NCBI RefSeq assembly: GCF_039534975.1
Contig: NZ_BAAAWH010000001.1
Span: forward strand, 496,001 to 560,000
Source: Microbacterium terregens
Lineage (GTDB): Bacteria > Actinomycetota > Actinomycetes > Actinomycetales > Microbacteriaceae
Length of the DNA stretch: 64,000 bases
Reading direction: 5' to 3'
Part shown: one piece after another, positions 1 through 64,000 of the stretch
Numbering within the stretch: the first letter of the stretch is position 1
Layout: every line of letters starts with the position of its first letter
The notes under the pieces: model-generated
What the model saw: only the letters and a program-made list of their open reading frames with translations
Told to the model about the DNA's origin: nothing
Databases searched by the model: none
Program-made: the position numbers and the translations under genes

Positions 1-475
1 GGGCGGCCGCGGCATCCGGTGTGTGAAGGTCGCTGAAATTCCAGGCCCCCGGAACGTTGACGATCTGCGAGCCGGGGTGCGCCCCGGCCTGCCAGAGTCC
101 GAACACGGCGCCCTGCGGGTCGGTGCACAGCGCGCCGCGTCCGTAGGGGCCGGCGTCGGCAGGCGGGACGCCGACGAGACCGTGTGCGCGTTCGATGCGC
201 AGACACGCGTCCTCGATGTCATCGCAGGCGATGTAGCTGATCCAGGCGGCGCCCGGCTGGCCTGGCGCGACCGGCTCGAGCGCGCCGACGTCGCGGCCGT
301 CGAGCTGGGCGAACAGGTAGGGCTGATCCTCGCCCGGCTGGCCCGCCTCGATGAACTCCCACCCGAACAGCACGCCGTAGAACTCCGCGCCGGCGCGCAC
401 GTCGGACTGCTTCGCATCCACCCAGCACGGCACGCCCTCCGGATACGTGCGCGGCCCCTCGTACTCGTCCGCCAT
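1..475 (-). CDS. VOC-family (glyoxalase/CFP-30-like) protein, 3' part outside the window
   Basis: The frame is open from an ATG at 475 to the left edge, giving 158 visible residues starting MADEYEGPRTYPEG. Residues ~15-125 form one vicinal-oxygen-chelate domain (AGAEFYGVLFGWEF near the start, then DPQGAVFGLWQAG). The visible end, WNFSDLHT, looks like the start of a second VOC domain, so the full protein is probably the two-domain ~260-residue type common in actinobacteria. An AAGGAGAG ribosome binding site lies 6 nt before the ATG. Substrate cannot be told; such proteins range from glyoxalase to antibiotic-binding roles. No neighbour points to a pathway. Confidence 0.8.
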   Translation of the reverse strand, partial: MADEYEGPRTYPEGVPCWVDAKQSDVRAGAEFYGVLFGWEFIEAGQPGEDQPYLFAQLDGRDVGALEPVAPGQPGAAWISYIACDDIEDACLRIERAHGLVGVPPADAGPYGRGALCTDPQGAVFGLWQAGAHPGSQIVNVPGAWNFSDLHTPDAAAA

Positions 476-575
476 GACCCTCTCCTTCACTCAGCGGCGA
501 TCCCGTCTTCATCGGGCGTACATCTCCTCGAGCGACATTTCCACGAGAGCGGATGCCGCGGCAGGGGCTTGCGCG

Positions 576-1838
576 TCAGACGAGAGACTCCAGCAGCTCC
601 GCCGCGCGCGGCGCACCGCCGCGGGATCGCAGGTCCGCGCCGACGCGGGCGGCGGCATCCCGGAACGACTCATCCGCCATGATGCGGTCGAACCCGGCCG
701 CCACCTTCGCGGCGGTCGGCGTCCCCGTCTTGAGGTTCACCCCCGCGCCGGCCCATGCGACGCGGGCCGCGATCTCGGGCTTGTCCAGGTCACCGCCCGC
801 GATCACCAGGGGGATGCCGTGGCTCAGGGCAGCGAGCACGCCACCCCACCCGCCGTTGGTGATCACGACGTCGGTGCGTGGCAGAAGCTCCGCGTACGGC
901 AGGAACCCCGCGACGCGCGCGTTGCCCGGCACGGCGAACGGCAGCTCGTCGCGCCCGGAGACCCCCGTCGCGACGACGACGAGCACGTCTCGGTCGGCGA
1001 GGGCCTCGAGCGCGGGGCGAATGAGGTCGGAGGGGTCGATGTTCTGCGTCCCCTGGGTGACGTGCACGACCCGGCGCCCATCCAGATCTCCCCACCAGCG
1101 GGGCAGCTCGGCCGCGACGGTCGTCGGCGCTCGCAGCTCTCCGACGAAGTGCACCGACGGTGGTCGGTCGGTCCGCTCGTAGTCCAGCTGCGGGACACCG
1201 CTCGCCACGACGAGGCGGGGCGAGAAGGCCACCTTGTCGAAGGCGCGCGCGGACGGCGGCAGCCCCACCGCTGCGCGTGCCTGCGCGAGCGGCCGACGCA
1301 GCGGTCGTGAGATCAGGGGAACCGCGGCGCGGAGCGCGGCATCCCGCGTTCTGGTGAACGGATTGCGCCCCGGGGCGATCCCCATTCCGCTGGGCGGGCC
1401 GTGCGTGCCGGAGAGGTTGAGCGGCAGCAGTGCCACGGTCGCCCGGACGCCGCCGGTCTGCTCCGCGAACAGCGCACCGCCGAGCGAGACCTCGTCACCG
1501 GCGATCGCATCCCACGGTGTGCGCTCCCACGCGGTCCTGAGGTCCTCGACCTGCGCCGGCGCGGTACGGATGAAGACGTCCTGGACGTTGATGAGCAGCT
1601 GTCCCAGGCCCTTCTTGCCGACCACCCGGGGGAAGGTCGCCGACAGGTCGTTCTCATCGAAGTCCGGTGCGATCTGCCACGGCACGAGAGCGGCACCGGC
1701 GGACTCCACGCGGCGCCGGAATGCCGCGCCGGTGTAGACGCGCACGTCGTGTCCCCGCGTCACCAGCGCCTGTGCGACGGCGCATATCGGTGCGACGTGT
1801 CCCGTGAAGGGCATCGCTGAGAGCAGAAACCGCGCCAC
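576..1838 (-). CDS. MGT-family glycosyltransferase (UDP-glucuronosyl/macrolide glycosyltransferase-like)
   Basis: A 420-residue GT1/GT-B protein. The N-terminus (FLLSAMPFTGHVAPICAVAQ) is the acceptor-side Rossmann start, and the C-terminal donor site reads VVITNGGWGGVLAALSHGIPLV followed by LDKPEIAARV, matching the HGG...eal..G.P...D(Q) nucleotide-sugar signature with the usual His replaced by Asn. I chose the GTG at 1838, which gives the complete first beta strand; the ATG at 1814 (MPFTGHV) is the alternative. Family members glycosylate small hydrophobic acceptors such as macrolides, flavonoids or sterols. It stands alone, in the same direction as the radical SAM gene upstream, with a 95-bp gap containing nothing recognisable. 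Confidence 0.85.
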   Translation of the reverse strand: MARFLLSAMPFTGHVAPICAVAQALVTRGHDVRVYTGAAFRRRVESAGAALVPWQIAPDFDENDLSATFPRVVGKKGLGQLLINVQDVFIRTAPAQVEDLRTAWERTPWDAIAGDEVSLGGALFAEQTGGVRATVALLPLNLSGTHGPPSGMGIAPGRNPFTRTRDAALRAAVPLISRPLRRPLAQARAAVGLPPSARAFDKVAFSPRLVVASGVPQLDYERTDRPPSVHFVGELRAPTTVAAELPRWWGDLDGRRVVHVTQGTQNIDPSDLIRPALEALADRDVLVVVATGVSGRDELPFAVPGNARVAGFLPYAELLPRTDVVITNGGWGGVLAALSHGIPLVIAGGDLDKPEIAARVAWAGAGVNLKTGTPTAAKVAAGFDRIMADESFRDAAARVGADLRSRGGAPRAAELLESLV

Positions 1839-1933
1839 CGCTTCATCGTGCCGTGTTCGGGTCGAGCGCGCACCCCCTCTGGCGGTCAGAGCCGGTCGGC
1901 GCGGTCGCCCAGTGTCAGAGCCGGCGGCGAGGG

Positions 1934-3004
1934 TCAGAAGAGCCGCACGGCGCTCTGCGCCTCGCGGCCCCGCGACGTGGTGACGAACTGCGGCGTCGTG
2001 CGCGCGGCGAGTCCGGCCACGCTGGATCGGCGCGGCGCGTCGTCTTCGGCGCGCCCGTCCAGCCCGTGGACCCGCAGCAGCGGCCGCACCCGCTTGGACA
2101 GCCACTCTCGATACGCCTTGGGTGCGGTCGCCGAGGCGCCGGGATAAAGACCCAGGTACGACGAGACCAGCTCGGGGCGCTCGCGGCGCAGCCATTCCAT
2201 GAACCACTGCTTCGCACCGGGCCGCAGGTGCAGCGCGCCGAAGACGACACGGACCGCCCCGGCCGCGCGGATGCGCGCGAGCGCTTCGTCCAGCGCCGGG
2301 ATCGAGTCGGTCAGGTGCGGCAGGACCGGCATGAGGAAGACGGTCACGCGGAATCCCGCTTCGGAGGCGGCCCGCACCGTGTCGAGGCGAGCCGCAGTCG
2401 ATGGGGTCCCGGGTTCGATGAGCTTCTGCAGTGCGTCGTCGAACACGGCGATCGACATCGCGATGGACACTGAAACGGATGCCGCGGCATCCCGCAGCAG
2501 GGGAAGGTCGCGCCGCAGCAGCGTGCCCTTCGTCAGCAGCGAGAACGGAGTACCCGACTCGGTCAGCGCCGAGATGATCCCCGGCATCAGCCGGTACCGT
2601 CCCTCCGCGCGCTGGTACGGGTCCGTATTGGTGCCCAGCATGACGGCGTCGTGCATCCAGCTGCCGCGGCGGAGCTCCTTCTCGAGCACGTCGGCGACGT
2701 TGATCTTGACGATGATCTGCGAGTCGAAGTCCCGTCCTGCATCCAATTCGAGGTATTCGTGCGTTCCCCGGGCGAAGCAATACGCGCACGCGTGACTGCA
2801 CCCCCGATAAGGGTTGATGGTCCAGTCGAACGGCATCGCCGAGGCGCCGGGGACATGATTGAGGGCGCTCTTGCACATCACCTCGTGAAAGGTGACGTCT
2901 GCGAACTCGGGAGTCGTCACGGACCGCACGAGCCCATTGAGCTGTTCGAGCCCGGGTAGAGCCGCGGCATCCGCAACACCCAGTTCCTGCCCCTGCCAAC
3001 GCAT
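1934..3004 (-). CDS. Rv2578c-family radical SAM protein
   Basis: A 356-residue radical SAM protein of the Rv2578c/SPL-like family. The [4Fe-4S] cluster motif is CSHACAYC (C69, C73, C76; CX3CX2C), preceded by TINPYRGC, which is diagnostic of this family. The C-terminal third (residues ~300-356) has low similarity to other radical SAM proteins. No substrate is established. The ATG at 3004 is the only start in frame upstream of the conserved N-terminus (MRWQGQELGV), and it has no Shine-Dalgarno sequence at a normal distance. A TTGACA lies on this strand at 3039-3034 with the start codon directly after the -10 position, so the mRNA is probably leaderless, and a perfect palindrome spans the start. 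Confidence 0.88.
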   Translation of the reverse strand: MRWQGQELGVADAAALPGLEQLNGLVRSVTTPEFADVTFHEVMCKSALNHVPGASAMPFDWTINPYRGCSHACAYCFARGTHEYLELDAGRDFDSQIIVKINVADVLEKELRRGSWMHDAVMLGTNTDPYQRAEGRYRLMPGIISALTESGTPFSLLTKGTLLRRDLPLLRDAAASVSVSIAMSIAVFDDALQKLIEPGTPSTAARLDTVRAASEAGFRVTVFLMPVLPHLTDSIPALDEALARIRAAGAVRVVFGALHLRPGAKQWFMEWLRRERPELVSSYLGLYPGASATAPKAYREWLSKRVRPLLRVHGLDGRAEDDAPRRSSVAGLAARTTPQFVTTSRGREAQSAVRLF

Positions 3005-3039
3005 GTTCCCATGGGAACAGAAATTCGAATATGTGTCAA
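3004..3039 (-). promoter_or_regulatory. Promoter with operator-like 16-bp palindrome over the radical SAM start
   Basis: Reading the minus strand, TTGACA (3039-3034) is followed after 17 nt by TCCCAT (3016-3011) and after 6 nt by the ATG at 3004. TGTTCCCATGGGAACA at 3004-3019 is a perfect 16-bp palindrome covering the -10 and the start codon. A protein bound there would block initiation. It does not match the actinobacterial LexA box. Confidence 0.5.
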
Positions 3040-3122
3040 GATGAACTCGCACAGATCGCCGAATCCGGACGGATGCGGCCGATCGCTCGACCCGCGACGC
3101 CCGGCAGGCCAGAATGGAGAGC

Positions 3123-4367
3123 GTGACGGCCCCCGAACCGCACGATCCCCCATCGACCCGTCGCGCCGCGAGGCTGCAACGCGCAAGGGATGCTGAGCGT
3201 GCGTTCGGCGCGCCGCGGGACGCCGCCCAGCCGCGCCGCTCGGCCGCAGCGCGTGGGGCGAGTCGGCCCGCGACCCCGACCCGGGTGGGCGCTGCGGCTC
3301 GACCGGCGGCGCCGGCCAGTCGCAACGAGGCCAAGACCGCGAGGCTCATGAACCCCTCCGCGCCGCAGCCTCGGCACGCGCGTCGCACGCCGCCGATCCG
3401 CGCCGGCGTGGTCGCCGGCCTCACCGTGGTCGCATCGCTCATTCTCGGATCGACCGCCACCGTGACCGCGGCCGTCACCGGTCCGCAGCCCCTCGCCGAC
3501 CCGGTCGCGAGCACCGCCACGATGATGGTCGACCGCGTCGACGAGAAGGTCGCGTCGATGCCGGCCCCGCGTTCGACCCCGCCCCTGCCGGCACCCGCGC
3601 AGGCGATCCCCACGCCCCAGGTCGCCGCTGCTCCGGCGGTGATCGAGCTGTGCGCGCTGCACGGCTTCGCCGATGCGCTCGCCGTCGGCGACGACGTCGT
3701 GGCGGTCGCCGCCGCCGGCGGGCCCGAAGCGTTCCGCCGCGCCGTCGCCACCGGCATGGCGCCGTGCGTCAACCTCGCCGATCCCGCTCGGGTGTGGACC
3801 GTGATCAACAAGGCGCGTCCGCTGGCTCCGCTGGATTATCGGCCTGGTGCGCTGGCCATGCCGGAGGGCGTGCGCAGCATCGAAGGCGGCTCGCTGCGAT
3901 CGGATGCCGCGGCAGCTCTCAGCGCGATGGTGGCCGCCGCCGCGGCCGCGGGAGTGGGCGAGATCGCCCTCGAGAGCGGCTTCCGGTCCCACACCACGCA
4001 GGAGACGAGCTACGGCAACCAGGTCAGCGCGCGGGGTGTGGAGCTGGCCGATCTGTCCAGCGCCCGGCCCGGGTTCAGCGAACACCAGTCGGGCCTCGCC
4101 GCGGACGTCGTCGCCTGCTCCGACGGCTGCGGCACGCTCGACGACCTGGCCGGCTCCGCACAGGGCCAGTGGATCGCCGCGCACGCCTGGGAGTTCGGGT
4201 GGATCACCCGCTACGAGGACGGGTACACGCCGATCACCGGGTATTCGCCCGAGCCCTGGCACCTCCGCTACATCGGACCCGAGCTGGCGCGCGCCTACCA
4301 CGACGGTGGCTGGCACACTCTCGAGGAGTTCCTGGGCCTTCCGGCCGCCCCCGGCTACCTGGGGTGA
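3123..4367 (+). CDS. VanY-type D-alanyl-D-alanine carboxypeptidase (peptidase M15B)
   Basis: A 414-residue membrane-anchored peptidoglycan enzyme that trims the terminal D-Ala of stem peptides. The N-terminal ~90 residues are Arg/Ala/Pro-rich and cytoplasmic, followed by a single membrane segment at ~93-119 (GVVAGLTVVASLILGS). The catalytic M15 domain occupies the C-terminal ~170 residues, with the zinc motif SEHQSGLAADV near 319 and the last ligand in EPWHLRY near 378. GTG 3123 is preferred: CAGAAT lies 7 nt before it, fitting a leaderless transcript, and GGAG is also just upstream. ATG 3114 in the same frame is the alternative. It is divergent from the radical SAM gene. Confidence 0.87.
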   Translation: MTAPEPHDPPSTRRAARLQRARDAERAFGAPRDAAQPRRSAAARGASRPATPTRVGAAARPAAPASRNEAKTARLMNPSAPQPRHARRTPPIRAGVVAGLTVVASLILGSTATVTAAVTGPQPLADPVASTATMMVDRVDEKVASMPAPRSTPPLPAPAQAIPTPQVAAAPAVIELCALHGFADALAVGDDVVAVAAAGGPEAFRRAVATGMAPCVNLADPARVWTVINKARPLAPLDYRPGALAMPEGVRSIEGGSLRSDAAAALSAMVAAAAAAGVGEIALESGFRSHTTQETSYGNQVSARGVELADLSSARPGFSEHQSGLAADVVACSDGCGTLDDLAGSAQGQWIAAHAWEFGWITRYEDGYTPITGYSPEPWHLRYIGPELARAYHDGGWHTLEEFLGLPAAPGYLG

Positions 4368-4368
4368 T

Positions 4369-4387
4369 CCTGTCCCGCAGGGGCAGG
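4369..4387 (+). terminator. Short hairpin after the carboxypeptidase gene
   Basis: CCTGTCCC (4369-4376) and GGGGCAGG (4380-4387) pair with one G-U wobble around a 3-nt loop, 2 nt after the stop. There is no U-tract, so termination is plausible, not certain. The rest of the gap to 4543 holds nothing recognisable. Confidence 0.4.
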
Positions 4388-4543
4388 TGTGGCGACGGTC
4401 TTCACGAGCCGTGACGGCGCGACGGCGGGACGCTGCAGTGAGCCCGGACCCGGGTTTGCGGCATCCCACAATGGCGGTACCCAGTACCGCGCGTCCTGGG
4501 ATGCAATCTCACAGGCGTTCGGCCTGCGGCGTGCCGGGTGACC

Positions 4544-4549
4544 TAGAAT
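4544..4549 (+). promoter_or_regulatory. -10 hexamer TAGAAT of the acyl-CoA dehydrogenase gene
   Basis: TAGAAT fits the actinobacterial TAnnnT consensus and is the only good match in the 255-bp gap before the gene. It implies a leader of about 65 nt. No clear -35 was seen. Confidence 0.4.
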
Positions 4550-4622
4550 CGCCAGCGGCGACGCGGCCGCGCACCCTCCGAGAACGGCCCCGCCACCGAC
4601 GTGTCAAGAAGGGCAGGCGCAC

Positions 4623-5786
4623 ATGGAGCGCGACATCTACGACGAGGACCACGAGGCGTTCCGCGACGTCGTCAAGGAATTCGTGAAGCGGTACGCGACC
4701 GAAGAGAAGCGCAAGCAGTGGGAGGCGGACGGCGAGATCGACCGCGCGACCATGCTCGCGGCCGGTCAGGCCGGCGTCATCGGCCTGTCGGTCCCCGAGG
4801 AGTTCGGCGGCGCCGGGATGCTGCAGGACTACCGCTTCCGTGCGATCGTGCTCGAGGAGACGATCGGCGCGGGCCACGGCTCGCTCGCCGGTGCCCTGGG
4901 CATCCAGGACGACCTGGCGATCCCGTACATCGTGCACATGGGCACCCAGGAGCAGAAGGAGAAGTGGCTTCCGGGCATGGCGACGGGCGAGATCCTCGGC
5001 GCCCTCGCGATGACCGAGCCCGGCGCGGGTTCTGACCTCCGCGGCATCAAGACCACCGCCAAGAAGGTCGACGGCGGATACATCGTCAACGGTGCGAAGA
5101 CGTTCATCTCGTCGGGCAAGACCGCCGACATCGTCGTCACGTTCGTCAAGACCGGCGAGGGCAACCGGCCGGACGCGTTCAGCCTGCTGATCCTCGAGGA
5201 CGGCATGGAGGGCTTCGATCACAGCAAGAAGCTCGAGAAGATGGGCTTCCACGGATGGGACACGGCCGAGATGTCGTTCGTCGACGTCTTCGTGCCGGAA
5301 GCGAACCTCATCGGAGGCAAGGAGGGTCTCGGCTTCATCCAGCTCATGATGAACCTGCCCCTCGAGCGCCTGTCGATCGGCGTCGCGGCGGCGGCCGCCG
5401 GCGAGGCCGCATTCGTGTGGACGCGTGATTACACGCTCAGCCGCGAGGCGTTCGGACAGCCGATCGCCGAGTTCCAGAACACGCGGTTCAAGCTCGCCGA
5501 CATGGCGACGACCGTCGACGTGATGTGGGCGTACATCGACCGGGCGATGATGCTCTACAAGGATCAGAAGCTCACCGCCGAAGAGGCCGCGAAGGTCAAG
5601 TTCTGGGCGACCGACCGCGAGTGGGAGCTGCTCGACGTCGGCGTGCAGCTGCACGGCGGATACGGCTACATCACGGAGTACCCGATCGCGCGGGCGTTCC
5701 TCGATGCGCGCGTGCACCGCATCTACGGTGGCACGAACGAGATCATGCGCGACCTCGTGAGCCGGCAGATCGTCGGCAAGCGGTAA
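4623..5786 (+). CDS. Acyl-CoA dehydrogenase
   Basis: A 387-residue FAD-dependent acyl-CoA dehydrogenase that introduces the alpha-beta double bond of an acyl-CoA and passes electrons to ETF. Family signatures are AMTEPGAGSDLRGIKT (FAD/substrate loop, ~residues 130-145), REAFGQPIAEFQ (~280-291), QLHGGYGYITEYP (~341-353) and the C-terminal IYGGTNEIMRDLVSRQI. Length is normal for the ~380-residue family. The ATG follows AGAAGGG at suitable spacing. The gene is monocistronic, followed by a strong hairpin. The Glu in IYGGTNEIM is a position also conserved where it is not catalytic, so chain-length class cannot be assigned; long-chain or branched acyl-CoA is plausible. A separate acyl-CoA oxidase lies at 28.4 kb. 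Confidence 0.93.
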   Translation: MERDIYDEDHEAFRDVVKEFVKRYATEEKRKQWEADGEIDRATMLAAGQAGVIGLSVPEEFGGAGMLQDYRFRAIVLEETIGAGHGSLAGALGIQDDLAIPYIVHMGTQEQKEKWLPGMATGEILGALAMTEPGAGSDLRGIKTTAKKVDGGYIVNGAKTFISSGKTADIVVTFVKTGEGNRPDAFSLLILEDGMEGFDHSKKLEKMGFHGWDTAEMSFVDVFVPEANLIGGKEGLGFIQLMMNLPLERLSIGVAAAAAGEAAFVWTRDYTLSREAFGQPIAEFQNTRFKLADMATTVDVMWAYIDRAMMLYKDQKLTAEEAAKVKFWATDREWELLDVGVQLHGGYGYITEYPIARAFLDARVHRIYGGTNEIMRDLVSRQIVGKR

Positions 5787-5795
5787 CACGAACAC

Positions 5796-5844
5796 CGGAT
5801 GCCGCGACCAGGTGCCTCTTCAGAGGCTCGGGTCGCGGCATCCG
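5796..5844 (+). terminator. Bipartite terminator hairpin after the acyl-CoA dehydrogenase gene
   Basis: CGGATGCCGCGACC (5796-5809) pairs perfectly with GGTCGCGGCATCCG (5831-5844), enclosing a second stem GCCTCT/AGAGGC. CCTTTA follows. The arms contain the GGATGCC/GGCATCC word that is frequent in this window. Confidence 0.7.
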
Positions 5845-5852
5845 CCTTTACC

Positions 5853-5945
5853 GGGGTGGGCCGGGCGCGGGTGGGCTGGGCGCGGGTTGGGCGGGGCGCG
5901 GGTGGGCTGGGCGCGGGTTGGGCGGGGCGCGCGGTTGGGCGTGGG
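5853..5945. repeat. G-rich minisatellite
   Basis: About 90 bp with only sporadic A and C, made of two near-identical ~34-bp copies alternating GGGCGCGGGT, GGGCTGGGCGCGGG and TTGGGCGGGGCGC. It precedes the dyad array. Runs of GGG on one strand could form a G-quadruplex; this is inference. Confidence 0.75.
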
Positions 5946-5947
5946 GG

Positions 5948-6320
5948 TTCGCCTGTCGCGACACGCGGGTGGGGCCGGCCGATCGCGACAGGCGAGCGGG
6001 GGTTGGTGCGCGGGTGAGATGGGCGCGGGGTGGGCGGAGGTGCAGGGTTCGCCTGTCACGACACGCGGGTGGGGCCTGCCGATCGCGACAGGCGAGCGGG
6101 GTTGGTGCGCGGGTGGGATGGGCGGGGGCGCGGGGGTTCGCCTGTCGCGACACGCGGGTGGGGCCTGCCGATTGCGACAGGGGAGCGGTGGTTGGTGCGC
6201 GGCTGCGGCTGGGCGCGGGGCTGGGCGCGGGGGTTCGCCTGTCACGACACGCGGGTGGGGGCCTGCCGATTGCGACGGGCGAGCGGGGGGAGGCGAGAGG
6301 GGGGTCGGTGCGCGGGTGGG
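5948..6320. repeat. Four-unit array of ~90-100-bp repeats, each with a 39-bp dyad
   Basis: Units begin at 5948, 6048, 6137 and 6234 with TTCGCCTGTC. Each carries a core of 12 + 20 + 7 nt running from CTGTCRCGACAC to GCGACAG (5953-5991, 6053-6091, 6142-6180, 6239-6278), and the arms CTGTCGC/GCGACAG are complementary. The stretches between cores are also similar (GAGCGGGGTTGGTGCGCGGG), so these are tandem repeats, not a CRISPR array. No ORF in this 540-bp gap looks real. The same 39-bp architecture recurs inverted at 34707-35008. Confidence 0.85.
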
Positions 6321-6328
6321 GCGGGGCG

Positions 6329-7168
6329 CTAGCGAAGGAGTGCCCAGAAGATCGCGGCGGAGGCCGCCAGGAACAGGACGATGAACACGACGTCGCGGGC
6401 GCGGAACGGGACCAGGTGGCGTTCCGTGCGATCCGGATAGGCGCCGAACGCGCGCGCATCCATCGCGAGGGCCACGCGCTCCGCGTGGCGGATCGCCCCG
6501 GCCAGCAGGGGGACGAGGTAGCCGCCCCAGCGGGCGATCGCGCCGAAGGGACCCCGGCCGCCGTGCGCACCTCGCACCCGGTGCGCCTGGCGGATGACCT
6601 CGAGCTCGTGACCGAACCGGGGCACGAAGCGGAACGCGGCCAGGGCCGTGTACCCGATGCGGTACGGAACCCGCAGCTGCTGGACGCCGGCCCGCACGAG
6701 GTCCGGGCCGGTCGTGCTGAGCCCCGCGATCAATGCGAGCGCGACGATCGCCGCGAGGCGCAGCGCCGTGGCCATGCCGATCAGCACGGCGCCGCCGTAG
6801 AGTTTCCACGTTCCGAGCTGCCAGAGGATAACGCTCTGGTCGACGTGGGCAGGATCCGTCCACAGCGAGAAGCCGAAGCCGATCGCCACCGCTCCGAGCG
6901 GCAGGGCCAGCAGCAGCACGACGGCGAGCCGTGGCGTGAAGCTCACACCCACCAGCAGCACCGCATACGACAGCGCCAGGAACGCGAGCGGGACCGCGGC
7001 TTCGCGCACGAAGACGAGCAGCACCATCGCCGGCACCGGCGCGAGGAGCTTCGCGAGCGGGTTGAGCCGATACAGGAAGCGGACCGGGGCGGCGGTGACG
7101 GCATCCGCATAGGGGTCGAGCGCCGTGTGCGGAACCTGCGCCGCGACGAGGGGACCGGTCGTGGTCAT
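6329..7168 (-). CDS. ykoC: ECF transporter transmembrane (T) component, YkoC-like
   Basis: A 279-residue EcfT protein, the transducer that couples ATP hydrolysis to the substrate-binding S subunit in an energy-coupling-factor importer. About six hydrophobic segments span residues ~45-230 (for example LLAPVPAMVLLVFV and LALPLGAVAIGFGFSL), and the cytoplasmic coupling helix carries AMDARAFGAYPDRT, the Ala-Arg-Gly/Ala motif that docks on the ATPases. The ATG at 7168 overlaps the stop of the ATPase gene by 4 nt (ATGA), so translation is coupled. It is the last gene of the S-ATPase-T operon; the dyad array lies directly downstream. Confidence 0.88.
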   Translation of the reverse strand: MTTTGPLVAAQVPHTALDPYADAVTAAPVRFLYRLNPLAKLLAPVPAMVLLVFVREAAVPLAFLALSYAVLLVGVSFTPRLAVVLLLALPLGAVAIGFGFSLWTDPAHVDQSVILWQLGTWKLYGGAVLIGMATALRLAAIVALALIAGLSTTGPDLVRAGVQQLRVPYRIGYTALAAFRFVPRFGHELEVIRQAHRVRGAHGGRGPFGAIARWGGYLVPLLAGAIRHAERVALAMDARAFGAYPDRTERHLVPFRARDVVFIVLFLAASAAIFWALLR

Positions 7169-9057
7169 GCGATGGCCCCCGTGGGGATGCCGCCGGGCAG
7201 ATCGGAGAGCCGCGCGATCCCGTTCAACTCGGGATGCCGCACCATGCCGTGCAGCGCGCGCGCGAGCGGAGGCAGCCGCAGCCCCGCCCGGTCGATGAGA
7301 TCCGCGTCGGCGAACACCTCGGCCGTGGGACCGTGTGCCAGCACGCGCCCGTCGGCCAGCACGACCATGCGGTCGGCGTATTCCGCGACCAGCTGCATGT
7401 CGTGGGTGACGACGAGGATCGTCGTCCCCTCTCGGTTCAGTTCGCGCAACAGCGCGAGGAGCTCGTCGGCACGCGCGCGGTCCTGGCCGAACGTCGGCTC
7501 GTCCAGCGCGAGCACGGGGGCGCCGGCGACCAGGGCGGTGCCGACCGAGAGGCGCCGCTTCTGCCCGCCGGAGAGGAGGAACGGATGCGTCTGCGCCTTC
7601 GCGCTGAGGCCGAATCGCGCCAGCAGCGCCTCGGTGCGGCTTCGGACTTCGTCCTCGGGCAGGTGACGCAGGCGCAGGGCGTGTGCGATCTCGTCGAACA
7701 CGGTGTTCGCGATGAACTGGTGCTCGGGGTTCTGGAACACGAAGCCCACCCGCGACGACAGTGAGCGGATGTCGGCGCGACTGATGTCGAGCCCATCGAC
7801 GCGCACGGCTCCGCGCGGCGGCGGGACCACGCCCGCGATGGCCTGGATGAGGCTCGTCTTGCCCGCACCGTTCGCCCCGACGACCGCGATGAATTCGCCC
7901 CGGGCGACATCCAGATCCACGCCCGACAGCACCTCGCTGCGACCCCGCCGCAGCGTCAGCCCGCGGACCGAGATGAGCGGTGCGACCGACGGGGCTCGCC
8001 GAGGCGACGCGTGCGCTGTCGAACCGACGCCTCCGGGATGCGTGGATGCGTGGACCGACTCCGAGATGCCTCGGTGCGGGCGGCCCGGCTCGGCGAGCGT
8101 CTCGACATTCCGCACCGGCTCCGCCTCGAGGGCCGCGCGCAGCTCGGCCGGCGTCAGCGGCAGAGGATCGAGGACGTACCCGGCGCGGCGCAGCCGCAGG
8201 GCGGCCAGTGCCGATGTCGGCAGCCACACCCCCATCGCGTGCAGCTCCTCCGCGCGGTCGCGGAGCACGGCATCGACCGAGCCGTCCGCGACGAGCCTGC
8301 CCTGCTGGTCGAGCACCACCGCGCGATCCACGAAGCCGATGGCCGCGTCGAGGTTGTGCTCGACGAGAAGGATCGCCCGGTCGCCGGCCGCCACCAGGTC
8401 GGCCAGTGCCTCGTAGACCTCTTCGATTCCCCGCGGATCCAGGTTCGCGGTGGGTTCGTCCAGCACCAGCAGCGGGGACCCCATCGCCAGGGCGCAGGCG
8501 ATCGCCAGGCGCTGGCGCCCCCCGCCCGACAGGCGATCGGGGTTGTCCGCGCGGCGCTCCCACAACCTCACCCGCCGCAACGCGGCCTCTGCACGCGCCA
8601 GTACGTCGGCCACCGGCATCCGGAGATTCTCCGGCCCGAAGGCGACCTCATCCAGCAGCGTCCCGGTGACCAGCTGCGCATCGGGATCCTGGAACACCAT
8701 GCCGACGTGCGTGCTGAGTTCCGCAACGGGGGTGTCGGATGCCGTGAGGCCTCCGACCTCGAGAGTGCCGTGCACCTCCGCCGGAAGGGCGTGGGGGATC
8801 AGGCCGTTCAGGGCCAGGGTGAGCGTGGACTTTCCGGAGCCGCTCGGGCCGAGGAGGAGCACGACCTCGCCCGGGGTGACGTCGAAGCTCACCGAGGCGG
8901 GAGTGGCGGCTTGTTCACCGGCGTGGGTGATGGCCAGATCGCGCACCTTCAGCAGCGGCACCGCGCCGGACCGGGGATGCCCGGGCGCGGCAAGGGCGCT
9001 TCGGCCGGGCCGGGATGCATGCGCCGCGGCGGAAGGATCACGCTCGAGTGCGGTCAC
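7165..9057 (-). CDS. ykoD: ECF transporter double ATPase (fused EcfA1-EcfA2), YkoD-like
   Basis: A 630-residue protein with two ABC ATPase domains. Domain 1 has Walker A GPSGSGKST at ~70-78 and signature LSGGGRQRLA; domain 2 has Walker A GANGAGKTS at ~395 and signature LSGGQKRRLS, followed by a Walker B ALDEPTFGQD. The domains are joined by a ~45-residue Pro/Ala/His-rich linker (~320-360). Fused double ATPases with separate S and T genes are typical of YkoEDC-type hydroxymethylpyrimidine/thiamin-precursor importers. It starts with GTG at 9057, 66 nt after the S gene; that gap has a hairpin and a possible internal -10 (TAGGGT on the minus strand near 9107-9102). Confidence 0.9.
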   Translation of the reverse strand: MTALERDPSAAAHASRPGRSALAAPGHPRSGAVPLLKVRDLAITHAGEQAATPASVSFDVTPGEVVLLLGPSGSGKSTLTLALNGLIPHALPAEVHGTLEVGGLTASDTPVAELSTHVGMVFQDPDAQLVTGTLLDEVAFGPENLRMPVADVLARAEAALRRVRLWERRADNPDRLSGGGRQRLAIACALAMGSPLLVLDEPTANLDPRGIEEVYEALADLVAAGDRAILLVEHNLDAAIGFVDRAVVLDQQGRLVADGSVDAVLRDRAEELHAMGVWLPTSALAALRLRRAGYVLDPLPLTPAELRAALEAEPVRNVETLAEPGRPHRGISESVHASTHPGGVGSTAHASPRRAPSVAPLISVRGLTLRRGRSEVLSGVDLDVARGEFIAVVGANGAGKTSLIQAIAGVVPPPRGAVRVDGLDISRADIRSLSSRVGFVFQNPEHQFIANTVFDEIAHALRLRHLPEDEVRSRTEALLARFGLSAKAQTHPFLLSGGQKRRLSVGTALVAGAPVLALDEPTFGQDRARADELLALLRELNREGTTILVVTHDMQLVAEYADRMVVLADGRVLAHGPTAEVFADADLIDRAGLRLPPLARALHGMVRHPELNGIARLSDLPGGIPTGAIA

Positions 9058-9077
9058 GGGTCTTCCCAGGGGTGGTA

Positions 9078-9099
9078 GCTAAGTGTCTCCTAACTTAGC
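9078..9099 (-). promoter_or_regulatory. Hairpin between S and ATPase genes, with DtxR-box-like sequence alongside
   Basis: GCTAAGT (9078-9084) and ACTTAGC (9093-9099) form a 7-bp stem with an 8-nt loop. On the minus strand the adjoining TTAGGGTCGGCTAAGTTAG agrees with the DtxR/IdeR consensus at 13 of 19 positions by my alignment, but the same bases include a TAGGGT -10, which is a simpler explanation. No TPP riboswitch elements are present. Confidence 0.35.
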
Positions 9100-9123
9100 C
9101 GACCCTAACCACGTCGCGATGGT

Positions 9124-9675
9124 TCAGAGTCGGCTGGATCGCGCCACGCCGGCGCGACGCAGCGCGGCCCCGACCGCCAGGCCGACGGCGGTCCACAGCA
9201 CGGGACCGAGCACGAAGAGGGCGATGTAGACGATCTGCGCCCACAGCGGGAAGCGTGAGACGTCGGCCGCGAACCAGATCGACACGGCGATGAGCACGCC
9301 GACGATCACCGCCGACACGAAGAATCGCCACGACTCCCACCGTCGGTATCGCCCGAGGGCGGCCATTCCCTCTTGGAGGGCTCCGATCAGCAGGGCGGTG
9401 CCGACGTAGCGTCCGATCCACAGCGGTACGACCGCGCTCGCGACCAGCGCCGCGATCAGGTGGGTGATGAGCGCGACCCACGGCCTGCGCAGCAGCGCCT
9501 GGGCGACGACACCCGGCAGGACGTGCACTCCCAGGACCAGGCCGTACAGGATCGGCGCACCGGCCGAGACGAACCCGCTGATCGCGCCCGCGCCCGCGGA
9601 CAGCACGCCGGTGGCAACGCCGATCGCGGCGCAGGTGAGCAGAACGCTCGTCGAGATTCGGGATGCCGGGGCCAC
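9124..9675 (-). CDS. ykoE: ECF transporter substrate-binding (S) component, YkoE family
   Basis: A 183-residue integral membrane protein with five to six hydrophobic segments. Family hallmarks are GAPILYGLVLGVHVLPGVVA, the ALL-RRPWVALITHLIAALVAS loop-helix and a QEGMAALGRYRRWESW segment, resembling B. subtilis YkoE (Y-PIYG, IRKPGAAL, IVQGLGAE, TRWK). The family is linked to uptake of the thiamin precursor hydroxymethylpyrimidine or thiamin. GTG 9675 is preceded on the minus strand by TACGCT and six further bases, so the mRNA is probably leaderless. It heads the ykoEDC operon. Substrate is inferred from family and operon layout only; no thiamin gene or TPP riboswitch is visible. Confidence 0.8.
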   Translation of the reverse strand: MAPASRISTSVLLTCAAIGVATGVLSAGAGAISGFVSAGAPILYGLVLGVHVLPGVVAQALLRRPWVALITHLIAALVASAVVPLWIGRYVGTALLIGALQEGMAALGRYRRWESWRFFVSAVIVGVLIAVSIWFAADVSRFPLWAQIVYIALFVLGPVLWTAVGLAVGAALRRAGVARSSRL

Positions 9676-9681
9676 ACGCTC

Positions 9682-9687
9682 AGCGTA
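9682..9687 (-). promoter_or_regulatory. -10 TACGCT for leaderless ykoE
   Basis: TACGCT on the minus strand ends 6 nt before the GTG start, placing transcription start at or within a base or two of the start codon. Confidence 0.5.
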
Positions 9688-9744
9688 GTGCGGGCCGCCG
9701 TGCTGCTCTCACGTCGCCCCTATCCCCGGAGAGGTCCGGCGGGT

Positions 9745-9750
9745 TAGGTT
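9745..9750 (+). promoter_or_regulatory. -10 TAGGTT of the subtilase gene
   Basis: TAGGTT matches the actinobacterial -10 and implies a leader of about 50 nt before the ATG at 9807, which has a strong AGGGGG ribosome binding site. Confidence 0.45.
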
Positions 9751-9806
9751 GGCCCCAGTTGCGGGTGATGACGACCGCAACGGAGCCTCAGCCAAGGGGG
9801 TTCGCC

Positions 9807-12800
9807 ATGGTTCGGCGGGCGACGCGCACAGCGGTGTACGTCGCGATCGGAACGCTGCTGGCCGCAACGCCGGTTCTCGGTTCGACACCGGTGGACCCAC
9901 CGGTCGCCCCCGTTCCGATCGAATCGGCGACCGGGTCGTACATCGTCGTCCTCGATGAGGCGCCGGCGGCGACCTACGAAGGCGGGGTGCCCGGTCTGGC
10001 CCCGACGATGCCCGGCGATGGCGAGAAGCTCGACCCGCACTCGGCGGAGGTGCGCAGGTACGCGGCCTTCCTCGAGGAGCGGCAGGCCGACGTGGCGGCG
10101 GAGGCGGGAGTGGAGCCGGCGGCGACGTACATGATCACGCTGAACGGGTTCAGCGTGATCATGGCACCCGAGCAGGCCGCGCAGGTCGCTGTCACCGAGG
10201 GCGTCCTGGCGGTGTATCCGGACGAGATCCTGCGTCCGGACGAAGCGGCCTCGACCGACGACCGCCGTATCGCGGCGCCGGACGATGACACCGCCCCGCC
10301 CGGCACCGACGACACGGACGCCGACCCGCCCGGCACCGACGACACCGCCTTGCCCGGCATCGATGACACGGACACCGCCCCGCCCGGCACCGATGACACC
10401 GACCCGCCGGCCACCGATGACACCGACCCGCCGGGCACCGACGACACGGCGGGAAGCGGGGTCGTCGTCGGCATCATCGACACCGGGATCGCCCCGGAGA
10501 ACCCCTCGTTCTCCGGGGAGCGGCTCCGAACGACCAAGGGCGCGGAGCCCTATCTCGTCGGTGACTCGGTCGTCTTCCGCAAGGCCGACGGCCGCGAGTT
10601 CCGCAGCGAACGGACGGCCGCCGAGGGATGGGCGGACTCCGACTACTCGACCAAGGTGATCGGGGCGCAGTACTTCGCCGCGGGCGCCGCCGCGGCGGGT
10701 TTCGCGTTCGATCACGACACGCTCTCGCCTCGTGACGCGGACGGTCACGGCTCTCACGTCGCGAGCATCGCCGCGGGCAACGCTGCGGTGGACGCATCGG
10801 TCAGCGACGTCGACCTCGGCGCGGTGGCGGGTGTCGCCCCGGCAGCGAAGATCGCAGCCTACAAGGCGTGCTTCACCGGAGCGGATCCGCTGGCCGCGGC
10901 CGATGACATGTGCGTCGGCAGCGATGTCGTCTCGGCGATCGAACGCGCGGTCGCCGACGGGGTGGATGTGATCGCCTACCCGATCAGCGGTCGGGCAGGG
11001 CAGGGCTGGGGTGCCGAGGACACCGCCCTCTACAACGCCGCGACGGCGGGCGTCTTCGTGGCCGCGAGCGCGGGCAACACCGGCCCGGGTGCCGCGACGG
11101 CCACCGGGCACGGGGCGCCCTGGTACACGACGGTCGCGGCATCCACCACGTCGGCCTTCGAGGCGACGGTGCAGCTGTCGACCGGCTTCGAGGCACTCGG
11201 GGTGTCGATGTCCGTGCCGGCCACCGCGGAGGTCAGCGCGCCGGTCGTGTACGCCGGCGATGCCGGCGTCGGCGGCGCTGCCGACGCACACCTCTGCTAT
11301 CCGGGCACCCTGGATCCGGCGGAGGTGTCCGGTGCGATCGTGATCTGCGACCGGGGCACGAACCCCCGCACCGAGAAGTCGCAGGAGGTGGCCGATGCGG
11401 GCGGCGCCGGAATGATCCTCGCCAACGTGACGCCCGACACGCTCGACAGCGACCCTCACGTAGTGCCGACCGTGCACATCGACGCCGCGGACCGCACCGC
11501 GTTGCTGGAGCAGATCGCGAGCGGCGCCCAGGTCACGGCGACGCTCATCGGCGAGAACATCACCGGTATTCAGACCGCGGCGCCGCAGATCGCCGGGTTC
11601 TCCGGCCGTGGTCCGTCGGCGATCGATCGCGACGTTCTGACCCCGGATGCCGCGGCTCCGGGCGCCGGGATCCTGGGGGCCCGGAGCGACAGCTCCCGAG
11701 GCGATCCGACGTGGGGTATCGCATCGGGCACCTCGATGGCCGCCGCGCATGTGGCCGGCGTGGCCGCTCTTTATCTCGGCGTCATTCCCCGAGCGACCCC
11801 CGACGAGATCAAGTCCGCGATCATGACCTCCGCGGACGATACGGTGCACGCGGACGGGTCCGCACACATCGACCCGTTCGCGCAGGGCGCGGGGCAGGTC
11901 GACACGGTCGGTCTGCTCGATCCCGGCCTGCTCTACCTGAACGGACCCGCCGCGTGGGCGGGTTACGCGAAGGCGCACGGGTACGCCCGCTCCGACCTGC
12001 CCGCGGTCGAGAGCCGCGACCTCAACCTGCCGTCGATCACCCTCGGTGTGCTGGCCGGTGAGCAGACGGTCACCCGGACGCTCACCGCAACGCGCCCCGG
12101 CACGTACCAGGTGGCGGCCAACATTCCGGGTGTCGAGGTCTCGGTGCGCCCCTCGACGCTGACCTTCGCACGCGCAGGCGAGACGAAGGAATTCGCCGTC
12201 ACGATCACGAACCTCATCGCGCCCGCAGAGGTCTGGGCGACGGGGTTCCTGACGTGGAGAGGCCAGGACGGTACGACGGTGCGCTCGCCACTGGCCGTGC
12301 GACCCGTCAACGTGGATGCCGAGGCCGTGGTCACCGCGGAGGGGATCGCCGGGAGCACCGATGTGGCGGTCGTGGCGGAGGTGGACGGTGTCATCCACCT
12401 CAACGTGGCCGGGCTCGCGCCGGTGGAGCTGCTCACGGACGACTCGGTTCCGGGTCACTCCGGAGATCAGGACTCCGGTGACCAGAACGGAAACGCGGCG
12501 TGGGTGATCGAGGTGCCGGAGGGATCCCCCCTCGCGCGCTTCGCCCTCCGCGGGTCTGATGAGACCGACCTGCACCTGAGCGTCTACCGCATCGTCAGTG
12601 CTGCCGACACGCGCTACTACGAGCGGTGGGCGCCCCCGGCGGGCGTGGCGGACGAGGTGACGCTGCCCCACCCCGTCGCCGGGTCCTATCTGGTCGTGGC
12701 GAACGTGCGCGAGGCGACCGATGCGATGACATGGGATCTGACGGCCGCCGTCGTCCGGCCGGATGGTGCGCGCTCGCTGACCAGTCCGCTGGACGCGCTG

Positions 12801-13484
12801 TCCGGGTGGACCGGACGCAGTGCGCACTACTCGCTGTCGTGGCAGGGCCTGCGGCCCGACACCCGCTACCTCGGCGTGGTGACGTACGGCGGCTCCGACG
12901 TCCAGACCGTGGTGGAGATCGATGCCGGGGCAGTACCGCCCGCGGCGAAGACCCCGCCCGGAATCAAAGGCGAGGCGCGCGTCGGGGAGACCCTCACCGC
13001 CCAGGCGGGCACATGGGAACCGGACGAGGTCGACGTCGCGTACGTGTGGATGCGCAACGGCCAGCCGATCCCGGGCGCGTTCGGCGACGAGTACCGAGTG
13101 ACAGCGGCCGATGTCGGCGCCGCGCTGTCGGTCCAGGAATCAGCCGCGCGGCCCAGCAACATCAATGCGGGGACGGCCGTGAGCGACGAGGTGATCGTGA
13201 AGGCCGGCGCCTCGGTCGAGGTCACGATGCACCCCTACCGCGGCACGGTCGCCGAGGCGTATGCCGTGACCGTGGACGTGCGGACCGCGCTCGGCGCGAG
13301 GGCCGTGGGCCCCGTCGAGGTCTGGGTCGACGCGGCGAAGTACACCGGAACGCTCGCCGATGGCCGCGTGACATTCAGTCTTCCGGTGCAGGCGCCCGGC
13401 ATCCACGTCGTCGTGGCGGAGTACGCCGGCAGCGCGCGCGTGGACGGCGCGACCGGTGTCTCGGGGTTCATCGTCGCGCGGTGA
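9807..13484 (+). CDS. Large secreted S8 family (subtilisin-like) serine protease
   Basis: A 1225-residue exported protease. Signal peptide at ~1-30 (RRATRTAVYVAIGTLLAATPVLG); I9 propeptide at ~45-140 (SYIVVLDEAP, NGFSVIMAPEQAAQV); then an acidic repeat tract at ~150-215 of DTDPPGTDD-type units; then the catalytic domain with Asp in GIIDTGI (~224), His in DGHGSHVA (~312) and Ser in SGTSMAA (643). A PA insert (AIVICDRGTNPRTEKS) lies at ~510-560. After the protease come Fn3-like and Ig-like beta domains (~740-1225), including VGETLTAQAGTWEPD. ATG 9807 is chosen because AGGGGG precedes it by 6 nt and a signal peptide follows; upstream in-frame starts would destroy the signal sequence. No sortase or anchor motif is seen, so it is probably released. 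Confidence 0.92.
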   Translation: MVRRATRTAVYVAIGTLLAATPVLGSTPVDPPVAPVPIESATGSYIVVLDEAPAATYEGGVPGLAPTMPGDGEKLDPHSAEVRRYAAFLEERQADVAAEAGVEPAATYMITLNGFSVIMAPEQAAQVAVTEGVLAVYPDEILRPDEAASTDDRRIAAPDDDTAPPGTDDTDADPPGTDDTALPGIDDTDTAPPGTDDTDPPATDDTDPPGTDDTAGSGVVVGIIDTGIAPENPSFSGERLRTTKGAEPYLVGDSVVFRKADGREFRSERTAAEGWADSDYSTKVIGAQYFAAGAAAAGFAFDHDTLSPRDADGHGSHVASIAAGNAAVDASVSDVDLGAVAGVAPAAKIAAYKACFTGADPLAAADDMCVGSDVVSAIERAVADGVDVIAYPISGRAGQGWGAEDTALYNAATAGVFVAASAGNTGPGAATATGHGAPWYTTVAASTTSAFEATVQLSTGFEALGVSMSVPATAEVSAPVVYAGDAGVGGAADAHLCYPGTLDPAEVSGAIVICDRGTNPRTEKSQEVADAGGAGMILANVTPDTLDSDPHVVPTVHIDAADRTALLEQIASGAQVTATLIGENITGIQTAAPQIAGFSGRGPSAIDRDVLTPDAAAPGAGILGARSDSSRGDPTWGIASGTSMAAAHVAGVAALYLGVIPRATPDEIKSAIMTSADDTVHADGSAHIDPFAQGAGQVDTVGLLDPGLLYLNGPAAWAGYAKAHGYARSDLPAVESRDLNLPSITLGVLAGEQTVTRTLTATRPGTYQVAANIPGVEVSVRPSTLTFARAGETKEFAVTITNLIAPAEVWATGFLTWRGQDGTTVRSPLAVRPVNVDAEAVVTAEGIAGSTDVAVVAEVDGVIHLNVAGLAPVELLTDDSVPGHSGDQDSGDQNGNAAWVIEVPEGSPLARFALRGSDETDLHLSVYRIVSAADTRYYERWAPPAGVADEVTLPHPVAGSYLVVANVREATDAMTWDLTAAVVRPDGARSLTSPLDALSGWTGRSAHYSLSWQGLRPDTRYLGVVTYGGSDVQTVVEIDAGAVPPAAKTPPGIKGEARVGETLTAQAGTWEPDEVDVAYVWMRNGQPIPGAFGDEYRVTAADVGAALSVQESAARPSNINAGTAVSDEVIVKAGASVEVTMHPYRGTVAEAYAVTVDVRTALGARAVGPVEVWVDAAKYTGTLADGRVTFSLPVQAPGIHVVVAEYAGSARVDGATGVSGFIVAR

Positions 13485-13524
13485 GCGACTCATCCCGAGA
13501 ATCCGTTGCGGCGCACCGTCGGCT

Positions 13525-13869
13525 TCACTCTGCGGGTTCGCCGCGTTTCGGCCACTCCACCTGCAGCCCCGGGACCTCGCGATCGCGGAGGAAGCGCACC
13601 ACGAAGGGGCAGCTCGGGACGACCGTCTCGCCCCGACGCGCGACATCGGCCATCGCCTCGCCGACGAGCAGTCCACCCAGACCGCGTCCCTCCAGGGTGG
13701 GGTCGATCTCGGTGTGCAGGAAGACCAGCCGTCCGGAGTCGTCGGGCTCGAACTCCGCGAATCCGCCCAGCACGTCTCCGATCCGGATCTCGTAACGGCC
13801 GTCCTCGTCGTTGCGCTCGACGCGCGGCTCCACATCGGTGATCGCGCCGGTGGCGGGTTGCGTGCTCAT
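13525..13869 (-). CDS. Small GNAT N-acetyltransferase (COG2388/YjdJ type)
   Basis: A 114-residue single-domain GNAT of the short COG2388 class. The acetyl-CoA loop is RGLGGLLVGEAMADVARRGE, and the protein ends in FVVRFLRD...PKRGEPAE. ATG 13869 (MSTQPATG) is chosen because GAAGGGA lies at 5-6 nt; ATG 13890 is in frame but has no ribosome binding site. The family acetylates small molecules or protein N-termini; the substrate is unknown. It converges on the subtilase gene with a 40-bp gap that holds no clear hairpin, and is divergent from the helicase. Confidence 0.85.
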   Translation of the reverse strand: MSTQPATGAITDVEPRVERNDEDGRYEIRIGDVLGGFAEFEPDDSGRLVFLHTEIDPTLEGRGLGGLLVGEAMADVARRGETVVPSCPFVVRFLRDREVPGLQVEWPKRGEPAE

Positions 13870-13969
13870 GTACGTCCCTTCGTCCTGCATCGGTCTCTCC
13901 CTCGGTGCAACACACGGTTCGGCGGGGCATTCCGCCGAACCGCGCGCTGCGGCCTGTCAGACTCGAGGG

Positions 13970-16510
13970 ATGCCGGCATCCCTGCGCGACAGCATTCCGG
14001 TCGGGGCCGACCCCGACGCGGTGTACGAGGCGTTCGTCGAGTGGGCTTCCGGCCAGGGTCTTTCGCTGTACCCGGCGCAGGATGAGGCGGCGATCGAGAT
14101 CGTCTCGGGGGCCAACGTCATCCTGTCCACGCCGACGGGAACGGGCAAGTCCCTGGTCGCCGTGGCCGCGCACGCCGCCTGCCTGGCCCGCGGCGGGCGG
14201 ACGTACTACACCGCGCCGATCAAGGCGCTCGTGAGCGAGAAGTTCTTCGCGCTGGTCGAGATCTTCGGCCCCGAGAGCATCGGCATGGTCACCGGCGACT
14301 CGTCGGTGAATCCCGACGCGCCCATAATCTGCTGCACCGCCGAGATCCTGGCGAACCTCGCCCTGCGCCAGGGCGCCGACGCCGACGTCGATCAGGTCGT
14401 GATGGACGAGTTCCACTACTACGGCGACCCCGACCGCGGCTGGGCGTGGCAGGTGCCGCTGCTGCTGCTCTCGCGAGTGCAGTTCGTGCTGATGTCGGCG
14501 ACCCTCGGCGACGTGACCGGCATCGCCGCCGACCTCACCCGCCGCACCCGCCGCCAGACCGCGGTGATCACCGGCGTCGAGCGGCCGGTGCCGCTGCACT
14601 TCTCCTACGCCCGCACGCCCGTGCACGAGACGGTGGAGGACCTGCTCGAGACGGGCCAGGCGCCCGTCTACATCGTGCACTTCTCGCAGGCTGCAGCGAT
14701 GGAACGGGCGCAGGCACTCTCCAGCGTCCGCATCGTGAGCCGCGAACAGCGGGACGCCATCGCCGAGGCGATCGGGGGATTCCGCTTCACGACCGCTTTC
14801 GGACGCACCCTGTCGCGCTACGTCCGTGCGGGCATCGGGGTGCATCACGCGGGCATGCTGCCGCGCTACCGACGACTGGTCGAGACCCTCGCGCAGCGCG
14901 GTCTGCTGCGCGTCATCTGCGGCACCGACACCCTCGGCGTCGGCATCAACGTCCCCATCCGCACCGTGCTGATCACCGCGCTGGCGAAGTACGACGGACA
15001 GCGCATGCGTCAGCTCAGCGCCCGCGAGTTCCATCAGATCGCCGGCCGAGCCGGGCGCGCGGGATACGACACCGCGGGGACGGTGGTGGTGATGGCGCCC
15101 GAGCACGAGATCGAGAACTCCACGGCGGTCGCCAAGGCCGGAGACGACCCCAAGAAGGTCCGCAAGATCGTGCGCAAGAAGGCGCCGCAGGGCTTCGTGA
15201 ACTGGGGCGAGGCCTCGTTCGAGAAGCTCGTCGCTGCGGACCCCGAACCGCTCGAGCCGCACCTGCAGCTGACCGCCGCGATGCTGATCAACGTGATCGC
15301 GCGCGGTGGCGACGTGTTCGCGAACGTGCGTTCCCTGGTGTTCGACAACCACGAGCCGAGGGCGCGAAAGTACGAACTCGCCCGCCGCGCGCTGGGGATC
15401 TTCCGCACCCTGGTCGCGGCGCAGGTGGTGATCGCCGGCCCGGACGGCGGCATCCGCCTCACCGTCGACCTGCAGCCGAACTTCGCACTCAACCAGCCGC
15501 TGTCGCCGTTCGCACTCGCCGCCATCGGTCTGCTCGACCCCGACACCGAGCTGCACCACGGCGCGGCCGCGGACGGCGCCACGGGCTCTGCCGGCACCGG
15601 CCACTACGCCCTCGACGTCGTCAGCATCATCGAGGCCACCCTCGATGACCCTCGGCCGGTCCTGTCGCAGCAGCAGTACCTCGCGCGCGGCGAGGCGGTC
15701 GCGGCGATGAAGCGCGAGGGCATCGAGTACGACGAGCGGATGGAGATGCTCGAGGAGATCACCTATCCGAAGCCGCTCGAGGCACTGCTCGCGCAGTCGT
15801 TCGAGGTGTTCGCCTCCAGCCAGCCCTGGGTACGTGATTTCGAGCTGTCGCCCAAGTCCGTCGTGCGCGACATGTTCGAGCGGGCGCTGTCGTTCGCGGA
15901 GCTGATCCAGGTCTACCAGCTCGCGCGCAGCGAGGGGCTGGTGCTGCGCTACCTCAGCGATGCCTACCGGGCGATCCGCCAGACCGTGCCCACGGATGCG
16001 CAGACGCCCGAGCTGCTCGACATCATCGCCTGGCTCGGCGAGCTCGTCCGGCAGGTCGACTCGAGCCTGGTCGACGAGTGGGAGAGTCTCATCAACCCGG
16101 TGACCGACCCGACCGCCCCGGTCGTGCCACCCGCGCCGCCGTCGGTCCTCACGAACCGCCGCGCGTTCCTGGTGCTCGTGCGCAATGAGCTCTTCCGCCG
16201 GGTGCGCCTGGCCGCGCTGCAGCGCGACGACGAGCTGGCCGAGCTGGATCCGGACGTGGACTGGTCGGCCGCCCTGGACGCGTACTTCGACGAGCACGAC
16301 GAGATGCTCACCGGTGGACCGGCGCGCGCGCCGCGACTGGTCACCGTCGATGACACGGATGCCGCGGCATCCGGTGTCTGGAAGGTGGAGCAGACGATCG
16401 ATGACCCGGCCGGTGACCACGACTGGCGCATCCGCGGCGAAGTGGACCTGGCCGCGTCCGAGGAGGAGGGCGCCGCGGTCGTGCGCATCACCGAGGTGCT
16501 GCGCCTCTAG
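13970..16510 (+). CDS. Ski2-like DEAD/DEAH helicase with C-terminal DUF3516
   Basis: An 846-residue SF2 helicase, probably acting on RNA. Walker A is STPTGTGKSLV (~52-62), Walker B is MDEFHYYGDPDRGW (~144-157), motif III MSATLGD, and motif VI QIAGRAGRAGYD (~350). The HHAGMLPRYRRLVE and GTDTLGVGINVPIRT stretches are typical of Ski2/Mtr4-like enzymes. The C-terminal ~430 residues (KAPQGFVNWGE onward) correspond to DUF3516, found in actinobacterial helicases. ATG 13970 follows CAGACT by 6 nt, fitting a leaderless start; GAGGG directly abuts it. The gene ends at the 71-bp palindrome shared with the convergent LuxR gene. Confidence 0.9.
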   Translation: MPASLRDSIPVGADPDAVYEAFVEWASGQGLSLYPAQDEAAIEIVSGANVILSTPTGTGKSLVAVAAHAACLARGGRTYYTAPIKALVSEKFFALVEIFGPESIGMVTGDSSVNPDAPIICCTAEILANLALRQGADADVDQVVMDEFHYYGDPDRGWAWQVPLLLLSRVQFVLMSATLGDVTGIAADLTRRTRRQTAVITGVERPVPLHFSYARTPVHETVEDLLETGQAPVYIVHFSQAAAMERAQALSSVRIVSREQRDAIAEAIGGFRFTTAFGRTLSRYVRAGIGVHHAGMLPRYRRLVETLAQRGLLRVICGTDTLGVGINVPIRTVLITALAKYDGQRMRQLSAREFHQIAGRAGRAGYDTAGTVVVMAPEHEIENSTAVAKAGDDPKKVRKIVRKKAPQGFVNWGEASFEKLVAADPEPLEPHLQLTAAMLINVIARGGDVFANVRSLVFDNHEPRARKYELARRALGIFRTLVAAQVVIAGPDGGIRLTVDLQPNFALNQPLSPFALAAIGLLDPDTELHHGAAADGATGSAGTGHYALDVVSIIEATLDDPRPVLSQQQYLARGEAVAAMKREGIEYDERMEMLEEITYPKPLEALLAQSFEVFASSQPWVRDFELSPKSVVRDMFERALSFAELIQVYQLARSEGLVLRYLSDAYRAIRQTVPTDAQTPELLDIIAWLGELVRQVDSSLVDEWESLINPVTDPTAPVVPPAPPSVLTNRRAFLVLVRNELFRRVRLAALQRDDELAELDPDVDWSAALDAYFDEHDEMLTGGPARAPRLVTVDDTDAAASGVWKVEQTIDDPAGDHDWRIRGEVDLAASEEEGAAVVRITEVLRL

Positions 16511-16525
16511 CGCCGCCCCCGAACC

Positions 16526-16596
16526 CGCGAGACCGGATAGGCGCCACGAGACCGAGGTCGATCATCCCGGTCTCGTGGCGTCCCTGCGGTCTCGCG
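16526..16596. repeat. 71-bp palindromic element, copy 1 (between convergent genes)
   Basis: Outer arms CGCGAGACCG (16526-16535)/CGGTCTCGCG (16587-16596) and inner arms CGCCACGAGACCG (16542-16554)/CGGTCTCGTGGCG (16568-16580) are perfect. It overlaps the last codons and stop of the LuxR gene and can act as a two-way terminator. A second 71-bp copy lies at 30566-30636 with 59 of 71 identical positions by hand alignment. Confidence 0.85.
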
Positions 16597-19348
16597 GCCG
16601 AAGAGGTGCCAGCTGTTCGGCGAGCTCGGCGCGGGAGCCGATCCCGAGCTTCGTGTAGACCTTGCGCAGGTGGTACTCGATCGTCTTCGGACTCAGGAAG
16701 AGCGCCGCCGCAGCCTCGCGCGTCGTGCGACCCTCTGCCAGCATCACGCTGACCTGCAGCTCCTGCGGGGTGAGCGCCGCCACCGCGTTGACGGCAGTCG
16801 TGCGCACGTGCTCACCGGTCGCGGTGAGCTCGGCGGCCGCCCGTTCCCCCCAGATGCTCGCGCCGAGATCCGAGAAGTCCTCGAGCGCTCGGCGCAGCTG
16901 GACGCGTGCGTCGACGCGGCGCCCCGCCCGGCGCAGCCGCTCCCCGTAGGCCAGTCGGGTCCGTGCGGACTCGAAGCGGTCGAGGGTCTGGTCGTGCCAG
17001 CCCAGGGCGGCCGAGAACCACTCGTCGACCTCGTCCTCGCCGCCGGCCTGGCCGCACGCGCGGTCGGCCCGCGCGCGCGCCCACGGCTGCCCTTTGCGCA
17101 CCGCATCGTCGCGGTATCGGTGCGAAAGGGCCACCGCGTCGGCACGTCGACCGAGTCGCAGCAGGGCGTCCGCCAGTTCGGGCGCCGGGGAGAGGTCGAC
17201 GTCCTGCAGCCCGAGACGATCGAGCAGGATCGTGAGCGCGGACAGGTGTTCCACCGCCCGGTCGGCATCGCCCAGCGACAGCGCGAGGTCGCCGAGCGCG
17301 AACGCGACCCAGGCCTCGCCGATGTGGATGTCGCGGTCTGCGCACAGGGCGGCCGCCTCCGTGGCGTGCGCGCGCGCCGCGTCGGCCTTGCCCGCCCGCG
17401 ATTCGAGCCAGCACAGCCCCGCCAGAGACATCGCCAGCTCCGTGGTCTGCCCCGTGTCGGCGGCGAGACGGATCGACTCGGTGTAGTTCGCCTCCGCCCT
17501 CGTCCACGCCTCCGTCGCCGCCTGGTCTCGCGCGACGTGGAACAGCACCGCCGGCAGTGCTCCGATTCCGGCTGCGGCCCGCACCTCGTCCACAAGGGCC
17601 CGCAGTCGCGCCCCGCTCGTCGCATCGCGAAGGTACAGCGGTGCGAGCATCAGCCACGACAGCCTCCGCGGGTCGCGCAGCAGCTCGGCATCCGTCTCCA
17701 GCAGGGGAACCGCGGCACGGATGTCAGCGGCCCCACCGCGCCCCGAGAGCACCTTCGCCATCCCGGTCGCCATCAGGCCGAGCGCCCGAGCACGCGGTTC
17801 CGACACGGCCGCGCGGAGGCCGGACAGTCGGTCGGCCAGCGTCGACGCGGTGCGAGCGTCGCCGAGGTAATAGGCGGCGTGCACCGCGTCGGCGAGGAGG
17901 ATCGCAGTGTCGTCCGCGCGAGGCGAGAGGTCGGCGGCCGTGAGCAGGATCTCGAGTGCCTCGCGCAGCGAGCCACTGCGCGCCGCGATCGCGGCCCGCA
18001 GCTCGAGCGCCCGCATGGCGGTCGGCGCGACCGTGCGATCCGCCGTCGACTCGGTCGCCCGCCCGTGCTGGTCCAGCAGCGCGAGCGCTCGGTCGCGCAT
18101 CCCCGCGGTCCAGGCCGTGTCCGCGGCGTGCAGCAAGCGTGCGGCGCGCTCGTCGTCATCGGCCGAGAGGTGCGCCGCGCGTTCGAAGGCTCCGGAGCCC
18201 ACCGCGTACGCGGCACGTGCGACCGCCCGCGCGCCGGCCGCCGCGAGCAGGTCGGCGACCCCTGCGTCGGGGTGCCAGGTCGCCTCCGCGAGGTGCCATG
18301 CCCGCCGATCCGCATCCGCCGTCGCGTCGGCGGCGGCGCGGTGGGCCGCACGCCGGTCCTGGGCCGGCGCGGCGGAGTAGGCCGCGGAGCGCAGCAGCGG
18401 ATGCCGGAACTCGACCTCGGCGCCCCGGACAGTGACGAGGCCGAGGTCCTCGGCCTCGTCGATCCGCGCGAGGTCGAGACCCAGCGCGCCGCACACGTCG
18501 GTGATCAGGCGCAGCTCCGACCCGCAGACGGCGGCCACGAGCAGCACCGACCGGCACTCCGGCTCGAGAGACGCGAGCCGACGGCCGAAGGCCTCGGCGA
18601 CTGCGCGCGGCACCCGCAGCGGCAGACCGGTCTCCGCGCTCTCGACCACCTCCCGATCGGCGGCGCTGAGCTCCAGCAGGGCCAGCGGATTTCCCGCGGT
18701 GGCCGTGTGCAGCCGCTGCAGCTGCTCCTCGCCGAGAGGATGCCCGCGCGCGCGTGAGACGAGCGCCCGCGCCGCGGCGATCGTGAGGCCCGGCAGCGGG
18801 AGTGACGGCAGTCCCGCCGCGATGTCATCGCCCTCGGGCGTGCGCACTCCGAACACGACGGCGACCGGGTCGGCCGCGAGGCGCCGCGCGGCGAAGACGA
18901 GAGCGTTCGCCGAGGGGCGGTCGGCCAGGTGCAGGTCGTCCACGACGACGGCGACGGGGCCGTCCTCGGCATACCGGCAGACGAGGCTGAGCAGCGCCGC
19001 CCCGATCGTGAAGCGGTCATGTGCGCCAGGGCGCGAGTCGGCGGGGGTCGCCGGCAGCGCGAGCGCGGCGGAGAGGGCGGCCGCCTGCACGGGCGGGATC
19101 TCCTCGAGCAGCCCGAGCGCAGGACGCGCCAGCTGCAGGAGCGTTCCGAACGGGATGTCGCGCTCGGACTCGACGCCGGTGGCGCGCAGCACCCTCATGT
19201 CCTCGAGTCCGTCGACGGTGTCCTCGAGCACCGCGGTCTTGCCCGCTCCTGCCTCGCCGACCACCACGAGCGCGCCGCTCATCCCCAGGCGGGCCGCCGC
19301 GGTGAGGCGGCCGATCGCCTGCTGTTCGGCCTGCCGACCCACCAGCAT
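16562..19348 (-). CDS. LAL-type LuxR transcriptional regulator (large ATP-binding)
   Basis: A 928-residue MalT/LAL-type activator. An N-terminal STAND ATPase has Walker A GEAGAGKTAV (~30-39) and Walker B VAVVVDDLHLAD (~130-141); a long alpha-helical TPR-like region (~350-850) follows; the C-terminal ~60 residues form a LuxR HTH (LTPQELQVSVMLAEGRTTREAAAALFLSPKTIEYHL). LAL regulators bind an inducer and activate nearby, often biosynthetic, genes. TAGACT on the minus strand ends 7 nt before ATG 19348, so the transcript is probably leaderless. It is divergent from a methyltransferase/glycosyltransferase/hydrolase operon that it most likely controls. Its last codons are inside the 71-bp palindrome. 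Confidence 0.92.
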   Translation of the reverse strand: MLVGRQAEQQAIGRLTAAARLGMSGALVVVGEAGAGKTAVLEDTVDGLEDMRVLRATGVESERDIPFGTLLQLARPALGLLEEIPPVQAAALSAALALPATPADSRPGAHDRFTIGAALLSLVCRYAEDGPVAVVVDDLHLADRPSANALVFAARRLAADPVAVVFGVRTPEGDDIAAGLPSLPLPGLTIAAARALVSRARGHPLGEEQLQRLHTATAGNPLALLELSAADREVVESAETGLPLRVPRAVAEAFGRRLASLEPECRSVLLVAAVCGSELRLITDVCGALGLDLARIDEAEDLGLVTVRGAEVEFRHPLLRSAAYSAAPAQDRRAAHRAAADATADADRRAWHLAEATWHPDAGVADLLAAAGARAVARAAYAVGSGAFERAAHLSADDDERAARLLHAADTAWTAGMRDRALALLDQHGRATESTADRTVAPTAMRALELRAAIAARSGSLREALEILLTAADLSPRADDTAILLADAVHAAYYLGDARTASTLADRLSGLRAAVSEPRARALGLMATGMAKVLSGRGGAADIRAAVPLLETDAELLRDPRRLSWLMLAPLYLRDATSGARLRALVDEVRAAAGIGALPAVLFHVARDQAATEAWTRAEANYTESIRLAADTGQTTELAMSLAGLCWLESRAGKADAARAHATEAAALCADRDIHIGEAWVAFALGDLALSLGDADRAVEHLSALTILLDRLGLQDVDLSPAPELADALLRLGRRADAVALSHRYRDDAVRKGQPWARARADRACGQAGGEDEVDEWFSAALGWHDQTLDRFESARTRLAYGERLRRAGRRVDARVQLRRALEDFSDLGASIWGERAAAELTATGEHVRTTAVNAVAALTPQELQVSVMLAEGRTTREAAAALFLSPKTIEYHLRKVYTKLGIGSRAELAEQLAPLRPRDRRDATRPG

Positions 19349-19355
19349 GGCCCCG

Positions 19356-19361
19356 AGTCTA
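19356..19361 (-). promoter_or_regulatory. -10 TAGACT for the leaderless LuxR gene
   Basis: TAGACT on the minus strand followed by 7 nt and the ATG; the start codon is expected to be at or next to +1. Confidence 0.55.
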
Positions 19362-19481
19362 GGCTCGTCTCCCAGCCCCGCGCTCGGGGCAGGAGGGCAG
19401 ATCGGAGGACCGTGCCCGCGGCATCCATCCTCCCGTTCGCGCCTCTCCTCGGGTGTGGTCTTCTCGCGCGGCTCCACGAAC

Positions 19482-19526
19482 CAGGGGGTCCCCCTGATGC
19501 GGCGTCGGGATGCCGCTTCCTACGGT
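19482..19526 (+). promoter_or_regulatory. Candidate LuxR/LAL operator and promoter of the methyltransferase operon
   Basis: CAGGGGG-T-CCCCCTG (19482-19496) is a perfect 15-nt palindrome. It is followed by GCGGC/GCCGC dyad bases and by TACGGT (19521-19526), a TAnnnT -10. If transcription starts near 19533 the palindrome is centred near -44, where a class II activator would touch polymerase. The leader is then ~65 nt. Confidence 0.5.
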
Positions 19527-19597
19527 CGAGGCATCCCACCGGCGCACCGCGTCGACGGGTCCACCGCACAACACCGGCATCACCGAAGGAGCACGCC

Positions 19598-20677
19598 ATG
19601 TCCACCACCGCACCAGCGACCGAGATCGACGCCGACAAGCTCATGAGCTTCGTCTTCCGTGCCGTCGACGAGGTCGGAGCGACCCTCAACGCCGGGCTCG
19701 TCGTCATGGGCGACAAACTCGGCTACTACCGGGACCTGGCCCAGAACGGTCCGAGCACGCCCGCTCAACTGGCCGAGCGGACGCAGACGGCCGAGCCGTA
19801 CGCGCGCGAATGGCTGAACGCGCAGGCGGCGGGCGACTACGTCACCTACGATCCGGCGACGAAGCGCTACACGCTGCCGCCGGAGCAGGCGATCGCGATG
19901 ACCGAGGCCGACAGCCCCGCGTTCCTGCCCGGGTTCTTCCAGTTCGCCCTCGGCACCCTGCACGACACCGAGCACATCGTGGACGCCGCACGCAGCGGCG
20001 CGGGGTTCGGCTGGCACCAGCACGACGCGGACGTGTACGCGGGGTGCGAGCGCTTCTTCCGTCCCGGGTACCACGCGAATCTTCTCGACTCGTGGATTCC
20101 CGCCCTCGACGGTGTGGAGCAGAAACTCCGCGACGGCGCCCTGGTCGCCGATGTGGGCTGCGGTCACGGGGCCTCGACCATCCTGCTGGCCCAGGCCTTC
20201 CCCGCATCGACCTTCATCGGGTCGGACTACCACGCCGGCTCGATCGAGACGGCGCGGCTGCGTGCCGCCGAGGCAGGGGTGGCCGACCGTGTTCGGTTCG
20301 AAGTCGCCTCCGGTCAGGAGTTCAGTGGCACGGGTTACGACCTCGTGGCGATGTTCGACAGCCTCCACGACATGGGGGATCCGGTCGGCGCTGCGCGCCA
20401 CGTGCGCGAGGCGATCGCCGACGACGGCACGTGGATGGTCATCGAGCCGATGGCCGGCGACCACGTCGAGGACAACTTCAACACGGTGGGACGCGTGTAC
20501 TACGGCTTCTCGACGCTGCTGTGCACCCCGGCTTCCCTGTCGCAGGATGTCGGCCTGGCGCTCGGGGCACAGGCGGGGCCCGCGCGCATCCGGGACGTCA
20601 CGGCGGCCGGCGGCTTCACCCGGTTCCGCAGCGCCACCGAGACGCCCTTCAACCGCGTCTTCGAAGTGCGCCCCTGA
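19598..20677 (+). CDS. Class I SAM-dependent methyltransferase with N-terminal winged helix
   Basis: A 359-residue protein. The N-terminal ~90 residues are a winged-helix dimerisation module (LGYYRDLAQNGPSTPAQLAERT... YAREWLNAQAAGDYV), as in O-methyltransferases; the SAM domain has motif I VADVGCGHGAST (~183-194), followed by FIGSDYHAGSIETAR and a YDLVAMFDSLHDMG motif. It resembles the Rv2258c-type actinobacterial family, whose substrates are not well defined. ATG 19598 follows AAGGAG at 8 nt. It is the first gene of a three-gene operon downstream of a LAL regulator, suggesting an induced modification pathway. Confidence 0.9.
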   Translation: MSTTAPATEIDADKLMSFVFRAVDEVGATLNAGLVVMGDKLGYYRDLAQNGPSTPAQLAERTQTAEPYAREWLNAQAAGDYVTYDPATKRYTLPPEQAIAMTEADSPAFLPGFFQFALGTLHDTEHIVDAARSGAGFGWHQHDADVYAGCERFFRPGYHANLLDSWIPALDGVEQKLRDGALVADVGCGHGASTILLAQAFPASTFIGSDYHAGSIETARLRAAEAGVADRVRFEVASGQEFSGTGYDLVAMFDSLHDMGDPVGAARHVREAIADDGTWMVIEPMAGDHVEDNFNTVGRVYYGFSTLLCTPASLSQDVGLALGAQAGPARIRDVTAAGGFTRFRSATETPFNRVFEVRP

Positions 20678-20717
20678 CACCGGCGGATCGCAGGAGCACA
20701 CTGGAGGAATGGCGACG

Positions 20718-21962
20718 ATGTCCGGCCAGAGCCGCACCTGGGTCCGCGCCCAGCGCCGGCCCCGGCGGGCGCTGTTCCTCTCCTCGCCGATCGGACTCGG
20801 CCATGCCCGCCGCGACATCGCGATCGCGCAGGAACTGCGGTTGCTGCACCCCGACCTGCAGATCGACTGGCTGGCGCAGCATCCCGTCACCCGAGTCTTG
20901 GCGGATGCCGGAGAACCTGTGCATCCGGCATCCGCCATGCTCGCCAACGAGTCCGCGCACATCGAGGACGAGTCCGCCGACCACGACCTGCACGCGTTCC
21001 AGGCGATCCGGCGGATGGACGAGATCCTCGTGAACAACTTCATGGTGTTCAACGACGTGGTCGAGGAGACCTTCTACGACCTGGTGATCGGGGACGAGGC
21101 GTGGGAGGTCGACTACTTCCTGCACGAGAACCCCGAGCTCAAGCGCTTCGCCTTCGCGTGGATGACCGATTTCGTGGGGTGGCTGCCGATGCCCGCCGGC
21201 GGGGATGCCGAGGCGGCACTGACCGCGGACTACAACGCCGAGATGCTCGAGCAGCGATCGCGCTACCGGCGGCTGCGCGATCGCTCGATCTTCGTCGGGA
21301 ACCCGGATGACGTGATCGACGCCTCGTTCGGGGCCGGGCTGCCGGGCATCCGCGAATGGACGGCGGCGAACTACGACTTCGCCGGATATGTCACCGGCTT
21401 CGCCCCGCCGTCCGAGGCGGAGCGGGCGGCCGTGCGGGCGCGGCTGGGGGTCGCGCCCGACGAGCTGCTGTGCGTGGTGACCGTCGGGGGGTCCGGCGTG
21501 GGCGAAGCGCTGCTGCACCGGGTGATGGACGCGATCCCGCTCGCGCGGCGCCTGCGGCCCGAGCTGCGGTTCCTGGTCGTCACGGGTCCGCGGATCGATC
21601 CGGCGTCGCTGCCGCGGCGCCAGGGCGCGACGGTGCGCGGGTTCGTGCCCGACCTGTACCTGACGCTCGCCGCATGCGATGTCGCCGTCGTGCAGGGCGG
21701 GCTCACCACGACGATGGAGCTGACTGCGGGGCAGCGGCCGTTCCTGTACGTGCCGCTGGAGAACCACTTCGAGCAGAACTTCCATGTGCGCCACCGCCTG
21801 AGCCGATACGGCGCCGGCCGCTGCATCCGCTATGCCGAGGCCAGTGATCCGGCGGCGCTCGCCGACGCTCTGATCGCCGAGCTGTCGCACCACGTGCACT
21901 ACCGGCCCGTCGAGACGGACGGCGCCGCCCGCGCCGCGGTGCTTCTGGGGGAGCTGATCTGA
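20718..21962 (+). CDS. GT28/MurG-like glycosyltransferase
   Basis: A 414-residue GT-B protein. The N-terminal loop RALFLSSPIGLGHARRDIAIAQ is the GxGH sequence of MurG/GT28 enzymes; the C-terminal donor site is VAVVQGGLTTTMELTAGQRPFLYVPL followed by HFEQNFHVRHRL, the usual G-G...E...P...(E)Q pattern. GGAGG lies only 1 nt before ATG 20709 and 10 nt before ATG 20718, so I chose 20718; the two differ by three residues. The stop overlaps the hydrolase start by 1 nt (TGATG), giving tight coupling. Acceptor unknown; it could glycosylate the product methylated by the upstream enzyme. Confidence 0.82.
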   Translation: MSGQSRTWVRAQRRPRRALFLSSPIGLGHARRDIAIAQELRLLHPDLQIDWLAQHPVTRVLADAGEPVHPASAMLANESAHIEDESADHDLHAFQAIRRMDEILVNNFMVFNDVVEETFYDLVIGDEAWEVDYFLHENPELKRFAFAWMTDFVGWLPMPAGGDAEAALTADYNAEMLEQRSRYRRLRDRSIFVGNPDDVIDASFGAGLPGIREWTAANYDFAGYVTGFAPPSEAERAAVRARLGVAPDELLCVVTVGGSGVGEALLHRVMDAIPLARRLRPELRFLVVTGPRIDPASLPRRQGATVRGFVPDLYLTLAACDVAVVQGGLTTTMELTAGQRPFLYVPLENHFEQNFHVRHRLSRYGAGRCIRYAEASDPAALADALIAELSHHVHYRPVETDGAARAAVLLGELI

Positions 21963-22834
21963 TGCGCGCCGTGCAGCCGGTGCAGAGCGACTTCGCCGAG
22001 CGGGACGGCGTCACGATCCACTTCGAGGTCTACGGGGAGGGTTCGCCGACGGTGTACCTGCTCATGCCCGACGTCATCGTGCACAGCCGGGCGTGGAAGG
22101 GGCAGATCCCGTTCCTGTCGCGGTTGTGCCGCGTGGTGGTGAGCGACCCGCCGGGCAACGGCCTCAGCCCGGTCCCGGATTCCCTCGACCGGATGGGCAC
22201 GCGCGCGCGCCTGGACGATCAGTGGGCGGTGCTGGACGCGGTGGGCGCCGACCGGGCGATCCTGGTCGGCGTGTGCACCGGCGCCGGACACGCGCTGACG
22301 ATGGCGGCCGAGCACCCCGAGCGCGTGCTCGGCGTGTGCGCGATCAACCCCGGGCTGCTGCTGACGGAGCCGCTGCCGCACCGGATCGCGTTCGATTTCG
22401 ACGAGCACCGCGACACCTACGTCGGGTGGCAGAAGCAGAACCGGAACTACTGGCGGCAGGACTGGCCGGACTTCTCGCGGTTCTTCTTCGGCGAGATGTT
22501 CCCCGAGCCGCACTCCTCGAAGCAGATCGAGGACTGCGTCGCATGGTCGCTGGGGGCGGGCGCCGAGACGATGCTGCGCGAGAACGACGCGCGTCCGTAC
22601 CTCGATGACGAGATCCCCCGGGCGCGGGCGATCTGCGAGGCGGTGCGCTGCCCGGTTCTGGTGATCAACGGGTCGCTCGATCAGTGCCAGAATCCGCTGC
22701 GCAGCCCCATCGTGGCCGACCTGACCGGCGGGCAGCTGGTCGTCATCGAGGGCGGCGGGCACCTGCCGCAGGCGCGGGATCCGGTCAAGGTCAACCTGCT
22801 GCTGCGCGACTTCATCCGCCGCGTCGCGCCCTGA
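21962..22834 (+). CDS. Alpha/beta hydrolase with cysteine nucleophile
   Basis: A 290-residue alpha/beta hydrolase. The nucleophile elbow reads GVCTGAG with Cys at residue 105 in place of Ser; the acid is probably Asp240 (NGSLDQC) and the base His267 (GGGHLP). The oxyanion-side motif is the LLMPDVIVHSR region, and a cap domain lies at ~130-215. Cys at this position is known in dienelactone hydrolase (GxCxG), but overall sequence here resembles proline-iminopeptidase/haloperoxidase-like hydrolases. It is translationally coupled to the glycosyltransferase, so both are likely to be needed in a fixed ratio. Substrate unknown. Confidence 0.87.
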   Translation: MRAVQPVQSDFAERDGVTIHFEVYGEGSPTVYLLMPDVIVHSRAWKGQIPFLSRLCRVVVSDPPGNGLSPVPDSLDRMGTRARLDDQWAVLDAVGADRAILVGVCTGAGHALTMAAEHPERVLGVCAINPGLLLTEPLPHRIAFDFDEHRDTYVGWQKQNRNYWRQDWPDFSRFFFGEMFPEPHSSKQIEDCVAWSLGAGAETMLRENDARPYLDDEIPRARAICEAVRCPVLVINGSLDQCQNPLRSPIVADLTGGQLVVIEGGGHLPQARDPVKVNLLLRDFIRRVAP

Positions 22835-22853
22835 TCCGCGCCCGTTCCCCCCC

Positions 22854-22914
22854 GTTCACTTGCGCTGTTCGTACGGGCGGACCGTGTTTTCGCGTACAAA
22901 CAGGGCAAGTGAAC
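22854..22914. repeat. 61-bp intergenic palindrome
   Basis: 22-nt arms (starting GTTCACTTGC and ending GCAAGTGAAC) match at 20 of 22 positions around a 17-nt loop. It sits 20 nt after the hydrolase stop and before the RecQ promoter, and could terminate the operon. Its inner 39 nt run from CTGTTCG to ACAAACAG, the same length and arm plan as the 39-bp dyads elsewhere in the window. Confidence 0.75.
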
Positions 22915-22946
22915 AGAGGGGGCGCGGGGCTGTCAGCTGCCCGGGC

Positions 22947-22952
22947 TACCCT
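22947..22952 (+). promoter_or_regulatory. -10 TACCCT for leaderless recQ
   Basis: TACCCT is followed by 7 nt and the ATG at 22960, with no Shine-Dalgarno sequence, indicating a leaderless transcript. Confidence 0.5.
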
Positions 22953-22959
22953 TGAGCCG

Positions 22960-24987
22960 ATGAGCACTCCGTCCGCCGATCCGTACGCCGATGCGGTGTG
23001 GGCCACCGACGACGAGCCGCCACCCGACTTCTTCTCCGCCCCCGGCGACGACGCGTGGGCACCGCCCGCTGACGACTCCTGGGCCCCGCCGCCGGACGAC
23101 GGCTGGGTGCCGGGCGCTTCGGTCGCGGCATCCGCACCGCCGGCCCCCCTGGCAGCCGCCCCCGCTCGCTACGCCACCTCGGCCGAGGCGCTGCACACGG
23201 TCTTCGGGTACGAATCGTTCCGCGGCAATCAGGCCGCCGCGATCGACCAGATCGTCCAGGGTGGGGATGCTGTCGTCCTCATGCCCACGGGCGCCGGAAA
23301 GAGTCTGATCTACCAGATCCCCGCACTGGTGCGACCCGGCACCGGCCTGGTGGTCAGCCCGCTCATCGCGCTGATGCACGATCAGGTCGACGCGCTGGTC
23401 GCCAATGGCGTGCGCGCCGCGTACCTCAACTCCACGCAGGCCGCGCCGCAGCGCGCGGCGGTCGAGGGGGCATATCTGGCCGGCGAACTCGACCTGATCT
23501 ACGTCGCGCCCGAGCGTCTCTCGAACGCGTCCACGCGGTCCCTGCTGCAGCGCGGCACGCTCAGCGTCATCGCGATCGACGAAGCCCACTGCGTGTCGCA
23601 GTGGGGTCACGATTTCCGCCCCGACTACCTCACCCTCGGCGAGCTCGGCACGCAGTTCCCCGGCGTGCCCCGTGTCGCGCTGACGGCCACTGCGACCGAC
23701 GCGACGCACCGCGAGATCACCGAGCGGCTGCGCCTGAACGAGGCGCAGCACTTCGTGGCGAGCTTCGACCGGCCGAACATCCAGTACCGCATCGATCCCA
23801 AGGTCGAGCCGCGCAAGCAGCTGCTCGCCTTCATCCGGTCGCAGCCGGAGCGTTCCGCGGGAATCGTGTACGCGCTGAGCCGCAAGAGCGTGGACCAGAC
23901 CGCCGAGTACCTGCGCACGCAGGGCATCGACGCTCTGGCCTACCACGCGGGTCTGGACTCATCGATCCGTGCCGCGCATCAGTCCCGGTTCCTGCGCGAT
24001 GACGGCGTCGTGATGGTCGCCACGATCGCGTTCGGCATGGGCATCGACAAGCCCGACGTGCGCTTCGTCGCGCACATCGATCTGCCGAAGTCCGTCGAGG
24101 GCTACTACCAGGAGACCGGTCGCGCCGGTCGCGACGGCGAGCCGGCCGTCGCGTGGATGGCCTACGGCCTGGGCGATGTCGTGCAGCAGCGTCGCATGAT
24201 CGACCAGTCGCCGGGGGAGCGCTCGTACAAGATGCGCCTCGGCCAGCACCTCGACGCCATGCTCGCCCTGTGCGAGACGGTGGGATGCCGTCGCCAGAAC
24301 CTTCTGGGCTACTTCGGTGAGCCGTCGGGTGCGTGCGGCAACTGCGACACCTGCCTGGAGGCGCCCGACACGTGGGACGGCCTCGTGCCCGCGCAGAAGC
24401 TGCTGTCCACCATCGTGCGCCTGCAGCGCGAGCGCGGACAGGCGTTCGGGGCCGGGCACCTCGTCGACATCCTGCGCGGTGCCTCCACGGACCGCATCCG
24501 CCAGCAGGGTCACGACGCCCTCTCGACGTACGGTCTGGGCGCCGACCTGACCGATCAGGACTGGCGCAGCGTGATCCGGCAGCTTCTGGCCGGCGGCATC
24601 CTGGTCCCGAAGGGCGAATACGGAACCCTCGCGCTGGGCGAATCCGCCGGATCGGTGCTGCGCGGCGAGGCTCCGGTGCCGCTGCGCCGCGACGTGCTGG
24701 GCAGAACCGGATCGGGCTCGCCGCGGACGCGGAAGACACCGGCATCCGACGCCCTCGAAGTCGGCGACCGGCCGCTGTTCGAGTCGCTGCGGGAGTGGCG
24801 CGCCGGCGTCGCGAAGGAACAGGGGATGCCGGCGTACATCGTCTTCGGCGACGCCACGCTGCGCGCGCTGGCCGAGCAGCGCCCCGCGTCGCTCGCCGAT
24901 CTGGACGGCATCACCGGCATCGGCGCGAAGAAGCGCGAGGCATACGGCAGCGCCGTCCTCGCGGTGATCTCGGGCTCGCCTCAGTAG
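22960..24987 (+). CDS. recQ: ATP-dependent DNA helicase RecQ
   Basis: A 675-residue RecQ, a 3'-5' DNA helicase in recombination and fork repair. Residues ~75-280 and 280-420 are the two RecA lobes with Walker A MPTGAGKS (~108-115), DEAH-type box AIDEAHCVSQWGHDFRPDY (~206-224) and motif VI ETGRAGRDGE. The RQC zinc site has four Cys (CETVGC... CGNCDTC, ~445-467). A winged-helix and a C-terminal HRDC domain (~595-675, SLREWRAGVAKEQGMPAYIVF) follow, so the full classical architecture is present. The first ~70 residues are an unusual acidic extension with three DDxW repeats. ATG 22960 is set by the -10 spacing. Confidence 0.95.
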   Translation: MSTPSADPYADAVWATDDEPPPDFFSAPGDDAWAPPADDSWAPPPDDGWVPGASVAASAPPAPLAAAPARYATSAEALHTVFGYESFRGNQAAAIDQIVQGGDAVVLMPTGAGKSLIYQIPALVRPGTGLVVSPLIALMHDQVDALVANGVRAAYLNSTQAAPQRAAVEGAYLAGELDLIYVAPERLSNASTRSLLQRGTLSVIAIDEAHCVSQWGHDFRPDYLTLGELGTQFPGVPRVALTATATDATHREITERLRLNEAQHFVASFDRPNIQYRIDPKVEPRKQLLAFIRSQPERSAGIVYALSRKSVDQTAEYLRTQGIDALAYHAGLDSSIRAAHQSRFLRDDGVVMVATIAFGMGIDKPDVRFVAHIDLPKSVEGYYQETGRAGRDGEPAVAWMAYGLGDVVQQRRMIDQSPGERSYKMRLGQHLDAMLALCETVGCRRQNLLGYFGEPSGACGNCDTCLEAPDTWDGLVPAQKLLSTIVRLQRERGQAFGAGHLVDILRGASTDRIRQQGHDALSTYGLGADLTDQDWRSVIRQLLAGGILVPKGEYGTLALGESAGSVLRGEAPVPLRRDVLGRTGSGSPRTRKTPASDALEVGDRPLFESLREWRAGVAKEQGMPAYIVFGDATLRALAEQRPASLADLDGITGIGAKKREAYGSAVLAVISGSPQ

Positions 24988-25055
24988 GCTGACCGCAACG
25001 GGCCGACGCGGGTCCGCGGTCTCGGGCCGGCGCGGCCCCTGGGGAAGGTTCACCG

Positions 25056-26729
25056 GTGAGCCTGAGCAACATCGACATCGCCCAAGCGGCGCGCATGATC
25101 CCGATCAGTGAGGTCGCCGCGCGCCTCGGCATCCCGGACGAGAGTCTCGAGCCGTACGGCCGCTACAAGGCCAAGGTCGCGCTGGACTATCTGGCCGCGA
25201 TCCGCGAGCGCCCGCAGGGCAAGCTCGTGCTCGTCACCGCGGTCTCGCCCACCCCGGCCGGGGAGGGGAAGACGACGACCACCGTCGGACTCGGCGACGC
25301 GCTGACCCGGATCGGGGAGCGTGCCATGATCTGCCTGCGCGAGCCCGCGCTCGGCCCGGTGTTCGGCATGAAGGGCGGCGCCGCGGGGGGCGGTTACGCC
25401 CAGGTCGTTCCGATGGAGGACATCAATCTCCACTTCACCGGCGACTTCTCCGCGATCGCGGTGGCGACGAACCTGCTCGCGGCGATGATCGACAACCACA
25501 TCCATCACGGCAACGCCCTCCAGATCGACGTGCGCCGGATCACCTGGCGGCGAGTCCTGGACATCAGCGACCGCGCGCTGCGCGATGTCGTGGTCGGGCT
25601 CGGCGGCCCCGGCAACGGGTACCCCCGGGAGTCGGGCTTCGACATCGTCGTGGCCTCGGAGGTGATGGCGATCTTCTGTCTCGCGACCGACCTGCGAGAC
25701 CTGCGCGAACGCCTCGGCGACATCGTCGTCGGCTACACCCGCGACCGTCGGCCGGTCCATGCCCGCGACCTGGGCGCAAACGGGGCGATGACCGCGGTGC
25801 TGCGCGACGCGCTGGCTCCCAACCTCGTCCAGACGCTCGAGAACACCCCGGCCTTCGTGCACGGCGGGCCGTTCGCCAACATCGCGCACGGGTGCAACTC
25901 GTATCTGGCGACCAGTTCGGCTCTGCACCTGGCCGACTACGTGGTGACCGAGGCGGGGTTCGGCGCGGACCTCGGGGCCGAGAAGTTCGTCGACATCCTG
26001 TGCCGCACGACCGGGCTGCGCCCGGCGGCGGCGGTGATCGTCGCGACGATCAGGGCGATGAAGTTCCACGGCGGCGTCGAGGTCGCCGACCTGGCGACCG
26101 AGGATGTCGCGGCGCTCGAGCGCGGCACCGTGAACCTCGCCCGGCACCTGGAGACCATTCGGGGGACGTTCGGCCTGCCCGCGGTGGTGGCCATCAACCA
26201 TCGCGCGGAGGACACGGATGCCGAGGTGCACGCACTGGTGGCAGCCGTCGAGCGCATGGGCGCGGTCGCGGTCGTGGCCAAGCACTTCGCTGAGGGCGGA
26301 GCGGGCGCCGAGCAGCTGGCCCGCGAAGTGGTGAGGCTGTGCGCCGAGCCCTCGGACCTGGGCTTCACCTACCCCGACGAGGCGTCGCTGTGGGAGAAGA
26401 TGCAGGCCATCGCCAGGCGGATCTACGGAGCCTCGGACATCACCGCCAGCACCGCGGTGCGCGCGCAGATCCGACGGCTCGAGGACGAGGGGTATGGGCG
26501 TTACCCGGTGTGCGTCGCGAAGACGCAGTACTCGTTCTCGACCGATCCGAAGCTGCGCGGTGCGCCCTCCGGGCACGCCGTCGACGTGCGCGAGGTGCGG
26601 CTGGCGGCGGGTGCGCGTTTCGTCGTGATGGTGTGCGGCGACATCATGACGATGCCCGGCCTGCCGGTGGCGCCCGCGGCGATGACCATCGACGTCGACG
26701 AGGAAGGGCGCATCGTCGGCCTCTTCTGA
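25056..26729 (+). CDS. fhs: Formate-tetrahydrofolate ligase
   Basis: A 557-residue formyl-THF synthetase, making 10-formyl-THF from formate, THF and ATP in one-carbon metabolism. The P-loop [15 protein letters not shown] is at ~66-80; [22 protein letters not shown] and the FTGDFSAI segment are diagnostic. Length matches the family (~555-560). It starts with GTG at 25056 after GGGGAAGG. A TAGGCT -10 (24985-24990) overlaps the recQ stop codon, giving a leader of ~60 nt with no recognisable riboswitch. The [12 protein letters not shown] and TKMQ-like C-terminus are intact. It stands alone; no folD or purine gene is adjacent. Confidence 0.96.
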
Positions 26730-26766
26730 CAGGCGCTGCGCTGGGGTCCGGGACGGATCACCGCTG

Positions 26767-28026
26767 TCAGCGGGGCGGAAAGCTGCGGACGCGGCGCACG
26801 CGGAGGCGGAGGGGGAAGGCCTCGGCATCCCGTCGGGAATTCCCCGGCAGCTCGTAGACGTCCAGCATGAACTGCACCGGATAATCGATGCGCTGCCGCA
26901 CGGTCTTGACCCATCGACCGTCGATGAAGAACCGCAGGCGATCCGCATCCCACTCGACCGCGTAGTCGTGGAAGCGGGTCAGGTCGCCCTCGACGCGCAC
27001 CTTCTCGAAGTCCAGCGTCAGTCGCGGGTCGTGCTGCGGCTTGACGCCCACGCCCACCCACCCGCCGGTGTCGTCGAGCTCATTCCCGAAGATCTCGCAC
27101 ACGCAGATCTCCCCGGATTCGTCGGGGCGCTCCTCGAACCCGATCGGCCAGAAGGCGACCATGGCATCGGGATGCCGGATCGCCTGAAGCCGCACCTCCA
27201 GCACGCCGAAGTGCGCCAGCCAGAGTCGCCGCTGGCGCTGCGCCTGCTGCACGACCAGGTCGTCACGGAACCGATGCTGGCCGATCGTGCTGCCGACCGG
27301 CCCGGAGAACTGACCGGTCTGCAGGTGCGACACGCGGACCTCGCCGTCGTAGCGCGGCGACCACGGCGCGGTGTCGGCGTCGATGCGCAGCGTCAGCCCC
27401 GACTCGCCCGTCTCCCACCGGGCCGCCGTCGCCGCGCGCGACGACCAGTGCGGCGTGTAGTGCGGCCACCAGCGGGTGTGGTCGAGTCCGTCGTCGAAGT
27501 CGTCCTGGTGATCGGGTGTGCGGTCGGTCAGGTCGAGGGGCGACATGTCCAGCTCCCACGTGTGAAACGCGAGATGTCCGCCGCGCCACGGGGCGGTGGC
27601 CGATCCGGTGTGCTCGAACCCCGCGCGACGACAGAGCGCGTTCGAGGCCGCATTGTCCGTACCGGGATAGGCGACGAGCAGATCGCGGTCGCCCTCGGCG
27701 GCGACGCGCCGGATCAGCTGTCGCAGTGCGCGGCCGGCGACACCCCTTCCCTGCCACTCCGGCAGCACGCCCCACCCGGTCTCGTACGCGTCCACCCCCT
27801 TGTGCCGCGTCTGCCACCAGCCGATGCTGCCCGCCGGGGTGCCGTCGACGTCGATGCGGAACATATGGGCCTCGCCGGTCTGCCGATACCGGAGGTAGCG
27901 CTCGTGGCGCTCTCGCACCTCCTCGCCCGATTCGGGTCCGTTCAGATACGCCGTCATCTCGGGGGTGTTGCTGCGCTCGAGGATCGGCAGGTCGCCGGGA
28001 CTCCATGGGTGAAGCGTCACGCGCAT
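26767..28026 (-). CDS. Fusion of GNAT acetyltransferase and GH16-like (LamG-fold) domain
   Basis: A 419-residue protein with two parts. Residues ~1-158 are a RimJ/RimL-type GNAT (LPEWQGRGVAGRALRQLIRR, then NAASNALCRRAGFEHTG). Residues ~165-419 are a concanavalin-like/GH16-type domain (PHWSSRAATAARWE, YDGEVRVSHLQTGQFSG, FHDYAVEWDADRLRFFIDG, PVQFMLDVYELP). The GH16 catalytic motif is changed: E306-I-C-V-C-E311 keeps both Glu but has Cys for the central Asp. There is no stop between the parts; Met161 (MSPLDLTD) could mark the start of a once separate gene. No signal peptide is present, so the sugar-binding part appears cytoplasmic. Function unknown. Confidence 0.8.
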   Translation of the reverse strand: MRVTLHPWSPGDLPILERSNTPEMTAYLNGPESGEEVRERHERYLRYRQTGEAHMFRIDVDGTPAGSIGWWQTRHKGVDAYETGWGVLPEWQGRGVAGRALRQLIRRVAAEGDRDLLVAYPGTDNAASNALCRRAGFEHTGSATAPWRGGHLAFHTWELDMSPLDLTDRTPDHQDDFDDGLDHTRWWPHYTPHWSSRAATAARWETGESGLTLRIDADTAPWSPRYDGEVRVSHLQTGQFSGPVGSTIGQHRFRDDLVVQQAQRQRRLWLAHFGVLEVRLQAIRHPDAMVAFWPIGFEERPDESGEICVCEIFGNELDDTGGWVGVGVKPQHDPRLTLDFEKVRVEGDLTRFHDYAVEWDADRLRFFIDGRWVKTVRQRIDYPVQFMLDVYELPGNSRRDAEAFPLRLRVRRVRSFPPR

Positions 28027-28127
28027 CGCATCCCGTCCCTCCGTCCCGAGCCATTCTCGGTGCGGCGGCGGCGGTCGGCAAGGGTGCGCGCCGGGGTCGG
28101 CAGGGGTGCGCGCCGGTGCTGGCAGGT

Positions 28128-28204
28128 GGATGCCGGTGCCGGGAGGGCGGATGCCGGTGCCGGGAGGGCGGATGCCGGTGCCGGGAGGGCGGATGCCGGT
28201 GACA
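28128..28204. repeat. 21-bp tandem repeat, 3.7 copies
   Basis: GGATGCCGGTGCCGGGAGGGC repeats with a period of 21 at 28128, 28149, 28170 and partly 28191. Looser GGTGCGCGCCGG repeats precede it from ~28083. It lies in the ~410-bp gap between divergent genes; no promoter or ORF is convincing in it. Confidence 0.85.
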
Positions 28205-28210
28205 CGGGCT

Positions 28211-28273
28211 CAGGAGATACGGCCGTCTCAGGAGACTTCGGCCAGAATCGTCCTGACTCCGCGATATCTCCTG
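28211..28273. repeat. 63-bp intergenic palindrome
   Basis: CAGGAGATA (28211-28219) pairs with TATCTCCTG (28265-28273), and an inner TCAGGA/TCCTGA pair lies between them. Nested dyads of 61-71 bp with unrelated sequence occur at three other intergenic sites here. Confidence 0.6.
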
Positions 28274-28438
28274 TTCTCGCGCCGCTCTATCGTGGGCACG
28301 CCGTTCGCTGTCGGGAGCGCACAAGCGCTCCGGCCCGCTGCGCGTCCGCCCGTTGTCGACATCGTCCAATGGAGTTTGCCTGGACTTGGAGGAGTTCTAC
28401 CGTCGATGAGACTCCTCATCCCACCGAAAGGTGACGCA

Positions 28439-30544
28439 ATGGCCGACGCCGCCGTCCGTTCCAAAAAGCCCGCCACGAACAAGCGCACCCCCGCAGGCGG
28501 GGCCCCCACCGGCCCGCACACTGCGGCCGAAGCATCCGAATCCCGCATCGATGTCGCGCAGGTGACCGACATGCTCCTGGGCACGTGGGCCGACACCCGG
28601 CGCGAGGCGCGCCGGATGATCAAGGACCCCGCGTTCTGGCGTGTGGACGGACTCAGCATGGCCGAGCACCGCGAGCGGGTCCTGAGCCAGATGCACCTGC
28701 TCGTCGAGAGCAAGGCCGTGCACCGCGCGTTCCCGAAGGAGTACGGCGGCGCCGAGAACAACGGCGCGAACATCGCCGGCTTCGCCGAACTGGTCGCCGC
28801 CGACCCCAGCCTGCAGATCAAGTCGGGTGTGCAGTGGGGGCTGTTCGGCTCGGCCGTGCTCCAGCTGGGCACGAAGGAGCATCACGACAAATGGCTGCCG
28901 GGCATCATGAGCCTGGAGATCCCCGGTGCGTTCGCGATGACCGAGACCGGCCACGGATCGGATGTCGCGTCCATCGGCACCACGGCCACCTATGACCCCG
29001 CGGCCGAGGAGTTCGTGATCCACACCCCGTTCCGGGGCGCCTGGAAGGACTACCTCGGCAACGGGGCGCTGCACGGCGTGGCGGCCACCGTCTTCGCGCA
29101 GCTGATCACCGCCGGCGTCAATCACGGGGTGCACTGCTTCTACGTGCCGCTCCGCGACGAGAACGGCGACTTCCTGCCGGGGATCGGCGGCGAGGACGAC
29201 GGGCTGAAGGGCGGTCTGAACGGGATCGACAACGGCCGCCTGCACTTCGACCAGGTTCGCGTGCCCCGCACCAATCTCCTGAACAAGTACGGCGATGTGG
29301 CGGTGGACGGCACGTACACGAGCCACATCTCCAGCTCCGGCCGCCGGTTCTTCACGATGCTCGGCACCCTCGTGCAGGGGCGCGTGTCGCTGGACGGGTC
29401 GGCGGCGTGGGCGTCGGCGATCGCCATGGACATCGCGATCACCTATGCGAACCAGCGGCGTCAGTTCGACTCCGGAATCGGTACCGACGAGGTCGTGCTG
29501 CTGGACTACGGCAAGCACCAGCGTCGCCTGCTGCCACGGCTGGCGACCACCTACGCGTCGATCTTCGTGCACGACGAGTTCCTGCAGAAGTTCGATTCGG
29601 TCATGAGCGGGGCCACCGACACGGATGCCGATCGCCAGGACCTCGAGACCCTGGCGGCGGCGCTCAAGCCGCTGTCGACCTGGCATGCGCTGGACACCCT
29701 GCAGGAGGCCCGTGAGGCCTGCGGCGGCGCCGGATACCTCTCCGAGAACCGTCTGGTGGGACTGCGCGCGGACCTCGACGTCTACGCGACGTTCGAGGGC
29801 GACAACAATGTGCTGCTGCAGCTCGTCGGCAAGCGGCTGCTCAGCGACTTCGGCAAGCAGTTCAAGGACAAGGACGCCAAGGCGCTCGCCGCTTACGCCG
29901 TGGGACAGACCGCGGGCAAGCTCTTCCACGGTGCCGGAATGCGCCAGCTCGGCCAGGCGGTGAGCGACTTCGGTTCGACCGCGCGCGCGATCGAGCGGGG
30001 ATTGCGCGCCGAGCAGCAGCACGAGCTGCTCGCGGACCGTGTGCACCAGATGGTCACCGATGTCGCGACACGCCTGCGTCCGGCATCCGCCCTGTCCCCT
30101 GCCGCCGCGGCCGCGCTGTTCAACGCGAACCAGTCCGAGCTGATCGAGGCCGCGCGTGCGCACGCCGAGCTGCTGCAGTGGGAGGCGTTCACGGATGCTG
30201 TCACCGCCGTCGACGACGAGGGCACCAAGCAGGTCCTGGTCTGGCTGCGCGACCTGTTCGGTCTCGGCCTGATCGAGAAGCACCTGGCGTGGTATCTGAT
30301 CCACGGGCGCCTCTCCTCACAGCGGGCCGGCGCCGTGTCGGCCTACATCGACCGCCTGTGCCTGCGGCTGCGCCCGCACGCGCAGGACCTCGTCGACGCG
30401 TTCGGCTACGAGCCCGAGCACCTGCGGGCCCCGATCGCATCGGGCGCGGAGCAGGCCCGTCAGGACGAGGCGCGCGCGTACTACCGGGAGCTGGCCGCAT
30501 CCGGCGAGGCCCCGATCTCGGAGAAGGCCGCGAACAAGAAGTAG
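28439..30544 (+). CDS. Acyl-CoA oxidase / acyl-CoA dehydrogenase family protein
   Basis: A 701-residue protein of acyl-CoA oxidase length and layout (peroxisomal ACOX type), which would oxidise acyl-CoA to 2-enoyl-CoA with O2 giving H2O2. Motifs: AFAMTETGHGSDVASIGTTA (FAD/substrate loop, ~160-180), QRRQFDSG (~335-345), CGGAGYLSENR (~423-433) and ATFEGDNNVLLQL (~446-458), in which Glu is the usual catalytic base; a C-terminal ACOX domain runs ~480-690. The N-terminal ~40 residues are Lys/Ala/Pro-rich. ATG 28439 follows AAAGGTGA. The gene is monocistronic and ends just before a 71-bp palindrome. Oxidase versus dehydrogenase cannot be settled from sequence. Confidence 0.9.
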   Translation: MADAAVRSKKPATNKRTPAGGAPTGPHTAAEASESRIDVAQVTDMLLGTWADTRREARRMIKDPAFWRVDGLSMAEHRERVLSQMHLLVESKAVHRAFPKEYGGAENNGANIAGFAELVAADPSLQIKSGVQWGLFGSAVLQLGTKEHHDKWLPGIMSLEIPGAFAMTETGHGSDVASIGTTATYDPAAEEFVIHTPFRGAWKDYLGNGALHGVAATVFAQLITAGVNHGVHCFYVPLRDENGDFLPGIGGEDDGLKGGLNGIDNGRLHFDQVRVPRTNLLNKYGDVAVDGTYTSHISSSGRRFFTMLGTLVQGRVSLDGSAAWASAIAMDIAITYANQRRQFDSGIGTDEVVLLDYGKHQRRLLPRLATTYASIFVHDEFLQKFDSVMSGATDTDADRQDLETLAAALKPLSTWHALDTLQEAREACGGAGYLSENRLVGLRADLDVYATFEGDNNVLLQLVGKRLLSDFGKQFKDKDAKALAAYAVGQTAGKLFHGAGMRQLGQAVSDFGSTARAIERGLRAEQQHELLADRVHQMVTDVATRLRPASALSPAAAAALFNANQSELIEAARAHAELLQWEAFTDAVTAVDDEGTKQVLVWLRDLFGLGLIEKHLAWYLIHGRLSSQRAGAVSAYIDRLCLRLRPHAQDLVDAFGYEPEHLRAPIASGAEQARQDEARAYYRELAASGEAPISEKAANKK

Positions 30545-30565
30545 CCGCGCGCCCTCTTCCCTTCC

Positions 30566-30636
30566 CGCGAGACTGGATAGACGCCACGAGACGGAGTCCG
30601 TTCGACCCCGTCTCGTGGCGTCTATCCGGTCTCGCG
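30566..30636. repeat. 71-bp palindromic element, copy 2
   Basis: Two 28-nt arms (CGCGAGAC...ACGCCACGAGACG and its complement) differ at one position, a T-G wobble. It begins 22 nt after the acyl-CoA oxidase stop. It matches the element at 16526-16596, with most differences in the loop or restoring pairing. Probable transcription terminator and/or dispersed repeat. Confidence 0.88.
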
Positions 30637-30654
30637 GCCGGTGGGGAGTGACAG

Positions 30655-30720
30655 GGTGTCAAGAATACTTGACACCGGCCGAGGGCGGAGCGTAACTTGG
30701 TGTCAAGGATTCTTTACATG
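30655..30720 (+). promoter_or_regulatory. Promoter with two copies of a dimeric-repressor operator
   Basis: O1 is GGTGTCAAG-AATA-CTTGACACC (30655-30676, perfect 9-nt arms). O2 at 30699-30720 repeats GGTGTCAAG with a weaker right half (CTTTACATG). TTGACA (30669-30674) inside O1 and TAACTT (30693-30698) are 18 nt apart and form the promoter; O2 covers the expected start. This layout is typical of MarR/TetR-type autorepressed or ligand-relieved promoters, but no regulator gene is adjacent. Confidence 0.75.
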
Positions 30721-30747
30721 ACGGATCCCTTACGCCAAGGAGACATC

Positions 30748-31710
30748 ATGCGCGCTGTCGTCACCCGCCGATACGGCGGCCCAGAAGTGGTCGAGTACGC
30801 GGATGCGCCCGACCCCGCACCGAGGTCCCGCGAGCTGCTCATCCGGGTCGAAGCGGCCGATCTCTCGACCGCCGACGCGGCATTCCGGGCGGGTACGCCG
30901 TTCGCGGCACGTCTGTTCGCGGGCCTGCGCCGGCCCCGCATGGCGATCCTGGGTGCGGACTTCGCGGGCACCGTGGTCTCGGTCGGTGACGCGGTGACGC
31001 GCTTCGCGGTCGGCGACGCGGTGTGGGGGGCGACCGGGGCGGCGATGGGTGCGCACGCCGAGCTGGTGCGGATCCACGAGGAAGGTGCGGTCGCGCTGCG
31101 TCCGCCGACGTTGACGGCCACGGATGCCGCGTCCCTCGTCGACGCGACGGCGATGTCCTTCCTGCGCGACACCGCGCGGCTGCGCGCCGGCGAGCGGATT
31201 CTCATCCACGGCGCCTCCGGTGCTGTCGGCACGGCCGCCGTGCAACTCGCCGTCGAGATGGGTGCCGAGGTCACGGCGGTGTGCAGCGGGCCGCGGATCG
31301 CGCTCGTCCGCGAGCTCGGAGCGGTGCACGCCTACGACTACCGCGCCGTCGACGTCACGACACTGCCCGAACGCTACGACGTCGTCTTCGACGTCGTAGG
31401 CACGGTGGGCTACCGCCGAGCCCGCGGCATCCTCACCCCGACCGGCCGGTACCTGATCACGGTGCCGACGATCGGCGCCCTCGCATTCCACGCGCTCACG
31501 CTCGGCTCGCGCGGACGGCGCTCGCGGATCGCGTTCACCGGATTGCGCAGACCCGCGGTGGTCCGGGCAGACCTCGAGGCCACGAGCGCCCTGGTGTCGG
31601 CGGGGCGGATCCGTGCCGTGGTCGACGGGATCTACCCGTACGCGAACGGTCGCGCGGCTCACGAGCACGTGGCGCGCGGCAAGGCGGGGCACGTGATCCT
31701 GACGCCATGA
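30748..31710 (+). CDS. NAD(P)-dependent quinone-oxidoreductase-like (MDR) alcohol dehydrogenase family protein
   Basis: A 320-residue medium-chain reductase of the zinc-independent quinone oxidoreductase type. The N-terminal GroES-like fold (MRAVVTRRYGGPEVVEY) is followed by the nucleotide loop ILIHGASGAVGTAAVQLA (~150-167) and the C-terminal GKAGHVILTP. ATG 30748 follows AAGGAG at 7 nt; an upstream GTG at 30697 falls in the operator and is rejected. Enzymes of this group reduce quinones or enoyl/enone compounds with NADPH and are often induced by electrophiles, consistent with the two operators at the promoter. Nucleotide preference cannot be read with confidence. Confidence 0.88.
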   Translation: MRAVVTRRYGGPEVVEYADAPDPAPRSRELLIRVEAADLSTADAAFRAGTPFAARLFAGLRRPRMAILGADFAGTVVSVGDAVTRFAVGDAVWGATGAAMGAHAELVRIHEEGAVALRPPTLTATDAASLVDATAMSFLRDTARLRAGERILIHGASGAVGTAAVQLAVEMGAEVTAVCSGPRIALVRELGAVHAYDYRAVDVTTLPERYDVVFDVVGTVGYRRARGILTPTGRYLITVPTIGALAFHALTLGSRGRRSRIAFTGLRRPAVVRADLEATSALVSAGRIRAVVDGIYPYANGRAAHEHVARGKAGHVILTP

Positions 31711-31747
31711 TCCCCGTCGCGTCGTCACGTCGCCCTATCCTGACGAG

Positions 31748-32338
31748 GTGAGCCCCGGCATCCCCACCCCTGACATCCGAATCGGCGACGACGGAATCCC
31801 GCGCTGCGCGTGGACCGGTGACGACGGAGAATACCGCCGGTACCACGACGAGGAGTGGGGCGTGCCCCTGCACGGCGACCGGCCGCTCTTCGAGAAGATG
31901 AGCCTCGAGGGCTTTCAGGCGGGGCTTTCGTGGATCACGATCCTGCGCAAACGACCCCGATTCCGCGAGGTGTTCGCCGGGTTCGACCCGGCGTCGGTCG
32001 CGGCATTCGGCGCCGACGACATCGAGCGGCTGATGGGGGACGCGGGCATCATCCGCAATCGTTCCAAGATCGAGGCGACGATCTCCAATGCCCGCCTTCT
32101 CGTCGAGATGCCGGGCGGCGAGCTCGATGGCCTCCTGTGGTCGTTCGCGCCCGCGTCGGGGCGCGCCCGGCCGCGGTCGTTCGCCGAGGTGCCGGCTGTG
32201 ACACCGGAGTCCACGGCGATGAGCAAGTCCCTGCGCGGGCGCGGGTTCCGCTTCGTGGGCCCCACGACGATGTACGCGCTGATGCAGTCGGCCGGCATGG
32301 TCGATGACCACGTCGAGGGATGCTGGCGCGCGGCCTGA
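31748..32338 (+). CDS. tag: DNA-3-methyladenine glycosylase I
   Basis: A 196-residue Tag-type glycosylase removing 3-methyladenine from alkylated DNA. Signature sequences are RCAWTGDD...YRRYHDEEWGVPLHGDRPLFEKMSLEGFQAGLSWITILRKR, with the helix-hairpin-helix region at ~100-115 and the zinc-binding Cys/His residues near both ends (C20, H33 and the C-terminal VDDHVEGC). GTG 31748 is preceded by TATCCT (31736-31741) and 6 nt, fitting a leaderless mRNA; there is no Shine-Dalgarno sequence. It is 37 nt after the oxidoreductase, and likely has its own promoter. Confidence 0.93.
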   Translation: MSPGIPTPDIRIGDDGIPRCAWTGDDGEYRRYHDEEWGVPLHGDRPLFEKMSLEGFQAGLSWITILRKRPRFREVFAGFDPASVAAFGADDIERLMGDAGIIRNRSKIEATISNARLLVEMPGGELDGLLWSFAPASGRARPRSFAEVPAVTPESTAMSKSLRGRGFRFVGPTTMYALMQSAGMVDDHVEGCWRAA

Positions 32339-32413
32339 TGCGCCATACCGGCGCGCGGTCCATGCGCTGGAATACGCAACGACGGATGCCGGTTGCTCCC
32401 GTCGGAGGCTGAC

Positions 32414-34657
32414 GTGGACTACGCGCACGCGCTCGAATTCGGAGCATTCATCACCCCATCGGCGGCAAAGCCCGACGTTCCCGTGGCGCTCGCCCGGCTC
32501 GCCGAGGCCGCGGGACTGGACCTGGTGACGTTCCAGGATCACCCGTACCAGCCGGCGTTCCTGGACACCTGGACGCTGATGACCTTCGTCGCGGCCCGGA
32601 CCGAGCGCATCCGGATCGCGCCCAACGTCCTGAACGTCCCGCTGCGCCCGCCGGCCGTCATCGCACGCTCCGCCGCGAGCCTCGACCTGCTTTCGGAGGG
32701 CCGTTTCGATCTTGCGCTCGGCGCAGGCGGCTTCTGGGATGCCATCGTCGCGATGGGGGGCACTCGCCTGACCCCCGGACAGGCGGTGACCGCGCTCGAA
32801 GAGGCCATCGACGTCATCAGGTTGCTCTGGGACACCAGCCAGAAGCGCGGCGCCTTCTCCGACGGTCGGTATCACCGGGTGACCGGCGCCAAGCGCGGGC
32901 CGCGCGCGACCCACGACATCCCCATCTGGATCGGCGCCTACAAGCCGCGCATGCTCGCGCTGACCGGCCGGAAGGGCGACGGGTGGCTCCCGTCACTCGG
33001 GTACATGAAGCCGGGCGACCTCGCCCGCGGCAACGCCGCGATCGATGAGGCGGCGGACTCGGTCGGCCGCGACCCGCGTGAGATCCGCCGGCTCCTCAAC
33101 GTCGGCGGCGGAACCCCCGAACCGCGCGCCTGGGCGGACCAGCTCGCGACCCTCGCCCTCGAGGACGGGATCGGCACGTTCATCGCGACCGGAGACGACC
33201 CGCGCGTCCTCCAGACCTTCGGCGAGGAGGTCGCGCCCCTGGTCCGCGAACTCGTGGCGCGCGAACGCGGCGCCCGCGGGATCAGCGAGGCTCCCCTGCG
33301 CAGCGCGGCTTCGCTCGCGCGACGCCGCCCGGGCATCGCCTACGACGACGTGCCCGCCGGGTTGCGGGTCGTCGAACCCGGTGACTTCGACTATCCCGAC
33401 GTGAGCTCCACGTATCTGCGCGGCGGATCGCCTGCGATCGTGGTGCAGCCGGATTCGCCCGAGCAGGTTGCCGCGGCGATCGCTTTCGCCCGGCGGCATC
33501 CCGTCGCACCCCTCTCGATCCGCAGCGGTGGTCACGGAATCAGCGGTCGCAGCACGAACGACGGCGGCATCGTGATCGACCTGCGTCGACTGAACTCGAT
33601 CGAGGTGCTCGACCACGAGCGGCGCCTGGTGCGGATCGGCCCCGGCGCGCGCTGGATGGAAGTGGCCGCCGTTCTGGGCGAGCACGGCTGGGCGCTCAGC
33701 TCCGGCGACTACGGCGGCGTGGGCGTGGGCGGCCTCGCCACCGCGGGCGGCATCGGATGGCTCGCGCGCGAGCACGGCCTCACCATCGATCACGTGCGCG
33801 GTGCCCAGATTGTGCTGGCCGACGGATCGATCGTGCGCACCGACGCCGAGACGCGCCCGGAGCTGTTCTGGGCCCTGCGCGGCGCGGGCGCGAATGTCGG
33901 CGTGGTGACGAGCTTCGACTTCGAGGTGGACGAGGTCGGCGAGGTCGGCTGGGCCCAGCTCGCGTTCGATGCCTCCGAAACCGCGGAGTTCCTCCGAGGC
34001 TGGGGTGCCGCGATGGAGGCGGCCCCGCGTGACCTGACGGCGTTCCTCATCCTGGGCGGGCGGCGCCCCGGTCAGCCGCGCATCGCGCAGATGCTCGCCA
34101 TGGTCGACTCCGCCGACCCGGACCGGATCATCGCCCGTCTGCAGCCCTTCGCCGATCTCGCTCCTCTCGTGCAGCAGTCCGTCCAGCTGACCACGTACGC
34201 GCAGGTGATGGCCAACGCCGACCTCGGCCCGCAGCATGGGGCGGGTGAGCCGCTCGCGCGCTCCGGCCTCGTCGACCACATCACGCCCGCGATCGCGGAG
34301 GCGGCCGACCGGATGCTGGAGGCCGGGGACTCCTATTTCTTCCAGATCCGCTCCGTCGGCGGCGCGGTCGCCGACGTGCCCGAGGACGCCACCGCGTATG
34401 CGCACCGCGCCGCGAACTTCTCGATCGTCGCGTTCGGGGCGGATCCCGAACGCTTCGCGGCGGCGTGGGCGGCTCTTGCCGAGCACTCACGCGGCCTGTA
34501 CCTGAGCTTCGAGAGCTCGCTGCGGCCCGAGCGGATCGAGGAGGCGTTCCCGCCCGCCACCCTCGCCCGGCTGCGTGCGATCAAGGCCGAGGTGGATCCG
34601 GACTCCGTCTTCGCCGACAACTTCTCGGTGACCCCGGAGTCCGCCGTCACCGGCTGA
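32414..34657 (+). CDS. Fusion of luciferase-like flavin monooxygenase and berberine-bridge-type FAD oxidase
   Basis: A 747-residue two-enzyme protein. Residues ~1-290 are a bacterial-luciferase-like (LLM) F420/FMN oxidoreductase (GAFITPSAAKP, LAEAAGLDLVTFQDHPYQ, PIWIGAYKPRMLALTGRKGDGW). Residues ~320-747 are an FAD-linked oxidase (PCMH/VAO fold) with RSGGHGISG, where His374 is the expected flavin attachment site, and a C-terminal berberine-bridge motif. The second, cysteinyl flavin link of bicovalent enzymes is absent (SSGDYGGVGVGG has no Cys). GTG 32414 follows GGAGG at 5 nt; a TTG at 32393 is the alternative. Such fusions occur in actinobacteria. Substrate unknown; the pair may carry out successive oxidations. 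Confidence 0.88.
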   Translation: MDYAHALEFGAFITPSAAKPDVPVALARLAEAAGLDLVTFQDHPYQPAFLDTWTLMTFVAARTERIRIAPNVLNVPLRPPAVIARSAASLDLLSEGRFDLALGAGGFWDAIVAMGGTRLTPGQAVTALEEAIDVIRLLWDTSQKRGAFSDGRYHRVTGAKRGPRATHDIPIWIGAYKPRMLALTGRKGDGWLPSLGYMKPGDLARGNAAIDEAADSVGRDPREIRRLLNVGGGTPEPRAWADQLATLALEDGIGTFIATGDDPRVLQTFGEEVAPLVRELVARERGARGISEAPLRSAASLARRRPGIAYDDVPAGLRVVEPGDFDYPDVSSTYLRGGSPAIVVQPDSPEQVAAAIAFARRHPVAPLSIRSGGHGISGRSTNDGGIVIDLRRLNSIEVLDHERRLVRIGPGARWMEVAAVLGEHGWALSSGDYGGVGVGGLATAGGIGWLAREHGLTIDHVRGAQIVLADGSIVRTDAETRPELFWALRGAGANVGVVTSFDFEVDEVGEVGWAQLAFDASETAEFLRGWGAAMEAAPRDLTAFLILGGRRPGQPRIAQMLAMVDSADPDRIIARLQPFADLAPLVQQSVQLTTYAQVMANADLGPQHGAGEPLARSGLVDHITPAIAEAADRMLEAGDSYFFQIRSVGGAVADVPEDATAYAHRAANFSIVAFGADPERFAAAWAALAEHSRGLYLSFESSLRPERIEEAFPPATLARLRAIKAEVDPDSVFADNFSVTPESAVTG

Positions 34658-34706
34658 CGCGTCCCCCTTCGCCGCGGCCTTCGTTCCGCCGGCCCCATGT
34701 GCTCCC

Positions 34707-35008
34707 CTGTCGCAAGGTGTGGGCGCGGTCGGCGTGTTGTGACAGCGGAGCCCCGGCGAGCCTCCGGCTGGGTCGCCACACTCCCCTGTTCCCCTGTCGC
34801 AAGGTGCGGGCCTCGCCGGCGTGTCGTGACAGCGGAACTTCTGCGACCCTCGGGCTCGGTCGCCACGCTGCCCTGTTCCGCTGTCGCAAGGTGCGGGCCT
34901 CGCCGGCGTGTTGTGACAGCCGAACCCCCGGCGACCCTCGGGCTCGGTCGCCCACACTCTCCTGTTCCGCTGTCGCAAGGTGCGGGCCTCGCCGGCGTGT
35001 CGTGACAG
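34707..35008. repeat. Second four-unit array with the 39-bp dyad, opposite orientation
   Basis: Cores at 34707-34745, 34794-34832, 34881-34919 and 34970-35008 run CTGTCGC-N20-GTGTYGTGACAG, 7 + 20 + 12 nt, period 87-89 bp. The inter-core sequence (GACCCTCGGGCTCGGTCGCCAC) is conserved too. The reverse complement of the cores in the 5948-6320 array has the same plan and the same 39-nt length. The rest of the 475-bp gap to 35132 has no recognisable gene. Confidence 0.87.
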
Positions 35009-35132
35009 CGGAACCCCGGCGAGCGGCGGGCTCGCCGGGGCCGCGAAAACGAGAGCGGATGGGTGATCTTGCGGCGCGGGGTGTCCGCTGGCACATTGAC
35101 GCGCAGCGACCAACGGCGAACGGGGGAGAGAT

Positions 35133-35732
35133 GTGACCGACCAGCTGAGGATCTTCGCCGGCCTGCAGGGCTTCGTGAGCGCCGCCGGACTGCTGGCGCT
35201 GGTGCTGTTCTTCGCGCTCGCGACGCCCTTCGGCGCCGAACAGCGCCGATGGGCATGGCTGGGCCCGGTGAACGACTGGCTCTACGTGCTGGGCGCGGTC
35301 CCCTGGATCGTGGCGTCGGTGCTGCTCGTCGTGCGCGTCCGCGGCGGAACGCCGCTGTGGATTCTCACCGGGGTCCTGAGCGCGTTGATCGCCGCGAATG
35401 CGGTCGTCACCGTGCTCATGCTGGCCGGCAGGGTGGGCCTGAACATGCAGTTCCTGGTGGCGACGCCGATGATCCTCGTCGGGTTCGTCTGGCTGTGGCC
35501 GGCCGCCGCCGCCGCGGTCGGGGCGGCCGCCCTGCCGTCCTGGGTCCTGCCGCTGAGCATCGCCCTGCTCATCGCGTTCGTGGGCGGGGGCGCACTGATC
35601 GGCGCAGGCTTCCTCGTCCAGGCGGACTCCGCCGCGCGGATGGTGCTCTTCGTCGCCGGCGGGATTCCGGTCGCGCTCGCGATGGTCGCCTTCCCGGCGT
35701 GGTGGATCATCCTCGCCGGCAACGCGCGCTGA
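35133..35732 (+). CDS. Uncharacterised multi-pass membrane protein
   Basis: A 199-residue protein with five or six hydrophobic segments (~10-30, 48-66, 74-96, 102-124, 133-155, 165-193) and few charges outside the loops. I do not recognise the family. It starts with GTG at 35133 after GGGGGAGAG at good spacing. It is on the same strand as the UvrA2-like gene with a ~100-bp gap and so may share its transcript. No signal for function is visible; integral-membrane sensing or transport accessory roles are only guesses. Confidence 0.75.
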   Translation: MTDQLRIFAGLQGFVSAAGLLALVLFFALATPFGAEQRRWAWLGPVNDWLYVLGAVPWIVASVLLVVRVRGGTPLWILTGVLSALIAANAVVTVLMLAGRVGLNMQFLVATPMILVGFVWLWPAAAAAVGAAALPSWVLPLSIALLIAFVGGGALIGAGFLVQADSAARMVLFVAGGIPVALAMVAFPAWWIILAGNAR

Positions 35733-35831
35733 CGCCGGCCCGAGTCCGGTGTGCCATCCGAGCAGGATCGAGGAAGCGGGCTGTCCTCGACGACGGGCAG
35801 AATGAAGCGTGCCCCGATCGAGAGGATTCTC

Positions 35832-38186
35832 ATGACTCCGGCATCCACGCCCCATATCGCCGATTCCCACGAGGTGATCCGCGTCGTGGGGGCCCGGGAG
35901 AACAACCTCAAGAATGTGGATGTCGAGATCCCGAAGCGACGCCTGACCGTCTTCACCGGGGTGAGCGGGTCCGGCAAGTCCTCGCTCGTGTTCGCCACGA
36001 TCGCGAACGAGTCGCAGCGGCTCATCAACGAGACCTACCCCACGTTCGTCCAGCAGTTCATGGGGCAGCTCAATCGTCCCGACGTCGACGCCCTCGAGAA
36101 CGTCAGCCCTGCGATCATCGTCGATCAGGAGCGGATGGGGTCCAACTCCCGCTCGACGGTCGGAACCGCGACCGATGCGCACGCGATGCTCCGCATCCTG
36201 TTCAGCCGCCTCGGCCAGCCCCACGTCGGATCGCCGCAGGCCTTCTCGTTCAACATCCCGTCGGTCTCCGGTGCGGGCGCCGTCACCTTCGAGAAGGGGG
36301 GCAAGACGGTCAAGGAGCGCCGGTCGTTCGAGATCACCGGCGGCATGTGCCCGCGGTGCGAGGGGCTCGGCGAGGCGAGCGACATCGACCTGGACGAACT
36401 GTTCGACGGCTCGAAATCGCTGGCCGGCGGCGCGATCAACGTCCCTGGATACAACGTCGACGGCTGGATGGTGCGCGGGTTCACCGAGTCCGGGTTCTTC
36501 GATCCCGACAAGCCGATCAAGGACTACACGGAGCAGGAGCGTCAGGACTTCCTCTACAAAGAACCCACGAAGGTCAAGATCCAGAACATCAACATGACCT
36601 ACGAGGGCCTGATCCCCAAGATCACCAAGTCGATGCTGCAGAAGGATCGGGACTCGCTTCAGCCGCACATCCGCGCCTTCGTCGACCGGGCCGTCAAGTT
36701 CACCGCCTGCCCGGACTGCGGCGGCTCGCGTCTGAACGAGGGCGCGCGCTCGTCGAAGATCCGAGGTGTGAACATCGCGGATGCTGCGGCGATGCAGATC
36801 ACGGACCTCGCCGACTGGCTCGCCACGATCGACGACCCCGAGGTCGCGCCGCTGATGGTGAGTCTCCGCGGCACGATCGACTCGTTCGTCGACATCGGCC
36901 TGGGGTACCTGTCGCTGGATCGGGCGTCCGGGACGCTGTCGGGCGGCGAAGCGCAGCGCACCAAGATGATCCGGCACCTGGGTTCGGCGCTGACCGACAT
37001 GAGCTACGTCTTCGACGAGCCGACGGCGGGTCTGCATCCGCACGACATCCAGCGGATGAACGCCCTGCTGAAGCTGCTGCGCGACAAGGGCAACACCGTC
37101 CTGGTCGTCGAGCACAAGCCCGAGGTCATCGAGATCGCCGATTATGTCGTCGACCTGGGCCCGGGAGCAGGTCGAGCGGGCGGCGAGGTCCAGTACACGG
37201 GGGATGTCGCGGGCCTGCGTGCGTCGGGCACCATCACCGGGCGCCACCTCGACGACCGCGCGAGGCTCAAGGAGTCCACGCGCACGCCCAAGGGCGTCCT
37301 GGAGATCCGGGGCGCGACGCAGCACAACCTCAAGCGCGTGGACGTGGACATCCCGCTCGGTGTCCTCACTGTCGTGACGGGAGTCGCGGGCTCGGGCAAG
37401 TCCTCGCTCATCCACGGCAACGTCCCGTCGTTCGACGACGTCATCGTCCTCGATCAGGCGCCCATCAAGGGCAACCGCCGCAGCAGTCCGGCGACGTACA
37501 CGGGCATCCTCGACACCGTCCGAACGGCATTCGCGAAGGCGAACGGCGTGAAGCCCGCCCTCTTCAGCGCCAACTCCGAGGGCGCGTGCCCCGCATGCCG
37601 CGGGCTCGGCGTGATCATCACGACGCTGGGCTTCACCCAGACGGTCGAAACCCTGTGCGAGCTGTGCGAGGGCTCCGGCTTCAGCGACGAGGTGCTCGAG
37701 TACCGGCTCGACGGCAAGAACATCGCGGAGGTGCTCGCGATGTCGGCGGCCGAAGCGGCCGACTTTCTGACGAAGGGGCCGGCACAGACGACGCTGGCCC
37801 GGCTGATCGATGTCGGGCTCGGCTACATCACCCTCGGGCAAGCCCTCAATACGCTTTCCGGTGGCGAACGGCAGCGGCTCAAGCTCGCGATCAGCATGGC
37901 CAAGAAGGGGGCGATCTACGTCCTCGACGAGCCCACGACCGGTCTGCATCTCGCCGACGTCGACAACATGCTCGCCATGCTCGACCGCCTGGTCGAGGCC
38001 GGCAACAGCATCATCGTGATCGAGCATCACCAGGCAGTGATGGCCCACGCCGACTGGATCATCGATCTCGGACCGGGCGCAGGCCACGATGGCGGTGCGA
38101 TCGTCTTCGAAGGGACGCCGGCCGAGCTCGTCGCGAACGCCGACACGCTCACCGCGCATCACCTCAAGCAGTACGTCGGAGCCTGA
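35832..38186 (+). CDS. UvrA2-like (class III UvrA) ABC ATPase
   Basis: A 784-residue UvrA homologue, shorter than the ~950-residue UvrA1. It has two ABC ATPase halves: Walker A GVSGSGKSSL (~42-51) and signature LSGGEAQR (~373), then Walker A GVAGSGKSSL (~517-526) and signature LSGGERQR (~675). Zinc-ribbon cysteines are seen in CPACRGLG and CELCEGSG and in CPRCEGLG. The missing length corresponds to the UvrB-interaction/insertion region. Such proteins are linked to tolerance of DNA-damaging drugs, not core excision repair. ATG 35832 follows AGAGGA; ATG 35802 (MKRAP) is an alternative. It is followed by a strong terminator. Confidence 0.9.
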   Translation: MTPASTPHIADSHEVIRVVGARENNLKNVDVEIPKRRLTVFTGVSGSGKSSLVFATIANESQRLINETYPTFVQQFMGQLNRPDVDALENVSPAIIVDQERMGSNSRSTVGTATDAHAMLRILFSRLGQPHVGSPQAFSFNIPSVSGAGAVTFEKGGKTVKERRSFEITGGMCPRCEGLGEASDIDLDELFDGSKSLAGGAINVPGYNVDGWMVRGFTESGFFDPDKPIKDYTEQERQDFLYKEPTKVKIQNINMTYEGLIPKITKSMLQKDRDSLQPHIRAFVDRAVKFTACPDCGGSRLNEGARSSKIRGVNIADAAAMQITDLADWLATIDDPEVAPLMVSLRGTIDSFVDIGLGYLSLDRASGTLSGGEAQRTKMIRHLGSALTDMSYVFDEPTAGLHPHDIQRMNALLKLLRDKGNTVLVVEHKPEVIEIADYVVDLGPGAGRAGGEVQYTGDVAGLRASGTITGRHLDDRARLKESTRTPKGVLEIRGATQHNLKRVDVDIPLGVLTVVTGVAGSGKSSLIHGNVPSFDDVIVLDQAPIKGNRRSSPATYTGILDTVRTAFAKANGVKPALFSANSEGACPACRGLGVIITTLGFTQTVETLCELCEGSGFSDEVLEYRLDGKNIAEVLAMSAAEAADFLTKGPAQTTLARLIDVGLGYITLGQALNTLSGGERQRLKLAISMAKKGAIYVLDEPTTGLHLADVDNMLAMLDRLVEAGNSIIVIEHHQAVMAHADWIIDLGPGAGHDGGAIVFEGTPAELVANADTLTAHHLKQYVGA

Positions 38187-38278
38187 GAAATCCGCAGAGC
38201 GCAATGGGTAGTTCGCCCCATCGCGGCCCCGTGACCGGTTCCGTAGTGTCGATTCAGCCAGCCTTCATCGGCTGCGCT

Positions 38279-38316
38279 CCCCTCCCCGCACTGGGGGGTG
38301 CGAGGGGGGGTTTTTT
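38279..38316 (+). terminator. Intrinsic terminator after the UvrA2-like gene
   Basis: CGCAC/GTGCG around a G-rich loop extends into a C-rich/G-rich outer stem (38279-38310), directly followed by TTTTTT (38311-38316). It separates the upstream genes from the large operon. Confidence 0.88.
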
Positions 38317-38323
38317 CTGCAGG

Positions 38324-38329
38324 TAGGCT
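38324..38329 (+). promoter_or_regulatory. -10 TAGGCT of the giant-protein/type VII-like operon
   Basis: TAGGCT, a TAnnnT hexamer, starts 7 nt after the terminator U-tract. It implies an ~88-nt leader before the ATG at 38424. No other good -10 lies in this stretch. Confidence 0.5.
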
Positions 38330-38423
38330 GAATACGCCGCTGCCCCAGTGAGTGCCCGCGTCGTTTTGCGACTCGGGACCCGACGCCACGCCACCGTCAA
38401 ACAGGCCGGGACCGAGGAATTCA

Positions 38424-41400
38424 ATGAAGTCGTTCGCGTGGCTTCGTGCGCATCCGCGCGCGGTCGCATCGACCAGCGCCGTCACGGCGGCAGCGGTGAC
38501 CCTCACCACGATGGCATTCGTGTACCAGGGGTTCCCGACCACCGAGGTCGACCTGCACGACGGCGGGGTGTGGGTGACGAAGCAGTCCAGCCTGCTGGTG
38601 GGACACTTCAACCACGAATCGCAGGTGCTGGACGGCGCGCTGCGCACCACCGGTGATCAGTTCGACATCCTTCAGTCCGGGACCACCGTCTTCGTCGTGA
38701 ACGACAGCGACGGAACGGTCACAAGCGTCGACACCGCGATGGTCGCACTGACCGACTCGACCGACGTTCCGGCCGGTGCCGCTGTCGTGCTCGGCGGCTC
38801 GACCGTCGCGATCCTCGACCCCGCCTCGGGCGACCTGTGGGCGCTTCCCGCCGACGGCGTCGGCGCGTTCGAGGTGCAGGGCACGGACCCGCTTGCGTCG
38901 CTCGGCAAGGGTGCCGCCGTCACGGTGGGCGTCGACGGCACCGTCTACGCGGTCTCGGCGGAATCCGCAGAGCTCTACACGATCCGAATCGACGCCAACG
39001 GCGAGACGACCGATCCGCAGGTGCGCGCGATCGACGAGCTGCAGGCCGACGGCCCGGTGAGCATCACCGCCGTCGGTTCGACCGCCGTGGTACTCGACGC
39101 GGCGGCGGGCCGGATCTTCACCTCCGACGGCACCACCCTGCTGGTGCCCGGCGGCGAAGCGGCCGTGCTGCAGCAGCCTTCGGAGGCATCCGATGCGGTG
39201 AGTCTGTCGACCACGAGTGCTCTCGTCCGCGTGCCGTTGGATGGTTCGGAGCTCTCCGAGATCGGTTCGGGAGGCGTCGGCACGCCGGCTGCACCGGTCT
39301 GGCTGAAGGGCTGCGCGTACGGGGCGTGGTCGGGATCGTCGACCTTCGTTCGCGACTGCGTCGGCAAGGACGACGACCTCAAGAGCGACATCGACGGCGC
39401 CGACGAGACGTCGGTGCTTCGCTTCCGGGTCAACCGCGACGTGATCGTCCTGAACGACATCGTCGGCGGTGCCACGTGGATGGCCAGCGACAGTCTGCAG
39501 CGGGTGGACAACTGGAACGAGATCACCCCGCCCGAAGGCGACGCGGAAGAGGACGAGCAGACCACCGAGGAGACGGTCGAGACGACGCTGCCCGAGCGCA
39601 CCGACGTCAACACCGCGCCCATCGCGACCGACGACGAGTTCGGCGTCCGCCCCGGGCGCACGACCGTCCTGCCGGTGCTCGACAACGACACCGACGCGGA
39701 CGGCGACGTCCTGACGGCATCCGTCCCCGACGGGGACCCCGGCCTGGGTGCGATCCAGCCGATCAACAACGGCGCAGCCCTGCAGATCGCCGTCGCCGAC
39801 GACGGGTCCGGCAGCGATTCCTTCGTCTACGAGATCGATGACGGGCGCGGAGGCACCGACACCGCGACGGTGCGTCTGTCCGTGCACGACTGGAGCACGA
39901 ACGCCGGGCCGACGCAGAAGCGGATCACCACGGTCGCGGTGGAGGCCGGCGGCACGGTGTCGTACAACGTGCTGCCCGACTGGATCGACCCGGACGGCGA
40001 TGACGTCTTCCTCGCCGGGGTCACCCCGGCGGAAGGCGACGAGGCCGACTTCACCTCGGACGGGCGCATCACCTACCGCGCCATCGGCGCGACGCAGGGC
40101 AAGAAGGACGTCACCATTCTCGTCTCGGACGGCGAGAAGGTGACCGAGGGCACCGTGCGGTTCGACGTGCGCCCGGTCGGCTCCACGGTGCCGGTCACCA
40201 ACGCCGACCACGTCGTCGTGCGCGTCGGACAGACGGTCACGGTCGCGCCGCTGGCGAATGACACCAGCTCCAGCAGCGAGCCGCTGCGGCTCACGCGCGT
40301 CGACGAGATCGACGGCGCCACCATCGTGCCGGACTTCGCGAACAAGACGTTCTCGTTCCGCTCCGACGTCCCCGCCGTCTACTACGTGCAGTACCTCGTC
40401 TCGGCGGGCGCCAATGCCGTCCCCGGCCTGGTGCGCGTCGACGTCTACCCCGAATCGGAATCGGCGCTTCCGCCGGTCGCCGTCCGGGACGTCGCGCTCC
40501 TGCCCAGCGGCGGAGAGGTGCTGGTGAACGTCCTCACCAACGACAGCGACCCCGCGGGCGGCATCCTGGTCGTCCAATCGGTCACGCTGCCACCGAACTC
40601 CGGCATCGCCGTGGCGGTTCTCAATCACGAGACGCTGCGGATCAGCGACCAGTCCGCCCTCGGCGAGCAGGTGCGAATCGGATACCGGATCTCCAACGGG
40701 TCCCAGACGGCAGAAGGCGAGGTCATCGTGATCCCGGTTCCGGCGCCCGCGCAGCTGCGCCCGCCGGTCGCCAACGACGATCAGGCCGTCGTGCGCGCCG
40801 GCGACATCGTCACGATCCCGGTGCTCGAGAACGACTATCACCCGAACGGCGACACGATCCACGTCGCACCGGAGCTGATCCCGCCCCTCGTCTCTCCCGA
40901 GGACGGTGAGCTGTTCATCTCGCAGGACACGCTGCGCTTCCACGCCAGCGCCGAGCCGGGCACCGTCTACGCGACCTACGAGGTCATCGACAGCACAGGA
41001 CAGCGTGACGCCGGCTACGTCACCATCCAGGTGCTTCCGGTCAACGACGAGACGAACTCCGCGCCGCGCCCCCGCGACCTCACCGCCCGCGTGCTCAGCG
41101 GACAGCGGGTGCAGATCGCGATCCCGCTCGACGGGATCGACCAGGACGGCGACTCGGTCGAGCTCGTCGGCATCGCATCGGCGCCGACGAAGGGCCGCAT
41201 CGTCGAAACCGGGTCCAACTTCCTCGTCTACGAGGCGTTCGACGACTCCCACGGCGTGGACTCCTTCACCTACCGCGTCCGTGACCGCCTCGGCAAGGAG
41301 GCCACCGCTCCCATCCGGGTCGGCATCGCGCCGCCCGAAGCGACGAACCAGGCCCCGTACGCGGTCAAGGACTCCGTCATCATGCGTCCCGGCCGCACCG

Positions 41401-44400
41401 TCGCCGTTCCGGTCCTGCTGAACGACTCCGACCCCGACGGGGACCGGATCTCGCTGGTCACCGACGGCCTCGTGATCCCCGATGTCGCCGGGCTCGAGGC
41501 CAAAGTGCAGAGCGGTCGCGTCGTGGTGACCTCGCCGACGAAGCCGATGGAGACGTCGGTGCAGTACACGATCGTCGATGCGCGGGGTGCCGAGGCGACC
41601 GCCGTGCTGCAGATCACCGTCGACGAGGACGTCCCGCTTCTGCGGCCGATCGCACGCGATGACCGGGTGCGCGCGGAGGACGTCAAGGACGACGACACCG
41701 TGGACGTCGAGGTGCTCGGCAACGACGAGGACCCCGACGGGACGGCTGCCGCGCTGCAGGTGCGCGTCACCGGCGGCGTCGCCCGCGTCCTGGCTGACGG
41801 CAAGCTCCGCATCCAGCTCGGCGACGTACCGCAGCTGATCACGTACAGCGTCACCGACCGTGACTCTCTCACCGCCTCCGCCTTCGTGCATGTGCCCGCG
41901 CTCGGTGCGCTTCCGCCGACCCTGATCACGTCGGTCAAGCCGATCGAGGTCGCCAGCGGAGAGACGATCGATATTCCCCTGAGTGAGTACGTCCAGGCGG
42001 CCGGCGGCAAGCAGGTCGTCCTCACCGAAGCCGCCACGGTCGCCGCGGTGCACTCCAGCGGCGCGTCGCTCGTGAAGGACCAGAAGACCCTCGTCTACAC
42101 CTCCGCCGCCGGCTACTTCGGCCAGGACGCGCTGACGTTCGAGGTGACCGACGGCACCGGTCCCGATGACCCCGACGGGCGCAAGGCCGTTCTCACGCTG
42201 CCCGTCACCGTCCTTCCCCCGTCGAACCAGCAGCCGAGCTTCACCACCGGACAGGTCGATGTCGCACCCGGTGAGGATGCCGCATCCCTGGACCTGCTCG
42301 CCCTGACCACCGACCCCGACCGGGAGGACCTGCCGGGGGTGCGCTACAGCCTCATCGGCGGCGCGCCGGCCGGACTCTCCGCGGACATCGACGGCCAGCG
42401 CCTCAAGGTGAGCGCGGCCGCCAGCACGCCCAAGGGCACCACAGCGACCCTGCGAGTGCGGGTCGACGACGGACAGACCGAACCCGTCGAGGGATCCGTC
42501 ACGGTGCGCGTGACGGCCTCGACACGATCGCTCGCGACCGCGAACGACGACACCATCGCCGAGGCGGACCAGGGCAAGACGGTCAGCGTCCCGGTGCTCG
42601 CCAACGACTTCAACCCGTTCCCCGAGACGCCGCTGAAGATCACCACGGCCATCATCGAGACCGGCCAGGGGGCCGTCGAGGTCGCCGGCGACGCGGTGCG
42701 TGTCACGCCCGACAAGACGTTCTTCGGAACGATGGTCGTGCGCTACCGCGTGCAGGATGCGACGGGGGATGCCGAGCGCGAGGTCGAGGGACGCATCCGT
42801 CTGACGGTGCAGGGGCGGCCCGACGCACCCGGCACGCCGACCGTCTCTAGCGTCCAGGACCGCACCGTGGTGCTGTCCTGGACCCCGCCGGCGGACAACG
42901 GCGCGTCGATCGAGAAGTACACCGTGCGATCCCTCGCCGGCGGTTACACGAAGAGCTGCGCGTCGACGACCTGCACGCTCGACGGTTTGACCAACAACGT
43001 CGAATACAACTTCTCGGTGACGGCGACCAACCGCGTCGCCGAATCCGACCCGTCCGCGCCCTCGCAGACCGCGCGTCCGGACGCGCGCCCGGACACGCCG
43101 CAGCCTCCGACGCTCGTCTTCGGCGACCGCAGCCTCCGGGTCGCGTGGGTCACCCCGACCACTCCCGGCTCGCCGGTGGAGTCCTTCACGCTGGAGATCT
43201 CACCCGCGCCACCCTCCGGCGTCGCCCAGAAGACCGGCGTCACCGGCACCTCGCTCGTCTGGGAGGGGCTGGAGAACGGCGCCTCGTACCAGGTGCGCGT
43301 CCGCGCCCACAACCGCGCCCCCGAGCCATCGAGCTGGAGCGTCTGGTCAGCCAACGCGGTACCCGCCGGCCCGCCCGCCGCGCCCGGTGCACCGGCCACA
43401 GCCCGCCTGGACCCGGTGGGATCGCAGGCGCAGATGTCCGTCTCCTGGCAGCCGCCGGCGACCAACGGCGATCCGATCGCCGGCTACGAGCTCAACGTCC
43501 TGCGCGGCGGAGCGCTCCAGCGCACCATCCCGGTCGCGGCGGGCCAGACCTCACAGGCACTGGCCGTCGACGCATCGACGTCGGACTACACCTTCACTGT
43601 CCGGGCGCAGAACAAGGCCGGCTGGGGTGACCCGAGTGCCCCCTCCGCCCCCCGCCGCGCATTCGTCGCCCCGGGCGCTCCGGCCAGCGTGGCGGCGACG
43701 CCCGGCGACAACACCGTGTCGGTCACGTTCTCCGAGGCCGCCGGCAACGGCGCGACCGCTGGGGAGCTGCGTTACGAGTACCAGGTGGGCTCAGGCGGGT
43801 GGCGTGGCGACTGGATCAGTGGCGGGACGGGCGGGTCCGGCACCATCGGCAACGGGCAGGTGGGCAACAACGGCACCTACACGATCGCCGTTCGCGCGTA
43901 CACCTCCCTGGACGGCGTCCGTTACGACGGACCCTCGTCGCCGGGGTCCAACGCGGTCGCACCCTTCGGCGCGGTGAACACGCCGGGGGCCGTAGCCGGC
44001 AACAACGGCACCAGCGTCACCGTGTCGTGGTCCGTGCCCTCGCCGAACGGGCGCCCGATCTCGCGGCTCGAGATCGCGGTCGACGGCGGCGGCTGGGAGA
44101 ACGTCGGAGCGCAGGGCGGCTCGCGTGCCGTCGGCGACGGCTACAGCCAGACCCACTCGATCCAGGTCCGGGCCATCGACAGCGAGAACCAGGTGTCGGC
44201 CGTCGCGTCGGCGTCCGCGCGGACCAACGATCCGCCGGTGCCGGTCGCGCGGCTCGTGAAGGGCTCCGGCGGCAGCTTCGCCGAGTGCGACCATTCGTCC
44301 TGCGCGTACCTGAAGCTCCAGGTCGAGAACTTCCCGGCGGGCACGTACACCGTCGCGTGCTCGCACCAGGGAGCCAAGCGGTTCGGCGTCAAGTCCTACA

Positions 44401-44513
44401 GCATCCCGGCCAACGGCGAAGTCCAGATGACGTGCTACATGGGTTACCCCGGGTACGACGCCTGGCTCGAGATCGACGGCTGGGGCGATTCTCAGCACTT
44501 GACCTGGTATTGA
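38424..44513 (+). CDS. Giant membrane-anchored protein with propeller-like, cadherin-like and Fn3 repeats
   Basis: A 2029-residue protein. Residues 1-37 hold a short cytoplasmic tail and one membrane segment (AVTAAAVTLTTMAFV). About 40-375 is a beta-propeller-like region (repeated GTVYAVSAES-type blades, one CAYG...RDC pair). An acidic linker at ~375-395 precedes 11 tandem ~97-residue cadherin-like/Ig-like domains (~396-1465), each starting with the NDTDADGD/NDSDPDGD calcium-type motif. Five Fn3 domains follow (~1468-1935), then a C-terminal Cys-containing module (CDHSSC...VACSHQG...MTCYMG). ATG 38424 follows GAGGAA. It is the first gene of a long operon with MoxR and the FHA/kinase/T7-like genes, so it is likely its surface partner: an adhesin or scaffold. 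No LPXTG is seen. Confidence 0.9.
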   Translation: MKSFAWLRAHPRAVASTSAVTAAAVTLTTMAFVYQGFPTTEVDLHDGGVWVTKQSSLLVGHFNHESQVLDGALRTTGDQFDILQSGTTVFVVNDSDGTVTSVDTAMVALTDSTDVPAGAAVVLGGSTVAILDPASGDLWALPADGVGAFEVQGTDPLASLGKGAAVTVGVDGTVYAVSAESAELYTIRIDANGETTDPQVRAIDELQADGPVSITAVGSTAVVLDAAAGRIFTSDGTTLLVPGGEAAVLQQPSEASDAVSLSTTSALVRVPLDGSELSEIGSGGVGTPAAPVWLKGCAYGAWSGSSTFVRDCVGKDDDLKSDIDGADETSVLRFRVNRDVIVLNDIVGGATWMASDSLQRVDNWNEITPPEGDAEEDEQTTEETVETTLPERTDVNTAPIATDDEFGVRPGRTTVLPVLDNDTDADGDVLTASVPDGDPGLGAIQPINNGAALQIAVADDGSGSDSFVYEIDDGRGGTDTATVRLSVHDWSTNAGPTQKRITTVAVEAGGTVSYNVLPDWIDPDGDDVFLAGVTPAEGDEADFTSDGRITYRAIGATQGKKDVTILVSDGEKVTEGTVRFDVRPVGSTVPVTNADHVVVRVGQTVTVAPLANDTSSSSEPLRLTRVDEIDGATIVPDFANKTFSFRSDVPAVYYVQYLVSAGANAVPGLVRVDVYPESESALPPVAVRDVALLPSGGEVLVNVLTNDSDPAGGILVVQSVTLPPNSGIAVAVLNHETLRISDQSALGEQVRIGYRISNGSQTAEGEVIVIPVPAPAQLRPPVANDDQAVVRAGDIVTIPVLENDYHPNGDTIHVAPELIPPLVSPEDGELFISQDTLRFHASAEPGTVYATYEVIDSTGQRDAGYVTIQVLPVNDETNSAPRPRDLTARVLSGQRVQIAIPLDGIDQDGDSVELVGIASAPTKGRIVETGSNFLVYEAFDDSHGVDSFTYRVRDRLGKEATAPIRVGIAPPEATNQAPYAVKDSVIMRPGRTVAVPVLLNDSDPDGDRISLVTDGLVIPDVAGLEAKVQSGRVVVTSPTKPMETSVQYTIVDARGAEATAVLQITVDEDVPLLRPIARDDRVRAEDVKDDDTVDVEVLGNDEDPDGTAAALQVRVTGGVARVLADGKLRIQLGDVPQLITYSVTDRDSLTASAFVHVPALGALPPTLITSVKPIEVASGETIDIPLSEYVQAAGGKQVVLTEAATVAAVHSSGASLVKDQKTLVYTSAAGYFGQDALTFEVTDGTGPDDPDGRKAVLTLPVTVLPPSNQQPSFTTGQVDVAPGEDAASLDLLALTTDPDREDLPGVRYSLIGGAPAGLSADIDGQRLKVSAAASTPKGTTATLRVRVDDGQTEPVEGSVTVRVTASTRSLATANDDTIAEADQGKTVSVPVLANDFNPFPETPLKITTAIIETGQGAVEVAGDAVRVTPDKTFFGTMVVRYRVQDATGDAEREVEGRIRLTVQGRPDAPGTPTVSSVQDRTVVLSWTPPADNGASIEKYTVRSLAGGYTKSCASTTCTLDGLTNNVEYNFSVTATNRVAESDPSAPSQTARPDARPDTPQPPTLVFGDRSLRVAWVTPTTPGSPVESFTLEISPAPPSGVAQKTGVTGTSLVWEGLENGASYQVRVRAHNRAPEPSSWSVWSANAVPAGPPAAPGAPATARLDPVGSQAQMSVSWQPPATNGDPIAGYELNVLRGGALQRTIPVAAGQTSQALAVDASTSDYTFTVRAQNKAGWGDPSAPSAPRRAFVAPGAPASVAATPGDNTVSVTFSEAAGNGATAGELRYEYQVGSGGWRGDWISGGTGGSGTIGNGQVGNNGTYTIAVRAYTSLDGVRYDGPSSPGSNAVAPFGAVNTPGAVAGNNGTSVTVSWSVPSPNGRPISRLEIAVDGGGWENVGAQGGSRAVGDGYSQTHSIQVRAIDSENQVSAVASASARTNDPPVPVARLVKGSGGSFAECDHSSCAYLKLQVENFPAGTYTVACSHQGAKRFGVKSYSIPANGEVQMTCYMGYPGYDAWLEIDGWGDSQHLTWY

Positions 44514-44548
44514 AACCACTTTCCCCCCGAACGAAGGACACCCCCCGA

Positions 44549-45520
44549 ATGACGATGACCCCCGAACAGGCTGCTTGGTTCCAGGGCACTTTCGCGCGCC
44601 TCGTCGACAACGTCGACCAGGCGCTCATGGGCAAGCCGCACGTGGTCAGCCTGGTGCTGGCGGCCATGCTCGCCGAAGGACACGTGCTGCTCGAGGACGC
44701 GCCGGGCACGGGCAAGACGAGCCTCGCGAAGGCTCTCGCCGCGACCGTGCAGGGCACCAGCAACCGCATCCAGTTCACGCCCGACCTGCTCCCGTCGGAT
44801 GTGACCGGGGTGACCATCTACGACCAGACCAGCCACCGGTTCGAGTTCCACCGCGGCCCGGTCTTCGCGTCGATCGTTCTGGCGGATGAGATCAACCGCG
44901 CGTCCCCCAAGACCCAGTCCTCGCTGTTGGAGGTCATGGAGGAGTCGCGGGTCACCGTGGACGGCGTGACGCACGAGGTGGGGCGCCCCTTCCTCGTCAT
45001 CGCGACGCAGAACCCCATCGAGCAGGCCGGAACCTACAAGCTGCCCGAGGCGCAGCTGGACCGCTTCCTGATCAAGACCTCGATCGGGTACCCCGACCTT
45101 GCCGTCGCCGAACGGATCCTGGCCGGAGCATCCGATCGCAACCCGTCGGCACACCTCGCCGCGATCATCACCACGGCGGCCGTGGCCGACATGGCAGATC
45201 TCGCCTCGACCGTCTTCGTCGAGCCCGCGGTCCTGCGCTATACCGCGCAGCTGGCCGAGGCGACCCGTGCGGACGACGCCGCGCAGGTCGGTGTCTCAGT
45301 GCGCGGATCGCTCGCGATCATCCGTCTGGCGAAGGTGTGGGCCGCCGTCCATGGCCGCCACTTCGTCCTGCCCGACGACATCAAGACCCTCGCACCGGCG
45401 GTGTGGACGCACCGGCTGGTGCTGGATCCCGAGGCGGAGTTCGCCGGCACGACGGCGCAGGCGGTCATCGCGCGCGTCCTCGAAAGCGTGGCAGCACCCC
45501 AGGCGAGGTCCGCGGCCTGA
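44549..45520 (+). CDS. MoxR-family AAA+ ATPase
   Basis: A 323-residue AAA+ protein. Walker A is EDAPGTGKTSLAKAL (~44-58), Walker B VLADEINRASPKTQSSLLEVMEE (~108-130), and sensor residues ATQNPIEQAGTYKLPEAQLDRF (~150-171). MoxR ATPases act as chaperones for maturation or assembly of partner proteins, often with DUF58 and transglutaminase-like neighbours, which is exactly the order here. ATG 44549 follows GAAGGA; ATG 44555 is 2 codons later. The last base of its stop is the A of the DUF58 ATG (TGATG). Confidence 0.95.
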   Translation: MTMTPEQAAWFQGTFARLVDNVDQALMGKPHVVSLVLAAMLAEGHVLLEDAPGTGKTSLAKALAATVQGTSNRIQFTPDLLPSDVTGVTIYDQTSHRFEFHRGPVFASIVLADEINRASPKTQSSLLEVMEESRVTVDGVTHEVGRPFLVIATQNPIEQAGTYKLPEAQLDRFLIKTSIGYPDLAVAERILAGASDRNPSAHLAAIITTAAVADMADLASTVFVEPAVLRYTAQLAEATRADDAAQVGVSVRGSLAIIRLAKVWAAVHGRHFVLPDDIKTLAPAVWTHRLVLDPEAEFAGTTAQAVIARVLESVAAPQARSAA

Positions 45521-46758
45521 TGACCGTCCATACACGGGGCGCGAAAGCGACGACGACGGAACAGGTGGGAGCCCTGGCATCCCGGCTGGCCCGGCGCGCG
45601 GGCGCGATCGCCTCCGTGGCGCGACCGGCGGCGTGGATCCTGATCCTCTCGGCGATCGCGCTGTGGACCGCAGGACAGCGGCTCGGGTGGCAGGAGCTGA
45701 CCGTGGCGGCCGTCATCGTCACCGTCGTGCTGGCGCTGTGCGCACTGTTCCTGTTCGGTCGCACGGCGTACGAGGTGACACTGGACCTCAATCGCACGCG
45801 CGTCATCGTCGGCGAGCGGGCGGTGGGAGCGCTCACGCTCTCGAACGCGGGCAGCCGCGCCATCCTGGCGTCCCGTGTCGTTCTGCCCGTGGGCAGCGGC
45901 CGCGGCGTCTTCGACGTGCGTCGGCTGGCGGCGGGTGACTCGGTGGAGGAGCTCTTCGCGATCCCGACCCAGAAGCGCGGCATCCTGCAGGTCGGACCCG
46001 TCGCGGTGCTGCGCGGCGACCCGCTGGGCCTGTTCGAGCGCATCCATCGGCGCGACTCTCCCGTCGACCTGTACGTGCACCCGCGGACCGTGCTCTTCGA
46101 AGGGCAGTCCCTCGGCTTCCTGCGCGACCTCGAAGGCCTCCCGGCGACCGATCTGTCGCCGGACGATGTCTCATTCCACGCGCTGCGGGAGTACCACCCC
46201 GGCGATGACCTGCGCCACGTGCACTGGAAGTCCACCGCCCGCACCGGAACCGTCATGGTGCGGCAGTACGAGGAGACGCGGCGTTCGCACTTCGTGATCG
46301 CGCTGTCGCGGCATCCCTCCGACTATCGCACCGCCGAAGAGTTCGAATTGGCCATCTCCGCCGCGGGATCACTCGGTCTGCGTGCGCTGCGCGACTCGCA
46401 GCGTGTTCAGGTGCGGGTGCAGGGCCGGGCGCTGCCGGCCGCGACGGGCAAGCAGTTCCTCGACTCGCTGGCCGGGCTCGAACATTCTGCCGCCCGGGAG
46501 GGCACGCTCGTGGATCTGGCCGGTTCGGTCGGCGCCACACTCGCAAGCGCCAGCGTGGTCGTGCTGGTGTGCGGCAGCAAGACCTCCGCCGAGCACGTGC
46601 GCTTGGCGTGTTCGCGTCTGCCGTTCGGCGCGCGGGTGCTCGCCATCGTGGCGGACGACGGTGCGACGCCGTCGCTGCGGCGCATCGGCGAAGCCGACGT
46701 CGTGACCGTCGGCGCGCTGGATCAGCTGTCGCGAGCCCTCGTGAAGGTGCTCGCATGA
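45520..46758 (+). CDS. DUF58 domain-containing membrane protein
   Basis: A 412-residue protein with two membrane segments at ~40-55 and ~62-83, a beta-rich extracytoplasmic part and the DUF58 core ALREYHPGDDLRHVHWKSTARTG (~220-240), the family's R.Y.pGDd.R.i.W.tsAR motif. It has a vWA-like C-terminal fold. DUF58 proteins are regularly encoded beside MoxR and are thought to be its client or membrane adaptor. Overlaps MoxR by 1 nt and the next gene by 4 nt (ATGA), so all three are translationally coupled. Confidence 0.9.
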   Translation: MTVHTRGAKATTTEQVGALASRLARRAGAIASVARPAAWILILSAIALWTAGQRLGWQELTVAAVIVTVVLALCALFLFGRTAYEVTLDLNRTRVIVGERAVGALTLSNAGSRAILASRVVLPVGSGRGVFDVRRLAAGDSVEELFAIPTQKRGILQVGPVAVLRGDPLGLFERIHRRDSPVDLYVHPRTVLFEGQSLGFLRDLEGLPATDLSPDDVSFHALREYHPGDDLRHVHWKSTARTGTVMVRQYEETRRSHFVIALSRHPSDYRTAEEFELAISAAGSLGLRALRDSQRVQVRVQGRALPAATGKQFLDSLAGLEHSAAREGTLVDLAGSVGATLASASVVVLVCGSKTSAEHVRLACSRLPFGARVLAIVADDGATPSLRRIGEADVVTVGALDQLSRALVKVLA

Positions 46759-49115
46759 ACGAACCTTCCGGACTCCGGGCACGCACCCGCGCGGCGGCAG
46801 CCGACGCGCGCAGGGTCCTCCCCGGTCGACGGTGGGGCCTGGACCTCGCCGCGGTCGCGTTGCTTCTCGCCGTTCCGATCATCGGCTTCTGGCCGACGTT
46901 CGAGAATGCCGGCTACCTCATCGCGGCTGTCGGCGGCACGGCGCTGGGCCTGCTGCTCGCCGCGCTCGGCACCCGTCTGCGCTGGGGACTGCTCCTGCTC
47001 GCAGGAACCACGGTGCTCGCCTACTTCGTCTTCGGCGCCGCTCTCGCCCTGCCCCACACGGCGTTCGCCGGCGTTATCCCGACGTTGGAGACGCTGCGGC
47101 AGCTGGCCGTCGGCACGGTCACCTCGTGGAAGCAGCTGCTGACCACCGTCGCGCCGGTCTCGGCATCCGATGGTCACCTCCTGGTCCCCTTCCTCCTCTC
47201 ACTCATCGCGGCAGTGCTGACGGCGAGCCTGGCGCTGCGGGCCCGCTCCGCAGCGTGGGCCCTGGTTCCCGCCGCCGCCTTCCTGGCGGTTCAGATCGCC
47301 ATCGGCACGTCGCAGCCGGCGGCTCCGGTGGTGCAGGGCATCGTCTTCGCCGTCGTGGCGATCGCCTGGCTCGCCGTCCGCCAGGCCTGGGCGCCCTCCG
47401 GAGCCGTCGTCGCCCTCGGCGAGGAAGGGTCGGCCTCATCCGGGGCCACGACCCGTCGTGTGCTCGCGGCCGGACTGATCGTCGCGGTCGCGGTCACGGC
47501 CGGCATCATGACCAGCGCCGTCACCGCGCCGGCCTCGCCGCGCTATGTGCTGCGAGACATCGTCATCCCGCCGTTCGACATCCGCGAATACCCCAGCCCC
47601 TTGCAGGCGTTCCGAGGGTATGTCCGAGATGCCGCGGAGGAGCCGCTGTTCACGGTCTCCGGGCTTCCGAAGGACGCCCGCGTGCGCGTGGCGACAATGG
47701 ATGCCTACAACGGCATGGTCTACAACGTGTCGGACGAGGGTGCCGGCTCGTCGAGCGCGTTCACCCCCGTGCGCAGCAACATGTCGGCGGACGCCGAGGG
47801 CACGCCGGTCACTCTGCGCGTCGAGATCGACGAGTACGACGGGGTGTGGCTGCCGGATGCCGGTGCGGTCACGAGCATCGCCTTCGACGGAGACCGCGCC
47901 GATGACCTCCGTCGCGCGTCGCACTACAACGAATCCACCGGCACCGCGGTGGTCACCTCGAAGCTTCGATCCGGCGACGCGTACACGCTGAACACGGTGA
48001 TCGCCTCGGTCCCGGATGACGGCACGCTGGCCGACGTGCCCTTCGCGCCGCTCAAGATGCCCACGTCGGAGGGAGTGCCCGAGGGGCTGGCGGACATCGC
48101 CTCGAAGGCCGTCACCGAGGCCACCACGCCGATCGAGCAGGTGCGTGCGCTGCAGACGATGCTCTCTCGTGACGGGTTCTTCAGCCACGGTCTCGAGGGC
48201 GAGGCGCTCTCGCGCGCCGGACACGGCGCGCAGCGCATCGCGTCCCTGCTCGGCGCCGACCAGATGGTCGGCGACGACGAGCAGTACGCCAGCTCGATGG
48301 CGCTCCTGGCCGGCGAGCTGGGCATCCCCGCCCGGGTCGTGATGGGCTTCTACCCCGACCAGGGAGAGGCCGCCGACGGCGTCTTCACCGCCACCGGCGA
48401 CTCGCTGCACGCATGGGTCGAGGTCGCCTTCGACAAGGTCGGCTGGGTGCCGTTCGATCCCACGCCCCCGGAGGACCAGCTGCCCAACGAGCAGACCACC
48501 AAACCGCGCGCGGATCCGAAGCCGCAGGTGCTGCAGCCCCCGCCCCCCGAGCAGGATCCGGTGGACCTGCCGCCGATGGTGCCCGACGATCGCGAGTCCG
48601 AAGATGAGGACGATGCCTCTGCGTGGCCGTGGGGTCCGTACGTCGTGATCGGCCTCATCACGCTCGGCATCCTCGCGCTGCTGGCCGCGCCCTTCATCCT
48701 GATAGCCGCGCTGAAGACGGTCCGCCGTCGCCGCAGGCGCGAGGCCGAACGCGCCTGGGACCGGATCACCGGAGGGTGGGAGGAGCTCGTCGATAGGGCG
48801 ACGGATTTCGGCACCCCGGTGCGACCCGGGGGCACGCGCACGGAAGAGGCCGGCGTGCTCGGCGCGGCCTTCACCCAGCCCGGCGTCGATACGCTGGCCC
48901 GCCGCGCCGACGCCGAGATCTTCGGCCCGAGCGAGCCGACCGCCGCCGACGTCGACGAATTCTGGCGACAGGTCGACGAGATCGTCGGCGGAATGGGCGC
49001 CGACCGTACACGGTGGCAGCGCCTGCGGGCGCGTTTCAGCGTGCGCTCTCTGCTGGCGGGCGCGCGCCTGCGATGGACACCTCAGCCGACTCAGAACCCG
49101 AAGGAGACCCGATGA
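46755..49115 (+). CDS. TgpA-like transglutaminase-fold membrane protein lacking the catalytic Cys
   Basis: A 786-residue protein with ~7 N-terminal membrane segments (~27-230), an extracytoplasmic domain with a transglutaminase core (~450-575), a Pro-rich linker, one more membrane segment (~636-660) and a charged cytoplasmic tail. In the active-site sequence GDDEQYA, residue 508 is Asp where the family has Cys (GDC-E). His552 (LHAWVEV) and Asp568 (FDPTP) are kept, as is GIPARVV. It is therefore likely not a protease or crosslinker in the usual way, and may be a structural or binding module. Start ATG 46755 overlaps the DUF58 stop (ATGA); its own stop overlaps the next ATG. Confidence 0.9.
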   Translation: MNEPSGLRARTRAAAADARRVLPGRRWGLDLAAVALLLAVPIIGFWPTFENAGYLIAAVGGTALGLLLAALGTRLRWGLLLLAGTTVLAYFVFGAALALPHTAFAGVIPTLETLRQLAVGTVTSWKQLLTTVAPVSASDGHLLVPFLLSLIAAVLTASLALRARSAAWALVPAAAFLAVQIAIGTSQPAAPVVQGIVFAVVAIAWLAVRQAWAPSGAVVALGEEGSASSGATTRRVLAAGLIVAVAVTAGIMTSAVTAPASPRYVLRDIVIPPFDIREYPSPLQAFRGYVRDAAEEPLFTVSGLPKDARVRVATMDAYNGMVYNVSDEGAGSSSAFTPVRSNMSADAEGTPVTLRVEIDEYDGVWLPDAGAVTSIAFDGDRADDLRRASHYNESTGTAVVTSKLRSGDAYTLNTVIASVPDDGTLADVPFAPLKMPTSEGVPEGLADIASKAVTEATTPIEQVRALQTMLSRDGFFSHGLEGEALSRAGHGAQRIASLLGADQMVGDDEQYASSMALLAGELGIPARVVMGFYPDQGEAADGVFTATGDSLHAWVEVAFDKVGWVPFDPTPPEDQLPNEQTTKPRADPKPQVLQPPPPEQDPVDLPPMVPDDRESEDEDDASAWPWGPYVVIGLITLGILALLAAPFILIAALKTVRRRRRREAERAWDRITGGWEELVDRATDFGTPVRPGGTRTEEAGVLGAAFTQPGVDTLARRADAEIFGPSEPTAADVDEFWRQVDEIVGGMGADRTRWQRLRARFSVRSLLAGARLRWTPQPTQNPKETR

Positions 49116-50323
49116 CCGGACGCACCGTCGCCCCCACCGTCGCCGCGCCGATCGGCCGCCGCGTCGGCGCCTACGCGATCGACCTCGCGATCCAGTACGC
49201 GATCGGCGGTGTCCTCGGCGGGATCTCCGTCGCGATCCTGTTCGCGCTCGGTCCCACCTGGAAGCGCGAGGCGCTCGCCGCGATGGTGCTGCTGCTCTGG
49301 GCGATCGTCGCCGTCGTCTCGCTGATCTGGCTGGTGGTCTACACGGCGATGCAGGGCGGCCGCGGGTCGCTCGGGCAGCGGGCGCGCGGAATACAGATTC
49401 GGGATGCCGCGTCCGACGCGCCGATCGGGTTCTGGCGTGCGCTGCTGCGCAACCTGGTCTGGGCGCTGGCCGGGTCGATCGTCGTCGGCTATTTCTCGCC
49501 CCTGTTCGATTCGAGCGGTCGCCGGCAGGGCTGGCACGACATGGCGTCCCGGAGCGTCGTCGTGGACCGCAAGGCGATGGACGCCGCGGCCTCCGTCCCC
49601 CCGCCGGTGCCGCCCGCACCCGTCGCGAACCCCTACCTGCCGCCCCCCGCCGGTGCGCCGGCCGCTGGTGACGCGCCCGTGGTGCCTTCCGTGACGGGGC
49701 TCGGCCCCGCCCCGGCGGCCCCATCGCTCACTCCGGCGGCGCGGGTTGTCGTGCCCGCGGCCCCGATCCCCTCGACCGGTCTCATCTCGCATGTGCCCGG
49801 CGTCGCCGGATCGGCTCCTGCCGCTGCGGCGACTTCCGCGGCTGCCTCCGGGTTTGCTGTCCCGGCGGCGCCGGCCGCGCCGGTGCCCGTTCCGCCCCCC
49901 TCCGGAACCGCGGTCGCCGCACCGGCTCCCCCGACCACGGGCGAGAACGTCGACGAGACGCGGGCGGCGGCATCCGCTCCCGCGCATCGCGCGGACGAGG
50001 CGGCGGCGGTCACGGTCCTGACGTGGGACGACGGCACCCGCATCGCCGTGTACGGGCGCACGCTGTTCGGGCGCAACCCGGCGACCGAAGAGGGCGCCGC
50101 CCGTGTCGCGATGCGGGACGAGACGCTGTCACTGTCGAAGACGCACTTCGAGATCGGCGGCGACGCGGCGGGGCCGTGGATCATCGACCGGCACTCCACC
50201 AATGGCAGCGCGCTCGTGCGCAACGGCTCGCCGCAGCGACTGATCGCCGGAGCCCAGACCAGCCTCCGCCCGGGCGACCGACTCGAATTCGGCGACCGCA
50301 GCCTGGAAGTGGGAACCTCGTGA
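49112..50323 (+). CDS. RDD membrane protein fused to an FHA domain
   Basis: A 403-residue protein. The RDD domain (~10-150: RRVGAYAIDLAIQYA, GQRARGIQIRD, three membrane segments) is joined by a ~150-residue Pro/Ala/Val linker to a C-terminal FHA domain (~305-400; YGRTLFGRNP, SLSKTHFEI, HSTNGSAL), whose conserved G-R, S-x-x-H and N-G residues are present. FHA domains bind phospho-Thr, so this links the membrane to the operon's kinase. ATG 49112 follows AAGGAGA and overlaps the upstream stop (ATGA); its stop is in the GTGA that starts the phosphatase. Confidence 0.9.
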   Translation: MTGRTVAPTVAAPIGRRVGAYAIDLAIQYAIGGVLGGISVAILFALGPTWKREALAAMVLLLWAIVAVVSLIWLVVYTAMQGGRGSLGQRARGIQIRDAASDAPIGFWRALLRNLVWALAGSIVVGYFSPLFDSSGRRQGWHDMASRSVVVDRKAMDAAASVPPPVPPAPVANPYLPPPAGAPAAGDAPVVPSVTGLGPAPAAPSLTPAARVVVPAAPIPSTGLISHVPGVAGSAPAAAATSAAASGFAVPAAPAAPVPVPPPSGTAVAAPAPPTTGENVDETRAAASAPAHRADEAAAVTVLTWDDGTRIAVYGRTLFGRNPATEEGAARVAMRDETLSLSKTHFEIGGDAAGPWIIDRHSTNGSALVRNGSPQRLIAGAQTSLRPGDRLEFGDRSLEVGTS

Positions 50324-51162
50324 ACGCCGCACCCATCACCGTCGCGCACGGGTCGGCCACCGACACCGGTCTGCGACGCCGGATCAACGAGGACTCGTTC
50401 CTCGCCGCCCCGCCGCTGTTCCTCGTCGCCGACGGCATGGGCGGCCACCAGGCCGGTGAAGTGGCGAGCATGCTCGTCATCGAAGAGTTCGCGCGGCTGG
50501 CGGGGCTGCCCAGCGTGACCATCGAACAGGTGCAGCTCGCGCTGGCTCACGCCCGCCGTCGCGTGGCCGAAGTGCCGCTGCCTCCCGGCGCCGGCGCGGG
50601 CACGACGCTGTCGGGCGTGGTGATCGCGAGCGTCGACGGCGAGGGCTACTGGCTGGCGATCAACCTGGGCGACTCCCGCACCTATCGGCTCAGCGGCGGA
50701 GTGCTCGAGCAGATCAGCGTGGACCACTCGGTCGTGCAGGAGCTGATCGACAGCGGCGAGCTGGACGAGCTGTCGGCCACGACGGACTCGCGCCGCAACG
50801 TCATCACCCGGGCGATCGGCGGCGGCAGCGACGCCGAGCCCGACTACTGGCTGATCCCCGCGGACGAGGGAGACCGTCTGCTGGTGTGCTCGGACGGCCT
50901 GTCGGGCGAGCTCGACCGCGCCGCGATCGAAGCGATCCTGGGCGCCGAGGCGCACCCTCAGGCGGCGGCGACCCGGCTGGTGCACGAGGCGATGCTGCGC
51001 GGCGGTCGGGACAACATCACGGCGATCGTCGTGGACGCCATCGAGGTGCTCAGCCGCGAGCACGGTTGCCGTGATCGGGACACTCTGCCGGTGGGCGCGG
51101 CCGTCGAGGACGTGGATACGGACACGCGGCCCCGCGTGGATGCGAGAGGTGGCAGTCGATGA
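50320..51162 (+). CDS. PP2C-type Ser/Thr protein phosphatase
   Basis: A 280-residue PPM phosphatase. Metal-binding motifs are RINEDSFL (E24, D25), LVADGMGGHQAGE (D38), LAINLGDSRTYRL, LVCSDGLSGELD and GRDNITAIVVDA. All expected Asp residues are present, so it should be active. It lacks a membrane segment. It most likely reverses phosphorylation by the operon's kinase. GTG 50320 starts inside the previous stop (GTGA), and its own TGA shares ATGA with the next gene. Confidence 0.95.
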   Translation: MNAAPITVAHGSATDTGLRRRINEDSFLAAPPLFLVADGMGGHQAGEVASMLVIEEFARLAGLPSVTIEQVQLALAHARRRVAEVPLPPGAGAGTTLSGVVIASVDGEGYWLAINLGDSRTYRLSGGVLEQISVDHSVVQELIDSGELDELSATTDSRRNVITRAIGGGSDAEPDYWLIPADEGDRLLVCSDGLSGELDRAAIEAILGAEAHPQAAATRLVHEAMLRGGRDNITAIVVDAIEVLSREHGCRDRDTLPVGAAVEDVDTDTRPRVDARGGSR

Positions 51163-52480
51163 GCGGAATCGTTCGCTACGCCCCGGGGCGGGCCCATGTC
51201 GTGGTCACGCCTCACGGTCTGGTCGTCGTGGGGGGCGAAGTCTCCTCCGCACTTGTCGCCCGGCTGTGGGAAGAGGTCTCCGCGGGCGGGGGACTGGCCG
51301 CCGTGCTGGAGGCGCTCACCGGAGCATTCGGCACCTCCCTGTCCGCGATCCCTCCTTTCGTGGTCGCGCTCTCCGAACAATCCGCCGTGCGGCTCGCCGT
51401 CCGCGGATCGCTGAGCGTGCGCGTCGTGGGCGGCGCCGGTACCGAGGTGATCTCGGGTGCGGGGGTGACGACCTGGTCCGAGCGCGTGATCGCGGCCGTC
51501 ACACGGGTGGAGATCGACGTGCGTGCGGATGCCGCATCCCCGACTCTTCCGGTCGGCGACGGCGTCGTGCTGGCCTCGGCCGTGGAATGGCTGCCGGTCC
51601 CGGCCGCAGCGCCCGACCCTGAGCCGGTCGCGCCGCGCGAACCGGAGCCGGACCGCCCCGCCATGGCGCCCGTCGTACCGCCCGCGTCGCCGCCTGCTCC
51701 ACGCGGACCGTGGTCCGCGTTCGACGCCGAGTCGCCGACGCCACGGCCCGACGCCGCCGCACTCATCGATTCCGCCGCAGTGTCCTCGCTCACCGACGCC
51801 GACACGCTCCTGCCGCCCGACTCCACACGCGGCGTCGGCGAGAACGATGCGGGCACGCCGCCCGCGGACGAGTCCGCGACGGGCGGGTACGACCACCTCT
51901 GGGGGGCCACCGTGGCGCGGGTCGTCGAGGACGCCGCAGTGCGGAACGAAGAGGGCGAAGAGGGGAAAGAGGCCGAGGAACACGACGATGACGCTGCCGC
52001 CGCCGGCGACCACGACGGCGCGACGGTCACCGTCGCACAGGCGCGGGCGCTTCGTGACAGTCGTCCGAGTGTCGAGCGCACCGACCAGCCCGCCCCGCCA
52101 CCGCTGGCACCGCCGCGGCCGCCGGCCCCCGGGCGCGTGCGCGTGTCCACCGGCCAGGTGCTCACGCTCGACCGCACCGTCGTGATCGGGCGCCGCCCCC
52201 GCTCCACCCGCGTGACCGGCACCGACCTGCCCCACCTCGTCGCCGTCGACAGCCCGCAGCAGGACATCTCGCGCAGTCACGTCGAGCTGCGCGCCGAGGG
52301 CGACAGCATCGTGGCCATCGACCTGCATACGACGAACGGCACCACTCTGCGTCGCTCCGGGGTCGACCCGATGAGACTGCACCCGGGGAGCCGACCGTCG
52401 TCGTGCCCGGGGACGTCATCGACCTGGGTGATGACATCACCGTCGTCATCGAGTCCCTCGCGACCGAGGAGATCGGGTGA
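51159..52480 (+). CDS. FHA-domain protein, apparent 1-nt frameshift near its 3' end
   Basis: The first ~400 residues read normally: an N-terminal ~130-residue region I do not recognise, a long acidic/Pro-rich linker, and a C-terminal FHA domain (GRRPRSTRV, DISRSHVELRAEG, HTTNGTTLRR). At 52385-52388 (a GGGG run) the original frame leaves the FHA sequence. One extra G restores EPTVVVPGDVIDLGDDITVV, the expected last strands, and a TGA at 52478-52480 that overlaps the kinase GTG (GTGA), as in every other junction of this operon. Without the shift the frame runs on to 53360 through the kinase gene. Sequencing error is the simplest cause; slippage or a true mutation is possible. Confidence 0.85.
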
Positions 52481-54090
52481 ACGCCAAGCGGACCCCGATG
52501 ACGCCGCCCGACCTGCCCGGGTTCACCTACGTCGACATCCTGGGCTCGGGCGGCTTCGCCGACGTGTACCTCTACGAGCAGCACCTGCCCCGCCGCCGCG
52601 TGGCGGTCAAGGTCCTGCTGATGGACCGGATCTCGACGACGTCGGTCGCGGAGTTCACCGCCGAGGCGAACGTCATGGCGATGCTCTCGACGCATCCGGC
52701 GATCGTGACGATCTACCAGGCCGGGGTCGCCGGCGACGGTCGCCCCTACCTCGTGATGGAGTACTGCCCCAAGCCGAATCTCCAGGTCCGCTACCGACGC
52801 GAGCCGTTCTCCGTCGCGGAATCCCTGCGCGTCGGCATCCAGGTCGCCGCCGCGGTGGAGACCGCGCATCGCGCCGGCGTCCTGCACCGCGACATCAAGC
52901 CCGCGAACATTCTTGTCACGGAATACAACCGTCCCGCGCTCACCGACTTCGGTATCGCGTCCACGACGAGCGCGGCCGCCGAATCGGCGGGACTGTCGAT
53001 TCCCTGGTCGCCGCCGGAGTCCTTCGCCGACGTTCCGCGCAGCGACCAGCGCTCGGACGTCTACGCCCTCGGCGCGACGGTCTACTCGCTGCTGGCGGGC
53101 CGATCCCCGTTCGAGCTGCAGGGGCAGCGCAACAACGGCGTCGATCTCATCCAGCGCATCGAGACCATGCCGCTCGCCTCGCTGGGACGCGCCGATGCGC
53201 CCGCATCACTGCAGCACGCGCTCGAGCGCGCGATGTCGAAGGCCTCCGTCGACCGGTACGACAGCGCCCTCGCATTCGGGCGGGCGCTGCAGAAGGTGCA
53301 GATCGAACTGTCGCACTCGGTCACCCCGATCGACATCCTCGACGACCACGTTCCGGATGACGCGGTCGCGGAGGAGGACGACGGGCTCACCCGTGTCCGA
53401 GGCGTCGTCAGCATCAATCCCGAGACCACTCCGGCCGCCGGCTACACGCGGCCGTCCGCGACCACCGCCGCCGTTCCGCCCCGGTCCGATCCCGTGGCCG
53501 CGTGGGCAGATCCGGTCGTGTCCGAAACGGTCCGCCGTGCTCCCGTCGACGAGACGGTCCGACCCGCAGCGGCGGCCGCGTCCGCTCCGGAGCTCGGCGA
53601 GACCCTTCGGCGTGACCCGGTCGCGCTCGAGCCGGAACCGTCCGAGCCCGCCGCGCCCTCCGCGACCGGGCGGTCACGGAAGGCGCTCTGGGTGAGCCTG
53701 GGCCTCGCCGGCGCAGCACTGCTGGCCGTGGTGATCGGCGTCTCGCTGCCCGGCATCCTCAACGGGGGGACGGCGTCGCCGCAGCAGACGGCGGCAGAGA
53801 CGTCGGAGCCGATGAACCCCGTGGCGGGAGGGATCGCCGCGCCGACGGACCTGGCCGGCGCGGCCGTCCCGGACGGCGTCGTGTTCACGTGGACCAACCC
53901 GAAGCCCGAGGAAGGCGACCGCTACGCGTGGGGCCTGGTGACCCGGGCCGATGAGGAGCCGAGCTTCGCGACGATCGACGAGCCGACCGTCACGGTGCCG
54001 GCCGACCCCTCGGGCCAGACCTGCATCGAGGTCATCGTGGTGCGCTCGACAGGGCAGTATTCGGACGCGATTCGCGAGTGTGCGCCGTGA
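52477..54090 (+). CDS. Transmembrane Ser/Thr protein kinase
   Basis: A 537-residue Hanks-type kinase. The N-lobe has the glycine loop ILGSGGFADVYLYEQ and Lys45 in RRVAVKVLL; the C-lobe has HRDIKPANI (H137-R-D139), DFG (D157) and the IPWSPPESF activation segment. A ~125-residue Pro/Ala-rich juxtamembrane linker (~280-400) leads to one membrane segment (~402-424) and a ~110-residue extracytoplasmic Fn3-like domain (GAAVPDGVVFTW) ending in a Cys pair. No PASTA repeats. It should phosphorylate FHA partners in the operon. GTG 52477 overlaps the FHA gene stop. Confidence 0.94.
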   Translation: MNAKRTPMTPPDLPGFTYVDILGSGGFADVYLYEQHLPRRRVAVKVLLMDRISTTSVAEFTAEANVMAMLSTHPAIVTIYQAGVAGDGRPYLVMEYCPKPNLQVRYRREPFSVAESLRVGIQVAAAVETAHRAGVLHRDIKPANILVTEYNRPALTDFGIASTTSAAAESAGLSIPWSPPESFADVPRSDQRSDVYALGATVYSLLAGRSPFELQGQRNNGVDLIQRIETMPLASLGRADAPASLQHALERAMSKASVDRYDSALAFGRALQKVQIELSHSVTPIDILDDHVPDDAVAEEDDGLTRVRGVVSINPETTPAAGYTRPSATTAAVPPRSDPVAAWADPVVSETVRRAPVDETVRPAAAAASAPELGETLRRDPVALEPEPSEPAAPSATGRSRKALWVSLGLAGAALLAVVIGVSLPGILNGGTASPQQTAAETSEPMNPVAGGIAAPTDLAGAAVPDGVVFTWTNPKPEEGDRYAWGLVTRADEEPSFATIDEPTVTVPADPSGQTCIEVIVVRSTGQYSDAIRECAP

Positions 54091-54839
54091 CCGCCGCCGG
54101 GAAGGGCGCCACGAAGGCCGCGAGCAGTGATGCGCTCATCGTCGAGTTCGCCGGCGAGGAGTTCACGGTCGTCCCGGGAGACGTCTTCACGGTGGGACGC
54201 GAGGGCGATCTCGCCATCGACGACAACCTCTTCCTGCACCGCCACTTCCTCACGATCGAGTACGTCGAGAGGCTCTGGCTGCTCTCCAACGTCGGCAGCC
54301 GACTGGCGGCGACCGTCACCGACTCCGGCGGCCGCGTGCAGGCGTGGCTCGCTCCCGGCGCGCGCCTGCCGCTGGTGTTCGCTGCGACCTCGGTCGTCTT
54401 CAGCGCCGGCCCGACCACCTACGACCTGGTCCTGCACCTCGATGCCCCGGCCTTCCGTGAGATGCAGCCGCGCGACGAGGACGGTGGCCTGAGCACGATC
54501 GGCGACGTCCCGCTCACTCCCGCGCAACGGCAGATGATCCTGGCGCTGGCCGAGCCCATGCTGCGCCGCGACGGCACCGGCATGAGCGAGCTTCCCACGT
54601 CGGCGCAGGCCGCTGAACGGCTGGGATGGACCCTGACGAGGTTCAACCGCAAACTCGACAACGTCTGCGACAAGCTCGACCGCAGCGGCGTTCCCGGCAT
54701 GCGCGGCGGGGTGCGCTCCTTCGCCACGAACCGTCGCGCCCGCCTCGTCGAGCACGCGATCTCGACGCGGCTGGTCACGCGCGAAGATCTTCCGCTGCTG
54801 GATGCACCGCGGCCTTCGGCCGGAGAGGACGACTCGTGA
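54087..54839 (+). CDS. FHA-like protein with C-terminal winged-helix-like region
   Basis: A 250-residue soluble protein. Residues ~15-125 look like an FHA domain (DVFTVGREGDLAIDDNLFLHRHFLTIEYV, LLSNVGSRLAATV) with the G-R and R/H positions but no clean S-x-x-H, so phosphopeptide binding is uncertain. Residues ~145-225 (LTPAQRQMILALAEPMLRR, TSAQAAERLGWTLTRFNRKLDNVCDKL) resemble a helix-turn-helix of the response-regulator/sigma-like kind. It could connect the kinase to transcription of the operon. GTG 54087 and the following GTG 54836 both overlap stops (GTGA). Confidence 0.8.
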   Translation: MTAAGKGATKAASSDALIVEFAGEEFTVVPGDVFTVGREGDLAIDDNLFLHRHFLTIEYVERLWLLSNVGSRLAATVTDSGGRVQAWLAPGARLPLVFAATSVVFSAGPTTYDLVLHLDAPAFREMQPRDEDGGLSTIGDVPLTPAQRQMILALAEPMLRRDGTGMSELPTSAQAAERLGWTLTRFNRKLDNVCDKLDRSGVPGMRGGVRSFATNRRARLVEHAISTRLVTREDLPLLDAPRPSAGEDDS

Positions 54840-57800
54840 AGCTCAAGTTCACGCTCCAGCGAGCGGGCGGACCGACCGACCTGGAGGTCACCGCAGACGG
54901 CACCTCCACCGTCGGGGACCTCGCTCGCACGCTCGTGCTCGCGGATCCGACCGCGGAGGGGATCGATCCCGGACTGGTCACGCTGGCCGCGTTCGAGGCC
55001 GGCGGTCCGCGTGTGGTGGCACCCGATCGCGCGGTGGGCGAGTCCGGGATCCGATCCGGCACGACCCTGCAGGTCACCCCGGCGCCGGATTACACCGGCG
55101 ACGACGCGCCCGCCGCGGTGCTGCGCATTCTCAGCGGGGCGCACGCGGGCACCGAGCGCCCGCTGCGTTCGGGGTCGAACATCGTGGGGCGCGACCCCGG
55201 CGCCGACATCGTGATCGATGACCCGCTCGTGTCCAAGCGACACGCGCGCATCAACGTCGACGCGGTCATCGAGATCATCGACCTCAACTCGGCCAACGGC
55301 CTGCTCATGGGCGGCGAGCAGGTCGCGCGGACCAGCCTCGGACCGGCCGATGTCCTGGTGCTGGGCTCGACCGAAGTGTCGATCATTCCGCTCAACCGGC
55401 CCGGTGCGACGCACGCAGCCAGTCCCGTGGTCGAGATCGTCCGCTCGCCTCGTGTGGTGCCCCGCTACGAGGACGCCGAGTTCACGGCGCCCAAGGCGCC
55501 TCGTCCCCCGGCCCAGTCGCGGCTGCCGGTCATCGCTCTGATCGCGCCGCTCATCATGGGCGCGGTGCTGTGGGCGTTCACCCAGTCGATCCTCGCCGTC
55601 ATCTTCATCGCGCTGAGCCCGTTGATCATGATCGCCGCCTACATCGACAATCGGGTGGGCGCGCGCAAGGAGCACAAACGCGCGGTGCAGCAGTTCGACG
55701 CTGGAATGGAGCACTTCGACGGCGTCATGCTCGCCGAGCAGATCAAGGAGCGTGCGGTTCGCGATGCCGAGATCCCGGCGCTCGCCGAGGCGCTCTCGTC
55801 ACTGTCGTCGTGGGGGGATCTCACCTGGACGCACCGACCGGAGCACCCCGGCTTCCTGAGCGCACGGCTGGGCACCGGAACGCTCCCGTCGCGCGCCACG
55901 ATCGAGCTCAGCGGCACCGACGACACGCTTCCGGTGTTCACGGAGCGGCTGTTCGAGCTGCGGGACCGCTTCGCCGTCATCGACGACGTCCCGGTGGTCG
56001 CGCACCTGCGCGAGTCCGGCAACGTCGGGATCGCGGGCGAGCGCGGGCAGGCGGATGCCGCGGCCCGCGCGTTCGTGATGCAGCTGGTCGCGACACATTC
56101 GCCGGCCGAACTCGTCGTGGCCGCCTTCACCTCGCCGAGCACGCGCGCCGCGTGGTCCTGGCTCGAATGGCTCCCCCACACCGGTTCCGTGCACAGCCCC
56201 CTCGACGGCGCTCATCTCGCGGCGAATCCCGGCACGGGCGCCGCGCTGCTGTCCCGGCTCGAGGGGCTCGTCGAGGATCGTGCCGGTGAGGGCGCGGCAT
56301 CCGCGCGTGGCCCGATCGAGAGCGGGGACAAGCAGCAGATCACCGCGCCGCGCATCCCGGCCGTGGTCGTGGTCGTCGAGGACGACGCCTCGGTGGATCG
56401 TGCCCGGCTCACACGGCTGGCCGAGCGCGGCCCCGACGCCGGCATCCACCTCGTCTGGGTGGCGCCGAAGGCGGGCGCGATCCCCGCGGCCTGCCGCACG
56501 TTCCTGTCGGTGGATTCGGTCGCCGACGACACCGCGGCCGGCCTGGTCCGCCGCGGCCTGTCGTCCACCCCGGTACGGGTGGAACTGCTGGATGAAGGCT
56601 CCGCCGTCGCGTGGGCTCGCGTGCTGGCTCCGACGGTGGATGCCGGCACCCCGATCGACGACGAGTCCGACCTGCCGCGATCGGTCTCATACATCGACCT
56701 GGCCGGCAGCGACATCGGCGGGGATCCCGCCGCGATCGTGGACCGGTGGCGGGAGAACGACTCGATCACCCCGCGCGACGGCCGCGCACCCCAGCGACGG
56801 GCCAAGGAGGCCAACCTGCGCGCCCTGGTCGGCTACGCCGGTGCCGGCGCCCTGCACCTGGACCTGCGCACGCAAGGACCGCACGCGCTGGTCGGCGGCA
56901 CCACCGGCGCCGGCAAGTCGGAGTTCCTCCAGTCGTGGGTGCTGGGCATGGCCGCGGCGCACAGCCCCGATCGCGTGACCTTCCTGTACGTCGACTACAA
57001 GGGCGGCTCGGCGTTCGCGGACTGCGTCGATCTGCCGCACACCGTCGGACTGGTCACCGACCTGTCGCCGCACCTCGTACGCCGCGCACTCACGTCGCTG
57101 CGCGCCGAGCTGCGGTACCGGGAGCATCTGCTCAATCGCAAGAAGGCGAAGGACCTCATCTCGCTCGAGCGCACCGGGGACCCCGAGGCGCCGCCGAGCC
57201 TGATCATCGTGGTCGACGAGTTCGCCGCGCTCGTCAACGAGGTTCCGGAGTTCGTCGACGGAGTCGTCGATGTCGCCCAGCGCGGGCGATCGCTCGGGCT
57301 GCACCTGATCCTTGCGACCCAGCGACCGGCCGGCGTGATCAAGGACAACCTCCGCGCGAACACGAACCTCCGCGTGGCCCTGCGCATGGCCGACGCCGAA
57401 GACTCCAGCGACATCCTCGGCATCCCCATGGCCGCGCACTTCGACCCGTCGATCCCCGGCCGTGGCGCCGCCAAGACCGGACCCGGGCGGATCGTGCCGT
57501 TCCAGGCCGGGTACGTCGGAGGCTGGACCACGGGCGAGAAGCCGCGACCGCAGATCGACATCCGCGAACTCGACTTCGGTGCCGGCGCGTCATGGGATCT
57601 CCCCGAGCCCGAGGCCGCCGCTCCCGAGGACCCCGGTCCGACCGACATCGCCCGCATCGTCCGGTCGGTGCGCGCCGCGGCATCCGATCTGTCCATCCCC
57701 GCGCCGCGGCGACCCTGGCTCGACGAGCTGGCCGCCGCCTACGACCTGGCGCGTCTGCCGAGCCCCCGCACGGACGAGCAGCTGCTGCTGGGCGTGCTCG

Positions 57801-59257
57801 ATGATCCGCGCTCGCAGGCGCAGCCGACCGCCTTCTACGAGCCCGACCGCGACGGCAACGTGGCGATCTTCGGCACCGGCGGCTCGGGCAAGAGCACCGC
57901 GCTGCGCACGATCGCGGTCTCGGCGGCCATCACCCCGCGCGGCGGTCCGGTGCACGTGTACGGTCTCGACTTCGGCGCCAGCGGCCTGCGCATGCTCGAA
58001 GGCCTGCCGCACGTCGGCGCCATCATCTCCGGCGACGACGACGAGCGGGTCACGCGCCTGCTGCGAATGCTGCGCGATCTCGTCGACGAGCGCTCCGCGC
58101 GTTACGGCGACGTCCGCGCCGGCACCATCTCGGAGTACCGGCGCATCGCCGCCGCCCCCGATGAGGCGCGCGTTCTCGTGCTGATCGACGGCATGGGCGC
58201 GTTCCGCGAGACGTACGAGTTCTCCGGAGCTGCGATGGGCTGGTTCACCCTCTTCTCGCAGATCGCCGTGGACGGACGCCAGGTCGGCGTGCACTTCGTC
58301 ATGACCGGAGACCGGCCCAATTCGCTGCCGACCTCGATCGCGTCGACCGTGCAGAAGCGCTTCGTGATGCGCCTGGCGACGGACGAGGACTACCTGCTGC
58401 TGGGGGTTCCCAAGGACGTTCTGGATGCCGCGTCCCCACCGGGCCGGGGCATGCTCGACGGTGAGGAGATCCAGTTCGCCGTGCTCGGGGGCAGCGCGAA
58501 CATGGCGGTGCAGTCGCGCGAGCTGGAACGCCTCGCCGATGCGATGCGCCGCCAGGGGATCACCGCGGCCCCACCCGTCGGCCGCTTGCCCGAGCACATC
58601 GGCATCGACTCACTGCCGGCTCGCACGCCGGGCGGCGATCTGGTGCTCGGGCTCGCCGACGAGGACCTCGCGCCCACCGGTGTCGATCCGCGCGGGGCGT
58701 TCCTGCTGGCCGGCCCTCCCGGAAGCGGACGGACCACGGCGCTGGCCACGATCGGCCGGGCGCTCCGGCGCGCCGATCCCGCCCGCACCATCGTGCACCT
58801 CTCGCCCCGGCGCACATCGCTGGCGCTCGCCTCGGCCTCGGGGTACGCGGGCGCGGACGCGGCCGCCGTCGCCGTCCTGGCCGACTCCGTCGCGGATGCC
58901 ATCGAGCGCGGAGAGCTCGGCTCGGTCGCCATCCTCATCGAGGGGGTCACGGAGTTCACCGGAGGAGAGGCCGAGGCATCCCTGGACCGTCTCATCCGGG
59001 TCGCCACACGGGCCGATGCGTTCGTCGTCGGCGAAGCGGAGTCCTCCACGTGGAGTCAGGCCTGGATGCTGGCCCAGCCGTTCAAAGCCGCTCGTCGTGG
59101 CCTGATCCTGGCGCCCGGAGACATCGAGGGCGACGCCCTGTACGGCACCTCCCTCGGCCGCGTGAAGCGGTCCGATTTTCCCCCTGGTCGGGGTTTCACT
59201 GTCCATCAAGGCCGCGCCACGCGGCTGCAGGTGGCCACCCCCGAGGGGCAGTCGTGA
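54836..59257 (+). CDS. EssC/EccC-like type VII secretion ATPase with N-terminal ubiquitin-like and FHA domains
   Basis: A 1473-residue FtsK/SpoIIIE-family motor, the core of type VII-like secretion. Residues ~1-85 resemble the YukD/EsaB ubiquitin-like fold (KLKFTLQRAGGPTDLEV); ~95-185 is an FHA domain (NIVGRDPGADIVIDD, SKRHARI, NSANGLLM); two membrane segments lie at ~228-275. Three ATPase domains follow: D1 Walker A GGTTGAGKSEF (~686-696) and Walker B IIVVDEFAAL (complete); D2 FGTGGSGKSTAL (~1011) with LVLIDGMGAF (no catalytic Glu); D3 AGPPGSGRTTAL (~1292) with AILIEGVTEF. Only D1 looks fully active, as in EccC. GTG 54836. It directly precedes the WXG100 gene. Confidence 0.93.
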   Translation: MKLKFTLQRAGGPTDLEVTADGTSTVGDLARTLVLADPTAEGIDPGLVTLAAFEAGGPRVVAPDRAVGESGIRSGTTLQVTPAPDYTGDDAPAAVLRILSGAHAGTERPLRSGSNIVGRDPGADIVIDDPLVSKRHARINVDAVIEIIDLNSANGLLMGGEQVARTSLGPADVLVLGSTEVSIIPLNRPGATHAASPVVEIVRSPRVVPRYEDAEFTAPKAPRPPAQSRLPVIALIAPLIMGAVLWAFTQSILAVIFIALSPLIMIAAYIDNRVGARKEHKRAVQQFDAGMEHFDGVMLAEQIKERAVRDAEIPALAEALSSLSSWGDLTWTHRPEHPGFLSARLGTGTLPSRATIELSGTDDTLPVFTERLFELRDRFAVIDDVPVVAHLRESGNVGIAGERGQADAAARAFVMQLVATHSPAELVVAAFTSPSTRAAWSWLEWLPHTGSVHSPLDGAHLAANPGTGAALLSRLEGLVEDRAGEGAASARGPIESGDKQQITAPRIPAVVVVVEDDASVDRARLTRLAERGPDAGIHLVWVAPKAGAIPAACRTFLSVDSVADDTAAGLVRRGLSSTPVRVELLDEGSAVAWARVLAPTVDAGTPIDDESDLPRSVSYIDLAGSDIGGDPAAIVDRWRENDSITPRDGRAPQRRAKEANLRALVGYAGAGALHLDLRTQGPHALVGGTTGAGKSEFLQSWVLGMAAAHSPDRVTFLYVDYKGGSAFADCVDLPHTVGLVTDLSPHLVRRALTSLRAELRYREHLLNRKKAKDLISLERTGDPEAPPSLIIVVDEFAALVNEVPEFVDGVVDVAQRGRSLGLHLILATQRPAGVIKDNLRANTNLRVALRMADAEDSSDILGIPMAAHFDPSIPGRGAAKTGPGRIVPFQAGYVGGWTTGEKPRPQIDIRELDFGAGASWDLPEPEAAAPEDPGPTDIARIVRSVRAAASDLSIPAPRRPWLDELAAAYDLARLPSPRTDEQLLLGVLDDPRSQAQPTAFYEPDRDGNVAIFGTGGSGKSTALRTIAVSAAITPRGGPVHVYGLDFGASGLRMLEGLPHVGAIISGDDDERVTRLLRMLRDLVDERSARYGDVRAGTISEYRRIAAAPDEARVLVLIDGMGAFRETYEFSGAAMGWFTLFSQIAVDGRQVGVHFVMTGDRPNSLPTSIASTVQKRFVMRLATDEDYLLLGVPKDVLDAASPPGRGMLDGEEIQFAVLGGSANMAVQSRELERLADAMRRQGITAAPPVGRLPEHIGIDSLPARTPGGDLVLGLADEDLAPTGVDPRGAFLLAGPPGSGRTTALATIGRALRRADPARTIVHLSPRRTSLALASASGYAGADAAAVAVLADSVADAIERGELGSVAILIEGVTEFTGGEAEASLDRLIRVATRADAFVVGEAESSTWSQAWMLAQPFKAARRGLILAPGDIEGDALYGTSLGRVKRSDFPPGRGFTVHQGRATRLQVATPEGQS

Positions 59258-59414
59258 GAGATCGACGACGCATCCGGGGCGGCGGTGGGTATTTGTCCCC
59301 ATCGACGTTCCAGGCTGCGTCGAGTTAGCTTCGAGATACAAAGAGCTCAGGCTCTTCGGGGAATTACCCGGCTGGTCCGGGACACACAGCAACACGATGT
59401 GAAGGAGATTCACC
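59258..59414 (+). promoter_or_regulatory. Leader region of the WXG100 gene
   Basis: A 157-bp gap, the first real one since the MoxR gene. It contains TAGCTT (59316-59321), a hairpin AAGAGC-TCAG-GCTCTT (59341-59356), and a strong AAGGAG ribosome binding site for the ATG at 59415. A separate, stronger promoter for the secreted substrate is likely; the exact start is not fixed. Confidence 0.4.
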
Positions 59415-59684
59415 ATGGCCGTTTGGGGTCTTGATGTTCAGCAGGTCCGTCAGCTCTCGCAGCAGCTCAACGCGAAGGCGAGCGACATCCAGCAGGTCCT
59501 GTCGCAGCTCACTTCGCAGCTGAACTCGACCCAGTGGACGGGTCCGGACGCCGAGCAGTTCCGCAGCGACTGGTCCGGTCAGCACACCGCCGCGCTCAAG
59601 CAGGTCATCGCGGCGCTGCAGGAAGCCGCGCAGAAGGCTTCGGCCAACGCGTCGGCCCAGGAGAGCACGTCCTCCTCGCTCTGA
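59415..59684 (+). CDS. WXG100-family protein (EsxA-like)
   Basis: An 89-residue helical hairpin protein with the turn motif W41-T-G43 between two amphipathic helices and a Ser/Ala-rich tail. Family members (~100 residues) are small substrates of type VII secretion and dimerise. No C-terminal YxxxD/E motif is seen (the tail is QESTSSSL). It lies 157 nt after the EccC-like ATPase, its presumed motor, with a strong ribosome binding site (AAGGAG) and a hairpin just after the stop, suggesting a high-level short transcript. Confidence 0.95.
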   Translation: MAVWGLDVQQVRQLSQQLNAKASDIQQVLSQLTSQLNSTQWTGPDAEQFRSDWSGQHTAALKQVIAALQEAAQKASANASAQESTSSSL

Positions 59685-59697
59685 TCCGCAGGTGACG

Positions 59698-59723
59698 GGA
59701 GCGACCCGAACGGGTCGCTCCCG
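59698..59723 (+). terminator. Perfect 11-bp hairpin after the WXG100 gene
   Basis: GGGAGCGACCC (59698-59708) and GGGTCGCTCCC (59713-59723) pair perfectly around GAAC, 13 nt after the stop. No U-tract; it may terminate partly or protect the short WXG100 mRNA. Confidence 0.65.
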
Positions 59724-59791
59724 CTCTGCGCTCCATCAACATCGAGCACTCGTTCGCGAGGTCTCACTCAACGCCGGCGGAAGAGGGTGCC

Positions 59792-60901
59792 ATGGGGGTC
59801 TACGGAGCCGACATCGCGCAGCTGCGCGGCAGCGCGACGGAGCTCGATCGCGCCGCGGGAACCCTCGAATCGATCTCGACCCTGCTCGGCGGCGAACTGA
59901 CGCGTGCACCGTGGCACGGGGCTGATGCTGTCGCCTTCCGCGCGTCCTGGGACACGGACTACTCACGCCGGATCGTCGACGCCGCCACCCGCCTGCGGGA
60001 CGCGGCGCGGTCGCTGCGCTCGAACGCCGGCGACCAGGAGCAGACCAGCGCGTCCGGAACCGGCAGCCTCGGCGGTGCCGCCCCGGGCGGCGGGTCCCAC
60101 ACGGGCGGCGGCTCGAACACCGGCGGCGGGTCCGGCGCCGGCGATGGATCAGGCTCGCAGGGGGACGACAGCGCCGGCGGAGCGCAGGGCGGCGGAGTCG
60201 ACGGGCGCGATCCCGGCACCACCGAGGAGATCGGCCTGGGCGCGAGCGGTGAGGTGACCCCTGGGCAGGCGAGCGGTCGCGCCGCGCTCAGCGCGCAGTT
60301 CGAAGGCAACTGGGATGCCGCGGGGGGCACGGTGTCGCGCGAAGGCGACTACGGACTGGGCGTGAAGGGTGAGGCCGGCTGGGAGTTCGGGTTCGGCGAC
60401 GAAGAGGACGTCGTCGACCCGCGCGATGTCACCTCGCACCGCGGCGACGACATCGACCAAGGGCAGCCCGGTCTCTCCATCGGCGGCCAGGCCAGCGGCC
60501 AGGCCGGGGCGTGGGCCGAGGACTCGATCTCGTACTCCAGCGGCATCGCCGAGGTCGGTGCCAGCTACGATGCCATGGCCGGAGCGCAGGCCGAGGTCGG
60601 CGGTGGGCTGACCGCCGGTCCGGATGGGCTTCAGGCGGGTGTCACTGCCGGCGCGTTCGCCGGCGCCGAGATCAAGGGCGCCGTGCAGGCCGACATCGGC
60701 GGGGTGGGCGGCGAGATCGAAGCGGGCCTGCGCGCCGGCATCGGCGCCGACCTCAGCGCGACCGCGGAGATCGGTCTGGATCGCGTAGATTTCGAGTTCG
60801 AGGTGGGCGTCGCGGTGGGTGTCGGCTTCACCATCAAGCCCTCCATCAGCTTCAGCCCCAGCGAGATCGCGGGCAACATCGCGGACTTCTTCGCGCGATA
60901 G
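59792..60901 (+). CDS. WXG-type protein with glycine-rich linker and alanine/glycine-rich C-terminal domain
   Basis: A 369-residue protein. Residues 1-~85 are a WXG100-like helical hairpin with W41-H-G43 at the same residue number as in the preceding WXG100 protein. A ~60-residue Gly/Ser/Asp linker (~88-150) follows. The C-terminal ~210 residues alternate small and hydrophobic residues (LTAGPDGLQAGVTAGAFAG, IGADLSATAEIGLD), a repetitive pattern seen in large actinobacterial WXG-linked proteins of unknown role. It is a candidate secreted effector or cargo of the adjacent system. No toxin motif is recognised. ATG 59792 follows GAAGAGGG. Confidence 0.82.
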   Translation: MGVYGADIAQLRGSATELDRAAGTLESISTLLGGELTRAPWHGADAVAFRASWDTDYSRRIVDAATRLRDAARSLRSNAGDQEQTSASGTGSLGGAAPGGGSHTGGGSNTGGGSGAGDGSGSQGDDSAGGAQGGGVDGRDPGTTEEIGLGASGEVTPGQASGRAALSAQFEGNWDAAGGTVSREGDYGLGVKGEAGWEFGFGDEEDVVDPRDVTSHRGDDIDQGQPGLSIGGQASGQAGAWAEDSISYSSGIAEVGASYDAMAGAQAEVGGGLTAGPDGLQAGVTAGAFAGAEIKGAVQADIGGVGGEIEAGLRAGIGADLSATAEIGLDRVDFEFEVGVAVGVGFTIKPSISFSPSEIAGNIADFFAR

Positions 60902-60949
60902 CTTCCAGGCGGGCGCCCGACGGTTCCCCGACAGAGAGTGAGACAAGTC

Positions 60950-61426
60950 ATGCCGCAGGCATCCTTCCCCAGCGACGCATTCCCCGCGCTGCCCACGGTG
61001 GCGGTCGACCATCCTGCCGAGTGGGTCGCACGCCCCGTCGACGGCACGCTCCTGGCCGTGATCCACGACCTCGGCCCTGACGCGTTCTCGCCGAACGTCG
61101 TCCTGGGTGTGACCCGCCACGCGGCCGGTCACACCCTCGAGCTGGCTGCCGCCGCCGTCGCCGAGTATGTGGAACGGCTGCCCGAAGTGGCGCCGGTCGA
61201 CGCTGCCCGCGTCGACTTCGGCGATCGCGCCTGGTGGGTGTCGGAATTCGCCTACGCGAGCACGGCCGCCGGAACGGTCGTGCAGGTCGTCGCGGTCACG
61301 GTGGTCGACTCCGGCCCGGTCTCCGACGTCGTACGCGTGACCGGCACAGCCTCGACGGCCGACTACGAGGCCTCGCTCCCCGTCATCCGCCGCATCATCG
61401 CCAGCACTCGCGTCGGAACCCGCTGA
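60950..61426 (+). CDS. Small LpqN/DcrB-like protein
   Basis: A 158-residue soluble protein without a signal peptide or lipobox. The pattern WVARPVDGTLLAVIHDL, FSPNVVLGVTR and a C-terminal DYEASLPVIRRIIASTRV is like the LpqN/LpqT/DcrB fold, which in mycobacteria is exported and linked to lipid or secretion functions. Homology is judged by eye and is weak. ATG 60950 is preferred; 60938 is the alternative start. It ends the type VII-like operon, where it could be a substrate chaperone for the WXG proteins; this is inference. Confidence 0.65.
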   Translation: MPQASFPSDAFPALPTVAVDHPAEWVARPVDGTLLAVIHDLGPDAFSPNVVLGVTRHAAGHTLELAAAAVAEYVERLPEVAPVDAARVDFGDRAWWVSEFAYASTAAGTVVQVVAVTVVDSGPVSDVVRVTGTASTADYEASLPVIRRIIASTRVGTR

Positions 61427-61442
61427 GCAGGCGGCAGGCGGA

Positions 61443-61934
61443 TCAGCGTCCGGCGTCGTACAGGTGCCGCCCGCCGTGGCTGAGCACCTTCACAACGACG
61501 CCGCGGCGGTGCAGCTCGGCCACGGTCCGCGTCTCCTCGTCGATGTCGCGACCGAGCGCGTGCACGGTGGCCACGACGAGCACGTCGCCGGTCCGCAGCG
61601 TTCCGAAGAGGCGCACGAGCCGCTCCTCCCACGATTCCAGCGTCTCGGGCGCCGGGTGACGGAACCCGGCGATGGATACGCCGAAGCGGGTCAGCTCGTC
61701 GCGCTGCTCGACCACGCTGGGCATGTCATCGCGCGAGATCACCAGGCCGACCAGACGTGAGCCCGCCGGACGCGCGAGCCACCAGTCGTGGTCCCGCTGC
61801 AACTCGGTGAAGCACTTCGGGCACTGGGCCGCCTGGTGGGGCAGGTGCAGCGGGCTGGTCTCTCCGTGCGGGTCATCGGCGAGCGCCGCGGAACGCCTCA
61901 CCGCGGCATCCGTCATCTCGCTCATGGTGTCCAT
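61443..61934 (-). CDS. Orphan resolvase-like (serine recombinase N-terminal fold) protein
   Basis: A 163-residue protein. Residues ~58-160 match the serine recombinase N-terminal fold (RLVGLVISRDDMPSVVEQRDEL, LFGTLRTGDVLVVATVHALGRDIDEETRTVAELHRRGV), including the putative nucleophile Ser67 and the ALGR motif. An N-terminal ~50 residues carry a single CPKC pair (C38, C41). It lacks a C-terminal DNA-binding domain and is not next to any other mobile gene, so it is unlikely to be a complete recombinase. ATG 61934 is used; ATG 61925 is in frame. It converges on the secretion operon and precedes the antiporter gene. Confidence 0.75.
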   Translation of the reverse strand: MDTMSEMTDAAVRRSAALADDPHGETSPLHLPHQAAQCPKCFTELQRDHDWWLARPAGSRLVGLVISRDDMPSVVEQRDELTRFGVSIAGFRHPAPETLESWEERLVRLFGTLRTGDVLVVATVHALGRDIDEETRTVAELHRRGVVVKVLSHGGRHLYDAGR

Positions 61935-61991
61935 TCTCGCCCGGAAGGCGCCCCGGCGGGTACCTTCCGCCGGTGGACGACCGGATGCCGG

Positions 61992-63725
61992 TCACGAACC
62001 GTCGTAGAGGCGCAATTCCAGGCTCAGCTGGTCGGCATCCAGCTCGGCGAGCGCGTGTCTCAGCGCGGCCGTGCTGAACGCCCCGTCTCGTGACAGCGCG
62101 TTCAGGCGCGTCCGCATCGTCCCGATCAGAGCGAGGCGCAGCTCGAGCACGTCGCGCGCGCGTGCCGAGGTGTCGTCGTCGGGAGGCCGGGTCAATCGCG
62201 ACCCGGCGCTCTGCAGCAGTTCGGGGGCGAAGGCCGATCCATCCCTCCGCGCGAGCCTGCCCGCATTGAGGCTGGATGCCGCGGCCGCCCGCATCTCGTC
62301 GGCGAGGCGTCTCTGCTCCTCCGCCGACGGCCCGGTGCGACCCGACCCCTCGAGCTGCAGCAGCCGGACCAGCCAGGGCAGCGTGAAGCCCTGCAGCATC
62401 AGGCCTCCGACGGCCACGAGGAACGCCACGAAGACCAGCAGCGCCCGACCGGGCGTATCGCGGGGCAGTGTCTGGGCCGCGGCGAGGGTGACGACGCCGC
62501 GCATGCCCGCCCAGACGATGACGGTGCCGTGCTTCCATCCGAGGGGCGACGCCTGGTAGTAGTCGAAGTCCGCCAGCACCCGCGCGATCCGATCGCGCAT
62601 GCGCCGCAGCCGCCGTTCGTGCCGCTCGGGGGACGGTGTCCGCCCGCCCCCGCGCCGGCCGGGCGGACCGAGCGCCGTGACCTGGTCGACGCGGGTGCGG
62701 AAGCGCTCGATCTGCTCACGGCCGAGACGGCGGGCGCGGCGGCCCTGCGTGGCCACCAGCACGGCGACATAACCGGCGCGTACGACGAGGATGATCCCCA
62801 GGGCGCTCACGGCGAGCCAGGCCGCATGGCCGAGGCCCTCATCGGCCGCGAAGTTCTGCTCGACGATCTCTTTGAGCTCCAGACCCATGACGAGGAAGAC
62901 CGCACCCTCGAGCATGAGTTCGACGGTGCGCCAGTTCAACTCGTCGGACAGGCGCTGTTCGGGGGTGAACCAGCGGGCGGCGCCCTGTCCGGTCACGATT
63001 CCGGCCACGACGGCGGCGACCAGTCCGGACCCGCCCAGCTGCTCGGTCGGCAGATACGCCACGAACGGCACGACGAAGCTGAGCGCCGTGTTGGCCGCCG
63101 AATGCGCGACCCACGTGCGCACACGCAGCGCGAGCAGGCCGACCACGGCACCGATGATCACGGCGACGAACACGCCCCACCCGAACGCCCACAGTGCGCT
63201 GCCCGCCGGCATGCTGCCGATGGCGATGGCGGCCACCGCGGTGCGCAGCAGCACCAGGGAGGTCGCGTCGTTGAGCAGGCTCTCGCCTTCGAGCATCGTC
63301 ACCACGCGCGGCGAGATCCCCAGTCGCTTCACGATCGAGGTGGCCACCGCATCGGTGGGGCTCAGGATCGCACCGAACGCGATGGCGAGGTACAGGTCGA
63401 TGCCCGGGATCACGAGGGTGAAGAAGAACGCCAGGGCGGCCGTGCTGACCAGCACCAGCAGGATCGACAGGCCCGCGATCGGGCGGAAGTCTCGCCGGAA
63501 CTCGATGGCCGGCAGGGACACCGCCGACGAGTACAGCAGGGGCGGCAGCACGCCGACGAGGATGATCTCCGGGTCGATCTCCTGGGGCGGGACGAACGGC
63601 AACAGGCTCACGCCGAGCCCGATGGCCACGAGCGCGAGCGGTCCGGCGATCCCCACGCGCGGCGCCAGCGCGGTCGCGAGGGCGACCACGACCACACCGA
63701 CGACGGCGACGAGGAGGATCTCCAT
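61992..63725 (-). CDS. CPA1-family sodium/proton antiporter
   Basis: A 577-residue Na+/H+ exchanger with 10-12 hydrophobic segments in the first ~330 residues and an interrupted membrane region near 400-450 (WAGMRGVVTLAAAQTLP). The ion-binding segments SPTDAVATSIVKRLGIS and EGESLLNDATSLVLL are conserved. A cytoplasmic tail (~320-400 and ~470-577) is Arg/Glu-rich. It exports Na+ (or K+) in exchange for protons for pH and salt control. ATG 63725 is 6 nt before the mdh stop in the same orientation, so the two may be co-transcribed. Confidence 0.93.
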   Translation of the reverse strand: MEILLVAVVGVVVVALATALAPRVGIAGPLALVAIGLGVSLLPFVPPQEIDPEIILVGVLPPLLYSSAVSLPAIEFRRDFRPIAGLSILLVLVSTAALAFFFTLVIPGIDLYLAIAFGAILSPTDAVATSIVKRLGISPRVVTMLEGESLLNDATSLVLLRTAVAAIAIGSMPAGSALWAFGWGVFVAVIIGAVVGLLALRVRTWVAHSAANTALSFVVPFVAYLPTEQLGGSGLVAAVVAGIVTGQGAARWFTPEQRLSDELNWRTVELMLEGAVFLVMGLELKEIVEQNFAADEGLGHAAWLAVSALGIILVVRAGYVAVLVATQGRRARRLGREQIERFRTRVDQVTALGPPGRRGGGRTPSPERHERRLRRMRDRIARVLADFDYYQASPLGWKHGTVIVWAGMRGVVTLAAAQTLPRDTPGRALLVFVAFLVAVGGLMLQGFTLPWLVRLLQLEGSGRTGPSAEEQRRLADEMRAAAASSLNAGRLARRDGSAFAPELLQSAGSRLTRPPDDDTSARARDVLELRLALIGTMRTRLNALSRDGAFSTAALRHALAELDADQLSLELRLYDGS

Positions 63726-63730
63726 CGCGG

Positions 63731-64000
63731 CTACAGGACTCCGAGCGCCCGGACGGCGTCGCGTTCGGAGACGAGTTCGGCGACGGAGGCGTCGATGCGC
63801 GTGCGGGCACGATCGTCGATCGGCAGGCCCTCGATGACCCGGTAGTCGCCGCCGTCGGATGAGACGGGGAACGAACAGACCAGCCCCTCGGGCACGCCGT
63901 ACTCACCGCGCGAGACCACCGCCGCGGAGGTCCACGATGTGCCGGCCTGCTCGTCGCGGACGTGTTCGATCGCCGCGTTCGCAGCGGATGCCACCGACGA
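63731..64000 (-). CDS. mdh: Malate dehydrogenase, C-terminal part
   Basis: The frame is open to the right edge; ~90 C-terminal residues are visible. VSRGEYGVPEGLVCSFPVSSDGGDYRVIEGLPIDDRARTRIDASVAELVSERDAVRALGVL matches the end of LDH/MDH-family malate dehydrogenases of actinobacteria, which interconvert malate and oxaloacetate in the TCA cycle. The nucleotide-binding half and the true start lie outside the window; the apparent GTG at 63994 is internal. The antiporter ATG follows 5 nt downstream. Confidence 0.9.
   Translation of the reverse strand, partial: SSVASAANAAIEHVRDEQAGTSWTSAAVVSRGEYGVPEGLVCSFPVSSDGGDYRVIEGLPIDDRARTRIDASVAELVSERDAVRALGVL

Follow-up and report, generated by a model that had tools for sequence, protein, structure and literature searches.

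Whether a single actinobacterial operon may join a type VII secretion system (T7SS) to a phosphorylation-dependent envelope module is the question raised by a locus of 13 genes, all on the plus strand, at 38424-61426 of the 64,000-nucleotide stretch of DNA analysed here (the window), which is part of a 3.57-Mb genome (Table 1). Both halves have been published before, one as the minimal T7SS of the T7SSd type (PMC11217815), the other as the bifidobacterial PFNA operon (PMC8430577); the link between these two published systems is new. The reading that we favour, with a probability of about 0.6, is a distinct T7SS subtype operonically joined to a PFNA-type module, the exporter being assembled by a phosphorylation-dependent mechanism.

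Genes of the locus

All 13 genes that an earlier note on this DNA had placed in the locus were found there, together with the short overlaps it had described. The nine genes from MoxR to the ATPase form a chain through eight overlaps, of which seven measure 4 nt and one measures 1 nt; the one between the FHA gene and the kinase (4 nt, onto the GTG of the kinase) is valid only with the FHA gene read in a shifted frame. Near 52385, where there is a short run of G, the frame of this gene breaks, so that its likely stop (52480) lies in a different frame.

Table 1. Features of the locus, by position in the window
Feature	Position	Strand	Remarks
Giant surface protein, counterpart of PFNA FN3	38424..44513	+	2029 aa; Big_9 x9, fn3 x3 or more
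Giant protein, layout	38424..44513	+	weakly hydrophobic N-terminal segment; C-terminal region contains Cys
MoxR AAA+ ATPase (PFNA aaa-atp)	44549..45520	+	AAA_3
DUF58 protein	45520..46758	+	1-nt overlap with MoxR
TgpA-like membrane protein	46755..49115	+	transglutaminase domain with Asp in place of the nucleophile Cys
RDD membrane protein, C-terminal FHA	49112..50323	+	G-R, S-x-x-H and N-G of the pThr motif found in the window copy
PP2C phosphatase	50320..51162	+	metal-binding motifs present
FHA protein	51159..52480	+	linear motifs L[WF][GD]xT[VI] and HDGxT[VI]; frame break near 52385
Membrane Ser/Thr kinase	52477..54090	+	Lys, HRD, DFG present; juxtamembrane TR[IVL]R
FHA-like protein (FHA-wHTH), marker gene of the module	54087..54839	+	possible C-terminal winged helix, by eye
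T7SS ATPase	54836..59257	+	1473 aa; ubiquitin-like domain, FHA, 2 TM, three P-loop NTPase domains
ATPase ubiquitin-like domain (aa 1-86)	54836..55093	+	structure model
ATPase FHA domain (about aa 90-188)	55103..55399	+	Pfam FHA
WXG100-type protein	59415..59684	+	weak Pfam WXG100
Long protein, candidate substrate	59792..60901	+	WXG100-like N-terminus, Gly/Ala-rich C-terminus
Small protein, candidate substrate or chaperone	60938..61426	+	weakly LpqN-like

In the giant protein, Pfam finds the cadherin-like and Fn3 repeats reported before (Cadherin_4/5, fn3 x3) in addition to nine Big_9 domains. The description of this protein as anchored needs correction: the window copy lacks an LPXTG-like motif, and its N-terminal segment is only weakly hydrophobic, although a clear N-terminal hydrophobic helix is present in several of its relatives. 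The next genes match AAA_3 (MoxR), DUF58, Transglut_core with TgpA_N, RDD with FHA, PP2C_2, FHA and Pkinase, and the ATPase matches FtsK_SpoIIIE and FHA. The FHA-wHTH protein is FHA-like in its G, R and N-G columns (invariant in 28/28 orthologues), although it has no Pfam or NCBIfam match; it carries Leu for the usual Ser in all 28, for which reason it may not bind phosphothreonine.

The TgpA-like protein had been called degenerate, and alignment with the solved TgpA 6g49 (presumably that of P. aeruginosa) agrees with this: in 34/34 rows, including five from Bifidobacteriaceae loci, D, E, Q, S or A stands in the column of the nucleophile Cys, which we take to be the catalytic one, and 19/34 have also lost the His. 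By this alignment the transglutaminase domain is a conserved pseudo-enzyme, Bifidobacteriaceae rows included, which would correct the idea of the PFNA TGM as an active transglutaminase. A TgpA-like gene is present in 103/120 genomes of the family sample; the gene is therefore not specific to the module, and this counts against the favoured reading.

The secretion ATPase and the type VII classes

The ATPase scores 494 bits with the NCBIfam model of EssC (TIGR03928), 337 with EccCa (TIGR03924) and 321 with EccCb (TIGR03925), all under the cut-offs. Its best solved relative is 4nh0 (filed as FtsK/SpoIIIE, presumably an EccC), followed by YukB and EccC5, and it is the sole match in its own genome at E 1e-60 (4 of 24 candidates scored). 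Relatives that share 76-83% identity with it are annotated as Microbacterium, probably also the genus of the host. The gene at 59415-59684 matches Pfam WXG100 at E 5e-5 (23.9 bits, cut-off 27.3) and TIGR03930 at E 1.7e-7, also under the cut-off, and has WTG in its sequence; the N-terminus of the following long protein matches WXG100 more weakly. An EccC/EssC-type ATPase and WXG100-type proteins are hence both present, as claimed before, with scores below the curated cut-offs, and by these features the locus is a type VII secretion locus for which WXG export is predicted. A DNA translocase is unlikely because the EssC and EccCa scores far exceed that of FtsK (48 bits) and WXG100-type genes follow downstream. 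The last gene had been likened to LpqN, a weak resemblance (E 0.28) against E 7e-31 for 3lyd, an uncharacterised solved protein. At the same place, many other loci of the close ATPase clade defined below have genes of about 100 aa (clusters c1 and c3, WXG type by eye) and a gene of about 450 aa (c2). The other WXG100 protein of the genome is an orphan beside groEL (C1:2837244), resembling WXG100-type proteins near T7SSd-type ATPases in related genomes (up to 33.5 bits).

The earlier note had also stated that several T7SS components were absent from the locus. Searches of the whole genome extend this to EccD (0 matches; the same search matched in G431, G482 and G579) and to EssB/YukC (0 matches; the control matched in B. 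subtilis); EccB likewise had 0 matches, in a search in which no positive control matched. In a FastTree phylogeny of 93 ATPases, computed without Olsenella uli TsdC, EssC and TseC, the window ATPase belongs to a close clade (with L006-L052, L066-L080 and L110) that stands apart from Bifidobacteriaceae TsdC and from EccC, with a split support of 0.984. The T7SSd-type ATPases do not form one clade in this tree, a long branch with EccC being placed among them. One genome (G117) has both ATPase types, and so, by identity, does another (G044).

For comparison with T7SSd, the genes of locus L082 were assigned to TsdD, TsdH, TsdI and TsdC by order and size, its TsdC having Bifidobacterium (62%), Actinomyces (59%) and Alloscardovia (54%) proteins as nearest named relatives. 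Neither TsdH nor TsdI of this locus matched any window ORF of at least 40 aa (phmmer, 0 matches at E 1), and BLASTP found no homology between TsdI and the giant protein (E 0.34). The window has a membrane kinase, which scores 66 bits with TsdD of that locus. T7SSd has been described as a minimal actinobacterial T7SS with a kinase and FHA domains, for which phospho-control was proposed; the window shares with that description an FHA-bearing EssC-type ATPase, WXG100, a membrane Ser/Thr kinase and a giant Ig-like envelope protein, and adds PP2C, RDD-FHA, the FHA scaffold, FHA-wHTH, MoxR, DUF58 and TgpA (PMC11217815). Given the lack of grouping with TsdC and of any TsdH or TsdI homologue, the system would be T7SSd-like in its working and, by these tests, not a member of T7SSd.

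Other classes share part of the design. T7SSe, compared by its description only, likewise has a kinase, a PPM phosphatase, an extra FHA protein, a second WXG100, a giant protein and a ubiquitin-like protein; on the other hand, it is described from Bacillota only, with a separate TseB and a DUF6382-FHA TseJ, and MoxR and DUF58 are unmentioned in the main text of that paper (PMC11217815). EssC of T7SSb and EccC of T7SSa resemble the window ATPase in their TM pair and several NTPase domains, and in the scores given above. However, EssC has two N-terminal FHA domains (PMC11217815), where the window ATPase has a ubiquitin-like domain and one FHA, and the alignment shows all three EccC proteins beginning past the FHA region. 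Judged from the features searched for in the sequences, the locus therefore falls outside T7SSa (EccD), T7SSb (EssB) and T7SSd (TsdC grouping, TsdH, TsdI).

A further new point concerns the start of the ATPase. The matches of a first structure model (aa 1-200) were swamped by FHA domains, so a second was restricted to aa 1-86; it has a pLDDT of 93.0 and a beta-grasp fold, and most of its listed PDB matches have ubiquitin-like folds. Among these, talin F0 and others score as high as YukD or higher, which counts against the favoured reading. According to the model, the ATPase begins with a ubiquitin-like domain, which might stand in place of EsaB/YukD or of the ubiquitin-like domain of EccD. The domain was found on Bifidobacteriaceae TsdC as well, which would explain the ubiquitin-like subunit reported as missing from T7SSd.

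Linkage with the PFNA operon

The rest of the locus (giant Ig/Fn3 protein, MoxR, DUF58, TgpA, PP2C, FHA and kinase) matches in its gene families the PFNA operon, described with pkb2, fn3, aaa-atp (MoxR), duf58 and tgm and with prpC, a hypothetical gene and fha as optional members (PMC8430577). The order giant-MoxR-DUF58-TgpA is identical, although the kinase gene precedes fn3 in PFNA (PMC8430577). "Type VII", FtsK and WXG100 do not occur in the available text of that paper, nor do MoxR, DUF58, PFNA, fibronectin or transglutaminase in the main text of PMC11217815, or secretion, WXG or FtsK in the available text of PMC6803598. No article joining PFNA with type VII secretion, or type VII secretion with Microbacterium and forkhead-associated, was found (open-licence PMC, supplements excluded). 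Bifidobacteriaceae genomes, which carry PFNA near T7SSd, are absent from the 108 FHA-wHTH matches of the order sample.

The earlier note's reading depended on a conserved linkage between the MoxR side and the ATPase side, and this was observed in samples of the family (120 genomes) and the order (248 genomes), which have some genomes in common. Some ATPase match was obtained in 79/120 and 138/248 genomes, and rows down to E 7.5e-200 (family) and 4.2e-276 (order) were taken as the close clade. Both a close-clade ATPase and the FHA-wHTH marker are present in 37 family genomes, where they are adjacent in 8, within 20 kb in 13 (in several arrangements), far apart in 8 and on different contigs in 8. 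In the order sample 59 genomes have both; the marker lies directly upstream of the ATPase on the same strand in 39 and within 12 kb in 9, and the remainder are far apart (5) or on different contigs (6). One genome (G081) is counted as having them on different contigs though both genes sit at contig ends. The order count dropped eight marker rows of seven genomes, one split in two (G272) and the others at E 1e-12 to 1e-15 (G241, G229, G265, G287, G176 and G216), and its 23 "distant" ATPase rows were selected for the presence of the marker in their genomes, so that their own Fisher value has no meaning. Chance adjacency was rejected on Fisher values of 1e-11 (family) and 7e-17 (order), so that the linkage is far beyond chance in a statistic that ignores kinship. 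Several counts are nevertheless against the favoured reading: ATPase genomes without a counted marker (10/47 in the family, 14/73 in the order), the two genes far apart or on other contigs (16/37 and 11/59), and six genus-mates with both, of which one has them adjacent, two within 9 kb, two far apart and one on another contig.

In 26 loci (11/60, 9/20 and 6/22 in three locus sets, chosen from matches and not at random) the giant gene is accompanied by MoxR, DUF58 and TgpA, with a weak giant match in two of them, L067 at 23 bits and L106 at 56 bits. PFNA genes are also found near ATPases of the other type. For example, in two genus-mates (G094 and G350) the PFNA block is retained and is followed, some 4 kb further downstream, by a T7SSd-type ATPase. 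In G193, PFNA and T7SSd run divergently at a distance of about 13.5 kb, and the TgpA-ATPase distance is 32-33 kb in G193, G244 and G349, close relatives that count once. In G136, about 4 kb separate PFNA from a TsdI homologue. In other orders or classes, MoxR-DUF58-TgpA and a kinase stand near a related ATPase (L105 and L106). The PFNA set of kinase, giant, MoxR, DUF58 and TgpA was matched in L092/L093 and L096, and without a kinase in view in L094, L095 and L097.

A proposed phosphorylation-dependent assembly and its alternatives

The phosphothreonine-binding signature GR..S..H..N of the ATPase FHA domain is present in 45/46 close-clade loci, the sole exception (L011) being cut by a contig end, and in 0/13 distant ones. 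In the TsdC proteins examined from Bifidobacteriaceae this signature is degenerate, contrary to the general statement on TsdC in the text of PMC11217815. By eye, the signature is also present in L081, L106, L107 and L108, outside the close clade; the split is thus not clean, which counts against the favoured reading. The catalytic residues of the kinase/phosphatase pair are conserved as well: no kinase orthologue with letters there (26 or 27) departs from Lys, HRD and DFG, and PP2C orthologues have DGMGG in 26/26 and the following His in 24/26. In the RDD-FHA alignment, about half of the rows are gapped at the G, R, S and H columns. Candidate phospho-docking motifs would be HDGxT[VI] (17/22) and L[WF][GD]xT[VI] (14/19 longer copies) in the FHA scaffold and TR[IVL]R in the kinase tails (20/28); these were chosen after inspection of the sequences, so their shuffle counts overstate them. 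A generic pattern, [DE]T[VILR], which was seen only 16 times against 7.8 expected in the 27 kinase linkers, was dropped in favour of the specific motifs.

From these parts a mechanism can be proposed. The motor is one polypeptide in which the ubiquitin-like domain, an FHA of the phosphothreonine-binding type, two TM helices and three NTPase domains follow each other, joined to a PFNA-type module of giant protein, MoxR, DUF58, inactive TgpA, RDD-FHA, PP2C, FHA scaffold and membrane kinase. On an outside cue, the kinase would phosphorylate the Thr of its own juxtamembrane motif and those of HDGxT and LWGxT on the scaffold. The ATPase and the RDD protein would dock on these phospho-motifs through their FHA domains and so assemble the exporter, and PP2C would reverse the process. 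The giant-MoxR-DUF58-TgpA block of 26 loci, with its dead TgpA, makes it plausible that the giant protein has in MoxR-DUF58-TgpA a chaperone for its assembly at the membrane. Like TsdI, for which such a role has been proposed, the giant protein might cross the wall and serve as conduit or adhesin. Cargo or chaperone roles would fall to the WXG100-type proteins and to the small protein encoded last.

The main alternative, which we consider rather unlikely, is that PFNA is an independent envelope module, its kinase sensing the wall and its MoxR complex maturing the giant adhesin, so that the ATPase would be a co-expressed operon neighbour with no mechanical coupling. The marker is indeed without a close-clade ATPase in 12/49 family genomes and unlinked in many others, and two genomes with PFNA (G122 and G151) have no window-ATPase match at E 1e-100, an absence of little weight since this threshold also missed G136 despite its TsdI homologue. 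It is difficult to reconcile such independence with the gene overlaps, with a linkage repeated in different arrangements and with different ATPase clades, and with the phosphothreonine-type FHA on the ATPase itself.

That the locus is simply T7SSd plus extra genes would fit the same ATPase architecture (ubiquitin-like domain, FHA, TM and NTPase) and the kinase, giant Ig-type protein and WXG100 of an actinomycetotal system, and is nonetheless improbable given the separation from Bifidobacteriaceae TsdC, the lack of TsdH and TsdI homologues in the window and the coexistence of both ATPase types in the two genomes mentioned. Least credible is a host-immunity sensing operon of which the window copy would be another case, a role proposed in bifidobacteria, whose FN3 is reported to bind TNF-alpha selectively (PMC8430577): the module is spread over many families of the order, relatives of the ATPase are named Microbacterium, Herbiconiux, Cellulosimicrobium and Brachybacterium, and the "transglutaminase" lacks its Cys even in Bifidobacteriaceae.

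The favoured reading of a distinct subtype joined to PFNA allows a wider and more tentative one, to which we give somewhat less than even odds, namely that PFNA and the T7SSs with ubiquitin-like-FHA-ATPases belong to a single superfamily of phospho-switched secretion systems that spans the phylum. In that case the "host-sensing" operon of bifidobacteria would be the control and envelope half of an exporter, the dead transglutaminase a scaffold for MoxR-driven assembly, DGxT and TRxR a phospho-code read by the FHA of the motor, and the absent ubiquitin-like subunit of T7SSd the N-terminus of the motor. If true, this would join two literatures, on PFNA and on T7SS, that no paper found has linked, account for that "missing" subunit, provide a direct test case for kinase/phosphatase control of a T7SS, and give a function to actinobacterial ATPases filed as "FtsK/SpoIIIE domain-containing" or "cell division protein FtsK". 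Finally, the mycobacterial moxR operon has been described in the text of a review as resembling PFNA (PMC12067865).

WXG100-type and WXG-headed proteins

An orphan WXG100 gene (58 bits; loci L001 and L003) lies elsewhere in the M. terregens genome, flanked by a histidine kinase gene and groEL, and its product is similar to WXG100-type proteins encoded close to T7SSd-type ATPases in related genomes. The WXG-headed protein of the window and related proteins of loci L017 and L012 end in Ala/Gly-rich repeats and share an SFSP tail; they are possibly membrane-active.

Coordinates of the features discussed
Feature	Sequence	Position
Orphan WXG100 gene	G000:C1	2837244-2837498
Frame break in the FHA-scaffold gene	window	52380-52392
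WXG-headed protein	window	59792-60901
206-aa protein	L082	18641-19261

Gene neighborhoods in relatives

In two genus-mates (loci L098 and L099), the PFNA block is present and the downstream ATPase is of the other T7SS type. Many relatives have a gene of roughly 450 aa after that of the ATPase; these genes make up cluster c2, with 20 loci. In the L059 member of this family, the C-terminus looks by eye like an ADP-ribosyltransferase, judging from a motif. At the Bifidobacteriaceae T7SSd locus L082, a 206-aa protein, LpqN-like by eye, adjoins the WXG genes, a placement that parallels that of the window's last gene, although no sequence match was detectable between the two.

Interrupted reading frames

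The frame of the FHA-scaffold gene breaks at a short G run, through either a sequencing error or a real change. The TgpA matches in genomes G193, G244, and G349 each carry one flagged TGA within the matched stretch, most of which is nevertheless spanned by long open frames.
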